DNA of 64,000 nt. Origin: Microglena sp. YARC. Its lineage: Eukaryota; Chlorophyta; Chlorophyceae; Chlamydomonadales; Chlamydomonadaceae. Where the stretch lies: contig CM039464.1 in assembly GCA_022414725.1 (NCBI GenBank), positions 2,502,528 to 2,566,527 on the forward strand, in the 5' to 3' direction. Below are positions 1 through 64,000 of this stretch, one piece after another. Numbering within the stretch: the stretch's first letter is position 1; each line of letters begins with the position of its first letter. Position numbers and translations under genes: made by a program. Below the pieces are notes generated by a model. That model was not told where the DNA came from. It searched no databases and saw only the letters and a list, made by a program, of their open reading frames with translations.

Positions 1-660
1 GCTGGCTTGACGGCTCCAGTGGTGGTGAACACAACCACTGCAACCGAAGAGGCCCTGGCAAAGTACCCTTTCCTTGCCTCTGAAGGCGACAGGTGTGTGC
101 AGGACAACTTATTTTGTATCCACACTTCTATGTATTCGTATACTCTTGCATATACTCTACATCTGTGTGTCGATCAAAGCAGCATCAAGGGGTAGTGAAT
201 ACAGCCACCTCGCTTTTGTTTTAGCAGAACAGGCCCTGGCAAGTACCCTTCTTGCCTCTGAAGGTGACAGGTGTGTGCAGGACAACTTATTTGTGTTCAC
301 TTTATTTAGTAATAATTGTATTTTGCATTTGTTTTATTTTGTATTCATTTTATTTTGTATTCATTTTATTTTGTATTCATTTTATTTGTATCCACTGTTG
401 TATGCATACATATATATACTATACATCTGTGTGTCGATCAAAGCAGCAGCAAGAGGTAGTGAATACAGCCACCTCGCTTTTGTTTTAGCAGAACAGGCCC
501 TGGCCAATTACCCCTTCCTTGCCTCTGAAGGTGACAGGTGTGTGCAGGGCGACTTCTCTATATTCACCATTGTATGTATAAATACACAATACATATGTAT
601 GTATAAATACACAATACATATGTATGTATAAATAAACAGTACATATGTATGTCATCATAG
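1..660 (+). repeat. Tandem array carrying an exon-like module (3 copies)
   Basis: Three copies of a module ending in GACAGGTGTGTGCAG occur at about 49-102, 225-280 and 489-547, separated by AT-rich intron-like sequence with TTTTATTTTGTATTCA repeats. Copies two and three follow a TTTTAG acceptor and a shared upstream block (tcgatcaaagcagca...). This is the same exon-boundary amplification seen across the rest of the gene. Confidence 0.6.
489..547 (+). CDS. Candidate ECM29 N-terminal-half exon (most complete of three copies)
   Basis: The segment after a TTTTAG acceptor reads EQALANYPFLASEGDRCVQ in one open frame and stops at CAG followed by a G-rich boundary. The pattern of an alanine-rich helix, an L-A-x-x-x-P-x-L turn and an acidic/valine stretch resembles the ECM29 region where a HEAT helix precedes an LF-x-AL block, but the match is short. 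Two other copies (49-102 and 225-280) encode nearly the same peptide. No clear GT donor in the right phase could be fixed, so the boundaries are approximate. It could be an exon of another gene. Confidence 0.35.
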
Positions 661-975
661 CAACAGCAAGTGGTGGTGAAGACCGGCTGGCTCTCGTACC
701 AGGCTCGCTCCACCGGTGGTGAAGGCCGGCTGGCACCACCGGTGGAGGAAGGCCGGCTGGCTCCACCACTGGTGAAGGCCGGCTGGCTCCACCACTGGTG
801 GTGAAGACCGGCTGGCTCTCGTACCAGGCTCGCTCCACCGGTGGTGAAGGCCGGCTGGCACCACCGGTGGAGGAAGGCCGGCTGGCTCCACCACTGGTGA
901 AAGGCCGGCTGGCTCTCACCAACTGGTGGTGAAGACCGGCTGGCTCTCGTACCAGGCCCTCGCTCCACCCGTCAA
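661..975. repeat. GC-rich minisatellite (GGCCGGCTGGCTCCACCACTGG family)
   Basis: Units built from gaaGGCCGGCTGGC and CCACCGGTGG; a segment of about 127 bp beginning ctggtggtgaagaccgg is repeated at about 669 and 796, each containing three to four shorter subunits. Open reading frames on the minus strand are by-products of the repeat. The subunit gctggctctcgtaccagg recurs in modified form at 1858 and 2019. Confidence 0.8.
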
Positions 976-1330
976 TATCAACACACCTCTCTGTACATAT
1001 AAAAACTATGTGACAATATAGAAACATACCAACACAAAAATGTGAAATATTGTGACAGAATACGAGAAAGAATACCAAACATACCATAACTATGTGAAAA
1101 CACGAAACATACCCAACTATGTCAAACCACACAAAAACATTACCAAAACATACCATAACTATGTGAAGATACAAAACATACCCAAACTATGTCAGACACA
1201 CAAAACATACCAAAACATATGTGAATCAAACTTTTGAAAGCATACCAATATGTGAAAATACAAAACATACAAAGAAATATGTGACAAAATAGCCAAGAAC
1301 CATGTGAAATAACAAACCATGCAAGAAATA
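976..1330. repeat. A-rich short tandem repeat (aacataccaaactatgtgaaaa)
   Basis: Irregular units of about 25-40 bp made of AACATACC, AACTATGTGA and ACACAAAACAT. No coding potential is visible; probably intron. Confidence 0.7.
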
Positions 1331-1359
1331 ATGAGAACAATTTCGAACTATATGGAAAT

Positions 1360-1805
1360 ACACACCACAGGAATGTCCATGGGTCCAAAATGGTGGTACA
1401 CACCGCAGGAATGTCCTGTGTCCATGCAGGTCCAAAATGATGGTAACATACCGCAGGACTATGTCCATGTGTCCATGGGGTCCAAAAATGATGGTACACA
1501 CCGCAGGGAATATCCCATGGGTCCATGGGTCCAAAAGAGGATACACACCGCAGGATGTCATGGGTCCAATGGGTCCAAAAGATACACATTCCGCGTAGGA
1601 ATGTCTAATGGGTCCATGGGTCCAAATGATGGTACACACCGCAGGAATATCCTCATGAGGATGGGTCATGGGTCCAAAAGGATACACACCGCAGGAATGT
1701 CCATGGGTCCATGGATCCAAAAGGATACACACCGCAGGAATGTCCATGGGTCCATGGTCCAAATGATGGTACAACACCGAGGAATGTCATGGTCCAAAAT
1801 ACCAA
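1360..1805. repeat. Minisatellite with units gtccaaaatgatggtacac and accgcaggaatgtccatg
   Basis: About ten diverged units of 40-50 bp, each carrying CACACCGCAGGAATGTCCATGG and a GGTCCAAAA block. Overlapping ORFs on both strands follow the repeat and are not genes. Confidence 0.8.
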
Positions 1806-1834
1806 TACTATTATGAAAATACCACACCGGGAAT

Positions 1835-2160
1835 GTCCTGCTGGCCGCATGCATGTGCTGGCTCTTGTACCAGCCTCGCCTCCACCGTACAACATCATTA
1901 CACCCCTGGTCTATAACTATGTGAAAAATAAAGCATGCGCAAGAAAATATATGAAAATTCCCAAACCATGTGGAAAATACGCAATGCAGGAATGTCTGCT
2001 GGCCGCATGCATGCGCTGGCTTCTTGTACCAGCCTCGCTCCACGTCAAGATCAACACACCTCCAGGCAGCCATGCAGGGCCTAGGGGCGAGTCTACGGCC
2101 GACGCAGCTGCGCAGCGGGCCCGCAACCCATCACCTGGTCTAGTCCACTGCGACAATAAA
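1835..2160 (+). other. Duplicated segment, possible exon remnant
   Basis: The block ctggccgcatgcatg..gctggct..ttgtaccagcctcgc occurs at about 1840-1885 and 1999-2042. The second copy follows an ATGCAG acceptor-like site at 1989 and reads ECLLAACMRWLLVPASLHVK, then continues into a GC-rich stretch to 2160. It has the look of a duplicated exon, but no donor with GT was found in phase and no family match is certain. Confidence 0.3.
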
Positions 2161-2650
2161 TACGAAGATTGACAAAGAGAAGGCTTGTTATCCCTCTCAA
2201 AGTGACACAGAATAGCTACCTCAAAAGGTGAGTGGTAGCGTGATAATCTTTGAATAGTAATTTTGCTGCTCCCTCGAACACATTAATCCCTGGCAAACTG
2301 CCGACATCAAGGCGGTTTTTAATGAGAGAAGGGGATCCCTCCCAAAGAGAAGATATCCCCCCAAAGGTGTCACGTGGCACAGCAGCTTTGAAGGAAATTT
2401 CTGTCCCATGACCTTGCATAACCCTGGCAACTGTCGCATCTAGGTGGTAGCTCGAGTGGAGAAGGGATCTCACCCCCAAAGAGAAGATATCCCCCCAAAA
2501 GGTGCTGTGTGGCTCTAAAGCCATTTGAAGGAATTGCTTCCCTCCTCATAATTAACCCCTGACTGAAGGGGATCTCCCTCCAAAGAGAACAGATGACCAC
2601 CCCATAAGGTGAAGTAATGCTACAGCGTCCCGGAAGGAATTGCTCTTTTG
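2161..2650. repeat. Tandem repeat of about 120 bp (gagaagatatccccccaaagg)
   Basis: Three to four diverged units carry GGGATCTCCCTCCAAAGAGAAGATATCCCCCC, a GAAGGAATTGCT or GAAGGAAATTTC block and CTGGCAACTG. No coding frame is convincing; intron-like. Confidence 0.7.
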
Positions 2651-4200
2651 AAAGATAAACCTTGTGGACTGGACAGTCAAGCCCCATACCATAGCTACCA
2701 TACATTCACCGAACAACAGCACTGCTCACTAGCACAGCCCTCCCCGCAGGCTGTGCGGTATCCTCAAACTTGCGCCTGGGACATGCAGCTGGATCCAAGG
2801 AACAACCGTCAGCACACATACCTAGCTTGCCTCCGTTCGACCCCCAACAACTACATCTCATGCCCCATACCTGCCGAAGACCATAGCCACTACCAATCAC
2901 ACAACGACGACCCACACCACACAGAACACACAACAACACACAACTATTCACACATCTCCCTCCTAATTACATTCCTGCTATCCGCAACTCCCCCCCCCCC
3001 CCCAACCACACTCCCCAACACCCTCCCCTCCCTTCCTCCTCCATACCCCCACCACACCCTCCCCTCCCCCCTACCCCATACCCGCCGAGAGCACTCCACT
3101 CCACCCCCGCACAGCTTGTGCGGACATCACTCTAAATTCTCTCCCGAACGACTATATGTAACGAGCCTACATACCCCAAGGAAACCGTCGCACACCTAGC
3201 CTGTTCCTACCTCCTTGGACTAGCCCCTCTACGACACATTCATCATGCCCTCATAATTGACTCGACCATACCACATCTACCCCTCTTAAATGTAGAATTG
3301 CTGCCTCATCTATTACTCCCACACATCCAGTTTAGTCTCCGTCATCTCGTAATCCCCCCCCCCTGTATATATACTCAATGTTTGGAATCCTACAATTTAC
3401 CTCGCGAAAACATGCAGCTGAACCTCACACTTCCATGCGACTGCTCCTTATGACCCCAACGACTAAATAATATCTATTTGCCCTATCAATACCGACATAC
3501 CAATAATTTCATCTCACCCTATAATTGTGATAAAAAATGCTATATCCTACTATGCCCTCAACTACATAGGAAGTCCCCCAACTCATATGCCCCCCCCCCC
3601 AACACGTGGACATGACTATCGTTATCCCAACCGGAACGAACCAGCCACCCCCCCCCTCCCTCACCCCTCCAGCGTATGCGAATCGTACCTCCAGACCCTC
3701 TTCTAGCCTCGCGCAATACTATGTGTCAGCCTGGAACCTCATCACTATCACCTCCAACTGTCCTCGCTGGATCATCGCGAACGACACATAATCATTTGCG
3801 TCCGTCAATACCGACGCGAATTACGCGCTGACATCTCCCCCTATATGTAAATGCTGACTCTACTCCCAACTCCAAGTCCCCAACCCTAAGTTTCCGCGTC
3901 GGGCGCGGGCGCGGCCCGCCCCCCCCCCAGGGTGTGCGTAATGTAAATCCTGTCAACTTCCTCGCGACATGCAGCCTGAACCCCAAGAAACCTGTGTCTG
4001 GCACACTACCTGTGCTGCCTTCCTGTGTGTGTGGTATCCCAACGACAACGTCTGCCGTAGGGGAGAGGAGCTTTGAAGAAAAACCTGTGACTTTGGGAGG
4101 GGGAAAAAAAAAAAAACCCGGCTTATTGGGGTTTTCCCAAGCTTCTGTAAAGACGAGTTCGAAGACCCAGGCTCTGAAGCCCAGGTACTGATTTTAGATA
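2651..4200. other. Pyrimidine-rich, intron-like stretch with decayed long repeats
   Basis: The + strand is rich in C and CA, with runs of up to ten or so C. Blocks resembling ctcgcgacatgcagcctgaa recur at about 2780, 3410 and 3960, so the stretch looks like a very decayed repeat of about 550-630 bp. No gene is supported. Confidence 0.5.
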
Positions 4201-6480
4201 TATGCAAATTTATTACCACAACTTTTAGAGTTCATTATTATAACTTACCATATTATGGTCTGCCGGGTGTGACTGAGCGTGTCGAAGCCTTAATGCTGTT
4301 GACGAGGTGAAGGACCCAGCTCTGATAGCCAGGCACTATTTTTATTTCCCCCCAAGTAGGTATCGAAACGATTTGAGATGGGCATTTTAGTACACTGTAA
4401 TCAAGTTATAGACCACCAGTATATTTCGTACAGATAGTGCTAATTAAGAGCTTACCTGTTTAGCGACCACATGTATGAGAGTTGAATAAACACACCATGT
4501 TTAGTTTACAGATTGATTTACGTACCTGTTTAGTACACTGTATAAGTTATAACCACGCATTGTTTAGCTAACAATGTATTACTACGCTGTTTTAGTACAC
4601 TGTATAATCCGTTATAACCACCATGTTTAGTATAACAATGTATGCTACGCTGTTTTGGTACACTGTATAAATCGTTATAACCACCGATCGGTAGTAGTAC
4701 AACTTTGTAACTTACGTTACCCTTGTTCCATGTACGCATTCGTTGCACTTAAGTACCTTGTATGTACAACCACTCATGTTATAGATACAGATGTTATTGC
4801 TAGGCTGCTCCTATAAGAGTACACATGTATAAGCTAGTTCTATAAAACTACCAGTGGTTACATTATATAACAATGTCCATTTGCTGAATGACTATCACCT
4901 GCTCTCTAGGTCTCACAAACTGGAAAGTGCTGATGAGAGCGACTCACTGAGTTGTCGGAGCTACCAATGTATTACTACCTGTTTAGTACACTGTATAAGT
5001 TATAACCCTAGCCATATTTCCCTCCCACACTTAGTGGACATAACACATGATATTGTACTAGCGCACCCATGTCGCACTGCAGTGCTTTTAGTACGTTGTC
5101 CTGAGTCACCGCTAACGGATGTTTCTCAATGTCGCTAGCCTTACTTACATCTGGAAGGTCTTTGCTTGTTTACGCAAGATTATAAAAAGAGGCCTGTATA
5201 AGATTGTGATTTCTGTGTCTGTGTCCTGTTTAGACACTGTATTAAGTTATAACCCACCAGTTTATAAGACAATTGTATTGCTTACACCTTGGTTTGTCAG
5301 GGGCTGTAGAAACACTTGTATGAAAGTAGTTATGATCTCACCCGATGATTTGTGGTTGTCCTACAATTGGTTTTACTGGTACCTGCTTTTTAGTTAAACA
5401 AAAACAGTATAAGTGTTTATACCCACCATGTTTTTATAACAAATGTTATTATTCTATACCGCTTGTAGTACAAACTGTATAAGTTATAACCATAACACAT
5501 AATAAAATTATATATAACAATAATTACTCTCACCTGTTTGTGGGCTGTACAAGCATGTGGTACTATTTGTAATAGTAGCCACGCTTGTATGTTTAGGTTG
5601 GACCTTCCGTCCAAATGGGATACTATGCGGCCCTCTGATATTTAGGTACGTACTGGTGTTAGGAAGTTGGTTATTAACTTCGTCATGTTGTGAGGTGTTA
5701 GCTAAGTGGGTGTCTGCTTACCTGTTTATACATGTGTATATGGCTTGTGTTATGATCGCACCTATGTTTAGGTTCCAGAGTTGGTGAGTTTACTAGAGGT
5801 CTTGTTTGGTGCTAGCTGTAGTAGTAGGTTTATGTGTTAGAACTTCTATTCTCGCAGTGGGGTTGTTTGTATGGCGACAGTAGTAATTGTTACTACCTGC
5901 TTTAGGCGTGAGCTCGATGCTGTGTAGTATGTTATAACCACCATGTGTTTGGTGTAGTTCTATTGGTATTGTACTGGACACCTTGGTTTGTGATGGGTTG
6001 TAGGATGGCCTGTTGTGACTGTTGTATGGGTATGTGTTTAAGTATAAAACCACCCATGTTAGAACAATGTATTGATGTCTGGTAGCCTGTATTGTAGTAC
6101 ACTGTAATGAGTGTTTGAGTAACCACCATGTTATGAATCTAGGCCAGTATCTCCATGTTACTGGCTGATACCGGTTTGACGTTGGTTCACTGTAGGCTAT
6201 TAGTGGTTGATTTAACCACCATGTTTAGTACAATGTTCCATATGTACACCTGCGTAGTGTACACTGTATAAGGTTATGGTAGAGACTCAGTTCCAATGCT
6301 TAGTACAATGTTGAGTTTACTATCGGTCTGGTTTAGTACAGCAGGCTGGCAGTGGTCAAACGCTGAGGTTGATGTCAAGACCAGCTTGATAGCCAGGTAC
6401 TCACAACCATTTGTATAGCAATTTATTACAACCATCTGGCATTACAATTCGTATACAATTTTATAATATTTTTAGTACAA
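4201..6480. repeat. AT-rich minisatellite of about 55-60 bp (tttagtacactgtataagttataaccaccatg)
   Basis: Dozens of diverged copies of GTTTAGTACACTGTATAAG, TTATAACCACCATG and TACAATGTATTACTACCTG occur. At the left (4140-4370) and right (6350-6570) edges the blocks agctctgatagccaggta and tgatgtcgaggac recur, suggesting a larger duplicated unit around the minisatellite. No ORF here looks like a protein. Confidence 0.75.
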
Positions 6481-6860
6481 TTTATTGGCAAGCATGTTTG
6501 TCAGCTCTGGTAGCCAGTTTTTTTGAAGCCCTGTGTTGATGTCGAGGACAGTCTGGTAGCACAGGTATTACACATTTTTATTCTATATTTTTATTTATTT
6601 TATTTCATTATTAATTTATTTTATTGTATTCATTTATTTTCAAAAGTATATTTATTGGTATTACTATTTATTGTACTATTATTCATTGAAGTGCATAGGA
6701 AGTAGTGCACAACTATTACTATTTACTCACGCGTATTTTTTTGCTTGGGTTTAAAAACATTCCAAACGCAACCAACTCCACTTTTTAATTCTCCTACGCC
6801 TTCACTCGCTTACGACTCCCTACAGACCCCTTGAAAGCTGGCGTTTTTTTAACCAATTGC
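6481..6860. other. AT-rich stretch, no gene seen
   Basis: Runs of TTTATTTTATTT and ATTATTATT up to about 6720, then a short mixed-composition piece. Nothing coding or structured was recognised. Confidence 0.5.
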
Positions 6861-6975
6861 AAGGCTGATGCTGCTGTACCATGGCAATGCAGTAGGGAGT
6901 GTGTTGGCCGAGGCAGTGCCCGAGGACAAGAGGGTGCAGGCGGCAGGCATTGATGTAATGCGCTATATGTCTTAC
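6861..6975 (+). CDS. Possible exon just left of the assembly gap
   Basis: An open frame with protein-like composition reads VGSVLAEAVPEDKRVQAAGI followed by DVMRYM. The composition differs sharply from the flanking AT-rich and repeat DNA. It could be an ECM29 N-terminal exon, where a similar acidic helix followed by an aromatic residue occurs, but the match is too short to claim. Boundaries are approximate because the gap begins at 6991. Confidence 0.25.
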
Positions 6976-6990
6976 CCACAACCACACAGT

Positions 6991-7990
6991 NNNNNNNNNN
7001 NNNNNNNNNNNNNNNNNNNNNNNNNNNNNNNNNNNNNNNNNNNNNNNNNNNNNNNNNNNNNNNNNNNNNNNNNNNNNNNNNNNNNNNNNNNNNNNNNNNN
7101 NNNNNNNNNNNNNNNNNNNNNNNNNNNNNNNNNNNNNNNNNNNNNNNNNNNNNNNNNNNNNNNNNNNNNNNNNNNNNNNNNNNNNNNNNNNNNNNNNNNN
7201 NNNNNNNNNNNNNNNNNNNNNNNNNNNNNNNNNNNNNNNNNNNNNNNNNNNNNNNNNNNNNNNNNNNNNNNNNNNNNNNNNNNNNNNNNNNNNNNNNNNN
7301 NNNNNNNNNNNNNNNNNNNNNNNNNNNNNNNNNNNNNNNNNNNNNNNNNNNNNNNNNNNNNNNNNNNNNNNNNNNNNNNNNNNNNNNNNNNNNNNNNNNN
7401 NNNNNNNNNNNNNNNNNNNNNNNNNNNNNNNNNNNNNNNNNNNNNNNNNNNNNNNNNNNNNNNNNNNNNNNNNNNNNNNNNNNNNNNNNNNNNNNNNNNN
7501 NNNNNNNNNNNNNNNNNNNNNNNNNNNNNNNNNNNNNNNNNNNNNNNNNNNNNNNNNNNNNNNNNNNNNNNNNNNNNNNNNNNNNNNNNNNNNNNNNNNN
7601 NNNNNNNNNNNNNNNNNNNNNNNNNNNNNNNNNNNNNNNNNNNNNNNNNNNNNNNNNNNNNNNNNNNNNNNNNNNNNNNNNNNNNNNNNNNNNNNNNNNN
7701 NNNNNNNNNNNNNNNNNNNNNNNNNNNNNNNNNNNNNNNNNNNNNNNNNNNNNNNNNNNNNNNNNNNNNNNNNNNNNNNNNNNNNNNNNNNNNNNNNNNN
7801 NNNNNNNNNNNNNNNNNNNNNNNNNNNNNNNNNNNNNNNNNNNNNNNNNNNNNNNNNNNNNNNNNNNNNNNNNNNNNNNNNNNNNNNNNNNNNNNNNNNN
7901 NNNNNNNNNNNNNNNNNNNNNNNNNNNNNNNNNNNNNNNNNNNNNNNNNNNNNNNNNNNNNNNNNNNNNNNNNNNNNNNNNNNNNNNNNN
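6991..7990. other. Assembly gap of exactly 1000 N
   Basis: Run of 1000 N, a round number typical of a scaffold gap of unknown size. The right edge falls directly inside the 159-bp tandem array, so the gap probably hides more array copies. Confidence 0.98.
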
Positions 7991-10900
7991 CTGATAACGT
8001 GTTGCAGCTTGCAGAGCCCTTCCCAGCCACCACGTTGGGTCAGGCACTGCAGGGCCTGAAAGGTTTTGAAATCCAGGTGGGTAATGATAACGCCTGGTCG
8101 CTGGTGTGGTATTAAGGTTTATAATGGACAGTTGGCTACACTGGCAGCTGTCACTCCTGTTAAATCGTTAACTGATAACGTGTTGCAGCTTGCAGAGCCT
8201 TCCCGCGCACCGGTACGCACTGCAAAGCCTGAAGGGTTTCTGAAAGGTGGGTGGGAGAGAAATGATAACGGCCTGGGTGTGGTGTGGTAATTAAGGTTGT
8301 AGGAGATAATTGACAGTCGTACATGGGCAGGCTGTCACTCAAGTGTTAACTTACGATATCACGTGTTGCGAAGCTTGAGAGCCTTCTTCCCCACTGGCGC
8401 ATTGGTCCTCGCACTGCAGCCTGAAGGTTTTGAATCCAGGTGGGGTAAAAATTGATAACGCCCCCTGGTGTCGGTGTGGTATTAAAGTTTGTATAATTGA
8501 CAGTGCTAACACGGCAGCTGTCACACACTGGGTTAATCCTTACTACTACGTGGTTGCAGCTTGGGCAGGGAGCCGGTTCCCGCCCACCGGGTCGCACTGG
8601 CAGCCTAAGGTTTGATCCAGGTGGGGTAATGATAACGCCTGGTGTGGTGTGGGTTTAAAGGTTTGTATAATTGACAGTGCTTACATGGCAGCTTCATCAC
8701 TGTTAATCTTACTGAATACTGTTGCAGCTTGCAGAGGCCTTCTTCCCTTGTCACACCTGCACCTGAAGGGTTTTGAATCCAGGTGGGGTAATGTAACGCC
8801 TGGTGTGGTGTGGGTAATTAAGGTTTGTATAATTGACAGTGCTACATGGCAGCTGTCACTCACTGTTAATCTTACTGATACGTGTATGGCAGCTGTGCAG
8901 AGCCTATCCTCCACTGTCACGGACTGCAGCCTTAGTTTGAATTCCCAGGTGGGTAATGAATAACACGGCCTGGGTGATTGGTATGGTATTTAAGGTTGTA
9001 TAATTGGACAGTGGCTACATGGCAAGCGTGTGCACTGGCACCTGTTAATCTTACTGGTACGTGTTTGCAGCTTGGACATGAGCTTCCCGCCTTCTTCCAA
9101 CCGTGGGGGTCACACTGGCGCCTTGAAGGTTATAGAATCCAGGTGGGTAATTGGGAGAACAGCCACTGGTGTGGGGTGTGGACTTTAAGGGTAGATAATA
9201 AGGTGGACAAGGTGCTACAATGTGGGCAGCTGTCACTCACTGTTAATCTTACTGATACGTGGTTTGCAGCTTGCCAAGAGCCTTCCCCGAGCACGATCCG
9301 CCACAGTAACGCCTGGTGTAGGTGTGGATTAACGGTTGTTTAATTGTACAGCTCACAAAGTCAGCTTCACTGTTAATATTAGCTTACAGTGTTGGTCAGC
9401 TGGGCAGAGCCTGTCCCTAATCACCGGTCGGCAACAGGCCTGGCTTTTGAATGCCAGGTGGGAAATTGATAACGCCTTGGTGTGTATTGGAAGGTTGTAT
9501 AGGTATATAATGGGAGGCAGCTGTCCTACGACGTGTTAATCTTAGCTGATCAGTGGCTTGCAGAGCCTTCCCGCCACTGCGGCACTGGCAGCCGTGAAGG
9601 TCTTTGAATCCACGCCTTTGCACGCAGCTGTCACTCATGCTTACTGAACTGGCGTTGGCAGAGGCGCTTTAATCTTACGGAGGTGAGAGAGATTAATGAT
9701 AACGCCTGGTGTGTGGTGGTGGTATGTAAGGTTGTAAATAATTGACAGTGCTAATGGCAGCGTGTCACTCACAGTGGTTTAAAATCTTCAACTGCTACGT
9801 GGTTGCAGCTTGCAGAGCGGCTTCCCCCACCTTCCTGTCACACTGCCAGCCTGAAGGGTTTGAATCCAGGTGGGTAATGATAAACGCCTGGTTGTGGTGA
9901 TGGTGAGGGTTAAAGTTGTATAAATTGACATGCTAACACGGCGCTGTCACTTCAACATGTTAAATTTGCTTACTGATACGATGTTGCAGCTTGCAAGAGC
10001 CTCCCGCCACCTGTCGCATGCAGGCCTGTGAAGGTTTTTGACATCGCAGGTGGGTATGATAAGCGTGGTGTTGGTGTGGTAATAAAGGTATTAAAGTGGT
10101 ATAATTGACAGTGACCGGCAGCTGTCAATCACTTGTTAAATGATACGTGTTGGACGTGTTCAGAGACTGTCACATGTCGCACTGCAGCCTGAAGGTTTTG
10201 AATCCAGGTGGGTAATGATAACGCCTGGGCCTGGTGTGGGTATTAAGGTTGTATTAAGGTTGTTATAATTGATCAGTGCTACAGGGGTGGCAGTACTGTC
10301 ACCACTGATCGGACCACGTTAATCTTACTGATACGTGTTGCAGCTTGCAGAGCCTTCTTCCCACTGTCACACTGCAGCCTGAAGGTTTTGAATCCAGGTG
10401 GGTAATGATAACGCCTGGTGTGGTGTGGTATTAAGGTTGTATAATTGACAGTGCTACATGGCAGCTGTCACTCACTGTTAATCTTACTGATACGTGTTGC
10501 AGCTTGCAGAGCCTTCTTCCACCGTCTGCACTGCAGCCTTGAAGGTTTGAGAATCGCAGTTGGGTAATGATAACGCCTGGTGTGGTGTGGTATTAAAGTT
10601 GTATAATTGCTACACAGTCACTTCACTGCTTGATTAATCGTGTTGCATGGCAGCCTTCTTCCCACTGTCACACCTCACTGGAAGGTTTTGAAGTCCAGGT
10701 GGGTTAAGTGATAACTGGTGTGTGTGGATTAAGGTTGTATTGTTAATCTTAGCTGATACGTGATACAGGTTGCAGCTTTGGCTCTTCTTTCCCTACAGAG
10801 CCTTCTGAAAGTTTTTGATCCAGTGGTGTAATTGATAATTCCTGTGTGGTGTGGTATTAAGGTTGTATAATTGTACGTCGCACTAAGGCAGCGATGTGAC

Positions 10901-13900
10901 TGAAGGTTTTTGAGCTTGCTTGGCCCATCGTGCAGGTGAGGGTGGAAGGCCAGGTGGGTGATGATAACGCCGTGTGGTGTGGATGGAGGTTGAAGTGGTG
11001 TGGTGGGACCGGTGGTATTAAGGTTGTATAATTGAGCTTTCTGGTCCCAGTGGCAGGGCTGGAAGGTGGTGTACAGGGGTGGGAAGTGAAGTAGACGGCC
11101 TGGTGTGGGTGTGGCAGCTGTCACTCACTGTTAATCTTACTGATACGTGTTGCAGCTTGCAGAGCCTTCCCGCCACCGTCGCACTGCAGCCTGAAGGTTT
11201 TGAATCCAGGTGGGTAATGATAACGCCTGCTGGGTGTGGTGTGGTATTAAGGTTGTATATAATTGACAGTGCTACATGGCAGCTGTCACTCACTGTTAAT
11301 CTTACTGATACGTGTTGCAGCTTGCAGAGAGCCTTCTTCCCACTGTCAGCACTGCTAGGCCATGAAGGTTTTGAATCCAGGTGGGTAATGAATAAACAGC
11401 CTGGGGTGGTGTGGTGTATAATTGACAGTGGTAGCACGGCAGCTGTGAAGCCTTCCCGTGCAGGGGAGCCTGAAGGTTTTGGTGGGTGTGGCAGTGGGTA
11501 TAGAGGTTTGTATAATGACAGTGACAGCTTGGCACTCACTGTTAATCTTACTGGGATACGTGTTGCAGCTTGGGCAGAGGCCTTCTTCCCACTGTCACAC
11601 TGAGCAGCCTGAAGGTTTTGGAATCCAGGTGGGTAATGACTAACGCCTGGTGTGGTGTGGTATTGAAGGTTGTATAATTGACAGTGCTACATGGCAGCTG
11701 TCACTTCACTGTTAATCTTACTGAGGTGTTAGCTTGCAGAGTTCCACGTCACACTGCAGCTGAAGGTTTTGAAATCCAGGTGGGTTCAATGATAAGCGCC
11801 GTGTGGTGTGGTATTGTTGTATAAGAGACAGTCTAATGGCAGCTGTCACTCACTGTAATCCTGACCACACAATTGGCTTCCAGGCCAGCCCCAATCCAAC
11901 GTGCCATGATAACCGTATAATTAAGCTATACGGTGTTAATAATTGAGAGGATTTTGAAATCCGGTGGGTAATGATAAGTGGCTGTTATCTTAATGCAGAG
12001 CTTCTTCCAACTGAAGGTTTTTGAATGCGCAGGTGGGTAAGTGCTGACAGTGCTACAATGGCTAGCTGTCACCACTGTTAATCTTACTGATACGTGTTGC
12101 AGGCTGCAGACCCTTCTTCCCACCTGTCACACTGCAGCCTGAAGGTTTTCCATTGGTGGGTAATGATAAGCCTGGTGTGGTGTGGTATTATGTGCAAGCT
12201 GGTCACTCAGGGCCTGTTAATCTTACTGATACGTGCCTACATTGAGCAGCCTGCAGCTTGAGCCTTCACTGTCGCAGCACTGGCAGCCGAAGGTTTTGAA
12301 GGTTTTTTGAATCCAGGGGTAATTGGATAACGCCGGTGGTGTGGTTTGTGGTATTAAGTAATGGAGGTTGGATAATTGACAGTCAACAATATCACTGTTC
12401 ATGGCAGGTGGGTGAATGATAAGCGTGGGGGTGGTGTGGAGTTTAAGGTTGTATGAATTCAGTGCTCTGTTATCTTACTGATGACGTGTTGCAGCTTGAA
12501 GAGCCTTCTTTGTCGCACTCCCGCCTGGTGTGTGTGGTATGGGTTGTATAATTGACAGTGCTACATGGCAGCTGCCACTCACTGTTAATCTTACTGATGG
12601 CTTGGCAGCTTTGCAGTAGCCTTCTTCCCACTGTCGCACATGCAGCCTGAAGGTTTTGAATCAAAGGTGGGTAAATGAATAACTCTGGTGTGTGTGTGGT
12701 AAATTAAGGGTTGTATAATTGACGCTGAACGTGGCAGTGTTAATCTTACCTGATACGTGTTGCAGCTTTGGCCTTCTTCCCACTGGTCAAGCAGCCTCCG
12801 AGGTGGGTAATGATTAACGCCTGGTGTGGTGTGGGTATTAAGTGTTGTATACTTGGACATGCTACAACAGCTGGATCCTTACTAGATACGTGTTGCAGGC
12901 TTGCAGAGCCTTCTTCCCACTGTCACAGTGCAGCCTGAAGGTTTTGAATCATCAGTGGGTAATGAAATAACGCCTGGCTACATGTGTCACTCACTGGTGT
13001 GGCCTGAAAATTAAGGTTGTATAATTGTTGTATAATTGACAGTGCTACATGGCAGCTGCCACTCACTGTTAATCTTACTGATACGTGTTGCAGCTTGCAG
13101 TAAGCTTCTTCCCACTGTCACAGCTGGGCGAAGCCTGAAGGTTTTGAATCCAGGTGGGTAATGATAACGCCTGGTGTGGTGTGGTATTAAGGTTGTATAA
13201 TTGACAGTGCTACATGGCAGCTGTCACTCACTGTTAATCTTACTGATACGTGTTGCAGCTTGCAGAGCCTTCTTCCCACTGTCACACTGCAGCCTGAAGG
13301 TTTTGAATCCAGGTGGGTAATGATAACGCCTGGTATTAAGTTGTATATGGACAGTGCTACATGGCAGCTGGCCACTCCACTGTTAATCTTACTGATACTG
13401 TTGGCAGCCTTGCAGAGCCTTCCCGCACTGGCTTGGCTTGTCCGCCACTGGTCGCACTGGAAGGTACCGGTTTAAGTTGTATAATTGACAGGGCTGGTGT
13501 GGTGTGGTATTAAGCTGTCACTCACTGTTAATCTAATACTGACAGGCTTTGGCAGCTGCCTCTTCCAATGTTAACTGTTGGATACGGTTGCAAAGCTTGA
13601 TCCAGGTTTGTGGGTAATGAATAACGGCCTGGTGTGGTGTGGTTATCAAGGTTGTATACATGGACACGTGCTAAACATGGGCAGCTGTCACTCACTGTTA
13701 ATCTTACTGATACGTGTTGCAGCTTGCAGAGCCTTCTTCCCCACTGTCACACCTGGCAGCCTGCAAAGGTTTTTGCCGGTGTAATGAATAATGGTCCCAG
13801 AGTGGTATTAAGGTTGTAAATAATTGCAACAGTGCTACATGGAACTGTCACTCACTGTGATAATGCTGGTTTTGATCCTGGTGTGGTGTGGTATTAAGGT

Positions 13901-14186
13901 TGTATAATTGACAGTGCTACATGGCAGCTGTCACTCACTGTTAATCTTACTGATACGTGTTGCAGCTTGCAGAGCCTTCTTCCCACTGTCACACTGCAGC
14001 CTGAAGGTTTTGAATCCAGGTGGGTAATGATAACGCCTGGTGTGGCGTGTTATTAAGGTTGTATTATTGACAGTGCTACATGGCGTCTGTCACTTTCACT
14101 GTTAATCTTACTGATATGTGTTGCAGCTTGCAGAGCCTTCTCCCCACCATCGCACTGCAGCCTGAAGATTTTGAATCCAGGTGGGT
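7991..14186 (+). repeat. 159-bp tandem array: 54-bp exon-like module plus SINE-like intron, about 35-40 copies
   Basis: The best copies (13141-13320, 13880-14186) define a unit of 159 bp. After a CGTGTTGCAG acceptor comes a 54-bp module (from CTTGCAGAGCC to GAATCCAG), then a GTGGGTAATG donor. In one frame the module reads LQSLLPTVTLQPEGFES. The remaining 105 bp, read in reverse complement, share the SINE 3' end (TTAATACCAC..CCAGGCGT.ATCATTACC) and a core related to gctaccatggcggttgacag. Copies in the middle of the array carry many indels and internal deletions, those at the right are clean. The module could be an ECM29 exon but could not be placed in the family. Confidence 0.85.
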
Positions 14187-14187
14187 C

Positions 14188-14392
14188 ACCAGGGCACTTC
14201 CAAGCGCGTGCTTTTGCGCGCTGGCGCGCTTCCTTTTTGAGCCCCACTGCATGTTTTGCGCAGTTTTTTGCAACCCCCTGTGGGCGCTGCAAGCATTTTT
14301 TGTGTTTTTTGCACCTTCAAAGCGCAGTTTGTTTTTTCAAAGTGCCCGGTGGGTAAAGCGCTGGCCAATTTGGTCAAGGGAAGTACCCTGGT
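14188..14392 (+). mobile_element. MITE-like element, copy A (about 205 bp)
   Basis: Begins ACCAGGGCACTTCC and ends GGAAGTACCCTGGT, an imperfect terminal inverted repeat of about 14 bp. The interior is full of GCGC and TTTTTTGC blocks. A second copy lies in reverse orientation at 50221-50405. No transposase is encoded. It sits right after the donor of the last 159-bp array unit. Confidence 0.65.
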
Positions 14393-14640
14393 CCACTACA
14401 ATATTTGAATTCTTTACACTATTTGAATGACTTTACACTATTTGAATTCTTTACTTTTGAACTAACATTTGAATGACTTTACACTATTTGAATTCTTTAC
14501 ACTATTTGAATGACTTTACACTATTTGAATTCTCGGTGTTCTGGTTTGTGTCAGGAGACCCACCTCCTGGGGTGAAATTCCTTTCTCAACTAAAAACAAA
14601 AAACTCTCGACTACACAAATGCATACAATACAAAATGGGT
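14393..14640. repeat. Short tandem repeat (tttacactatttgaat)
   Basis: Alternating TTTGAATGAC and TTTGAATTCT units with TTTACACTA between them to about 14530, followed by about 100 bp of unremarkable sequence leading into the next exon's acceptor. Confidence 0.8.
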
Positions 14641-14646
14641 CCGCAG

Positions 14647-14866
14647 GTACCCCAGGACGCTCGTACTGCTTGGCTTCGGAGCTATCTGGCGCACATTGAT
14701 GCAGGCGCCAGGCTGGCAGCTGCTCGCCTGTTGGGAGCTGCCGTAGGAGGCATGCCCGCTGCTGAGCTGGAAGAGTTGCTCCCCTCAATCACAGCCGCTT
14801 TCACTCTGGCTCCGAAACCGGCCAAAGACGCGGACCCTGGAAGCATCTCCTGCAAGGGGGGAGCAG
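14647..14866 (+). CDS. ECM29: ECM29 exon: first HEAT block recognised
   Basis: After a GTCCGCAG acceptor, 220 bp are open and read ...[27 protein letters not shown]... to a GAGCAG|GTGGGT donor. The LAHID..(A)ARLLG helix pair is the family block that follows the long N-terminal HEAT array in ECM29. The exon ends with one base of a codon (G), which joins the GC of the next exon to give glycine. The 3' half, [11 protein letters not shown], is copied again at about 15280-15338 with a second GAGCAG|GTGGGT donor, so the exon end itself has been duplicated. Confidence 0.75.
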
Positions 14867-17800
14867 GTGGGTAGTGTCACCCCACCCACACACCACACAC
14901 AACCACCACAATGCACACACACACCGACCCTCCACAATCATCCCCCCCACCCCACCACACACCACCCACCTCCACAATCATGGCGGCAGGCCCGACGCCC
15001 AGCCCCCACACTACACACACCCACACAAGTTCACACCAACCCCCCTGGTGGATGGCCCACCCCCACGTTGGGGGGTCCCCCCACCTCCTACAACAACAAT
15101 TACCAACAACACAATTAAAATATAATAACGGTGGCTCTGAAACACCGGACCCACACACCACACAAAGACCATCACCTACCTTGGACCCCGCCTCCACCAC
15201 ACAACCACCCAACCACCCCCCTCCAACAACAATTTATAAACAATATTTACAACAGGCAATTCAAATAATATTGGTAGCTCCGAAACCACCCAAAGACGCG
15301 GACCCCGGCCTGGAGCATCTCCTGCCAAGGGGGAGCAGGTGGGTAGTGTCCCCCCCCACACACACACACGACCCACCACCACCACCACCAACAGTCAGCA
15401 CCATCCACACCCACCACCAACCAACACCATCACCAACACCAACACCGACAACACAAACAACATACACACACCACCACCACCACCACACCCACCCACACCC
15501 CCACAACCCCCAGACCTCCCACACTCACACTGCCTAAAATCATAGCTCAGATCTCTACCTCCAGACCAATCAACCACATCCCCACCCACCTCACCAACAC
15601 CTCCCCACCCCACTCACACCCACACCCACACGCACACTAACCACCCGCCACTGCCACCAACACCATGGCACGGCCACAACCACCACCACCACGACCCCCC
15701 CCCCCACCCACCCACCCACCACCAACCACCACACTACCAACCACCATCCTCTCCCACCCACATCGCCCACCCACACCCACCCACCCACTTCCGACACCAC
15801 CTTCCTTTTTCTAGGCTTGCGTGCCAGTGGCACACCCTCCAAGACCATCACCACCACCACCACCACCACTATAAAGATCCTCCCCCCCACCTCCTCCCAC
15901 AAAACAACTATGAGATTGTAAAACACATGAGTTATACACACACCATTCCCTATACCACACACAAACACACACACACACACACTAACACCAAAACCCCTTT
16001 TTCCAGGCTTGGGTGCAAGTGGCACACCCTCCAAGACATCACCACCAACACCCCACAAATACTTACCCCACTGTCCTCCCCACCATCTTCTCCACCCACA
16101 CATATCACATTTCACAAACACTCACACACCACACATACCGCACCCACCTGCACCCACGTCGAACACTACCACCACCGACCCTTTTCCCATGCTTGGGTGC
16201 AAGTGGCACACCCTCTCAATTGGGAGGAGCAAGAGGGCTCATTCTAACCACCGCCCTAAACATTTTGCCCAGGACTGTACTCCACCTCACCCCTCACCCC
16301 CCCCCCCTCTCCCCCCCCCCCCCCCACACCACACACACACCCTCCACACCACCCACCCCCACCCCACACACCCACACACCCTATCCACCCTGCATCCACA
16401 CCCACACACCTGCCTTTTTCAGGCCTGGGTGCAAGTGGCAAAGTAACACCCCTCCAAGTGGGAGGATGCAAGAGGGCTCACTCCTAGCCACTGGCCTACA
16501 TCATTGCCCAGGTCTCTACCTCCACCCCCCACCCACAACCACACAATTTACAAACACTATCCCACCCTGGCCACCACACACACCACACCTTTTCCAGGCT
16601 TGGATGCAAGTGACACCACACACTGTATCGGCCAAAGTTTGGTCCATCCAAGTAACCAACCCCACCACCACACTCAATACACGCCTTTCTCACACACACA
16701 CACAACACACACCACACAGATGGGGTGTTTCAACACGCACACACACACTTGAGGCACCACCACCGACCACCATTCCTAACACCTTTCCAGGCTTGGGTGT
16801 GCAAGTGGCACAACTTCCAAGTGGGAGGAGCAAGAGGGCTCACTCCTAGCCCTGCCCTACATCATTGCCCAGGTCTCTACCCTTCCCCACCCCCCACCCC
16901 CCACACACCACACTTACGACCCTATCCACCCTGCACCCACACCACCACCAACCCTTTTCCAGGCTTGGGATGCAGAGTGAACACCCTCCAAGTTGGTCCA
17001 TCCAGTAACCAACCAACTCACCACACTCACATACACCCTTTTCTCACAAGCCCCACAGGCACACCACACACACAACACCACGCACACACGCACACGCACA
17101 CACACACACCACCACCACCAGCCACCACCATGACGCCCCTTTCCAGGCTTGGTGCTAAGTGGCACACTCCAAGTGGGAGAGAGCAAAGAGGGCTCACTCC
17201 TAGCCACTGCCTACATAATTGCCCGGGTCTCTACGTCCACCACTCAACCACCTCCCCACACCCACCATCCACCCTGCCCCCGCCACCTGAGCCCCCACCC
17301 CTACCGCCAAACCACCAGCCACCTCCCCACCACCGGGGGTCCCCACCTCCAACCCACCACTCCACTCCACCTCCACTCCCACCACCTCCACCACCTTTCC
17401 CCACTCCCACATCAACCACCTCACCCACCTCCCCACCCTCCCACACCCACTTCAAACCACCTCCCACCCACCTCCCCACCTCCCCACCTGACTCAACCAC
17501 TCAATCCACCTCCCACCCACCTACCCACCTACCCACCACTCCACCACCTCCCCACCTCCTCACCACTCACCCTCCCCACCCACCTACCACCTACCCACCA
17601 CTCCACCACCTCACCCACCTCCCAACCCACTCACCACCTCCCCACCGCACCTACCCCATCACCACACTCACCCTACCACCTACCACCTACCCACCACTCA
17701 ACCACCTACCCACCACAAACCACCTACCACTCCAACACTACCCACACACTACCCACCACCACCTACCCACCCCCACCACTGCAACCACGCTTACCCTACC

Positions 17801-20800
17801 CCACCTACCGCACCACTCAACCACCTCCTTCCCTCCGTACCCCCCAGCTCCACACACACTTGCTCTCACCACCCACAACCACCACCACCAAGACCATCAC
17901 CACCACCCACAATCACCACCATCACCATACACTCCCACCCACGCCACATCCACCACACCACCCCACCACCACACACCAGCACCACCCTTTTCCCAAGCTT
18001 GGGTGCAAGTGGCACACCTCCAAGTGGGAGGAGCTAGAGGTCTCACTCCTAAGCCATTGGCTACATCATTGCCCAGGACTGTACCCTCCCCACCCTCACA
18101 CACACACACACACACCTCCACCCCTCCTCCACCCCCCCACACTATCCACCTGCATCCACCTACTCCCCCCCCCCACAACCACACACCACACACACACACA
18201 CACACAGCACACACACACCAGCACCACCCTTTTTCCAGCCCGCTTGGGTGCAAGTGGCACACCCTCCAAGTGGGAGGAGCAAGAGGGCTCACTCCTAGCC
18301 ACCGGCTACACTCTCCCTTGCCCAGGTCTCAAACCGGGCGGCCCTCGAGCTCCCTGACCACCACCACTGACTCAGCACTGCTGGCTCTCAAGGCTGCTTT
18401 GAACCTGCCGGATTCCCAGGTTTGTTTGATTTGAAAAAACACAAGGACAAAACATAAAAAATGCATTAATAAACAAGTTAGTTCTGCAGAATTCTGGCTG
18501 TTTGACCTTACCAATGTTTTGTTACAAAAAACAACACATAAAAAACATAAGCAAAACATAAAAATGCATTTTGAAAAAAGTTAGTAGTTGTTGTTATACC
18601 CATTCAAAAGCAAGTTTTTTGTTAAGCACTGCCGTGGACCATGCAAAAGAGCGAACCCCCAATGTTTACCCCCGGGACCTACCCACCGAAAAAAAACATG
18701 AGCATAAGCAAAAGACTGCCGTGGCACGAAACATGAGGCCAGCATCACAGAAAAATATAAAAATTAATTCCAAAGCCTGCCGAGTGGCACTCTACCTAAT
18801 GAGCATGCACAAGAGCGAACAGTAAAGAAATTTCCGAAACAAGTTTGGGTTCTTAGTTACTCTATTCTAACCCGGAATCCTCAACCGAGGTGACCGGACC
18901 CGTTGTTTTCGCTCCACACACCGCGTTAAGTTTTTCTATTTTTTCCTTCTGGACCTACATAAATCTTGTATTACCGATGCCACAAAAGAGCGAACAGCCA
19001 AAGCAATAAGTAGCGCCGTGGACCTACCTAATGTTTAATTACAAAACATGAGCATGCAAAAGAGCGAACAGAAAAATATAAAAATACATTCCAAAGCAAG
19101 TTTGTTGTTAGTACTGGGTGGACTACCTAAATTCTTTGGGTTACCAAAAATGAGCATGCAAAAGAGCGAACAGAAAAATATAAAAATACATTCCAAAGCA
19201 AGTTTGTTGTTAAGCACTGTCGTGGACCTACCTAATGTTTATTACCAAACATGAGCATGCAAAAGAGCATACAGAAAAATATAAAAATACATTCCAAAGC
19301 AAGTTTGTTGTTAAGTACTGCCGTGGACCTACCTAATGTTTTATTAACCAAAACATGAGCATGGCAAAAGAGCGAACAGAAAAATATAAGAAACGCATTC
19401 CGAAACAAGTTTGTTCTTAGTACTCCGTGGGACCTACATAATCTTTGTTACCAAAAATGAGCAATGCAAAAGAGCGAACAGAAAAATAGTAAAAATACAT
19501 TCCAAAGCAAGTTTGTTGTTAAGTAGCTGCCGTGGACCTACCTTAATGTTTATTATCAACATGAAGCATGCAAAAGAGCGAACAGAAAAATATAAAAATA
19601 CATTCCAAAGCAAGTTTGTTGTTAAGTACTGCCGTGGACCTACCTAATCTATTTATTACGCCAAAACATGAGCATGGCAAAAGAGGCGAACAGAAAAATA
19701 TAAAAATACATTCCAAAGCAAGTTTGTTGTTAAAGCCCACCTGGTCGTGGCAATGTTTGAAAAATATAAAATACCCATTTAGCAAGTTTGTTGTTAAGTG
19801 CCAAAGAGTTTGGTTCCCTTTTAGGTGGATCTTTGGCCGAAAAATGAGTGCAAAAGGCCACACCCAGACAATAATAAAAACACCATGACTGGCCGTGGCA
19901 AAAAGAGCGAACAGAAAAATAAAGAAACTAATGGTTTCCGACAAGTTGTTCTTTACTTCCCAAAACATGAGCATGAGCGATCCGCAGAAAAATAATAAAA
20001 ATACAGAAAATATAAAATACCATTCCAAAGCCAAGTTTGTTGTTAAGTTTTGTTGTCCAAGTAGCATACAGATTAAAATATAATAAAAATACATTCCCCA
20101 AAGCAGACCTACCTAATGTTTATTACCAAACATGAGGCATTACAGTCGGCAAAAAGCAAGTTTAGTTGTTAAAGGCCGTGGACCTACCTAATGTTTATTA
20201 CCAAACATGAGCATGCAAAAGAGCATACAGAAAAAAATAAAAATACATTCCAAAGCAAGTTTTTTGTTAAGCACTGCCGTGGACCTACCTAATCTTTGTA
20301 ACCAAACATGAGCATACAAAAGAGCGTACAGAAAAAATATAAAAATACATTCCAAAAGCAAGTTTTGTTCTTTAAAAACTGCCGTGGACCTACCTAATAT
20401 TTGGGTAACCAACATGGAGCATGTACAAAAGAGCGTACAGAAAAATATAAAAATACATTCCAAAGCAAGTTTGTTCTTAAAACTGCCGTGGACCTACCTA
20501 ATATTTGTAACCAAACATGAGCATACAAAAGAGCGTACAGAAAAATATAAAAATACATTCCAAAGCAAGTTTGTTCTTAAAACTGCCGTGGACCTACCTA
20601 ATATTTGTAACCAAGCATGAGCATACAAAAGAGCGTACAGAAAAATATAAAAATACATTCCAAAGCAAGTTTGTTCTTAAAACTGCCGTGGACCTAATAT
20701 TTGTAACGCACTCATGTACAAAAGAGCGTTTTATCAAACCCAATACTGCCGTGGGAACATGTTTTTATCACCCAAATAACATGCAAAAAAAAAAAAAATG

Positions 20801-21333
20801 ACAAGATAGAGACAAAACTAAACGAAATATACATACAAAACATACCAAAACAAGAGTTCTTCTAAAGGCTGCTGTAAACCTCCCTTTAACTGATTAACAG
20901 CTGGCCGCGTCACGGCAGCTATGGCCATCAGCATGGCGCTATTTTTCCCGCCGTGGTCTGCCAGCAGCTCCAGACAGCCCCCCAGAAACTGTTGTATTCT
21001 GTGGACCAAGAGCCAGCTGCGGGCGACACTGCTGCGCCATGGCTGTGGATGAACAAAAAAGTCGGTTGAGAAGTCGGTTGGAAATGGGGGGAGGCAGAGA
21101 AGACCAAGGGGGGCAAGAGAAGAAGAAGGGAAGAAGTGGTGAACCGATACAAGTGAAGTGGTGGGCGGTCCCATGGGAGCTGTGGTAGAGAAGGTGGTGG
21201 CATTGGTGAGTGTATTTTATTATTATTATTATTGTTGTTGTTGTTGTTGTTGTTGTTGTTAATTATTGTTGTTGTTATTATTATTATTACTGTTATTATT
21301 ATTATTTATTATTATTATTAATTATTACTGTAA

Positions 21334-21367
<34 letters not shown>

Positions 21368-23922
21368 TGTTATTGTATTTGTTATTATTATTATGGTGAA
21401 ACCGAATCAGTGAAGTGGTTGGCGGTCCCATGTGGAGCTGTGGTGGGAAGAAGGTGGTGGCATTGGGGTGAGGTAGTATTTTTATTATGACATGATCACT
21501 CAACTCCCCTAACCAGACACAATTTCGGAAAAGATGTGAGGCCCAAGTCAGCAGCTGTTTGTGCTGCTGGCTTGCCTGGCAGTAGCTGCAATCACCTAAT
21601 ATCATGCGCCTACCCCCTCCCCCCCCCTCCTCAGCCCCTTCCACCAGATACAGCACTCACGTCACTTCATCTCATTCACTCACTCACTCACATACTCACT
21701 TCTCAACTGTTACTCACGTCACATCGAGTCACTCACATCTCATGTACTCGCACATATCACTCAACCCAACCCCACCCAGACCACTGACAAGGATCTGAGG
21801 CCACGTCTTGCTGGGCCAGCTAGCTGCGTTACAATACATGCCTGCACCTCTCCCCACCCCCCCCCCCTCACACACACACACACACACACCACACACACAC
21901 AGATACCCACCCACCAGCACTCCACCAGCACTCAGTCGCTCCATTCGCCCACTCACTCACGCCACCCGCACGCCCCCACTCCCAGACCTACACCGACAAG
22001 GATGTGAAGGCCCAAGTCAGAGCTGTCGTAGCTGCTGGCTTGCTGGCCAGTAGCTGCGTCACCTCATGCCCTGCGGCTATTCCCCCCCTCCTGGAGGCTG
22101 TGTTCAAGCTCAGCAGCAGCAAGTCGGAGGATGTTCATTTCGCAGGTGTGTGTGTGTGTGTGTGTGAATGTTTGTTTGTGCATGCTTGTTTACCTGTGTG
22201 TGTGTCAGTGTGTGTGTGCGTTCTCATGCCCTGTGGCCATTCCCCCCCTCCTGGAGGCTGTGTCCAGCTCAGTCGCACAAGTCCGGGGATGTCATTCATT
22301 TTGCAGGTGTGTCAGAGTGTGTGAGTGTGTGTGTGTGTTTGTTTGTGCATGCTTGTTTACCTGTTTGTGTGTGTCAGTGTGTGTGTGTGCGTTCTCATGC
22401 CCTGTGGCCATTCCCCCCCTCCTGGAGGCTGTGTTCCAGCTCAGTCGCAACAAGTCCGGGGATGTTCATTTTGCAGGTGTGTGTGTGTGTGTGTGAGTGG
22501 TGTGTGTGGTGTTTCGGTTGGTTTCATGTTTGTGTGTAGTGCTTTGTGTGTGTGATCGTGTGTCCATTTCAGCAGTTTTTTTTTTTTTAAGGAAGGCTCA
22601 CCCCCCCAGTCGCCGCCCCCACCTGCACCTATACCCTCACAAACCCTTCTCCACCCTCACCTTCAACCCCCCCACCCCCCACCCTCCACTTAACCCCCAC
22701 CACGCAGTCGATGAATGCTCTCTCTCACGTTTTTGGTGGCCGTCCCAATTAATGCCTGTGACCGGTTGTTAGCTGTACCTCTGTGTGTTACTGTGTTTAC
22801 GTCGGTTGTAGATGTGTTATGTGTGTGTGTGTGTTTACTTGGTTGCTAGCCCCACCCCCACCCCGCCCTCACCTTCACTTTCTACACCCCCCCCTTACCT
22901 CAAACCCCTTCTCCACCCTCATTAACCTTCACCCGCTCCCCCCACCCCCACCCCCCCCACCCCACGCAGTCGATGAAATGCTCTCTCACGTTTTCTGTGG
23001 CGCGTCCAATTAATGCCTGTGGGGTGTTAGTGTACCTCTGGTGTGTAGTGTGTTTACGGTTCGCGGTTGTGAGTGTTAGTGTGTGTGCTGTGTGTGTTAC
23101 TTGGTTTGCAGCCCCACCCCACCCCGCCTCACCTTCACCTACACCCCCCGTATATTATTTTTAACTTCATGCAGTCGGTTAAATGCCTATCTCACGTTTT
23201 TCGGCGGGACCAATTCAGTGCTGACCGCTTGCTGCTCTCCTAACTTCGCCAGCCTGGCTAATGAGTTCTCCATCTACGCTCCCACCGCAACCATTCTCCC
23301 CCCCCATCTCCGCGCCCCCGCCCCCCCCCCCCCCCGCCCCCCCCCCCCCTCCCGCCCCCCCCCACCCACACCCCCCACACACACCACCCCTACTCCACCC
23401 TCATCCCCCCCCACCCCACCCCCACCCCACCCAACCCAGTTTGACTGAAATGCTCTCTCACACTTCGGGCTGCGTCCCAATCAGTTGCTGACCTGCTTGC
23501 TTGTGCTCTAACTTTGGCCAGCGCTGGCAGACGAGTTCTCCATCTACGCCCCCCTGTGACCGCCACCATCCACCCCCCCCCCCCCTCCCCCCCCCCCACA
23601 CACACACCCCCTCTAACCCCCACCCACCCTCATCCCCCCCACCCCCACCCTCACCCCAGTTGGTGAAATGCTCTCTCACACTTTTGGCGGCGTCCCAATC
23701 AGCGCTGACCGCTTGCTGCGCTCTAACTTTGCCAGCCTGGCAGACGAGTTCTCCATCTACGCCCCCACCGCCAGCTCACCTGCCGCAGTGGCTGCCCAGC
23801 TGGAGGCCACCTCCAAAACCGCCAGCATGGCAGTGGATGGGGATTGTGAGGCACGCACCAGCGCCCAGGATGTAATTCTTAGCAAGCTCCTTAAGGAGCT
23901 CATCCACCACAGTCGTACTGGT

Positions 23923-23972
<50 letters not shown>

Positions 23973-26900
23973 ACACACAATGACACACACACATTACACA
24001 CACACACACACACACAACCTGTTCACCCCAAACCCGCCCACACAATACGCACCACTCCCACACACACAGACAACACAGACTCACACAGACTCACACACAC
24101 ACCACGTCATGAGCAAGCTCCCTAAGGAGTCTATCCACCACAGTCGTAACTGAGGGTGAGTCACCCCCCTTCCCACACACACCCAACACACACACACACA
24201 AACCACACACACCCTGTTCACCCCCACCCGCCCACACATACGCACCACCCCACACACAGACCACCACACAGGACTCACACACACACACACAAGTCCCATG
24301 CACGCAAGCTCCCTGAGGAGCTCATCCACCAAACAGGTCGCACTGAGGTCAAGTCACATTCCCCCCCACCCGCTACACACACCACACAACACACCAAACA
24401 ACACACACACACACAAACAGCCAAAACACACACACCAAACGCACACACACTCGAACACCACAGATTACACACAGATACACACAGATACATACAGATAAAC
24501 ACACACAATTACACACAGGTACACACACAGGCATCTGAAAACAGCTCTCGAAAGCAGAGCTCATTCCACCACAGTTGCACTGAGATATTGCCCCCCCCTC
24601 CCCTCCCCCCCTTCCAGGTCTGTCTGCTGCAGCCTTTCAGTCTGGATGGTTTCCCTTCCCTCACTACTGTTGCAGGGCCGCCACCTCTACTGCTTGTACC
24701 CCACCCCCAACCTCACCCCCTTCACCCACACACCACATCCCCCTCAAGGTTCATTGTGCAGCTTCAGTCTGGATGACATGTGGAGGCGCACCTTGCCTGC
24801 GTATCTTACCCCCCCCCACACCAACCCTCACCCCTCTACCCCCCCCATCACCCACCCCTTCCCCACCCCCCCTTCACCCCACCCCACTCACACTCAAACA
24901 ATCCCGCCCCCCCTCCCATCCAGGTCCGGTTGTGGCAGCTTCCAGTCTTGGATGCGACTGTCCCCTCCTCACACCTAACTGTTGAGGCCGCCACCCTCTA
25001 CTGCTACTGCCCCCCCCCCCCCCCCCCCTCCCTCCCTCCCCCCCCCCCGCATCCCTCCCCGCCCCCCCCCTCCCCCCCCCCCCTCCCACCACAACATGCT
25101 CACCCCTCCAGGTATTCTCGTTGCTTTAGCAGCTTCAAGTCTGGAATTAGCCGATGCTCCCTTCCCCCACCCTACTGCTTGATAGGTCGTACCAGCCACC
25201 CTCTACTGCTATTGTACCCCACGTCCCACCCCCTACCGCCCCACCCCACCCACACACCTACACTCACCCCCTCCAGGTTCATTGTGTGCAGCTTCAGTCT
25301 GGATTGGAACCTTGTGGAGGCCGGGCACCTCTATCTACCCCCCCCAGCCCCCACCCCTCTACCCCCCCTCGTCCCAACCCTTCCACCCCCTCCCCACCCA
25401 CCACCCAGCCCACCCACTCACAACTAATAATCATGCCGCCCCCCCCCATCCAGGGTTCGTTGATGCAGCTTTTCAGTCTGAGACGGATGTGGTTCTCCTC
25501 CTCACCTACTGTGGTGGCCCCCGCCAGCCCTCTACTGCTGTGTACCCCAACCCCACCCCACCCCACTCCCACCCCACACACACATCCCCCTCCAGGTTCG
25601 TTGTGCAGCTTCAGTCGGATGGACCTGTCCCTCCCCCTCACCTACTGTGGTGCGCCCGCCACCCTTCTACTGCTCGTGTGCCCTACCCCACCCCCACCCC
25701 ACTCCACCCCACACACACATCCCCCCCTCCAGGTTCGCTTGTGCCCCAACAGCTTCAGTCCGGATGGTGTCCCTCCTCACCTCGTCTGTGGTGGCCGCCA
25801 CCCTCTACTGCTGTGTACCCCACCCCCACCCCACCCCACTCCACCCACACACCCACATCCCCCTCCAGGTTCGTTGCCTGCAGCTTCAGTCCGGGGGATG
25901 GATGTCCCTCATCACCTCCTGTGGTGGCGCCACCCTCTACTGCTGTGTTACCCCAAACCCAACCCCCACCACCACCACTCCACGTGTGTGCCTCACACAC
26001 ACATCCCCCTCCAGGTTCGTTGTGCAAGCTATTCAGTCTGTGGTCCCTCCTCAGTCCCTGTGGTGGGCCCGCCACCCTCTACTGCTATGTTACCCCCACT
26101 CCTCCCACCCCCATCACCACCACCCACCCCACACACACATCCCCCCTTTGTTCGCTCTATGCTGTGCAGCTTCAGTCTGGATGCTGTCCCTCCGTCACCT
26201 TACTGTTGGCGGCCGCCACCCCCGCCTGCTATGTACCCCCCCCACACACACACACACACACACATACACACACACAACAACCCCTACCCCCCCACACACA
26301 CACATCACCCCTCCAGGTTCGTGTTGCAGCTTCAGTCTGAGGATGGTTGTCCCTCCTCACCTTACTGTGAGCGGCCGCCACCCCCGCTCCTGCTCATGTA
26401 CCCTCTCCCCCCCCCCCCCCCCCCCCATCCCCCCCCCCCCACACACACACACACAACCCCTACCCCCCCCCACACACACAACATCACCCCTCCCAGGTTC
26501 GTTGTGCAGCTTCAGTCTGGATGGTGGTCCCTTCCTCACCTACTGTGCGGCCGCCACCCCCGCCTGCTCTCCATTCTGGAGAGATCCAGGACTCCTTGGA
26601 GCCATCTGCTGGGTGACGCCAACGAGTCATCTCGACTGACTCCCCAGGCATAGATGCGTCACCTCTCTCGAGGCGTGTCGTTGTCCTTTACTCTCTGGGA
26701 GACGAGGAGACCCAGAAGAGCGGCCTTGTTGAAGCTGCTCTCTGTGGCCGGTTCTCCGTGCCTGCAAGGGGGGGTGAAGGCCAAACAGGCCGTCAAGCTG
26801 TCTGGGGAAAACGCCAGATCGTGCTGTGTGTGTGTGTGTCTGTCGACGGTGCTGTGTGGAACCAGGTATACAGCGGTGTGCAGTGGTTTGGGTTAGGCGT

Positions 26901-29900
26901 CTCTATTGTTTACTCCTCTGGGAGATACGAGCTAGGAGAACCCAGAAAGAGGCTTGTTGAAGCTCCCTCCTGTGGGGCTTCTGCAAGGAGGGTGAAAGCA
27001 AGTAGCAAGCCGTCAAACTATCTGCGGGGAAAATCATGTAGGGGGTGTTTGGGGGCAAGGGTTGTGTTTCTCCAGTGGACTGGTGGGGCTGGGACAGGGT
27101 GGGGGTTTCGGGGCAGGGCTGGGGGGGGGGGGTGGGTGGGGGGGGGCTTGTGGGGGTCCTGCAAGCGGGGGTGAGTGCCAAGCAGGCCGTTCAAGCTGTC
27201 TGGGGAGACGCAGCTCGATTTTGTTGTGGGTGTGTCAGTGACGGTTGTGGTTGGTCTGTATATGTACTAGACCCTAGTGGGGGCGTCCTGCACGCAAGGG
27301 GGGTGAAGGCCAAGCAGGCAAGCTGTCTGGCAGGACACACGGTTACAAGCGCTTGTGTTTTTTCGTGGCGGCGGGGTTGTTTGGATTGGTGTGGTTGGGA
27401 CAGGGTATTGTGGGTGTTTGACGGGGGGCAGGAGGTTGGTGGGTGGGTTCACGGTAGCGGCGGCTTGTTAAAGGCCCTTGTGGACGTTCCTGCAAGGCCT
27501 CTCGGGGGTGAAGGCCAAGCAGCAGTGCGCGGTCAAGCTGTAAGGGGAACGCAGGTGTGTGGTCGTTGTGCTGTCTATGTGTTGATACTCGTGGTGGTGT
27601 AGGTATAGGCACTAGGGGGGGTCCTGCAAGGGGGGTTGCAAGGCCAAAGTCAGGCGTCAAACTGTCTGTGGAGAAGCACGGTAGGAGTTGCTTGTGTGTG
27701 GAGTGGATGGGACAGGGTTTGTGGGTGTTGTAGTGCAAGCGGTTGTGGGTGTGTGTATGGGGGGGAGGGGGGGAGGCCAAGCAGAGGTTCAAAACTGTCC
27801 AGAGAAGCAGTGGTGCAGTATGTGGGGTAGGTGGTAGGTATAAGGACTCTTGGGGGGTCTGCAAGGGGGGGGGGGGGGAGGGCGAGGGAGCCAAGCAGCG
27901 CGGTCAAACTGCAGACGCAGTGTGTGCGTAGGTGTTGTGGTGTGATGTAGTGGTAGGTAAAGAGCCTAGGCGGGGGTCTGGCAAGGGTCGATCGTTTACA
28001 CTCTGCGTAGACGAAGGTGACCCAGAAGAGGCTTGTTGAAGCCCTTGTGGGGGTCCTGCCAAGGGTGGGGTGAAGGCCAAGCAGGCGGTCAAGCTGTCTG
28101 GGGAGACAGGTGTGTGTGTGTTGTGTGGATGGGTGGTGGTGTGTTGGTTGGTGGTGGGACAAGGTGTGGGTGTTCAGGGGGCAGGGCATATATCCTCATC
28201 ATCTGTGTGTGTGTGGGGGGGGGGCCTTGTGGGGGTCCTGCAAGGGAGGGGGTGGGGAAGGGCCAAGCAGGCGGCTCTCATGTAGCGCTGGGCTGCGAGA
28301 GACTCGGGTACGCGCGCTTGTCGGGTGGCGTGGATGGTTGTGGGTGGGGGTGGTGGTGGCGGTGACAGGTGTGTGGGTGTTTAGGGCAGGGTGTGGGTTG
28401 GTAAGTGGATGAGGTGGGGGGGGGGGGGGTGGGGACAGCGGTTTGGGTGTTTGGGAGTTAGGCGTGTGGGTAGGGGGGTGGAGGGGTGGGTGGGGGGTCC
28501 TGCAAGGGGGGGTGATTGCCAAGCAGCATTTCGAGCTGTCTGGGGGAAGGGCACACAGTTAGGGGGGTGTTTGGCGGGCCAAAGGGCAGGTAAGGGTGTG
28601 GTGGTGTGTGTGGTGGGACAGGTGTGTGGGTGAGTGGTGGTAGTTCCACAGCTGGGTGCAGCGGTGGGAAGGGGGGGGGGTACCCTAAGGGCGGTCAAGG
28701 CCAAGCAGGCAGTCAAGCTGTTCTGGGGGGACACAGTTTCGGGGGGGTGTTTGGGGGGCAAGGGTTGTGGTGGCGTGTGTGGTGGGACAGGGTGCTGGGT
28801 GGGTGGGTGGAGTGGATAGAAGGTACCGGGTGGAGTGGGTAGGGGGAGGGGGGTCAAGGCCGAAGCAGTATGGTCAAAAATGTTTGGGGAGACCCAGGTG
28901 TACCAAGAGGGGGTATACCATAAGGGGGTTCAGAGTGCCAAACAGGGGGTCAAGCTGTCTGGGAGACCCAGGTGTACCAGAGGGGGCTTATACCATAAGG
29001 GGGTTTCAAGTCCAAACAGGGGGTTCAAGCTGTCTGGGGAGACCCAGGTGGCTACCAGTAGGGGGGTATACCATAAGGGGGGTCAAGTCCAAACAGGGGG
29101 GTCAAGCTGTCTGGGAGAGACCAGGATGTACCAGAGGGGGGGTAACCATAAGGAGGGGTCAAGTCCAAACAGGGGGTTCAAGCTGTCTGGGAGACCCAGG
29201 TGTACCAGAGGTTGGGGTATACCATAAGGGGGTCAAGGCCAAGCAGGGGGTCAAGCTGTCTGGGGAGACCCAGGTGTACCACGGATGGGGTTATACCATA
29301 AGGGGGTCAAGGCCAAGCAGGGGTCAAGCTGTCTGGGGAGACCCAGGCTGTACCAGAGGGGTGGTCGGGGATGGACGGCTGAGGGGGAATGAGCAAGGGG
29401 AGGGAGATGTGGCGTCAAGTGTGGGTAGGTGGGTGTTGGGAGGGGGGGGGGCATAGGGACCTGTGGATGTTCACCTAAACCAACTAACCAACTAACCACT
29501 GTAAACCACCTGTATGACTGTTTGGGAATGACTCACCATTGCGGCTCCCAGGGACAGGTCCTATCCACCTAACTACCTACCAACCACATAACCATCATCT
29601 AACCACCTGTCCCCCCCAGGTGTTTGGGGATGACTCAGCCTTGTCACCCGCTCCCAGAGGGACAGTCCTATCCACCTAACCACCTACCAACCATATAACC
29701 ATCATCTGACCACCTGTCCCCCCCAGGTGTATGGGGATGACTCAGGCATTGCGCTCCCAGGGACAGGTCCTATCCACATAAACCACCTCCCAACCACATA
29801 ATAAAACATCATCTGACTACCTGTCCCCCCCAGGTGTTTGGGGGATGACTCAGGCATTGCGCTCCCAGGGGAGAGGCCTATCCACCTACCCACCATAAAA

Positions 29901-32900
29901 CCACCATCTGACCACCATATAATCATCATCTGACCACCTGTCCCCCCCAGGTGTTAGGGGATGACTCAGCCATGCGTTCCCAGGGAGAGAGTCCTACCTA
30001 CCACCCACCATGAAAACCACCATATAACCACATAACCACTATATATAACCACCATCCACCACCTGTCCCCCCTAGTGTTTGGCGGGATGACTCAGCCATG
30101 CGCTCACAGGAGAAGGGCTATCCACCTACAGGAGCTCCCCACCACCTTAAGGCCCCCACCACCCCCAACATATCTGGGTCAGCCAGATCTGATCTACAAG
30201 TTCCCACGAACCTACTTTCAAAAAAAGCCTCTATAACGCTAGTTAGGCGTTCTATAACGCTGGTTAGGTAGGCGTCACCTTCACCGATCCACCACTATAT
30301 AACCACCATGTAACCACCACATAACCACCATATAACCACCATACAACCATCATCTGACCACCTGTTTGATCCAGGTGTTTGGGGATGACCCAGCAATGTG
30401 CTCCCAGGGACAGGGCCTATCCACCTAACCACCATATAACCACCATATAACCATCATCTGACCACATGTTTGCTCCAGGTGTTTGGGGATGACGCAGCCA
30501 TGCGCTTACAGGGAGAAGGACTCTCCACCTACAAGGAGCTGTGCTTCCTGGCCACATATCTGGGTCAGCCTGATCTGATCTACAAGTTCATGAACCTACT
30601 TTATAAGCTTTATATAACCACCATATGACCACCATATAACCACCATATAACCACCATATAACCACCATATAACCACCTAATCACCCGTGTATTTGGCTAC
30701 GACTCAGGTGTTTGGGGATGACTCAGCCATGCGCTCACAGGGAGAAGGGCTATCCACCTACAAGGAGCTGTGCTCCCTGGCCACAGATCTGGGTCAGCCA
30801 GATCTGATCTACAAGTTCATGGATCTGGCCCACCACCAGCAGGCGATGAACACCAGGAGGGGTGCTGCCTTTGGTTTCGCTGGCATTGCCAAGCTGGCAG
30901 GCGAGCAGCTGACCTCGCATGTGGCCACACTTGTGCCCAGCTGTTTACAGGTGTGATATGTGTAACTGTGTGGGGATGGGGGTGGGCCAGGGGGTAGATG
31001 TATTGATGAGGGAGTGGGGGTGTGTAGGAGGGGGGGGTATATTGAGGGAGGGGGGGAGGGGGGGGACAGGTGGCCACACTTGTTGCCCAAGCTGTCCCAG
31101 GTGTGATATGTGTACTGGGTGTGGGTGTGGGATGAGGGCGAGGATGGAGGAGGTGGTGGGGTGGGGGGTGGAAATAGAGGGGGGAAGGGGTATTGGGGGG
31201 GGGGGGGGGGCGGGGATGTGGCCACGCTTGTGCCCAAGCTGTACAGGGTCGTGATAAGTGTACTGTGTGGGGGTGGAGGATAAGCGTGGGGGTGGGGGCG
31301 GGAGTTTGGGTGGGGGGGGGGGAAAAGAGGTGGGGGGGGGGTGTTGAGGAGGAGAAGGGGGGGGGAGGGGGGGGGGGGGGGGGGTACTGTGGACGAGCAC
31401 TTCACCCCACCTCACCCACCCCCAACCTATACAGCCCACCCAGTATGATCCCAACCAGCTTGTTCAGCATGCGCATGGGTCACCACCTGAAGGTCCTTGG
31501 TCATGTTCCACCTGCCCCTCACCCAGCCCACCCACTCAACACACCCACTCAACACACACACGACACACACACACCACTCACACCCCAACACACCCCAACA
31601 CACACAACAACAACACCATGTTCCAAACTTCCAGCTGCCCTCAACCCACCCCAACACAACACAAGCACAACACACAACAACAACAACACGGTACCAGTAT
31701 GATCCCAACCAGCGTGTCCAAGATGCAATGGGCCACATCTGACGGTCCCTTGTGGACGACCCAAAGAAGACCGTGGACGAGCACTTCACCCCACCCCACC
31801 CTCCCCACCCCTACACCCCCCACCCCACCCTCACCCCAACGCATCCCCACCGCACCACACCACCGCACCACACGCACCACTACCACCACCACACACCAGG
31901 TACCAGAATGATCCCAACCAGGGTGTTCAAAATGCAATGGGCCACATCTGGCGGTCTCTTGTGGAAAACCAAAGAAGACCCGGACGAGCACTTCACCCCA
32001 CACACCACACCACCCCCCCCCACACCCTTACACACCCCGCCCCCACCACAAACCCAACACACACCGCAACACACACACCACCACCACCACCACCACCAGG
32101 TACCAGAATGATCCCAACCAGGGTGTTCAAGATGCAATGGCCCACATCTGGCATTCCCTTGTGGACAACCCAAAGAAGACCGTGGACGAGCACTTCACCC
32201 CACCCCACCCACCTGCCTCCATACACCCCAACACACCACACACCCAACACACACCCAACACACACCCAACACACACCGCACCACCACCACCACCAACCAG
32301 TCTGTACCAGTATGATCCCAACCAGCGTGCGTGTCCAAGATGCAATGGGCCACATTCTGCGGTCCCTTGTGGACGACCCTAAGAAGACAGTGGACGAGCA
32401 CTTCACGCCCATCATGAAGGGAAACTTTCAGGGAGATGGGTGGCAGGGCTGTGGCGCAATCGCCAGGCGGCTTGTTCTGCATTGGGAGACCTGCTCCAGG
32501 GCAGAAGGTGCGCCTTGGTGTGGTTTGTTTTATTTTAATCCTAATAGATTTCACGCGCCATCATGAGGAGCATGGGCGGCAGGCTTGTGGCGCAATCGCC
32601 AGGCGGCTTGTTCTGCATTGGGAGACCTGCTTCCAGGGCAGAAGGTGCGCCTTTGGTGTGTGGTTGTTAGTTTACTTTATTCTAATCGTTTTCAGCAGAT
32701 GATTTGGATTTTGATTTTTCAAAGAGGCTGTAGTTTCTCCTTTGTACCTCAGATTTGGCTTGAAATTCAGAGCAATTAGTTATAGTTCAATTGTCATATA
32801 TATTTTTCCTGCTTCTGCTTAGGGAGACCTGCTCCAGGTCAGAAGGTGCGCCTTGGTGGGGTTAATTTTATTATAATCATTTGTACACCTTTGTGCGCCC

Positions 32901-35493
32901 CTGTATCTTATTTTATACTTCTATATGTGTATTGCAATGCAGAGGATGCTTGGTATACGCAATGCAGAAGGATGATTTTGATTTTTGAATTTGGGAGTCC
33001 TGCTCCAGGGAAGATGGTGTGCCTTCGTAATTCATAACTCCCCAACACACACCTTCTCCAAATCAACCAAACCAAACCCGCCCCCCAACCCAACCCAACC
33101 CAGACCCCAACCCAACCCAACCCAACCCAACCATACAACTTATTTTACAACCCCATGTGGGCTGACGCTCAAGGAGCACCTATGTCCAAGTGTAAAGAAA
33201 TGATGCTGCGCTGACTAGATGACATCAAGTAATGTTTCCTTACACACCACCACCACTACCACTCCCCCAGGAGGGCTGAGGTTAAGGAGCACCTGGGCCC
33301 GGTGTGGATCATGATGCTGCGCTGCCTAGATGGCATCAAATAATGTGTCCTAACCCACCACCACCACACCACCACCACCCACTCCCCCTTGAATGGCGGA
33401 AGTTAAGGACCACCACACCAAACATTACCACTCCCCCAGGTGGCTGAGGTTAAGGTGAGCACCTAGGACCGTGTGGAGCATGATGCCTCCCCTCCCCAAA
33501 CACATTACTCCAACCCAACCCAGCTCAACCCAGCCCAACCCAGCCCAACCCAACCCAACCAAAAAACGGATTGTCCAACACCAGGTGGGCTGAGGTTAAG
33601 GAGCAACCTAGGACCGGTGGTGTGGAGCATGATGCCTCCCCTTCCCCCAAACACATTACTCCAACCCAACCCAGCTCAACCCAGCCCAACCCAGCCCAAC
33701 CCAGCCCAACCCAGCCCAACCCAACCCAACCAAAAACGGATTTTCCAACACCAGGTGGGCTGAGGTTAAGGAGCACCTAGGACCGGTGTGGAGCATGATG
33801 CTGTGCTGCCTAGATGGCATCAAATAATGTGTATCTCTAACCCACCACCACCACACCACCACACCCACTCCCCTTGAATGGCGGAAGTTAAGGACCACCA
33901 CACTAAACACACACACACACTCAGGTGGGCTGAGTTTAAGGAGCACCAAGGCCCAGTGTGGAGCATGATACTTCCCCTCCCCCAAAACACACTCCTCCAA
34001 CCCAACCCAACCCAACCCAGCCCAACCCAACCCAGACCCCAACCCAGACCCAACCCAGACCCCAACCCAACCCAACCTAACCCAGCCCAACCCAACCACG
34101 CCCAACCCAACAAAAAAACGTATTTTCCAACACCAGGTGAGCTGAGGTTAAGGACCACCAGGCCCGGTGTGGAGCATGATGCTGCGCTGCCTGGATGACA
34201 TCCCCCCCCCCCCCCCAATAACGTGTTCCTTACCCACCACCACACACACAACACAAACTCCCCCAGGTGGTTGAGGTGAAGGAGCACCTTGGGCCGGTGT
34301 GGAGCATGATGCTGCGCTGCCTGGATGACATCAAGGAGACCGTGAGGAGTCAAGCCGAGACTTTGGCTCGAGTTGTGCGTGGGCTGTCTCTAAGGCTGGT
34401 TGACCCAGCCCATGTAACAGCGTCCGACTGCACTGAGGCTGTGGCGATGCTGCTGCCACTTCTGCTGGAGGAGGCTTGGGGCAAGCAGTGTGAAGGAGGT
34501 GCTGTGTGAGGGGAAGAGAGGGGGATGAAGGGTGTGGGTGTGGGTGGGTGGGTGGGTGGGGGAGAGTTGTGTGAGGGCTGTCTCTAAGGCTGGTTGAACA
34601 GCCCAGCCCATGTAACACAGCGTCCGACTGCACTGAGGCTGTGGCGATGCTGCTGCTACTTACTGCTCGAGGAGGGCTTGAGAAAGAGGTGGGTGGAGGG
34701 GGAGGGTTTGAGTGGGTGGTGGAGGGTGCCGGTAAAGGGGGAGAGGGTGGTGGTGTGTGTGTGGGGGGAAGGGGGGTAAAGGGAGAGGTGTGTGTGTGGG
34801 TGGGGCAGAGGGGTGGGGGTGGGGGGGGAAAGGGGGCAGAAGGGAGGGGTTGAGTGCTGGTGGGAGGGGGAGAGGGGGGGGGGGGGGGGGGGTAAAGAGG
34901 GCAGGAGTGTGGTGGTGTGTGTGTGGGGGGGGGGAAGTAAAGGGAGGCAGGAGTGGGTGGTGTGTGTGGTGTGTGTTACATTACATTACATGTGTGTGGA
35001 GTTGTGTGTGTGTGGAATTGTGTGTGGGCTGTCTCAAAGGCTGGTTGACCCAGCCCATGTAACAGCGTCTGACTGCACTGAGGCTGTGGCGATGCTGCTG
35101 CTACTTTTGCACAAACACACACCTCCCCATCCCTGGCAAACACACACAAACTCTCACACACACACACCACCCTGCGGCTCCTCGCCCAGGACACCCTCTC
35201 CAAGCTCTCCAAGGCTGCAGGAGCAGAGCACTTGCGTCCACACACACGGACACAAACACACACCACCCCACTTCCCCCCAAACACGCACACCACCCCAAC
35301 CCCAAACACACACACACACCACCATTACACCAACCCACCACCAACCTGTAAACCCATCACCACCACCATCACCACCACCACCACCACACCTCACCACTAC
35401 CCCACCACACCACCACCACACCAACCCCCAACACACACACCACCACCACCCTGCAGGTGCGGCTCCTCGCCCTGGACACCCTCTCCAAGCTAT

Positions 35494-35527
<34 letters not shown>

Positions 35528-38500
35528 CACACACACACACCACCCCAACACACACACTCACCACCCCAACACACACACACACACACCACTCCAACACACA
35601 CACACACCACTCCAACACACACACACCACTCCAACACACACACACCACTCCAACACACACACCACCACCACCACCACCCTGCAGGTGCGGCTCCTTGCCC
35701 ACCACACCCTCTCCAAGCTCTCCAAGGCTGCAGGAGCTGAGCACTTGTGTTCACACACATGGATCTCAACCCACAACACACCACCCCAACACCCCAACAC
35801 CCCAACACACACACACACACACCACCACCACACCAACCCCTAACACACACACACACACCACTCCAACACACACCACCCCAACCACACACCCACACACCAC
35901 TCCAATACACACACACCACTCCAACACACACACACACCACTCCAACACACACACCACTCCAACACACACCACCACCACCACCACCACCCTGCAGGTGCGG
36001 CTCCTCGCCCTGGACACCCTGTCCAAGCTCTCCAAGGCTGCAGGAGCAGAGCACTTGCGACCACACCTGGCCCCGCTGGTGCAGGCGATGCTAGAGGCTC
36101 TGAGTAACTTGGAGGACGCTAGGTAGGTGGAAGTGTGTGTGTGTGTTTAGGGGGGGGGGGGGGGGGGGTATGATGTGAAGAGAGGGTGCCGGCCTTGGGG
36201 GTGCATGTGGTGAAAATGCCGGCCCCGCACTGGTGCAGGCGATGCTAGAGGCTCTGAGTAACTTGGAAGACGCTAGGTAGGTTTGTTGCGGAGGGAAGTG
36301 TGTGTTTGTGTTTGTGCATGGTGGTGGTGGTGGTAGGGGGGGTATGAGGTGAAGAGGGGGTGCAGGCCATGCTACAGGCCAGGAGGAACTTAGGGGACGC
36401 TATGATACACACATACACCACACACACACTCCACCAAAGCATCACTCACCACACTTCACACACACTGTCCGACTGAACTACATCGATCAGCAAGCGGAGT
36501 GTATGGGCATGGACTCAGACATGATAGATGATGCTCGAGTGAACGCTAAAGAGGCTAGATAGCAGAACACACCACGACAGCACCATTCACCACAAAACAC
36601 ACACAACACACAACACACACTCCACACACAACACACACTCCACACACAACACACACTCCACACACACACTCAAGCTGAACTACATAGAGTAGCATGCGGA
36701 GCGAATGGGCATGGACTCTAACTAGCCAGATAACGCTCGAGTGAACGCTAGCCAAAGTTCCATTCGCCACACAACACACTCCACACACACCATTAGGCTG
36801 AACTGCATCAAACACCCCAACACACCACCAAAGAACAACACTCCACACACCCCACCAGGCTGAATTACATCGAGCAGCATGCGGAGCGTATGGGCATGGA
36901 CTCAGTGAGGCTAGAGAACTACACACAAAACCAACAAAGCACCACAACACACAACGCACACCACACACTTCACACACCCCACCAGGCTGAACTACATTGA
37001 GCAGCATGCAGAGCGTATGGGCATGGACTCAGGCAAGCTAGAGAACTCCACACAAAAAAACCACAGCACCACACCACACAACGCACACCGCACACTTCAC
37101 ATACACCCTCAGGCTGAACTACATCGAGCAGCATGCAGAGCGTATGGGCATGGACTCAGTGAGGCTAGAGAACTCCACACAACAACAACAAAGCACCACA
37201 ACACACATCGCGCACCACACACTTCACACACCCCATCAGGCTGAACTACATTGAGCAGCATGCAGAGCGTATGGGCATGGACTCAGTGAGGCTAGAGAAC
37301 TACACACAAAACCAACAAAGCACCACAACACACAACGCACACCACACACTTCACACAACCCAGCAGGCTGAACTACATTGAGCAGCATGCAGAGCGTATG
37401 GGCATGGACTCAGTGAGGCTAGAGAACTACACACAAAACCAACAAAGCACCACAACACACATCGCGCACCACACACTTCACACACCCCATCAGGCTGAAC
37501 TACATTGAGCAGCATGCAGAGTGTATGGGCATGGACTCAGTGAGGCTAGAGAACTACACACAAAAACACCACAGCACCACAACACACAACGCACACTGCA
37601 CACTTCACATACACCCTCAGGCTGAACTACATCGAGCAGCATGCGGAGCGTAAGGGCATGGACTCAGTGAGGCTAGAGAACTCCACACAAAAACACCACA
37701 GCACCACACCACACAACGCACACCGCACACTTCACATACACCCTCAGGCTGAACTACATTGAGCAGCATGCAGAGCGTATGGGCAGGGACTCAGGCAAGC
37801 TAGATAACGCTCGAGTGAATGCTAGCCGAAGTTCCATTCACCGCACAACACACCACCACACAATCCACACAATCCACACACACCATCAGGCTGAACTGCA
37901 TCAAACACCACAGCACACCACCAAAGCACCACAACACTCCACCACACAATCCACACACCCCATCAGGCTGAACTACATCGAGCAGCATGCAGAGCGTATG
38001 GGCATGGACTCAGTGAGGCTAGAGAACTCCACACAAAACCACCACAGCACCACAACACACAACGCACACCACACACTTCACACACCCCCTCAGGCTGAAT
38101 TACATTGAGCAGCATGCAGAGCGTATGGGCATGGACTCAGCGAGGCTAGAGAACACCACGTCACACCACCAAAGCACCATTCACCGAACATCACACTCCA
38201 CACACACCATCAGGCTGAACTGCACCAAAGCACCACAACACACATTGCTCACCGCACACTTCACACACCCCCTCAGGCTGAATTACATCGAGCAGCATGC
38301 AGAGCGTATGGGCATGGACTCAGGCAAGCTAGATAACGCTCGAGTGAACGCTAGCCGAAGTTCCATTCACCACACAACACACCAACACACAATCCACACA
38401 CACCATCAGGCTGAACTACATTGAGCAGCATGCAGGGCGAATGGGCATGGCCTCAGGCTGAACTAGAGAACACCACACCACACCACCAAAACACCATTCA

Positions 38501-41500
38501 CCACACACCAAAGACTCCACACACCCCCTCAGGCTGAACTACATCGAGCAGCATGCAGAGCGTATGGGCATGGACTCAGTGAGGCTAGAGAACTCCACAC
38601 AAAAATACCAAAGCACCACAACACACATCGCGCACCACACACTTCACATACCCCCTCAGGCTGAACTACATCGAGCAGCATGCAGAGCGTATGGGCATGG
38701 ACTCAGACAAGCTAGATAACGCACGAGTGAACGCTAGCCGGAGTTCCCCCATGGGTGACACCCTGGACTTGTGTGCCCGCTTTGCCGACCCTGGATCTCT
38801 CACACAGCTGGTGCCCGTGCTCACTGGACTGGTGAAGGGAGGGGTAGGCCTGAACACCAAGGTGCGCACGCGGCAGTCAGACGAGGGGAAGTGTAGTGTG
38901 TGGTGATGTGGTGTGGAGTGTGTGGTGTGTGACACGTCGTACCTGTGTGCCGGCTTTGCTGACCCTGGATCTCTCACACAGCTGGTTCCCGTTCTCACTG
39001 GGCTGGTGAAGGGAGGGGTGGGCCTGAACACCAAGGTGTGCACGCGGTAGTCAGCATGGGGGATGTGTAGCGTGTGGTGGTGTGGTGTGGAGTGTGTGGT
39101 GTGTGGCACGTCGTACCTGTGTGCCCGCTTTGCCGACCCTGGATCCCTCCAGATGCTGGTGCCCGTGCTCACTGGGCTGGTGATGGGAGGGGTGGGCCTG
39201 AACACCAAGGTGTGCACGCGGTAGTCAGCCTGGGGGATGTGTAGTGTGTGGTGTGGAGTGTGTGGTGTGTGGCACGTCGTACCTGTGTGCCCGCTTTGCC
39301 GACCCTGGATCCCTCCAGATGCTGGTGCCCGTGCTCACTGGGCTGGTGAAGGGAGGGGTGGGTCTGACCACCAAGGTATGCACGCTGCAGTCATCCTGAG
39401 GGATGCGTGGTGTGAAGTGTGTGTTGTGTGACACCCTACACCTGTGTGTGCGCTGTGCTAACTCAGGATCCCTCCAGGTGCTGGTGCCGGTTCTCACTGG
39501 ACTGGTGAAGGGAGGGGTGGGCCTGAGCATTAAGATGCGGCTTGTACCTTTTCTAATCAAATTACCTGAAATAACAGATAGATTCAAAAATGTGTTTATA
39601 ACTATGTTGTATTGTTTTGAGATTCCATGTTCAAGCTTGTTTGTAGATTTTTTTGGGTGAAAGCTTTGCCGACCCTGGATCTCTCACACAGCTGGTGCCT
39701 GAGAGTTCACTGGACTGGTGAAGGGAGGGGTGGGCCTGAAAATTAAGATGCGGCTTGTCAGCTTGTGCCTTTTCTTATTTCATTAAATTCCAGTCACTCA
39801 AGTAAGTTGTGTTCGTTTGCGATTCCCCGTTTTTTCACGCTTTTTTTGTCCGGCTGCTAGTGCCTGAGAGCTCACTGGACTGGTGAAGGGAGGGATGGGC
39901 CTGAACACCAAGGTGTGCATGCGGCAATCAGCCTGGGGGATGTGTAGTGTGTGGTGGTGTGGTGTGGAGTGTGTGGTGTGTGGCACGTCGTACCTGTGTG
40001 CCTGCTTTGCCGACCCTGGATCTCTCCAGATGCTGGTGCCCGTTCTCACTTGGCTGGTGATGGGAGGGGTGGGCCTGAACACCAAGGTTCGACTCGTGCC
40101 TGTTTTGTATTTCATCATATTCAAGTATCTTGAGATGGTTGTGTTCATTTGTGTTTCCCTGTTATTTCGCTCAGACGCTGGATCTGTCCAGATGCTGGTG
40201 CCTGTTCTCACTGGACTGGTGAAGGGAGGGGTGGGCCTGAACACCAAGGTGCGCACCCTGCAGTCATCCTGAGGGATGTGTGGTGTGTGGTGGTGTGGTG
40301 TGGAGTGTGTGGTGTGTTGCACGTCGTACCTGTGTGCCCGCTTTGCCGACCCTGGATCTCTCCAGATGCTGGTGCCCGTTCTCACTGGGCTGGTGATGGG
40401 AGGGGTGGGCCTGAACACCAAGGTGTGCACGCGGCAGTCAGCCTGGGGGATGTGTAGTGGTGTGGTGTGGAGTGTGTGGTGTGTGGCACGTCGTACCAGT
40501 GTGCCCGCTTTGCCGACCCTGGATCTGTCCAGATGCTGGTGCCCGTTCTCACTGGACTGGTGAAGGGAGGGGTGGGCCTGAACACCATGGTGCGCACCCT
40601 GCAATCATCCTGAGGGATGTGCGGTGTGTAGTGTGTGGTGTGGATTGTGTGGTGTGTGACACGTTCCTGGTTGGAAGTCCGCAGGGTTACCCATTTGTCC
40701 GTCCGACCGTCCGACCGAAAAATTGGAGCCTGCCATGTAAGCCAACTGTCTCATGACCAACTGGCTTCGGTCAGCTCCACTCCGTTGCCACCTGTCATTC
40801 CATTGCCAACACACTCCACCAATTAACCGGTGGGGGGAAGGTAGTAACCACAAGCCAGATCTCCTTGGGTTTAGGTTATAGGAGATTAGCTCAATATGGT
40901 CCCCCCCCCCCCCCCCCCCCCCCACCCCCCCCCCCTCCTCCACACACACACACACCACCACCCAAATTGCCTGTTCTTAAAATCACAATACAGACTTGTG
41001 ATAACATTGTGTACCGGTACTCATGAGTGTGGTATGGGTAGTAGTGTTCATACTATTATCGCATACCATGTACTGTTGTATCAGGGTACATGGTTATAGG
41101 GTCTGCAAGTAGGGTAGTACTCTGCATCAACTCCTTTAATGTTCGTCCTGGGCGGGTATTACGGGTAATACCCGGGTATTACGGATAGTACCCTGCGCCT
41201 CGATTAACATTTTGGGCGCGTCGACTCACAAACACCCACTCGCACGCTGCGTACCGCTTAAGAAGTACGCCATCTTCACCTCCGTAATCGGGTGAATGTG
41301 GTCGCAGGTGCAAATTTTCGTCACTTAATTTCCTGCTCGGTTAATTTGATTTATAGGACCTGCAACTGAGGCATCTCATAAACCAGAGCACACAGTGTGC
41401 ATGTATTGCTCATTTAAACCCTAATATCGCCCTGAAACTCGATTGCACGTTTTTTCCGTCGCGTAATATAGTATATGCCTCAGTTTCACGGTTGCTCCCG

Positions 41501-44500
41501 TGAAATTAAAGCTGTGAAGTTAAATTTTGCTGTCAGTACGGTAATAGTAGTTTTTCAAACACTCATACTAGTTGCACTAGCTCGTTCCAGTGACACATTT
41601 GGTCTAGTGGTACACCAAATCGCTTATTATGGGGGAAATAACCAAAAGAGGTTCTTTTTATGGGCCAATACAAGACAAGGACTTACAGTTCACGAAGAAG
41701 CTCAAAACAATTGTCTTCCCAGTATAAGTGCCTGGTTGTTCCCTTCATAGTCTCTACGGGGTCAAGGAAAACAACGTCGAAGGGTCGGGAGTTCGATTCC
41801 CCCTACGGTCACCCTTAGCGTTGCAGGTCATTGTCGACCACGATGGTAGCTTGCCCAGTCGAGGTGTTAGACCGTTATCTGCCCGCGTACGACGGGTTCC
41901 CTTAACACCACACCCCATCAGGCATTATCATTACCATTACTAGTTGCGCTCCCTAACGATGTGTCTCCCCAAGCTATACCTACCTAACCAAACCACCTAA
42001 CCCCAACCCGCTCCAACCCAACCTAATTCAACCCAATGCACCTGGTTGGCACCACTCAATTCATTCGCAACCTGGTCGCTAGCCCTACCAATGGCATCAA
42101 GCCCCTCACCCCACCCCCACCCCCACCCCACACACACATCCCACCACACACACACCCCCACACACACACCACATCCCATCCCATCCCTACACACCACACA
42201 AACACACACACTACCCCTCAGGCTGGCACCACTCAATTCATTCGCAACCTGGTCGCTACCCCTACCAATGGCATCAAGCCCACCCACCCAACCCACCCAC
42301 CCATTCCACCACTCCACGCACCTTAAACACCACGCACGCCCAAGTAACACACACACGCACCAAACACACACACACACACACACCACATCCCATCCCTACA
42401 CACCACACAAACACACACACACCACATCCCATCCCTACACACCACACAAACACACACACGCACACACCACATCCCATCCCTACACACCACACAAACACAC
42501 ACACACCACATCCCATCCCTACACACCACACAAACACACACACACCACATCCCATCCCTACACACCACATCCCATCCCTACACACCACATCCCATCCCTA
42601 CACACCACACAAACACACACTACCCCTCAGGGTGGCACCGCTCGATTCATTCGCAACCTGGTCGCTAGGGCAACCGATGACATCAAGCCTCACACACCAC
42701 ACCCATCCCCCATACACTCTATCCCACCACGCACCATACACATGACGCACAAGCAAGTAACACACACACACTCACACACCACATCCCATCCCTACACACC
42801 ACACAAACACACACACACTACCCCTCAGGTTGGCACCGCTCGATTCATTCGCAACCTGGTTGCAAGGGCAACCGATGACATCAAGCCTCACACACCGGCT
42901 CTGGTGAAGGCGCTCACTTCCGGGTGCAGGTCTGAGCGTAGTGGCGCCGTGCGTAAGGCGTACGCAGGCGCCTCTGCGCAATTGTTGAAGTAAGTGGGCT
43001 GTGCTGAACTCTTGTATGTGCCTGTGTATGCTGTGTGTCTCTGTGGGTGTGTCTGTGGGCGCCTTGTGCATGTGTTTGTAGTGTGTGGGTGTGTCCGTGT
43101 GCGCCTGTTGCATGTGTGTGCAGTGTTTTGGTGAAGGTCTGGGCGTAGTGGCGCCGTCCGCAAGGCGTACGCAGGCGCCTCTGCACAATTATTGAAGTAA
43201 GTGGTTAATGATAACGCCTGGTGGGGCGTGGGTTTAATGGAGCCCTGTCTTACGGCGGTAGAGAGAGGGCTGCTACTTTACCTGGACAGTGCTACCATGG
43301 CGGTTGACAGCGACCACAAACACTAAAGCTCATCCGTAGGGATTCGAACCCTGCACCTTCTGTCTGATTTCAACGAGCTCTACCAGAAGTAAGTGGGCTG
43401 TAGGCAGGCGCCTCTGCGCAATTGTTGAAGTAAGTGGGCACTACACCAAGCCATCCCCACCACCACCGCACCATCCTGTTGTTTGATCATCTCAATGTAT
43501 GTTTCCGGGCGCAAGTGTTGAAGTAAGTGGGCAGTGCTGAACTCTTGTATGTGCCTGAGTGTGCTGTGTGTCTGTGTGGGTGTGTCTGTGGGCGCCTGCT
43601 GCATGTGTGTGTAGTGTGTGGGTGCAGGTCTGAGCGCAGTGGCGCCGTCTGTAAGGCGTCCACAGGTGCCTCTGCGCAATTGTTGAAGTAAGTGGGCTGT
43701 GCTGAACTCTTGTATGTGCCTGTGTATGTTGTGTGGGTGTGTCTGTGGGCGCCTGCTGCATGTGTGTGTAGTGTGTGGGTGCAGTTCGGGGCGTAGTGGC
43801 GCCGTCCATAAGGCGTATGCAGGTGCCTCTGCGCAATTGTTGAAGTAAGTGGGCACTACACCAAGCCATCTCCACCACCACCCCACCATCCTGTTGTTTG
43901 ATCATCTCAATGTATGTTGCCGGGCGCAAGTGTTGAAGTAAGTGGGCAGTGCTGAACTCTTGTATGTGCCTGTGTATGCTGTGTGTCTGTGTGGGTGTAT
44001 CTGTGGGCGCCTGCTGCATGTGTGTGTAGTGTGTGGGTGAAGGTCTGAGCGCAGTGGCGCCGTGCGTAAGGCGTACGCAGGTGCCTCTGCGCAATTTTGG
44101 AAGTAAGTGGGCTGTGCTGAACTCTTGTATGTGCCTGTGTGTGCTGTGTGTCTGTATGGGTGTGTCTGTGGGCGCCTGTGGTCACATGTGTTTGCACTTG
44201 AGATGAGATGATGATTTAATTACATTGTAGAATTAATTGATAACTGTAGCACGAACTCAGGCCCCCATCGGTAAATCAACCCCCCCCCCCCCCCCCCCCC
44301 CAAACCCTCCACACACCCCAGCCCCTGCCCCCACCCAAGTCACCTCCACACACACACCCAACCCCTCCACACACCCCAGCCCTGCCCCCCACCCAAGTCA
44401 CCTCCACACACACACCCAACCCCTCCACACACCCCAGCCCCTGCCCCCCACCCAAGTCACCTCCACACACACCCCAACCCCTCCACACACCCAGCCCCTG

Positions 44501-46493
44501 CCCCCCACCCAAGTCACCTCCACCCCCCCACCCCCCCACCCCAACCCCTCCACACACCCCAGCCCCTGCCCCCACCCAAGTCACCTCCACCCACCCAACC
44601 CCCAACCCCTCCACACACCCCAGCCCCTGCCCCCACCCAAGTCACCTCCACACACACCCCAACCCCTCCACACACCCAGTCCCTGCCCCCCACCTAAGTC
44701 ACGTCCACCCACCCACCCCAACCTCAGGGCCCCCGTCGGTAAATCGATTGTTTGTGGACCCCAAGCGAGGTGAAAAGCAAACCAACCAACAACCAACCAT
44801 CTAACAAACAAACCACCACGTATGTGGACCCCAAGCAAGGTGAGAAACCAACCAACCAACAACCAACCAACTGACAAACAAACCACCATGTACGCGGACC
44901 CCAAGCAAGTTGAGAAACCAACCAACAACCAACCAACAGCCCACCACGTATGCTAGACCCCAAGCAAGTTGAGAAACCAACCAACAACCAACCAACAGCC
45001 CACCACGTATGCAAGACCCCAAGCAAAATGAGAAACCAACCAACAGCCCACCACGTTTGCTAGACCCCAAGCAAGTTGAGAAACCAACCAACAACCAACC
45101 AACAGCCCACCACGTTTGCTAGACCCCAAGCAAGTTGAGAAACCAACCAACAACCAACCAACAGCCCACCACGTTTGCTAGACCCCAAGCAAGTTGAGAA
45201 ACCAACCAACAACCAACCAACAACCCACCAGGTATGCTAGACCCCAAGCAAGTTGAGAAACCAACCAACAACCAACCAACAGCCCACCACGTATGCTAGA
45301 CCCCAAGCAAGTTGAGAAACCAACCAACAACCAACCAACAGCCCACCAGGTATGCTAGACCCCAAGCAAGTTGAGAAACCAACCAACAACCAACCAACAG
45401 CCCACCAGGTATGCTAGACCCCAAGCAAGTTGAGAAACCAACCAACAACCAACCAACAGCCCACCAGGTATGCTAGACCCCAAGCAAGTTGAGAAACCAA
45501 CCAACAACCAACCAACAGCCCACCAGGTATGCTAGACCCAAGCAAGTTGAGAAACCAACCAACAACAACCAACAGCCCACCAGGTATGCTAGACCCCAAG
45601 CAAGTTGAGAAACCAACCAACAACCAACCAACAGCCCACCAGGTATGCTAGACCCCAAGCAAGTTGAGAAACCAACCAACAACCAACCAACAGCCCACCA
45701 GGTATGCTAGACCCGAGCGAGTTGTGAAGACTGTTGCAGAAGCTAACAAACAATCGCCCGACTACACAGATGCAAACCTATTTAATATCTTGCAACTACC
45801 AACCGACCAAACAACCAACAACCAACAAATCAACAAACAAACAAACAGGTATGCTAGACCCGAGCGAGTTGTGAAGACTGTTACAGAAGATAACAAATAA
45901 TTGCCTGACTACACAGAAGCACCCCTACTGAATGTCTTGCAACTACCAACCAACCGACCAACTAACAACAAAACAACAAAACAACAGGTATGCTGGTCCC
46001 AAATGAGTTGTGAAGACTGTACCAGAAGATAATAAACAATTACCCGACTACACAGAAGCACCCCTACAGAATGTCTTGCAACTACCAACCGACCGACCAA
46101 CTAACAACAAACCAACAAACCAACAGGTATGCTGGTCCCAAATGAGTTGTGAAGACTGTACCAGAAGATAATAAACAATTACCCAACTACACCGAAGCAC
46201 CCCTACTGAATGTCTTGCAACTACCAACCGACCAACTAACAACAAACAAACAAACAAACAGGTATGCTGGTCCCAAACGAGTAGAGAAGACTGTTACAGA
46301 AGCTGTTGAGATGTATTCTCAGCCCTCAGCTGACTCAGACTCGAGATATGTGGGAGGTCTCATTTTGAGGGAGCTTCTGAGGGCCGCACCGGAGCTGTTC
46401 CAGGAGTACGCCGCGCAGGTGTGTTTGTAGGGGGGTGGGGGTATGTGGGTGTTGGTGGGGTGGGTGGTGCTGGTGGTGCTGGTGTGTGTGTGT

Positions 46494-46524
<31 letters not shown>

Positions 46525-49500
46525 GCTTCTCAGGGCTTCACCGGAGCTGTTCCAGGAGTATGCCGCGCAGGTGTGTTTGTGGGGGGTGGGGGTATGTGGG
46601 TGATGGTGTTGAGATGTATTCTCAGCCCTCTGCTGACTCAGTCTCAAGGTATGTGGGAGGTCTCATTTTGAGGGAGCTTCTGAGGGCTGCACCGAAGCTG
46701 TTCCAGGAGTACGCCGCACAGGTGTGTTTGGGTGGGGGTATGAGGGTGATGGTGGGGTGAGTGGTTGGTGGGGGTGAGGTGTGTTTCGATGGGGAGGCTT
46801 CACCGGAGCTGTTTTAGGAGTATGCCGCACAGGTGTGTTTGCGTGGGGGTGGTTTGTCAGTGTGTGTGTTTGCATGTGTGTATATGTATGCATATGTATA
46901 TGCTTGTGTATGTGTGTATGTATGTAAAACACAGGTATGTGGGAGGTCTCATTTTGAGGTAGCTTCTCAGGGCTTCACTGGAGCTGTTCCAGGAGTATGT
47001 TGCACAGGTGCGTTTGGGTGGGGGTATGAGGGTGATGGTGGGGTGGGTGGTGGTGGTGGTAGTGGGGTGTGTTTTGATGGGGGTGTGTGGGTGTTGGGGG
47101 TGGGGGTGGGGGGCCAGGAAGAAAAGGATATTCAAATGAGATAAATAAAATATGTAATGATTGGCAATGGCTGTAGTGTCGCTGCCATTTGAAATGATAC
47201 ATTGATATGATATGATGAAGTCTGATCTGATTTGATGTATGGTGCAGGTGCTACCCTTAGATTTTGGGCCCAGCATGGGTGACGGCGCCTGTATCAGATG
47301 AAATGCCACTCGATCTGATCTGATGTATTCTGGTCTGATCTGATGTATGGTGCAGGTGCTGCCCTTGGCTTTTGCACCCAACATTGGTGACGGCACATGT
47401 GTCAGTTGAAATGCCACTCGATCTGATCTGATGTATTCTGGTCTGATCTGATGTATGGTGCAGGTGCTACCCTTGGCTTTTGGACCCAACATGGGTAACG
47501 GCGCATCTGTCACTGCCATTAGGTATTATACTTGATCTGATATAATACATTCTTATCTGATATATGGTGCAGGTGCCATCCGTGTCACTGCCGTTTGAAA
47601 GTACATATGTATCTGATATGAATACCGGTATATGATATGTGGCGCATGTGCTCCCCTTGGCCTTCGGAGCCAAGCTACATGATGTACTCCAGTGTTGCTG
47701 CCATTCGAAATGATATTTTGACCTGATCTGGTCTGATCTATGGTGCAGGTACTCCCCTTGGCCTTAAGACCCATGATGAATGATGGACTCCACTGTTGAT
47801 GCCACTTGAAATGATATGTTTACCTGATCTGATCTATGGTGCAGGTTCTCCCCTTGGCCTTAAGGCCCATAATGAATGATGGACTCCAGTGTTGCTGCCA
47901 TGTGACATGGTATTATGATCTGATCTGATCTATGATGGGGGTGCTTCCCTTGGTCTCCGGAGCCAAGCTAGATGATGGACTCCAGTGTTGGTTCATTGAA
48001 ATGATATTTTGGCCTGATCTGATATGATCTGTGGTGGTGCAGGTGCTCCCCTTGGCCTTCGGAGCGAAGATGGGCGATGACTCCAGTGCCACCGCAATTT
48101 GAAATGAAATTTTGACATGATCTGATCTGATCTGATCCGTGGTGCAGGTGCTCCCCTTGGCCTTCGGAGCCAAGATGGACGATGACTCCTCTGCCGCCGC
48201 AATTTGGAAGGAGGTGTGGGAGGAGGGCGTGAGCAGCGAGGCTGGTGCAGTTCGCCTGTACGGATCTGAGATTGTAGGGGTCCTGACCGAGGGGCTTGCC
48301 TCCTCCCAGTGGGGGCGCAAGAAGGCCTGTGCTGAGGCCATTGTTCAAATGACCCAGCTTGGCAGCGATGTCCTTGTGGGCCCCAATGCTGTGCGCCTGA
48401 CTGACAGCTTGCTCATGGAGCTAGGGGGCAGGCTGTGGGATGGAAAAGAGAAGCTTCTAGATGCGCTGGGTGCCCTTGCTCCCTCTGCCCAGGCGTCACT
48501 AGAGCCTACCCCCGGCCACCTGAAGATCCTAGAGGTGATGCTGATGAGGTTTAATTAGACATTGATTTGGTTTGATTTGACTTTATTGAAGCTGTGTTTA
48601 CGGCATTTTTGGCGGAACCTCCCATCTGGGGGGCGGGAGCCCCCAGTGTTACCCATTTGTCCGTTCGACCGACCGTCTGACCATGATGAAGCCAGACACT
48701 TCAGCCAATAGCCTCGTAACTAACTCGCTTCCCTTGCCACCTGTTGCTTCGTCGCGATCACTCTCCGCCATTTTTTGGCGTCGCAGGCGACGTTGCATCA
48801 AACTTGTATACCTCAATTTGACCACTCACAAGTACCATGTATCTACCCACATCCCTGTTCAACAAATGGCTCAGTGGCAGAGCTCCTTTAACGACAAATG
48901 TGCCAGGTTCGGATCCCCATGGGTGTGCCTTAGTGTTCGCGGTCGCTGTCAACCGCCATGGTAGCTTTGTTCGCGTAAAGTAGCAGCCCGTTCCCCACCG
49001 CCGTAAGACGGGCTCCCTTAATACCACGCCCCACCAGGCGTCATCATAACTCACTACCCACAGGTGATGCTGACCGCCGCCATCCGCAACAAGGTGGTGA
49101 ACTTGACTGCTTAGTGTTGACTCTCACAATTCCCCCCCACCCACCCCACCCCACCCCACCCCACCCCACACACATATCTACCCACAGGTGGTGCTGACCC
49201 CTGCCAGCCACAAGAAGGTGGTCAACTTGACTGCTTAGTGTTGACTCTCACAATTCCCCCCCCACTTCACTACCTATAGGTGATGCTGACCGCTGCCAGC
49301 CACAAGAAGGTGGTCAACTTGACTGCTTTGTGTTGACTCTCACAATTCCCCCCCCACTTCACTACCTATAGGTGATGCTAACCGCTGCCAGCCGCAACAA
49401 GGTGGTGCACTTGACTGCTTAGTGTTGATTTCACAATTCCCCTTCCCACTTCACTCCCCACAGGTGATGCTGACCGCCGCCAGCCGCAAGAAGGTGGTGA

Positions 49501-49542
49501 ACTTGACTGCTTAGTGTTGAATCTCACGATCCCCCCCCCCCC

Positions 49543-49583
<41 letters not shown>

Positions 49584-52129
49584 CTACCCACAGGTGATGC
49601 TGACCGCTGCCAGCCGCAAGAAGGTGGTGTATAGGACAGCTGCTCTGAAGTCCTTAGAGTCCTGTCTCAAGGCCTTCCCATCCGACTACTTTGACAAGGT
49701 GCGTTGCATATTAGAATGGCCGATTCTAATGCATGTATTTATATATTTATATATTTACCGCTACCGTATTATATATATACTGCTATTATATATTTATATA
49801 TTTTACCGCTAATCCCCCCCCCCCCCCCCCCCCCCCCCCTCCCCCCCTGGAAGCCATTCAGAAAAACTGTGCCCTAACACCAGCCCCCCCCCCCCATCCC
49901 CATCCCCATCCCCATCTCCACCCCAGGTGTCTCCCCCCCTCCTGGAAGCCATCCAGAAAAATTGTGCCCCACCGGAGGCCAAGGTGGCCAAGCCGGTTAC
50001 CTCGGCAGAGGGTGAGGAGGACGAAGTGCAGGACAAGCCCTGGCCTCTTGTTGAGTGCATCTTGTGCCTCTCGGCTGCATTCTCGCATGTGGGCAAGGAG
50101 GTGGTAGGGGACGCACCGGTAGACGTGTCGGCCCTAGCTGTGGCTGAGGCACAGGGATGCCAGGTGGGTGTATCCTGCACATGTGCCTGTTGTAATGGGT
50201 CTCATCCCATGTCTATGTCTACCAGGGTACTTCAAATGGCCAACTTGGCCAGCGTTTTAGCGCACTTGAAAACAAAAAAACTGCGCTTTGTAGTGCAAAA
50301 AGCGCAAAATTTGCTTGCAGCGCCCACAAGGGGTTGCAAAAAACTGCGCTTAAAGCGCAGAGGGGGTCAAAAAGTCAGCGCGCAAAAGCGCAAAAGCGCG
50401 CGCTTTGAATTACCATGATGTCAACCAGCCTTACCCAATGTCTGTTCATATATGTGTCATCCAATGCCTGTGTTAACGCGTGTACGGTAACCCCATTTGG
50501 CAATTTCTGTTGTAATGGGTCTTATCTAGGGGTCGGCGTCATGATATCATATGATATCATGTCACCATATGATATCATATGATTTTCTCGCGGTCGGTCG
50601 CAGGCATGATATGATGCGCTCAATGTACCGGCACACGTGACGGCGCACATGCCTGTACAGCAGGCTTTAATTCAGGCATTCGCTTCGATCCCCCGCTTCT
50701 TTACTGCATGCCTAGCATCCTTTCTTGTTCGATTATCGACTCGACGATTACACCGTGCCTCTACTTAAGGCGCGTGCCATTAAAAATCCTCTGAACAGTG
50801 GCGGTACTCAGACGCATCAAAACGCGGAATGGGATCTGGAGGAGCTTCGGTTGCAGTTAAGCACGAGGAAGCACCGTTATCTCGGGCTGTTCACTCAGGG
50901 TATCAGCGACAAACACGCAACCAAGGGCGTCTGCATGTTCTCCTGCAAGGAGTGCTTCGAGGAGTACTCCGTGAAGAATCCGCACGGAACTTACGGACAA
51001 CACTTGTTAGCCTGCCGAAAGGAACTGGTCCAAGTGGGGATGGGTATACTGTGACGCCAGGCGAAACACGTTGAGCATCAAGAAGGCTGAGCAGATAGTC
51101 GCCATTATATCCCTGGAGGAAGGCCCAGCAACACTTGGGACAACACTTTCGGACAACACTTGTTAGCCTGCCCTAAGCTGAGGGAGAAAGCAGCTAAAAA
51201 CGTGGTGGAGGAGTTCATGTCTCCATCAAAGAAGAGGGCCGCCTCAGATGAGTTTGAGGAGGGTACTCCCTCACCTGCAAAGAACATCAGGTCCAAGGTC
51301 CAGCCAGCATATGGAGTGCCTCTCAGTCGGCAGCAAGGCGTAATCAGGAATTATGCGCTTCACCTGTACACCTGAATCCGATCTTTTCTTGGAATAGACA
51401 CTGTAAATATGAGTGTGACTTCCTGGATGGCGTACATGAAGAATAAAAGCTACAAGTAGTCTTAGATGTGTCCCCTCTATGTCCCCTAAAACTAATGATT
51501 TTTTTCTGCTAACTTATGTTGTAAAAATCATATGATATCATATAAAAGTATGATAATATCATACTTTTATATGATATCATATGATTTTTATGATATTATC
51601 ATATGATATCATATTGGTCAAAATAAAAAATCATATGATTTGCCGACCCCTAGTCTTATCACATGTTCGTATTTAACCCACCACAACCACTCCTCTGTGC
51701 ATACAGCTGGCTGAGGCCCTTGAAGTAGTGCTGAAGGCTCAGATGCCATGGCAGCAAAGGCTGGCTGCTATCCAGGCGATGCAGGCGCTGGTCAAGAGAT
51801 CCCTCCTCATCAAGTTGCCCCTCACTACCATGGCCGGCTGGTGCAACAAAGTAGTCCCAGACATTGCAACCATTGCGACAGATATCAAGATTCAGACGGT
51901 GCGCTCTGTCTCCCTCGCCTGCCTGGAGGTGTTAGCCAGCGCAGCAGGAGCCAAGGAGAACCCCGCTGGGGAGGGCATGCTGCTTGAGGCCCAAGCTGTC
52001 GATTGCGCCATTGCTGCTGCTGATGCTGTGATGGAGAGCGACAAGAATGCTGCAGTGGTGGCTGCTGCCTCCAAGGTGAAGGAGTTGTTGGTGCCCCATG
52101 CCTTAGGCCCCACCACCATGGATACGTAG
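14647..52129 (+). CDS. ECM29: ECM29 proteasome adaptor/scaffold gene, C-terminal two thirds (composite, about 17 exons)
   Basis: ECM29 is a large HEAT-repeat protein that binds the 26S proteasome and tethers or monitors the core and regulatory particles. Seventeen exons, listed separately, chain on the + strand in family order and end in TAG at 52127-52129. They give about 1,200 residues, against roughly 1,800-1,900 for the family, so the N-terminal third is missing or upstream. Splice phases agree at most junctions; for example G|TT makes V of VGEMLS across 22145/23660, AG|G makes R before LNYIEQH across 36122/38660, and AA|G makes K before YAGPKR across 42989/46262. Introns are filled with tandem copies of exon boundaries, and two transposons lie in the last intron. 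Single-base indels break some exons, more likely assembly error than a dead gene because conserved blocks are intact. Identification is by family wording recalled, not by search. Confidence 0.9.
14867..15340 (+). repeat. Intron with duplicated 3' end of the preceding exon
   Basis: CA/CCA-rich intron ending in a second copy of gctccgaaacc..ccaaagacgcggacc...gggagcag followed by GTGGGTAGTGTC; a fainter copy lies at about 15130. Both full copies have a usable donor. Confidence 0.7.
15341..18238 (+). repeat. Array of about 9 copies of the next exon's start in CA/CCA-rich DNA
   Basis: Copies of a TTTTCCAG acceptor plus gcttgggtgcaagtggcaca appear at about 15813, 16006, 16191, 16423, 16597, 16791, 16960, 17147 and 17995. 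Most continue into gtgggaggagcaagagggct, several into ctacatcattgcccag|GTCTCTAC. Between them lie CA, CCA and CCCACC tracts up to several hundred bases (longest 17230-17990). ORFs of several hundred codons across this stretch (for example 16725-18434) are made of P, T and H and result from the low complexity. Confidence 0.85.
18239..18419 (+). CDS. ECM29: ECM29 exon: [13 protein letters not shown] block
   Basis: The last copy of the array runs past the point where earlier copies stop, which marks it as the continuing exon. It reads [21 protein letters not shown], corresponding to the ECM29 block with an acidic/glutamine stretch, then G-x-L-x-A-x-GY. It then reads into [11 protein letters not shown] and, in another frame, [15 protein letters not shown] before a CCCAG|GTTTG donor. 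One or two indels are needed between the two frames (around 18355). The part after LELPD corresponds to the family's ALxALxxxGL block. Confidence 0.7.
18420..20780. repeat. Minisatellite of about 103 bp inside an intron, about 20 copies
   Basis: Unit: caaacatgagcatgcaaaag, agcgaacagaaaaatataaa, aatacattccaaagcaag, tttgttgttaagtactgccg, tggacctacctaatgtttatt. Copies at 20200-20690 are nearly identical, those at 18430-19000 and 19730-20100 are diverged or truncated. ORFs of 60-180 codons on both strands come from the repeat itself. No splice site or exon copy was recognised in it. Confidence 0.9.
20781..21153. other. Intron segment, nothing certain
   Basis: GC-balanced sequence with an open minus-strand frame of 118 codons (20818-21174) that looks somewhat protein-like but overlaps the + strand exon end at 21154. 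Probably intron or part of a larger exon. Confidence 0.35.
21154..21205 (+). CDS. ECM29: ECM29 short exon: [11 protein letters not shown]
   Basis: The frame [17 protein letters not shown] ends at a cattg|GTGAGTG donor. In the family a helix of this type (V-L-x-x-L-x-E-K/R-L-x-x-L) stands between the GHIGLR-like block and the D-D-I-K block, and the next exon here begins with [15 protein letters not shown], so the order fits. A second copy at about 21411-21465 has a cleaner acceptor (atcag|TGAAG) but a damaged donor. The upstream boundary is uncertain because an in-frame TGA lies just before it. Confidence 0.45.
21210..21410. repeat. Trinucleotide tract (ATT/GTT/ATC type)
   Basis: About 180 bp of TTATTATTATTG and GTTGTTGTT repeats between the two copies of the short exon. 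Confidence 0.9.
21411..21985 (+). repeat. Copies of the short exon and of the next exon's start
   Basis: Contains the second copy of the short exon (21411-21465) and two damaged copies of the next exon: aagatgtgaggcccaagtca at 21533-21600 and acaaggatctgaggcca at 21787-21840. The spacers are CA/CTCA-rich. Confidence 0.7.
21986..22145 (+). CDS. ECM29: ECM29 exon: [14 protein letters not shown]...SKSEDVHFA
   Basis: From a CTCCCAG acceptor the frame reads [18 protein letters not shown], then [11 protein letters not shown], then SKSEDVHFA, to a TTTCGCAG|GTGTGT donor. This matches the family HEAT block preceding VGEALSF. The exon ends with one base (G). Together with the TT of the next exon it encodes the conserved valine of VGE, strong support for this splice. 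The 3' half is repeated twice downstream (about 22207-22306 and 22393-22476), each time with the same CAG|GTGTGT donor. Confidence 0.85.
22146..22500 (+). repeat. Two extra copies of the exon 3' end with GT-rich spacers
   Basis: Each copy holds gccctgtggccattcccccc, tcctggaggctgtg and gttcattttgcag|GTGTGTGTG. Spacers are TG-rich (tgtgtgtgtgtttgtttgtgc). The unit is about 170-185 bp. Three equivalent donors in a row could be used alternatively. Confidence 0.85.
22501..23659 (+). repeat. Four partial copies of the VGEMLSH exon start in C-rich DNA
   Basis: Copies of cagTcgatgaaatgctctctcacg.ttttggtggc..cgtcccaattaatgc are found at about 22706, 22966, 23172 and 23441. The third and fourth continue to gccagcctgg...gagttctccatctacgc. 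Between them are runs of C and CA. Confidence 0.85.
23660..23920 (+). CDS. ECM29: ECM29 exon: [17 protein letters not shown]...
   Basis: After a CACCCCAG acceptor, 261 bp are open. They read (V)[19 protein letters not shown], then [18 protein letters not shown], then [20 protein letters not shown] and SRT before an ACTG|GTGAGT donor. The G-E-A-L-S-F-L-W-G-G-V-P-V-T-A-D block is one of the most recognisable in ECM29, and the following loop and D-V-I-x-x-K-L block also agree. It ends in phase 1 (G), to be completed by GT of the next exon as glycine. No frameshift is needed. Confidence 0.92.
23921..24600 (+). repeat. Three partial copies of the preceding exon's end, CA-rich spacers
   Basis: gcaagctcc.taaggag.tcatccacca appears at about 24112, 24304 and, damaged, 24555; the first two are followed by GTGAGTCA or AGGTCAAGT. 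A C-run of more than 30 bp lies at 23931-23970. The 3' end of the exon, not the start, was amplified here. Confidence 0.8.
24601..26496 (+). repeat. About 12 copies of the next exon's start (150-bp array)
   Basis: Copies of cctccaggttcgttgtgcag, cttcagtctggatgg, tgtccctcctcacctactgt and ggtggccgccacc occur near 24628, 24761, 24935, 25128, 25290, 25463, 25602, 25750, 25878, 26028, 26166 and 26325. Spacers are CCCCACC/CACACA rich. Long P/T/S/H-rich frames (such as 25154-26653) are artefacts of the array; only their final 50 codons are exonic. Confidence 0.9.
26497..26818 (+). CDS. ECM29: ECM29 exon: ...[21 protein letters not shown]...GLVEAL...[11 protein letters not shown]
   Basis: The last array copy continues as [23 protein letters not shown], then, in shifted frames, [20 protein letters not shown] and [14 protein letters not shown]. 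These follow the family series C-G-x-H-P..L, HLLGxxNExxQE, S-x-V-Y-E-L-G-D, LVxAL and K-x-A-x-K-L-x-x-x-T in order. At least two single-base indels are required (around 26545 and 26640-26690), which I read as consensus errors. The right boundary is uncertain: other copies end GGGGAGACACAG|GTGTG, this one aaaacgccag|atcgtg. Confidence 0.75.
26819..28840 (+). repeat. About 11 partial copies of the [16 protein letters not shown] exon end in G-rich DNA
   Basis: Copies of cttgttgaagcccttgtggg, ggtcctgcaagggggg, tgaaggccaagcagg and cggtcaagctgtctgggga appear around 26915, 27148, 27280, 27465, 27610, 27770, 27855, 28010, 28220, 28495 and 28680. The spacers are strongly G-rich (GGGGTGTTTGGGGGG), opposite to the C-rich spacers on either side. 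The copy at 27999-28110 is the most complete and ends gggagacag|GTGTGTGTG. Confidence 0.85.
28841..29360 (+). repeat. 73-78-bp tandem array, about 7-8 copies (caagctgtctggggagaccc)
   Basis: The unit is gggggtcaaggccaagcagg, gggtcaagctgtctggggag, acccaggtgtaccagagg, gggtataccataa. Spacings between ACCATAA blocks are 75, 78, 75, 76 and 73 bp. The frame [14 protein letters not shown] is kept in most copies, each followed by CCAG|GTGTACC, a donor. The end GETQ joins the next exon's VFGDDSA in phase. Confidence 0.9.
29361..30707 (+). repeat. Eight partial copies of the [11 protein letters not shown] exon start
   Basis: Copies of ccccccaggtgtttgggga and tgactcagccatgcgctc, ccagggagaggg begin near 29519, 29619, 29726, 29833, 29950, 30076, 30374 and 30480. 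Most stop after about 55 bp. Those at 30076 and 30480 reach gatctgatctacaagtt. Spacers are ccatataaccacc repeats of 10-11 bp. Confidence 0.9.
30708..30950 (+). CDS. ECM29: ECM29 exon: [23 protein letters not shown]
   Basis: 243 bp in phase 0 from a CTCAG acceptor to a TTACAG|GTGTGA donor, with no frameshift. It reads [14 protein letters not shown], then the ECM29 signature [20 protein letters not shown] and [11 protein letters not shown], then [17 protein letters not shown] and [10 protein letters not shown]. This is the best-preserved family block in the window and fixes the identity of the gene. The last codons (PSCLQ) differ from the family's P-x-L-x-R. A downstream copy of this end fits better; see findings. 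Confidence 0.96.
30951..31385 (+). repeat. Two extra copies of the VATLVPKL exon end in G-rich DNA
   Basis: Copies of gtggccacacttgtgcccaa and gctgt.cag followed by gtgtgatatgtgtactg are at about 31070-31100 and 31217-31245. The second ends ccaagctgtacag|gg. The spacers are runs of G with GTGGGG. Confidence 0.85.
31386..32300 (+). repeat. Five copies of the YQYDPNQ exon, CA/CCA spacers
   Basis: Copies are at about 31386-31410 (end only), 31438-31510 (damaged), 31686-31795, 31897-31999 and 32097-32207. Each full copy has caccaccag|gtaccag.atgatccca, accagggtgttcaa.atgca, atgggccacatctgg and gtggacgagcacttcacccc. The period of the last three is about 200-210 bp. Confidence 0.9.
32301..32507 (+). 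CDS. ECM29: ECM29 exon: [27 protein letters not shown]...
   Basis: The last array copy reads YQYDPNQR, then [20 protein letters not shown] and PIMK, then, frameshifted, GDGWQGCG / in the other frame [16 protein letters not shown] and QG, to gcagaag|GTGCGCC. The blocks match family RYQYDP, DAMxxIWxxLVxD-x-K-x-x-x-D-x-x, and GxRLWRxRExxCLALxDLLxGR. Indels near 32332 and 32425 are needed. Three exon-end copies follow, one of which has the cleaner [17 protein letters not shown] frame. Confidence 0.8.
32508..33030 (+). repeat. Copies of the [16 protein letters not shown] exon end
   Basis: A good copy at 32571-32646 (catgggcggcaggcttgtgg ... gggcagaag|GTGCGCC) is followed by short ones at about 32820-32847 and 32996-33018, separated by T-rich sequence. 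The first copy supports LLPGQK|V in phase 0 with the next exon. Confidence 0.8.
33031..34266 (+). repeat. Seven partial copies of the V(A/V)[14 protein letters not shown] exon, with CCCAACCCAA tracts
   Basis: Copies of gaggttaaggagcacct.gg, ccggtgtggagcatgatg and ctgcgctgcctagatg.catca begin near 33165, 33275, 33440, 33580, 33753, 33926 and 34137. The spacers are either CCACCACCA or pentanucleotide CCCAA arrays (33055-33130, 33505-33560, 33660-33730, 33995-34110). Pieces of 33460-33640 and 33640-33820 are near-identical duplicates. Confidence 0.9.
34267..34498 (+). CDS. ECM29: ECM29 exon: [21 protein letters not shown]...
   Basis: From a CCCCCAG acceptor one open frame reads [57 protein letters not shown] and [15 protein letters not shown], with no indel. 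DDIKETVR is the diagnostic ECM29 motif, followed in the family by a helix, the LCD(P/V) turn and a long LLPxLL helix. The donor lies at GAAGGAG|GTGCTG or a nearby position; the phase with the next exon (GTGCGG) is not clean, so the right boundary may be a few bases off. Confidence 0.92.
34499..35110 (+). repeat. Two copies of the [20 protein letters not shown] exon end in G-rich DNA
   Basis: Copies of ggctggttgacccagcccat, gtaacagcgtc.gactgcac and tgaggctgtggcgatgctgc lie at 34585-34680 and 35036-35108. The stretch between (34690-34980) is GGGTGG-rich with TG repeats. Both copies break off after ctgctactt.tgc. Confidence 0.85.
35111..35994 (+). repeat. Three partial copies of the [17 protein letters not shown] exon in CA/CCA DNA
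   Basis: Copies of tgc(ag)gtgcggctcctcgccc, tggacaccctctccaagctc and tccaaggctgcaggagcag begin at about 35172, 35453 and 35694, then break into CA repeats. ACACACACCACTCCAAC repeats of 17-23 bp fill the spacers. Confidence 0.9.
35995..36122 (+). CDS. ECM29: ECM29 exon: [20 protein letters not shown]...
   Basis: 128 bp from CCCTGCAG to a GCTAG|GTAGGT donor, open throughout: [43 protein letters not shown]. The family has the same series: V-R-x-x-x-I-x-x-L-x-K-x-S-K-x-A-G-x-x-x-(R/K)-PH and the LExLSxLE end. It finishes with AG, completed by the first G of the next exon to give arginine immediately before LNYIEQH. Splice signals and phase are ideal. Confidence 0.95.
36123..36410 (+). repeat. 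Two extra copies of the exon end
   Basis: The segment ccccgc.ctggtgcaggcga, tgctagaggctctgagtaac, ttggaagacgctag|GTAGGTTTG recurs at about 36222-36277, and a weaker version at 36357-36405. Confidence 0.8.
36411..38659 (+). repeat. 126-127-bp array of the [15 protein letters not shown] exon start, about 15 full and 3 partial copies
   Basis: Copies of caggctgaactacat.gagc, agcatgcagagcgtatgggc and atggactcag begin near 36469, 36673, 36859, 36987, 37114, 37240, 37368, 37494, 37620, 37747, 37970, 38094, 38277, 38416 and 38535, mostly 126-128 bp apart. Partial copies start at 36797, 37890 and 38213. Most have TCAGTGAGGCTAGAG, so a GTGAGG donor follows GACTCA. Three also carry the next block (gataacgctcgagtgaacgc). 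Each full copy thus holds CAG|G...TCA|GTGAGG around 46 nt. Confidence 0.93.
38660..38861 (+). CDS. ECM29: ECM29 exon: [15 protein letters not shown]...[18 protein letters not shown]
   Basis: 202 bp, open: [73 protein letters not shown]. It matches the family block L-N-Y-x-x-x-H, K-L-x-x-x-R, S-P-M-x-(E/D)-T-L-D-L-C, L-V-P-x-L-x-x-L-(V/I)-(R/K)-x-G-V-G-L-(N/G)-T. Unlike most array copies, the GTGAGG donor after GACTCA is replaced by GACAAG, so this copy would be read through. It ends in phase 0. Confidence 0.96.
38862..40600 (+). repeat. About 10 copies of the exon end ([21 protein letters not shown]), period about 171 bp
   Basis: Copies of tgtgcccgctttgccgaccc, tggatctctccagatgctgg, tgcccgttctcactgg.ctg and ggtgggcctgaacaccaag start near 38946, 39118, 39289, 39450, 39662, 39858, 40001, 40173, 40336 and 40503. 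Most donors read AAG|GTG(T/C)GCACG. Spacers carry gtgtggtgtgtggcacgtcg. The copies at 39662 and 39858 are interrupted by T-rich sequence. Confidence 0.93.
40601..41745. other. Intron segment with a dispersed repeat
   Basis: Positions 40675-40830 (gttacccatttgtccgtccg, accgtccgacc, then ccaactggcttcgg and cattccattgccaac) are related to 48648-48790. A poly-C run lies at 40899-40935. From 41000 to 41745 the composition is mixed, with cgggtattacggatagtacc near 41160; the 91-codon frame at 41475-41750 has no recognised family. No exon copy of ECM29 was seen. Confidence 0.5.
41750..41940 (+). mobile_element. tRNA-derived SINE, copy 1 (diverged)
   Basis: A B-box-like GAGTTCGATTCC at about 41789 is followed by a body shared with two other copies: attgtcgaccacgatggtag, gacgggttcccttaacacca, caccccatcaggcattatca. 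The tRNA 5' part is diverged. Confidence 0.65.
41941..42828 (+). repeat. Three copies of the GT(T/A)RFIRNLVA exon start with CACACC/CATCCC repeats
   Basis: Copies of ggctggcaccactcaattca, ttcgcaacctggtcgcta and gatgacatcaagcc start near 42045, 42222 and 42631. A sub-array of ccatccctacacaccacaca of 40-50 bp fills 42160-42210 and 42350-42625. Two copies read [16 protein letters not shown], the next [16 protein letters not shown], as in the final exon. Confidence 0.9.
42829..42989 (+). CDS. ECM29: ECM29 exon: [22 protein letters not shown]...
   Basis: From a CCCTCAG acceptor the frame reads [53 protein letters not shown], then AA|GTAAGT. The family has V-G-x-A-x-F-I-x-x-L-V, then D-I-K-P, then K-S-x-A-x-(R/K)-(R/K)-A-x-A-x-A. 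The AA is completed by G of the next exon (lysine) before YAGPKR, where the family has L-K-Y-A-G-P. Excellent phase agreement. Confidence 0.95.
42990..44110 (+). repeat. Seven copies of the exon end ([17 protein letters not shown]), 416-bp higher-order unit
   Basis: Copies of ggtctgagcg.agtggcgcc, gt.cgtaaggcgtacgcagg and cgcctctgcgcaattgttga followed by AGTAAGTGGGC occur at about 43135, 43398, 43503, 43620, 43778, 43919 and 44036. Spacers contain actcttgtatgtgcctgtgt. The sets starting at 43503 and 43919 are repeated at a distance of 416 bp. A SINE interrupts the array at 43205-43385. Confidence 0.9.
43205..43385 (-). mobile_element. tRNA-derived SINE, copy 2, with 11-bp target duplication
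   Basis: On the minus strand it starts TGGTAGAGCTCG, has a perfect B box (GGTTCGAATCC) and a body with ACCGCCATGGTAGCACTG, GTAAGACAGGGCTCC and ends CACCAGGCGTTATCATTAA. The 11-bp sequence GAAGTAAGTGG flanks it at 43194-43204 and 43386-43396, as expected for target-primed insertion. The target is the exon/donor boundary (TTGAA|GTAAGTGG) of one array copy, so both flanks now look like donors. Confidence 0.85.
44111..44744. repeat. Minisatellite of about 60-64 bp (cccacccaagtcacctccac)
   Basis: From 44280 to 44720, seven or so units of agcccctgcccccacccaag, tcacctccacacacacccca, acccctccacacaccc. The sequences at the two edges are related to each other (caggcccccatcggtaaatc at 44260 and cagggcccccgtcggtaaat at 44724), so the minisatellite sits inside a duplicated block. 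44111-44260 is ordinary AT-rich sequence. Confidence 0.9.
44745..45700 (+). repeat. 59-bp array of the YARP exon start, about 16 copies
   Basis: The unit is gtatgctagaccccaagcaa, gttgagaaaccaaccaacaa, ccaaccaacagcccaccag. Its first 30 bases resemble the start of the next exon (tatgctggtccc..gagtagagaag) after a CAG acceptor. Copies in 45230-45700 differ by only a few bases; earlier ones (44745-45000) diverge, with cggaccccaagc. Confidence 0.95.
45701..46261 (+). repeat. Four longer copies (about 137-147 bp) of the next exon's start
   Basis: Copies at about 45702, 45849, 45988 and 46126 carry gtatgct.gacccgagcgag and ttgtgaagactgt, then the spacer aacaattacccgactacaca, gaatgtcttgcaactaccaa and a caacaaacaaacaaacag acceptor. 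The first two read [11 protein letters not shown]. Confidence 0.93.
46262..46418 (+). CDS. ECM29: ECM29 exon: [20 protein letters not shown]...
   Basis: 157 bp from AAACAG to a GCGCAG|GTGTGT donor. One base completes the lysine of the previous exon; the rest reads [52 protein letters not shown] in one frame. The family has K-Y-A-x-P and a HEAT helix pair at this place, then I-V-P-V-(I/L)-F or V-L-P-L-A-F, which follows directly (next exon VLPLAFGAK). Confidence 0.94.
46419..47010 (+). repeat. Four copies of the exon end ([18 protein letters not shown])
   Basis: Segments gggagcttct.agggc.gca, ccggagctgttccaggagta and cgccgcgcag|GTGTGTTTG lie at about 46521-46571, 46609-46721 (also containing the [10 protein letters not shown] part), 46796-46832 and 46933-47007. 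Spacers are GGGTGG-rich, with a run of more than 30 G at 46494-46522. Confidence 0.9.
47011..48147 (+). repeat. About 9 partial copies of the [10 protein letters not shown] exon start, period about 100-110 bp
   Basis: Copies of gatctgatctatggtgcagg and tgctccccttggccttcgga, gccaagatgg begin near 47245, 47353, 47460, 47569, 47646, 47747, 47843, 47937 and 48039, after a run of tgatctgatctgatgta. Each carries a GGTGCAG acceptor; they end in tgccatttgaaatgatat. The first 100 bases to 47140 are GGGTGG-rich. Confidence 0.92.
48148..48534 (+). CDS. ECM29: ECM29 exon: VLPLAFGAK...[16 protein letters not shown]
   Basis: 387 bp (129 codons), fully open: [80 protein letters not shown], then ...GHLKILE|GTGATG. 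The W-x-E-V/L-W-E-E, L-Y, SSxWxxKK and GRxWxGKExLLxAL blocks are unambiguous for ECM29. It is the longest intact exon. The following exon ([12 protein letters not shown]) joins in phase 0 with the acceptor used at 49594. Confidence 0.97.
48535..49060. other. Intron start with a dispersed repeat and a SINE
   Basis: 48535-48647 is AT-rich. 48648-48790 is related to 40675-40830 (gttacccatttgtccgttcg). The SINE follows (listed separately). No exon-like copy until 49064. Confidence 0.6.
48862..49058 (+). mobile_element. tRNA-derived SINE, copy 3
   Basis: A-box-like TGGCTCAGTGGCAGAGC at about 48868 and B-box-like GGTTCGGATCC at about 48907, followed by gtcaaccgccatggtagc, gtaagacgggctcccttaat and accacgccccaccaggcgtcatcataac. 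It is the clearest tRNA-like head of the three copies. Boundaries are approximate. Confidence 0.8.
49061..49593 (+). repeat. Five copies of the [12 protein letters not shown] exon start
   Basis: Copies of cacaggtgatgctgaccgc, cgccagccgcaagaaggtgg, tgaacttgactgcttagtgt begin near 49064, 49191, 49280, 49371 and 49464 (period about 90-130 bp). Each copy reads [20 protein letters not shown]; the final copy alone reads on (VVYRTA). Read through, each copy would add an in-frame stop TAG. Confidence 0.93.
49594..49698 (+). CDS. ECM29: ECM29 exon: [23 protein letters not shown]
   Basis: 105 bp (35 codons), phase 0 at both ends, from CCACAG to GACAAG|GTGCGT. Reads [35 protein letters not shown]. The family has a similar (A/C)-(S/C)-x-K-K-V-x-K-Y-R-x-A-A-(F/L)-x-(C/S)-L-E-x-(V/C)-(I/L)-K-A-F. 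The following exon starts at 49927 ([12 protein letters not shown]) in phase. Confidence 0.95.
49699..49926 (+). repeat. AT then C-rich intron with a partial copy of the next exon
   Basis: TATATATTTATATA-type sequence, then a C-run of about 30 bases, then tggaagccattcagaaaaac and tgtgccctaacaccagcc (49850-49890), a partial copy of the next exon's start. Confidence 0.8.
49927..50163 (+). CDS. ECM29: ECM29 exon: [20 protein letters not shown]...
   Basis: 237 bp (79 codons), open from a CCCCAG acceptor to a TGCCAG|GTGGGT donor. Reads [74 protein letters not shown]. This is the long acidic, poorly conserved linker of ECM29 between HEAT blocks, ending in a helix (L-x-x-x-x-A-F). It is then joined to LAEALEVVL in the last exon. 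Confidence 0.85.
50221..50405 (-). mobile_element. MITE-like element, copy B (reverse orientation)
   Basis: Starts ACCAGGGTACTTCAAATGG and ends with CGCGCTTTGAATTACC. The reverse complement aligns along its whole length with 14188-14392 (TTTTTTGCAACCCC, GTGGGCGCTGCAAGCA, CAAAGCGCAGTTT). The right inverted repeat is worn. Lies in the last intron of the ECM29 gene. Confidence 0.65.
50725..51054 (+). CDS. BED-type zinc-finger ORF, N-terminal part of a hAT transposase (109 aa)
   Basis: The ORF lies inside the hAT-like element. Residues 74-97 give C-x2-C-x15-H-x3-C with the [10 protein letters not shown] end, the usual hAT BED-finger layout. After residue 100 the frame stops (TGA). Downstream, a second frame at 51160-51375 (starting at about 51151 in sequence terms) repeats the FGQHLLAC end and continues [15 protein letters not shown], then the hydrophilic [15 protein letters not shown]. 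The RNase-H-like catalytic domain and the C-terminal dimerisation domain are absent. The ORF start is the first ATG and is not confirmed. Confidence 0.7.
   Translation: MFDYRLDDYTVPLLKARAIKNPLNSGGTQTHQNAEWDLEELRLQLSTRKHRYLGLFTQGISDKHATKGVCMFSCKECFEEYSVKNPHGTYGQHLLACRKELVQVGMGIL
51145..51375 (+). CDS. Second open segment of the hAT-like element
   Basis: Begins with a near-copy of the zinc-finger end (ggacaacacttgttagcctg, about 51150-51170, also at about 50996-51015) and continues as [17 protein letters not shown] and [19 protein letters not shown] to TGA at 51373-51375. The duplicated 20-bp block looks like an intron flanked by repeated exon ends, or a local duplication. Its product would be a basic linker region; function unknown. 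Confidence 0.4.
   Translation, partial: TFGQHLLACPKLREKAAKNVVEEFMSPSKKRAASDEFEEGTPSPAKNIRSKVQPAYGVPLSRQQGVIRNYALHLYT
51707..52129 (+). CDS. ECM29: ECM29 last exon (C terminus, ends TAG)
   Basis: 141 codons including the stop, from a GCATACAG acceptor. Reads [60 protein letters not shown], then [35 protein letters not shown]. The family has at the C terminus an L-x-x-x-L-x-x-x-x-W-x-x-x-x-x-x-(I/M) helix and the V-(R/K)-x-x-(A/S)-x-x-C-L-E block. It is fully open. Downstream lie tandem copies of its 3' end (52216-52278, 58153-58365). Confidence 0.96.
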   Translation: MAEALEVVLKAQMPWQQRLAAIQAMQALVKRSLLIKLPLTTMAGWCNKVVPDIATIATDIKIQTVRSVSLACLEVLASAAGAKENPAGEGMLLEAQAVDCAIAAADAVMESDKNAAVVAAASKVKELLVPHALGPTTMDT

Positions 52130-52278
52130 GCAGATGTAAACTGGTACTGGTAAACTATAGGCAGTAGTAAACTGGTACTGGTAAACTACAGGCAGTAGTA
52201 AACTGATACTGGTAAACTGGTAGTGGTGGCTGCTGCCTCCAAGGTGAAGGACTTGTTGGTGCCCCATGCCAAAGGCCC
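52130..52278 (+). repeat. Partial copy of the terminal exon's end, interrupted by the LTR element
   Basis: taaactggtactggtaaact repeats are followed by a copy of gtggtggctgctgcctccaa, ggtgaagg.cttgttggtgc, cccatgcc (52219-52270). This copy is cut at GGCCC by the LTR retrotransposon and continues at 58153. Confidence 0.9.
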
Positions 52279-52672
52279 TATCAGCTATTAAGCACTTCTA
52301 AGAGTGGACAGAGATGTATGCAGCGGAGACAGACGCGCCAATCTATACACAGAGACGAGAATGACGTTACAAGCAAGGACGTACACTAAAGGACACCAGC
52401 GGTGGGCGAAGTGGATGCCTGTAACCTGAATAGACCCTAAGCCCGGATCTTGTCACCCTGACACCGTTTAACACAGGACATGTCAGGGAGAGACTGATAA
52501 GACACAGAGAGATAGGCAGTCAATAGGAAGCTGACACTGAGTCACTAAAGGATGACTCAGTTCTACGGGAAGCTGTCACTATGGGAAGCTGTCAGGGCCG
52601 ATAGTTCTAAGGGAGTACAGTAGTAGTCACCAAGTCATAAAACGAATGAGAGCAACGCAATTCATGCTGACA
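52279..52672 (-). repeat. LTR, left copy (3' LTR of the minus-strand element)
   Basis: 394 bp, starting TATCAGCTATTAAGC and ending ATGCTGACA on the + strand. Direct repeat of 57759-58152. Confidence 0.92.
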
Positions 52673-54152
52673 CTCCACCTATGACACAGGTGACATACAA
52701 TACTAGTACTCCACCTATGGCACTGGGGACATAGAACCATATGTAACAAACAAAAAGTATTAAGGAACGGCGGAAAAAAACAGGAAACCAGAAGAAAGCC
52801 TTGTCTAAAATAAAAGGATGAGAAAGGATGAACCAAAAACCACTGTAGTACTCCGAAAATGTCGCAGCAAAAACTTGGGTCATACCGAGCTGAGCTGAGA
52901 CCAAAATGGAAATGTAACCATCCATGGTAAGCGCAAATATACTATTCATCCAGAATAGTAGGCACCAAACCAGAAAATCACAGGGAGGCCAAACAGAAAT
53001 CAATCCCAAATACCTAAGGAAGGGGAACAACGGTGACTGAAAGAACCGAGAACGTAACCGAAAGAGAAGACTGAAAAAATCGTATATCAAAGTTGGGGAA
53101 CAACGGTATAGAAAACCCGATCCGGGAATAGGAACCTAACGCCAATCAATGATAACCAAAGAGACGGATTGAAATATCGTGTGAGAGCAGCACACGAGAG
53201 AATCAAAGCATAAAGGACGCAGACAGGAGGACACTAAAGACCACGAAGGAAAAAAGAAAGTCGATGGAAAAATCCACTACCTTAAAAACTATTCTTAGCA
53301 CAGAATTCATGACTAGGTGGGATGAAAAAACCATGATGAACTGGTTTCTTACTCAAAGATGGAAGTAAGAAGATTTATGAAAGGTAATAGTCATAAATCC
53401 CCAGCTACGGCACTAACGAAAACATACTAGGAGGTGGGTATCGCACCGCAAAGAACTCATGCACTCAAGACAAACCAAGCGCCTAACCACAAGCAAACCA
53501 AACCTGCAGCAACTGGAAAAAAAATCCAAAGGATGCGGAGAGAAATTTCAAGAAACTTGTAACCAACAAAGGAAACATAGGTCAACGAACAATAGGAGTT
53601 GAGATGTACAACCATAGTACATAAAACCTATTGTCCACTTGAAAAAAAATAAACGCAGAAAGAAGGACTTAAATAATTTACTGCAAAGGATGGACTGAAA
53701 GGGCGCTTGAAATACATGCGGAAAACAAGAAAGAGGTGAGCGGCGGTACATCTGCAAGTACAACTGCAAGATTACCAGCCCACCAATTCACAGTAAAAGC
53801 CGAAGGGAAACAACTACTACACTCCACAAAAAAATTATAATCACAGGAGAGGCTGGTGATTGAAAAACAGTGTGGAGTAAAAAGAAATAGCTAATCTATG
53901 ATGAGCTCCACCGAATGAACCATCTGCCTATGGAACTAAGAGTCAGAAACCATCAAGACGCTATAACGGTGGTCTGAATTAATTACCACCTTCCACCAAA
54001 ACCAAGAAAGACAGCTGAAAGGAAGCTGCCTAAACAAAGCGTCGTAACGCTCCACTAATCTAGACTACCCTATAAGTCAGTCTAGGCGGGTGCTGAGGAA
54101 TAGGCACCCACACATAGGGCCATGTTAACCTACGTATGAGAACCATCAGCAC
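52673..54152 (-). other. Non-coding part of the LTR element where reverse transcriptase is expected
   Basis: About 1.48 kb between the integrase C-terminal ORF and the LTR. The minus strand has several stops in every frame; the open frames of 60-140 codons (52662-53090, 53548-53769) are rich in F, S, L and have no reverse transcriptase motif such as an FADD/YVDD-type box. Some sections (52690-53090) are purine-rich. Origin unknown. Confidence 0.6.
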
Positions 54153-55037
54153 CTAAAACAATGAATCCTGGGTTGACTGTAACACCCAGCCATACGCAGA
54201 AATCAAGCTAGTAACCGGTAGTATAGCCCCCAGTGCAGAACTACTGCCTGGTTGAACAGGGCCGGCATTATTTGCCTCTAAATCTCCAAAGCCTGGGTCG
54301 ACCGGAACACCCCAGCCATACGCAGTATCGGAGCCTGACCACGGTTCAAGATCATCACTTGCATCATCGGCAACGGCTACATCATCACCCGGGCTCCTGA
54401 GTAATCTATCAGAGACGGCAGGAGGCGAAGCGTTCACCAACTCCATCGAGCTATCAATGATGATGGGAGCATGGTGACTAGTAGGCAATGGACCTAACAA
54501 AGGCTCCACTATGGTCTGAGATGGCTTTAATCCAACGACTTTACCGACGAAATGTGACGCAGAGGAGGGCCTGGCGACCCCCTGAGATTCGGCTAAGATT
54601 TTGTCCGTAGGAACCGCAGAAACTCGCCCGCCCAGTGCTTTCTCACGCAATACAGTACCACTGGCCCCTGACCTAGTTCGCAGAGTCATCCTATGGCCAG
54701 GACAGTGGTCAACAAGAGGGGAAAGCAAAGGATCTAGGGAACTCACTGCAGCCTCAGGCATGTGTCCGTTGATAGCGGCAGGGATGCTAGAGACATACTG
54801 TGACCCATCATAGGGAGAAAGCCCAGGAATGCAGTTATGATCAAACTGCTCATAGAAGAGTACATCACGACTCTCTACTACCTGGCGCAACTGTGGAACC
54901 CAAACAAAATAACCCTTACTCACCAGAGAATACCCAACCAGTCTACCAAATAACGCCCCTTTCGTCCAGCTTGTTACGTTTCTTCCCAATAGACTAAATA
55001 TAGCAGGGGCATTCAAACACACGTAACAACGACACAT
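54153..55037 (-). pseudogene. Integrase C-terminal region of the LTR element
   Basis: 294-codon frame on the minus strand. Its first 70 residues (...LVGYSLVSKGYFVWVP, then VVESRDVLFYEQFD) have the Copia GY..(x)KGYRVW..(x)SRDV.F(D/E)E motif. The rest is hydrophilic and unrecognised (contains LEPWSGSDTAYGWGVP). It is out of frame with the upstream integrase piece; the intervening 125 bases continue the integrase in another frame (KCLRSDRAKDFMVKWFEDWL). The family's third catalytic residue, in the QNGxxER box, was not found, so part of the core is deleted. Confidence 0.7.
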
Positions 55038-55164
55038 CAGGAATCACCCCATAAAACAGCTCAAGGTGTCTTGCGTCCCTGATTGGGCAGTCTATGTACT
55101 GCCCCAATCGATATCAGCCAATCCTCGAACCATTTAACCATAAAATCCTTAGCTCTGTCAGACC

Positions 55165-55845
55165 TCAGACATTTAAAGGCAAACCCTGCAGCTGATTTGA
55201 CCATCTGAGAATGATAGTCTGGACTGCTAAGGGAGCTTCATCCCTGGTCCTCAAGCACAATACTTCAGCATAGCCAGAGTATTGGTCTACAAGGCACAGG
55301 ATATAAAACTCCCCACGCAGACCCCTAATATGAACTGGTCCCATTATGTCCAAGTGAAGTCGTTGGAGAGGTGCAAGGACCTCAGTTTTGCTTTCTTTAG
55401 GAAAAGGGAGACGTTTGCCCTTAGCCTTGTGACAAGCATCACATGGGATCTTACCCATCTTTTGTACCTGATGTAGACTGAGGGGCAAATTCTTAACCAT
55501 ACCACGCTTGACAAGTGTGTGCAAGGCGTCATTACCGGGATGACCCAGCCGCCTATGCCACAACCATGCAGGAGTGGTAGGGATAACAACTCCACCGTCC
55601 TCATCAACATCAAGTGCAAAAGCTGGATAATCTTCAGCAACTCTCAAACAACGACTGGAGGTGTGACAAGGCCTACATGCAAACTTATACACACCATCAC
55701 TGGAGGCAGGAAAGGACCAGAGTACAGAAGAGCCCTGAGTGGCAGTACAACTAATACTATCAAAAGCAACTTTGCAGTGGAGGGAATGAGCCACAGCATT
55801 TACTGACAGGAGATTCACTGGACAGTGGGGTATGTACAGAATCAT
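55165..55845 (-). pseudogene. GAG-pre-integrase and integrase core of the LTR element
   Basis: 226 codons on the minus strand. Zinc-binding HHCC: H97, H102, C135, C138 in WHRRLGHPG and IPCDACHKAKG. Integrase core start: LHLDIMGPV with D166, then GEFYILCLVDQYSGYAEVLC. The frame is lost at about residue 216, where the adjoining frame reads the second aspartate (LRSDRAKDF). Earlier residues (ILYIPHCPVNLLSVNAVAHS) are the Copia block following the protease. The frame shift from the protease segment near 55850 means the polyprotein is broken. Confidence 0.85.
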
Positions 55846-56035
55846 TGGTTAAAGTGATAGATGTTGGTAACCAATCACTACATAACACAATGGACCCCAT
55901 ACCCTCTGACCGTTGAATCACCCCATCACTAAATCGAACTGCAGGCCCAACAGCAGAGGATTCAAACACAGTGAACAAAGACTTATCACCTGTGATTGAC
56001 ATCCCAGCTCCAGAATCCACATGCCAGACACCCTC
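55760..56035 (-). pseudogene. Aspartic protease of the LTR element
   Basis: The minus strand reads ...VWHVDSGAGMSITGDKSLF with the DSGAG active site, then AVRFSDGVIQRSEGMGSIVL. This is the Copia protease just upstream of the GAG-pre-integrase domain. The frame changes before NLLSV, so a frameshift separates it from the integrase frame. Confidence 0.8.
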
Positions 56036-56127
56036 ATAAAGACTTGGGCTGCAAAGGTTTGAGAACTTTGTGGTGCATGAGAATAGGACAGAGCGTACCT
56101 CCTAGTTCTTGTTTATGTTGTACCCGT

Positions 56128-57754
56128 CTATCTGAGCTTGCAGGGAGGACAGCTGCTTGCGAGTAAGCGACCCTGGAAGGGCCAAAGCAACGGGCACCGG
56201 TTCATTACCAGGTGCACGACCTTAGGCCTTTCTGAGTTCCGGATACTTCGTGAAGCAGCGGTCTTCCGAGTGGCTCGTTTTCGAAAGACAGGGGCCCCAA
56301 GTGCAATCCAAGCGCCTTTGGTAGCCCCGGAACCCTGAGAACCAGGTCCTTGCCCGCTGAAAAGCAGCATTAGCAGGGACATGGGAAGGGTCACGGGACC
56401 AACCAGGATGCCTTGGATCAGACCTAGGGAGAGACACATTCAAGAAATCTAATGATCTATATGTATCAAGACAGGTCCAGAGAGGACGGGGAACTTTCAA
56501 GAAGTCAAACACTTGAAACCCAAACTCACGTAGCTAAGGCATACACCTAAGGGCGGAACCAGGGGCACAGGAAAAACAAAGTAGTAACCTTTGTCGAACC
56601 ACGGAACGCACCCAGGGGTCACAAGGAGCCTAAGAGAGAAAAATATCCACCAAGATATCATGCCAAAGATCCTCCACGGCCGCTGGACTAGGGCCAGGAC
56701 GGCGTCCACTTCGGCCTGTAGCATGGGCGAAGTCCGGCGCTGCGAGACCTGGGATCACAGAAGGTGGGGAAGCGTTAGGGCGAAGTCGAGATATGAGGTA
56801 TAGGAAAAAAGGAGACGAGGATGAAAGTGCAGCAAGTCGCACCTGGAGCAGAAAATCGCACCAATGGCAGAAAATCGCAAATCGCAAGGGCAGAATTCGA
56901 AAATTTATCGCGAGGATGCGAAGAGCAAAGCCGAGGCAAGTAAAGGTCCTAATATCCTTCCGTCGATGAGCACTCAATCCCAAGTCCCCCCCTCTATCGC
57001 TCGACTCACCCGGTTGGGGGGTAGAGGGAGCAGCACCCGAGTGGTGCTGACCATACCCCCCTGCTTCCCACCACCTCCAGAATCTCCAGGTCCAGACGCG
57101 TAGGTCGTCCTCCTCTGGCGAACCCTACGGCAGTGCCGGCGATCCGCCAGCTTGATCGAAAAAATTCTCCAGAAGGTATCACAGAGCCACTAGAGCGCAA
57201 GCTCATGCCAGTAGCCGACCATCGGCTGGGCAGAGCAAAGGGAGCACAGACGACGTAGACAACAGCAGGGAGCTTGGTCGGCTTGGCAACCTCCGGTATG
57301 CAGGCAGAGCCTCAAACACCGGAGTTAGCGACGTCAAAGACGCGAGCAGACGAAGACGGGTATCTCCACCGATGTCCAGGCTAGTCGCCGACTGGACAGC
57401 AGGCTCAAACACAGCAAAGATTCATCAGAAACATCCTCAACCTCAACAGAGAGGCGTTGGACAAAAGGAGAAGAAGACGGAGAAATGGAGGTATTGGAGG
57501 GGGGGATGTCTTCCATGATGGCGGAAGGAGACTCATCTAAGGCAGCAGAGGGGCTCTGGCGCGCAATCATCGAGCCAATCAGTGGGAACACGGGTCTTGA
57601 AAGGAAGAATCCGGTCGCAGCCATTGGAGACAATGACGCTCTCCATACCGCGCGACCAAGTCAAACCATTCTGTGGGGTAAGCTTTTCGAAGCCGGCAGG
57701 AGGCCCACGCGGAAGTTGCGTTGTCAAGCAGTGGTAGAAAGAGATGAAGCCCAT
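56128..57754 (-). pseudogene. gag region of the LTR element, broken into several frames
   Basis: Directly after the right LTR an ATG at 57754 starts MGFISFYHCLTTQLPRG, then KLTPQNGLTWSRGMESVIV, the typical Copia gag start (LTxxNxxxW). Further on, a minus frame (56512-56222) ends in a worn zinc-knuckle-like C-x4-C-x5-H-x4-C followed by FTKYPELR. Frames between 57533 and 56512 are interrupted. No intact gag ORF exists; the element looks non-autonomous. Confidence 0.65.
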
Positions 57755-57758
57755 TACC

Positions 57759-58152
57759 TATCAGCTATTAAGCACTTCTAAGAGTGGACAGAGATGTATG
57801 CAGCGGAGACAGACGCGCCAATCTATACACAGAGACGAGAATGACGTTACAAGCAAGGACGTACACTAAAGGACACCAGCGGTGGGCGAAGTGGATGCCT
57901 GTAACCTGAATAGACCCTAAGCCCGGATCTTGTCACCCTGACACCGTTTAACACAGGACATGTCAGGGAGAGACCGATAAGACACAGAGAGATAGGCAGT
58001 CAATAGGAAGCTGACACTGAGTCACTAAAGGATGACTCAGTTCTACGGGAAGCTGTCACTATGGGAAGCTGTCAGGGCCGATAGTTCTAAGGGAGTACAG
58101 TAGTAGTCACCAAGTCATAAAACGAATGAGAGCAACGCAATTCATGCTGACA
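57759..58152 (-). repeat. LTR, right copy (5' LTR of the minus-strand element)
   Basis: 394-bp direct repeat of 52279-52672. A single difference was seen by eye (agaccgataag here, agactgataag there). Confidence 0.92.
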
Positions 58153-58365
58153 GGCCCCACCACCATGGATACATAGGCAGTAGTAAACTGATACTGGTAA
58201 ACTGCTAGTGGTGGCTGCTGCCTCCAAGGTGAAGGACTTGTTGGTGCCCCATGCCATAGGCCCCACCACCATGGATACATAGGCAGTGGTAAACGGGCAG
58301 TGGTGTCAGCCCCTTCCAAGGTGAAGGAACTATTTGTTCCCCATGGTTCGTCATGGCCCCCACTA
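58153..58365 (+). repeat. Further tandem copies of the terminal ECM29 exon end
   Basis: GGCCCCACCACCATGGATACATAG restarts the copy cut by the LTR element, followed by two more copies of gctgctgcctccaaggtgaa, ggacttgttggtgccccatg and ccccaccaccatgg (58212-58290 and 58296-58360, the last diverged). Each ends ggataca.taggcagt. All lie downstream of the stop codon. Confidence 0.9.
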
Positions 58366-59420
58366 GCCCAATGTGTTATAATTATGCTTGGGAACTTGAA
58401 ATCATGACCAATTTGTACCATTCGATCACTATTCGCATGGTGAGGGCTAAAATTTACCCTTAGGAACTTTGCACTCGCTCCAAACTCGGGTTATATGATA
58501 TGACATGTAATATAGCAAGCATGTGTCTCCTTAGTCTTCATGCTCGTCGTCTACCTCAATCTTTAGTTGTGATGGCTCGTGTGACAAAACAAGATCCGAC
58601 ACTAAGCCATTGCGACATTCCATTCTGCCAAAGGGAGTCATATGATGTTCAAACACTCATTCCCGAGTACATCTACCAGACCATACCGTTACACTCTTCC
58701 CTCCTTTAGGAGTCAGAGTCGTAATTGATTGTAATCTTGAGGTGGGATAGATATACTCGGGAACATTGCATCGTCGTGCATTTCGAACAGATTCCGTCCC
58801 TTTCTAGGGTCATCTTGCCGGTGCCCTCGTTCCAGGTCAACAGGACCCGTTGGCTTTGGGAAATATCTCTTTGGTCGAGCTCGTAGTGGATTACACGAAA
58901 TCACTTCATTCCTGAGCGATTCGAACTTGGGTCGCTAAGCCTTAGCACCAACTCCGAAACCAGTGTGACAGCACAAGATTCGACACTACGCCAGTGCAAC
59001 TATCTATTTTGCAAAAGGGATAAATATGATAAAGGGTTCCCTACTGGCCACATCCCGAAAAAACCGTTTTTTGTTTAAAGATTGTATTATTGGTCTAAGA
59101 GCGAAATGTAGCAAAAAGTCAAAGTGCCAAAGACACTATTACACTGATTCGGATACTTATATGTTTACAAATGGATCGTTTAGGAACATTTCTATTCACA
59201 AACACATGTTTACGCTCATGTTGGTATGCTTATCATTCGCAATGTTAGCTTGTGGCACCCTTAAGTATAATCCTTACTAGTGAATTGTTACATTTTGGCA
59301 AAAAATACCCCAAATTGTGTAGTTTCTTTGACTTGTGATGGTAATGTGTGATTTGATGATAATATGTTTGAAAAAATAAGATGCACAATTGCCATGTGAT
59401 ATACTGTATGTCCCCTTGCT
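58366..59420. other. Intergenic or repeat sequence with a 65-bp direct repeat
   Basis: gtgacaaaacaagatccgac, actaagccattgcgacattc, attctgccaaagggag (58580-58645) recurs in diverged form at about 58967-59031. Near both are tRNA-like B-box reversals (gattcgaacttgggtcgct at 58920). No gene was recognised. The 84-codon frame at 59026-59280 has no known family. Confidence 0.45.
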
Positions 59421-60176
59421 TGGAGCAAAACGCCTCAGTGCCAAGACTAGCGGGGTCGCCCCCCCCCCCCCCCCCCCGCCCCCCCCACCCCCCTAAAGCC
59501 TTGCGTCTTGCTAAAATAACTCAAATTTAGTGCCAAGGTCAATAGAATGTCCCAAGGAACCCGAATCTGTACATAATAGTGAAGTTCAGGGCTTCGTGGT
59601 GTGTAAAAGTGCGATTTTCAGAAAAAGTACTTTTTGGTCCGAGGCAGATTCGAATTGCCGACCTCCAGATTACATGTACGGCTATATGGTCCAATAGCGA
59701 AATGTAGCAAACCGCCTGAGTGCCAAGACAAGCGGGGGGGAGGAGCCCCTCCCCCCCCCCCCCCCCCCCCCTAAAGCTTCATGCTTCCGTGTTAAAAAAT
59801 TGGATGGCCGGCAGGCTGTGCTGCTGAAGACAGCGGGTGTTCAGAGTCCGTTCCCTCGGGGGCGGTGGTGTTTCCACTGCTAGGATTAAGCGGCCATTGC
59901 AATCTTTCTTTTCTTTCTTGTGTCTTGCTAAAATAACTCAATATTAGTGCCAAGGTCAATGGAATGCCACAAGGAACCCGAATCTGTTCATAATACTGAA
60001 GTTCAGGGCTTCGTGGTGTGTAAAAGTGCGATTTTCAGAAAGAAACAAATTTGGTCCGAGGCAGATTCGAGTTGCCGACCTCTAGATTACATGTGTGGCT
60101 CTATGGTCTAAGAGCGAAATGTAGCAAAACGCAGAAGTGCCAAGGACACTATTTCACGGATTTTGATGGTTATATG
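59421..60176. repeat. Two copies of a tRNA-like repeat of about 230-250 bp
   Basis: gtcttgctaaaataactcaa, agtgccaaggtcaatagaat, gcccaaggaacccgaatctg, gcttcgtggtgtgtaaaagt, gcagattcgaattgccgacc (about 59503-59700) recur at 59926-60110. The minus strand carries GGTCGGCAATTCGAATCTGCC, B-box-like. C-runs at 59460-59492 and 59742-59771 accompany the copies. Between them is a GC-rich piece, ccctcgggggcggtggtgtt. Confidence 0.65.
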
Positions 60177-60225
60177 TAGGGCTGTCAATATCGTATGGTA
60201 TTTTCAATTAATTAATTCATTCATT

Positions 60226-60511
60226 CCTTCACGTCTTCTTGTAGAATCTCGTCTTTTAGGCCTCGGCAACTCTCAGCCCTTCTACAATATACTCTTTATT
60301 CGCTAGTTTCTCTATGCCTTTGTAGTTCGCATTGCTTGTTCTCAAGCCTTTTATTTGCTCTTTCGTACGCTTTTTTGGAGGTCACCTCCTGGACCAAGTT
60401 CTGAGGGGTATGTTGCCCAAACCCTCACTGTTATAAAACTGTCCAGCTGCCTCGGCGCTGTTCAGTCTCGGCATTGATTTTTGCTGAGTATGTAACTATA
60501 TCCTCTCTCTA
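60226..60511 (+). repeat. Truncated LTR copy 1
   Basis: 286 bp, ccttcacgtcttcttgtaga to gagtatgtaactatatcctc, matching the 3' half of copies 2 and 3 (61159-61441, 63102-63381). Confidence 0.85.
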
Positions 60512-60836
60512 ATTCATTGCTGATTTTGTCGCTACAGAAGAGCCCCCTCCTGAGTGGGAGGACACGGTGGGAGATGATCACCCCTTCATCAGCCATGGTG
60601 GGTCCCGTGTTAACATGGGAGTTCCCAACCCTCCACATATGTCAGTGGCGGATCCTCCGATGGCCCAGGACCATTCCCCCGACCATTTGCTTCTCTCCCA
60701 GAATGAGCTTCTTCCCCTGATCCTCCCTGACAGCCTGGATGACTAGCTTGGATTTGTTCTTGTCCCTTTGTAGCAATCGTCTTGTTTCTGGCGGTGTAGG
60801 TGATGGGGGGTAGCTTATGTTTTCACTTCTCGAGTC
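60512..60836 (+). other. Sequence between LTR copies 1 and 2 with a short open frame
   Basis: A frame from about 60539 to TAG at about 60747 reads EEPPPEWEDTVGDDHPFIS and ends LLPLILPDSLDD, with an acidic, proline-rich composition. It may be the end of an LTR-element polyprotein. No family is recognised. Confidence 0.35.
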
Positions 60837-61441
60837 TCCGTTTGGCTCTTGACCTGTTTGGCTGCTCTCCTGTGCCCTCTCTCCGTCCTTAAGCTTGATG
60901 GTTTCTTGACAGATAGGCTATGGACTCTCTTAGCTTTTCCCCGCTGGTCTTGGTCTTTCGCTTTTCCTCACGCTTTTTATCGTGTTAGTAGTTCTGCTTA
61001 GGTTGTTAAGTGTCCTTTCTTAGCTGTGCTTTTCCTTGTGGCGTTTTGGCTGACGGCTTGGCCTTGGGTTTGCCTTTAGATAGGAGTGTTTAAGGCCGCC
61101 TTTTTAGAGCTCTATGCCTCTCTCCTTGTTTGTTTGGTGATTTTCCTGTGCCTTTTGTCCTTCACGTCTTCTTGTAGAATCTCGCTTTTTAGGCCTCGGC
61201 AACTCTCAGCCCTTTTACAATATACTCTTAATTCGCTAGTTTCTCTATGCCTTGGTAGTTCGCATTGCTTGTTGTCAAGCCTTTGTTTTGCTCTTTCGTA
61301 CGCTTTTTTGGAGGTCACCTCCTGGACCAGGTTCTGAGGGGTATGTTGCCCAAACCCTCACTGTTATAAAACTGTCCAGCTGCCTCGGCGCTGTTCAGTC
61401 TCGGCATTGATTTTTGCTGAGTATGTAACTATATCCTCTCT
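60837..61441 (+). repeat. LTR copy 2 (about 605 bp)
   Basis: From tctccgtttggctcttgacc to actatatcctctct. Near-identical to copy 3 (62775-63381) along its length, with a handful of base changes (for example agcttttccccg versus tgcttttccccg). Confidence 0.85.
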
Positions 61442-62016
61442 CATTACCGTACGATATATCGTGGTATACCGTACGGTATCGATACCGTACGATATTTGTA
61501 TACCCTTTTTGGGGAAAATCAGTATAAGACCAAGGGGATATAACAGGAAATACCGTTTACACGTCCATACACTTCAAATACAAATCAAGTCAAATGAACC
61601 AATACTGAGGGGAAAACACGGTGATATCGTGGTCTATTACCGTACGATATATCGTGACATATCGTACGACGTAAGGCGGTATGCTGAATTCCCTGGCCCA
61701 GACTCAGGTGCTCCTCACGAGAACCGAACCGCCGACCGCCCAAGTGTGAGATATTTTCGTAGACCACAGGACCACACTGACAAAAAATAAGGAAATTGCT
61801 ACATATGCAGCGGAGCCCGAACATCGTCTGAGCAGCTGTACAGTTTTATAACAGTCAGGGTATAGGCCAAATTCCCCTCAGAACCTGGGCCATGAGGTAA
61901 ACTCCAGAAAGCGAAAGAAAAGGCACATTCAAGAGCTTAAAGAAAAAACAGAGCGAACTAGCAAGGCATAAATTATTTACATACATATTTTAATTACACA
62001 TGCCTTTAGGGAACTA

Positions 62017-62340
62017 CTACGTCACTGTCTTCCTCGCAGAATTCAATCCGCGGGACCCGCAATGGCTGATGTGATCCCTGGTAGAAGCTGACGGATTGGC
62101 GCAGGAAATCTTAGCTGCACAGGTCTTGCACTCGAGCACTACTGCCATGGAGGGCTCCTCCTGGACAATGCTGAAGTGTGTTTCATACTTGCGAGTCTTG
62201 CTCTTCAGCTTCGCATACAGATCGCGAGGATACAATTTGACTCCCATATGCTTTTGTTTCCCATCACTGTCGAGGTAACGGGTGGCAGTAGAAAACGCAT
62301 CAGCAGATCCGGATCCAGACATGGCGGAAGAGCACAGCAC
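62017..62340 (-). CDS. BED-type zinc-finger ORF, hAT transposase fragment (107 aa)
   Basis: Minus-strand ORF with C71-x2-C74-x15-H90-x3-C94 (ECKTCAAK...RDHISHCGS), the same spacing as the BED finger at 50725-51054. The basic segment KLYPRDLYAKLKSKTRKYET precedes it. The frame stops 13 residues after the finger, without a catalytic domain. The start codon is inferred. The element around it is probably the interrupted hAT-like element. Confidence 0.6.
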   Translation of the reverse strand: MLCSSAMSGSGSADAFSTATRYLDSDGKQKHMGVKLYPRDLYAKLKSKTRKYETHFSIVQEEPSMAVVLECKTCAAKISCANPSASTRDHISHCGSRGLNSARKTVT

Positions 62341-62774
62341 AGAGAAGAGGGATCAAATACAATCTGGATTTTAAATATGAATTCGAAAGGCGGCTTTGGC
62401 TTCGAGTTTATCAGCTTGTTCTGTTAGTTCAGGTTGATATCAGTTAGATAATAGTTCGCCACTTAGTAAACACGAAAATGAAAATTGAAAAATGAAAATT
62501 TGAACATCGAAGAGTTGCCACAGAATGACCTCTAAGGACGTGCCCAATGGGTGTTTCGGGAACCGCCTCGTAAGTGTGCGATGGACGGGCTTACATCACC
62601 CCTAGAGTCCAGTTTCCATGCCGGTCGACGACCCTCCGGGTGGGCCCAGATGACCTCGTTCAGGTTCGAAACATAGACCTGATAGGACCCCGCATCTGCT
62701 TCGTCCGGCCCGGATCACTCTACGATGTATTGTACGGTAATCCCGAAAATATGGCATCACCCGATACACATAAT

Positions 62775-63381
62775 ATCCGTTTGTCTCTTGACCTGTTTGA
62801 CTGCTCTCCTGTGCCCTCTCTCCGTCCTTTAGCTTGATGGTTTCTTGACAGATAGGCTATGGACTCTCATTGCTTTTCCCCGCTGGTCTTGGTCTTTCGC
62901 TTTTCCTCACGCTTTTTATCGTGTTAGTAGTTCTACTTAGGTTGTTAAGTGTCCTTTCTTAGCTGTGCTTTTCCTTGTGGCGTTTTGGCTGACGGCTTGG
63001 CCTTGGGTTTGCCTTTAGATAGGGAGTGTTAAGGCCGCCTTTTTAGAGCTTTATGCCTCTCTCCTTGTTTGTTTGGTGATTTTCCTGTGCCTTTTGTCCT
63101 TCACGTCTTCTTGTAAAATCTCGCTTTTTAGGCCTCGGCAACTCTCAGCCCTTTTACGATATACTCTTAATTCGCTAGTTTCTCTATGCCTTGGTAGTTC
63201 GCATTGCTTGTTGTCAAGCCTTTTATTTGCTCTTTCGTACGCTTTTTTGGAGGTCACCTCCTGGACCAGGTTCTGAGGGGTATGTTGCCCAAACCCTCAC
63301 TGTTATAAAACTGTCCAGCTGCCTCGGCGCTGTTCAGTCTCAGCATTGATTTTTGCTGAGTATGTAACTATATCCTCTCTA
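62775..63381 (+). repeat. LTR copy 3 (about 607 bp)
   Basis: From ccgtttgtctcttgacctg to actatatcctctct, direct repeat of copy 2. Followed by an apparent leader region and a gag-like ORF, so this is probably the 5' LTR of an element running off the right edge. Confidence 0.8.
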
Positions 63382-63788
63382 TATCCATCTGTGGTGGATA
63401 ACGATCCTCCCACTGAGTTGCCACGCGGTGGTGGCGACTTTCCGACAGATGACGAACGACTTCTGTAGGCAGTTGAAACCGAGCGAATTGACCCACTGAT
63501 CAGTGTCTGATCAGCTACTCGGGAATACCTAAAACGAGGGTTCCATTAGGGTCTAGACGCGCTGGAAGCGGGAAGGGAGTCTTAAGCCGTGCTTCTGACT
63601 CTTAGGGCCGTCTAAACTCCTGAGATCATTTCTTAGGCTTCCAGTTACAAGACACTCCGTGTTACAAGCGTAATTCATATACCACAATTGGTTTCGGGAG
63701 CCTGGTCCGCGCTTTTCAAAACCGCGCCACTCGCTTTACTCCCCACCCCCGACTAGAACGTCCCCTCGAAGCCCACCATCCACCGAGT
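63382..63788 (+). other. Leader of the right-edge LTR element, no gene seen
   Basis: About 400 bp of mixed composition between the LTR and the first ATG of the gag-like frame. A primer-binding site could not be assigned. Confidence 0.4.
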
Positions 63789-64000
63789 ATGGCCTCTTCT
63801 TCAGCCCACGCTGCTGCGGCTCCACCTTCTGAGGTCCCGGTGTTTGACGACATGGACCACGAGGAGCTCGTCCAGCAATCAAGGCTTGGGAGCTGCACGA
63901 GCTCTCCAAGGAGAAAAGAAAAAGGCGCTGGAGGGCGGCACCTTCGCCTCCCGACCTTTCAGCTACCGAGAAGGAGCTGAAGGAAGCGCGGATGGCTGTC
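63789..64000 (+). CDS. gag-like ORF of the right-edge LTR element (partial)
   Basis: Starts MASSSAHAAAAPPSEVPVFD, DMDHEELVQQ. After one apparent indel near 63878 the neighbouring frame continues AIKAWELHELSKEKRKRRW and SATEKELKEARMAV, helical and highly charged, running past the window edge. Composition and the position behind an LTR suggest gag, but no family motif was found. The product is incomplete. Confidence 0.4.

Follow-up and report, generated by a model that had tools for sequence, protein, structure and literature searches.

Exon-edge tandem arrays in the introns of a green algal ECM29 gene as probable by-products of genome-wide tandem duplication

Background

Why should nearly every exon of a single gene lie next to a tandem array built from part of that exon and its adjoining intron? 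The question is raised by a stretch of 64,000 nucleotides (the window) from Microglena sp. YARC, a chlamydomonadalean green alga with a genome full of tandem repeats. An earlier note on this DNA had reported such arrays along the ECM29 gene and had offered two explanations: either a replication or repair process targets splice boundaries, or the whole genome behaves in this way.

Results and discussion

The ECM29 gene and its assembly

The exon translations were concatenated into three sets, one of which matches the Pfam family HEAT_ECM29 (PF24492, 3.5e-22); no Pfam match above the cut-off was obtained for the other two. Proteins named ECM29 are among the phmmer matches listed (the best 120 of 726, with 8000 candidates scored). 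Searches of the PDB with the exon pieces gave no match, and the ECM29_N profile is absent from the matches of this genome, as it is from those of the control genomes. According to tblastn with four ECM29 proteins, the gene starts ~7 kb to the left of the window, which contains a gap of 1000 N at positions 6991-7990. The authentic exons exhibit a coding signature and carry local frameshifting indels in this assembly. One unique exon used as a query matched the assembly over its full length only once, hence there is no second haplotype for comparison.

The frameshifting indels in authentic exons and the N gap would fit an assembly artefact, in which noisy long reads were drawn out into false repeats, the outcome by which the earlier note would be refuted. 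We find this explanation scarcely credible: copies and authentic exon diverge by up to 23%, the differences fixed among the copies follow codon structure, and several contigs as well as other gene families show the same pattern. Moreover, the EukProt protein P0001 contains array copies and is intact where the assembly is frameshifted, its source assembly being possibly not independent.

Copies of exon edges in the adjoining introns

For 25 located exon-intron boundaries of ECM29 (13 acceptors and 12 donors, the latter numbered by the first intron base, i.e. the donor position of the earlier note plus 1), the 60-nt exon edge was searched nearby for copies. Tandem copies of the exon edge are present in the adjoining intron at 21 boundaries, namely 12 of the acceptors and 9 of the donors, with 1 to 15 copies per boundary, 101 in all, and identities of 77-100% (Table 1). 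Donor-side copies are found downstream without exception (32/32), and acceptor-side copies upstream in 67 of 69 cases. The four boundaries free of copies are D11 (48535), D12 (49699), D13 (50164) and A14 (51707). All ten coordinates singled out previously, i.e. the acceptors 23660, 30708, 34267, 38660, 48148 and 49594 and the donors 22145, 23920, 38861 and 42989, turned out to be exon boundaries with adjoining copies.

TRF analysis of the 14.4-52.2 kb region yielded 29 non-overlapping arrays (period 59-354, score at least 150), 20 of which contain a boundary copy; the remaining nine, e.g. at 19.0-20.7 and 44.36-44.72 kb, contain no copy of any tested boundary. For the largest array, at about 8.05-14.19 kb, tblastn with the four ECM29 proteins gave no match at E <= 1e-3, and its unit is found again at four further loci, hence it appears to be based on a dispersed repeat and not on an exon. 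With these corrections, the observation of the earlier note is confirmed. Copying has also affected the coding end of the last exon, a position without a splice site.

The copy of this coding end at 52222-52278 is separated from those at 58202-58282 and 58297-58345 by an LTR-element-like insertion.

Table 1. Exon-edge copies and associated features along ECM29 (window coordinates)
Feature	Position	Strand	Remarks
Donor-side array, exon ending 22145	22146..22508	+	2 copies, 22246-22476
Acceptor-side arrays, exon starting 23660	22635..23659	+	4 copies, 22714-23501
Donor-side copies, exon 23660-23920	23921..24345	+	2 copies
Acceptor-side array, exon starting 26497	24628..26496	+	8 copies; indel-rich; adjoining authentic exon frameshifted in assembly
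74-bp array, read as 3' end (KLSGETQ) of exon starting 26497	28881..29361	+	By eye; boundary not fixed, outside the 25
Acceptor-side array, exon starting 30708	29519..30707	+	8 copies
Donor-side array, exon ending 30950	30951..31361	+	2 copies
Acceptor-side array, next exon	31440..32411	+	Period about 200; 4 copies plus reference copy at 32100; last one continues into rest of exon
Donor-side copies, exon ending 32507	32508..33014	+	3 copies
Acceptor-side array, exon starting 34267	33171..34266	+	7 copies
Donor-side copies, exon 34267-34498	34499..35110	+	2 copies
Acceptor-side copies, exon starting 35995	35173..35994	+	3 copies
Donor-side copies, exon 35995-36122	36123..36402	+	2 copies
Acceptor-side array, exon starting 38660	36473..38659	+	127-bp unit, 15 copies; AG exactly in place in 13
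Authentic ECM29 exon, arrays on both sides	38660..38861	+	
Donor-side array, exon 38660-38861	38862..40664	+	Unit about 166 bp, 10 copies
Acceptor-side copies, exon starting 42829	42045..42828	+	3 copies
Donor-side array, exon 42829-42989	42990..44102	+	5 copies
Acceptor-side arrays, exon starting 46262	44860..46261	+	139-bp units with exon start; before them a 59-bp unit x15, by eye with only a short stretch in common with the exon start
Donor-side array, exon 46262-46418	46419..46997	+	4 copies
Acceptor-side arrays, exon starting 48148	47189..48147	+	6 copies
Intron, candidate duplication-born	48535..49593	+	First 10 nt, GTGATGCTGA, equal first 10 nt of next exon
Acceptor-side array, exon starting 49594	49064..49539	+	5 copies
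Acceptor-side copy, exon starting 49927	49838..49874	+	Single copy
Copy of last exon's coding end	52222..52278	+	No splice site; more copies at 58202-58282 and 58297-58345

Arrays in random stretches of the genome and in other genes

As a background, we sampled 20 random stretches of 3 kb each (59 kb without N). Under strict TRF settings 34% of this sequence is tandem array (bootstrap 22-48%), vs 35.6% in the 14.4-52.2 kb region of ECM29 and a published value of 7.7% for C. reinhardtii with the same parameters. The 29 arrays of ECM29 do not differ significantly from the 24 of the random stretches in period (p 0.12), copy number (p 0.37) or identity (p 0.19). With a looser TRF setting, arrays of period at least 50 occupy 42.5% of ECM29 vs 22% of random sequence, an approximately twofold difference.

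Among other genes, the chaperonin sample comprised 30 loci cut from 64 matches and 60 match ends, some loci being near-copies of each other. Copies were found at 16 of the 60 ends, two of these positives (L054, L066) being doubtful, compared with 88 of 228 random 60-mers and, by the same method, 21 of 25 ECM29 edges; the ends scored for chaperonin are those of profile matches, and a number of them fall inside an exon (e.g. between L055 and L060). Hits were clustered by gene (p 0.04). In the kinesin genes, inspection by eye of 128 matches revealed partial tandem matches at six or more exon ends, all with the expected sidedness, two ambiguous pairs being left out of the count. An array lies on an LHC match in two of seven ten-kb LHC loci, and the 23 matches of the proteasome family revealed no clear exon-edge copies. 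The scan of other genes that the earlier note had proposed thus recovers exon-edge arrays in chaperonin, kinesin and some LHC genes, and together with the equal strict-TRF density and the similar array geometry of random sequence it agrees with the second of its explanations, a genome that behaves in this way throughout.

In the chaperonin genes array coverage is 0.27 at the edge but only 0.04 at a depth of 150-250 nt in the exon, random sequence having 0.37. This drop rests on the chaperonin genes, since in ECM29 coverage stays at 0.42-0.56 at 100-250 nt inside the exons (few bases). The depletion of exon interiors probably reflects selection.

The other explanation supposes a replication, repair or transcription-linked process (e.g. 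R-loops or stalled forks) that targets and amplifies exon-intron junctions. It would account for copies at so many ECM29 boundaries and could find some footing in the composition of introns, which are rich in G/T past donors and in C/A ahead of acceptors; in addition, the chaperonin intron nearest the exon has a coverage of 0.37 vs 0.26 in the far flank, but the interval of the difference (0.109, -0.021 to 0.237) spans zero. There is, on the other hand, no excess at the chaperonin edges themselves, where edge minus distant-flank coverage over 30 matches is only 0.009 (95% interval -0.098 to 0.115). Random stretches equal ECM29 in strict-TRF density and do not differ detectably in array geometry, and the copying of the last coding end involved no splice site. 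Targeting of splice boundaries, as suggested in the earlier note, is therefore unlikely in our view. Because copies are much more frequent at ECM29 edges than at chaperonin ends, and the looser-TRF density of ECM29 is about twice the random one, a local cause at ECM29 is nevertheless possible.

Splice signals and coding signature of the copies

The splice dinucleotide is exactly in place in 66 of the 101 copies and within 6 nt of its position in 86; the splice-site score of 56 copies is equal to or higher than that of the authentic site. In the nine ECM29 arrays with at least four copies, private changes are spread evenly over the codon positions (38/28/36). Differences from the authentic exon that are fixed, i.e. 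present in at least 70% of copies, are by contrast concentrated at third positions (1/1/8). Copy-to-copy differences amount to 8.4, 7.9 and 14.1% at the three positions, i.e. with some third-position excess, and in 31 of 115 copy alignments the exon part contains an indel, sequencing error included.

Could the copies be functional alternative or mutually exclusive exons? The retained dinucleotides, the third-position excess between copies and the presence of several copies as coding sequence in the gene model P0001 could be read in this way, and a past coding constraint on the copies is possible. Yet the private changes show no codon periodicity, the exon parts bear the indels, and the copies read as part-exons with one of the two splice sites, which makes such a function very unlikely. 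The copies look non-coding, with flat private changes and fixed differences at third positions, and their decay fits an absence of coding constraint; we take the copy-to-copy third-position excess to mean that the authentic exon has seeded copies repeatedly while it evolved.

Possible birth of introns by tandem duplication

A further possibility is that tandem duplication of exon segments bearing AGGT gave rise to the introns themselves, as in the model of Rogers, the arrays being remains and continuation of that process; intron gain from a boundary-spanning duplication has been reported (PMC4974935). A candidate is the intron 48535-49593, whose first 10 nt equal those of the following exon (Table 1), the longest common prefix among 144 mismatched donor/exon-start pairs being 5. 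For the other 11 of the 12 introns compared (with the corrected D0 donor) the common prefix is at most 4 nt. A permutation of the sequence downstream of the donor against the exon start, in which one of the 12 pairs had a mislocated donor D0, gave p 0.016, 0.019, 0.036, 0.062 and 0.19 at 8, 10, 12, 15 and 20 nt, i.e. an uncorrected p near 0.02 for the initial 8-10 nt, the signal fading at 15-20 nt; exon-end vs intron-end similarity was not above shuffles. GT begins 10 of 13 ECM29 exons, but it is common in the chaperonin genes too (9 of 20 readable acceptors, of 27), and begins the exon in only one of five array-bearing chaperonin acceptors, a sixth (L040), possibly GT, being uncounted. As a general origin of these introns, this route is quite improbable. 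AGGT enrichment as a cause of the arrays was dropped on the same chaperonin counts, made by eye.

Relation to known systems

Minisatellite-like tandem copies across a 5' or 3' exon boundary, many with splice signals retained, are described as "mirages" in the amphioxus globin genes BflGb6 and BflGb9, Adh3, TnC and PGBD5 (PMC3087553, PMC3902484). Their units measure 10-72 bp in Adh3, 150-160 bp in BflGb6, and 60 and 108 bp in PGBD5 (PMC3087553, PMC3902484), and BflGb6 has 6 and 3 units in two haplotypes (PMC3087553). The ECM29 copies resemble mirages in occurring at both acceptors and donors and in often retaining the splice dinucleotides. They differ in that amphioxus exhibits single genes with few copies, while here, in a green alga, nearly all boundaries of one gene are affected, the copies at a boundary reach 15, and tandem arrays make up about a third of the random sequence sampled. 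The mirage precedent had first suggested amphioxus as the source of this DNA, but the LHC matches and COX1 (84% to Chlorogonium elongatum and Chlamydomonas moewusii among the named hits) place it in Chlamydomonadales; Cymbomonas was also considered and dropped. The earlier impression that such a gene had not been described must accordingly be narrowed: boundary-spanning arrays are on record in amphioxus (PMC3087553), but in the open-licence PMC papers searched we found no gene with nearly all boundaries affected. We recognised no report of exon-boundary arrays from a green alga in the open-licence PMC literature.

The duplications are of the same kind as those invoked for intron gain in potato RdRp and in the Rogers AGGT model, and the intron 48535-49593 repeats an exon start at its donor. 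Unlike in those systems, the other 11 of 12 introns lack such a mark and the copies merely lengthen an intron, the birth of 48535-49593 being a candidate. Introners are families of elements present at many sites. The ECM29 arrays are like them in that repeated sequence makes up introns, and unlike them in that each array consists of its own exon's edge; three exon-array units had no match in loci L005-L066, so that no one family was found in many introns.

Conclusions

The reading that we favour, with fair confidence, is that the arrays are of the mirage type, i.e. by-products of a genome-wide tandem duplication that does not favour splice sites, retained since they are spliced out. Stretches of about 60-350 bp that by chance include an exon edge would be duplicated in tandem and then amplified, by a process acting across the whole genome without preference for splice sites; the mutational route may be slippage, unequal exchange or break repair. 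Duplications within exons would be purged by selection, since they break the protein. Those spanning an edge would persist, as their extra copies lie in a lengthened intron that is removed provided splicing joins the first donor to the last acceptor, and the outermost sites are presumably the ones used. The extra exon pieces would later decay like ordinary intron. The exon-edge arrays, of which ECM29 is one of the densely affected genes, are thus very probably harmless by-products of a genome-wide duplication habit, hidden from the protein by splicing.

It is conceivable, though we hold it only tentatively, that introns in this genome are continually growing and now and then being born, as edge-spanning duplication keeps supplying exon edges to introns (48535-49593 being a candidate birth). 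The spliceosome, faced in some introns with a dozen or more intact sites that are nearly identical, would then choose by position, taking the first donor and the last acceptor, probably through exon definition, and not by site strength.

To our knowledge, edge arrays were previously reported from a few amphioxus genes, and here they occur at high density in housekeeping genes of a green alga. For annotation this is a warning, as the EukProt model P0001 counts decoy copies as coding. By extrapolation, the genome would hold very many natural decoy splice sites, many of them equal to the real one, so that splice-site choice among equals, and the frequency with which boundary duplications become new introns, can now be tested.

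Exon-edge arrays in ECM29

By its sequence matches, the gene is that of the proteasome adaptor ECM29. Its joined exons match ECM29 proteins from algae and plants, and when the exons were concatenated in three sets, HEAT_ECM29 was matched by one of them (3.5e-22), the other two giving nothing above the cut-off. Tblastn with four proteins (the EukProt gene-model protein P0001 and the ECM29 queries P0003, P0004 and P0010) provided the exon order and indicated that the gene begins ~7 kb to the left of the window.

The earlier note claimed tandem arrays of exon part plus adjoining intron at nearly every ECM29 exon. Our analysis bears this out: among the 25 boundaries that were fixed (13 acceptors and 12 donors), 21 have nearby copies of the 60-nt exon edge (101 in total), each coordinate offered there as an example is correct, and self-comparison of the window reveals direct repeats across most of 8-50 kb. 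TRF reported 215 rows for the whole window; between 14.4 and 52.2 kb, an edge copy is present in 20 of the 29 non-overlapping arrays and absent from nine. All 32 donor-side copies lie downstream and 67 of 69 acceptor-side copies upstream; we read the two exceptions as the final acceptor of an array in which an earlier copy served as reference (acceptor A5), and as an exon piece within a donor-side array (A10). The largest array falls outside this class: its region (~8.05-14.19 kb) gave no tblastn match to any of the four proteins, and its unit recurs in four other loci of the genome (L025, L030, L033, L059), which suggests that part of a dispersed repeat was amplified here. Copies of the last exon's coding end lie on both sides of an LTR-like pair, and that array is therefore probably older than the insertion. 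The introns (22146-51706) are asymmetric, G/T-rich after donors (GC skew +0.22) and C/A-rich before acceptors (-0.51); chaperonin flanks exhibit a weaker skew of the same sense (+0.12 after and -0.23 before matches).

Coordinates of features in the window and elsewhere in the genome
Feature	Position	Remark
Largest array	8054-14186	6 kb, units ~162-181 bp
Conserved authentic exons with frameshifting indels	26497-26810 and others	P0001 intact there
Exon with 15 preceding copies	38660	AG in place in 13/15
Piece of the interior of exon 48148-48534	G000:C18:47026-47118	~93 bp, other contig, 89% identical
Intron with possible duplication mark	48535-49593	first 10 nt equal first 10 nt of next exon
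Stretch inside intron 50164-51706	51175-51342	coding in P0001; no match from the three other homologues; looks transposon-derived
Copied coding end of last exon	52222-52278, 58202-58282, 58297-58345	without donor
LTR-like pair	52277-58152	396-bp ends, 99.7% identical
COX1 (L015)	C1118:47442-48770	
Kinesin examples	C2:15919754, 15920133, 15920320	all end at model position 296

Organism and assembly

The assembly comprises 568 Mb in 2390 contigs, the largest of 195 Mb. We take the organism to be a chlamydomonadalean green alga, as indicated by at least 118 light-harvesting (LHC) matches (150 of 180 candidates scored) and by COX1, whose named matches in Chlorogonium elongatum and Chlamydomonas moewusii share 84% identity with it, matches beyond the named ones reaching 89%. 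Twelve in-frame TGA codons in the COX1 match (13 in the stretch translated) suggest that TGA encodes Trp in the mitochondrion; COX1 fragments occur on large contigs too.

P0001 also bears on whether the arrays could be an assembly artefact. Exact 9-mers match 1183 of its 1234 residues in the window; P0001 thus derives from this organism or one very close to it, in another version of the sequence. It includes array copies; the assembly behind it may not be independent. The window does have errors: eight stretches of P0001 (51 residues in total) are missing from it, as we read it mostly at frameshifts, and the consensus quality of the assembly is locally low.

Splice sites and decay of the copies

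Taking as authentic the copy that runs on into the remainder of the exon, we find that 66 of 101 copies keep the splice dinucleotide exactly in place and 86 have it no more than 6 nt away, a lenient margin where sequence is rich in GT and CA. Fifty-six copies score at least as high as the authentic site in a simple, small matrix built on the other ECM29 sites. A correct protein, if made, must require that the first donor be joined to the last acceptor; we infer that exon definition would be the basis of this choice.

At the 13 of 25 boundaries with a set frame, copies differ from the authentic exon by 5.6, 7.7 and 15.9% at codon positions 1, 2 and 3, and by 12.2% in the aligned intron part. 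In nine arrays of at least four copies each, private (single-copy) changes, a class that sequencing errors would inflate, are flat over codon positions (38, 28, 36), and differences from the authentic exon common to at least 70% of copies number 1, 1 and 8. On these grounds we read the copies as decaying without coding constraint, the authentic exon having changed mostly at third positions. Copy-to-copy differences (8.4, 7.9 and 14.1%), however, count against simple decay, and their third-position excess would imply either that the exon seeded copies again and again as it evolved or that the copies were once constrained.

Targeting of splice boundaries or a property of the genome

The earlier note offered two explanations, a process targeting splice boundaries, or a genome that behaves this way throughout. 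Targeting predicts that array coverage peaks at splice sites. Chaperonin loci have coverages of 0.23-0.39 across the flanks and 0.27 at the match edge, and of 0.04 between 150 and 250 nt into the match; there is no edge excess (edge minus far flank 0.009, -0.098 to 0.115), and the near intron is somewhat above the far flank (difference 0.109, interval -0.021 to 0.237). ECM29 coverage is 0.77-0.81 over the final 150 nt of introns, equally so over the 60 nt with which exons begin, and still 0.42-0.56 at 100-250 nt into the exon (few bases). Neither the chaperonin edge nor the copied, donor-less end of the last exon lends targeting support; the coverage pattern and that end fit duplication that would be blind to splice sites and then filtered by selection, the filter itself being what we infer.

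The genome-wide explanation is supported. Twenty 3-kb stretches drawn at random on the five largest contigs (59 kb once N is removed) have 22% of their sequence in arrays with period >=50 and score >=150, versus 42.5% of ECM29 (14.4-52.2 kb). Under the TRF parameters of the gap-free C. reinhardtii paper, which gives 7.72% for that species (PMC10030371), the values are 34% (bootstrap 22-48%) for random stretches, 35.6% for ECM29 and 17.6% for 30 chaperonin loci. Period, copy number and identity do not differ significantly between 29 ECM29 and 24 random arrays; a same-strand copy lies within 1.5 kb of 88 of 228 random 60-mers, versus 21 of the 25 ECM29 boundaries.

Other genes are affected as well. 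Of 64 chaperonin matches, 30 were taken out as loci, and copies occur at 16 of their 60 match ends, including doubtful positives in L054 and L066, some ends lying inside exons; across nine genes (24 of the 30 loci) the proportion ranges from 0/6 to 3/4 (clustering p 0.04). At least six kinesin exon ends have partial tandem matches (128 matches inspected by eye, two ambiguous pairs uncounted). An array lies on the LHC match in two of seven ten-kb loci (L008 and L012) and in none of the other five. Those five (L009-L011, L013, L014) are array-poor, 0.7-11% under strict TRF versus 29 and 37%, possibly reflecting lower tolerance of arrays in highly expressed genes. The genome as a whole thus behaves like ECM29, with strong gene-to-gene differences.

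Relation to known systems

The structure is the same as that of amphioxus "mirages", minisatellite-like arrays spanning an exon boundary. In potato RdRp, a boundary-spanning duplication is reported to have yielded a new intron (PMC4974935), and one of 12 ECM29 introns compared bears the mark expected of such gain (Table), the shared donor/exon-start prefix in 144 mismatched pairs being at most 5 nt. Introner-like spread was not seen for the three ECM29 array units tested. The initial observation is sound and striking, and is relevant to splice-site choice and intron evolution.
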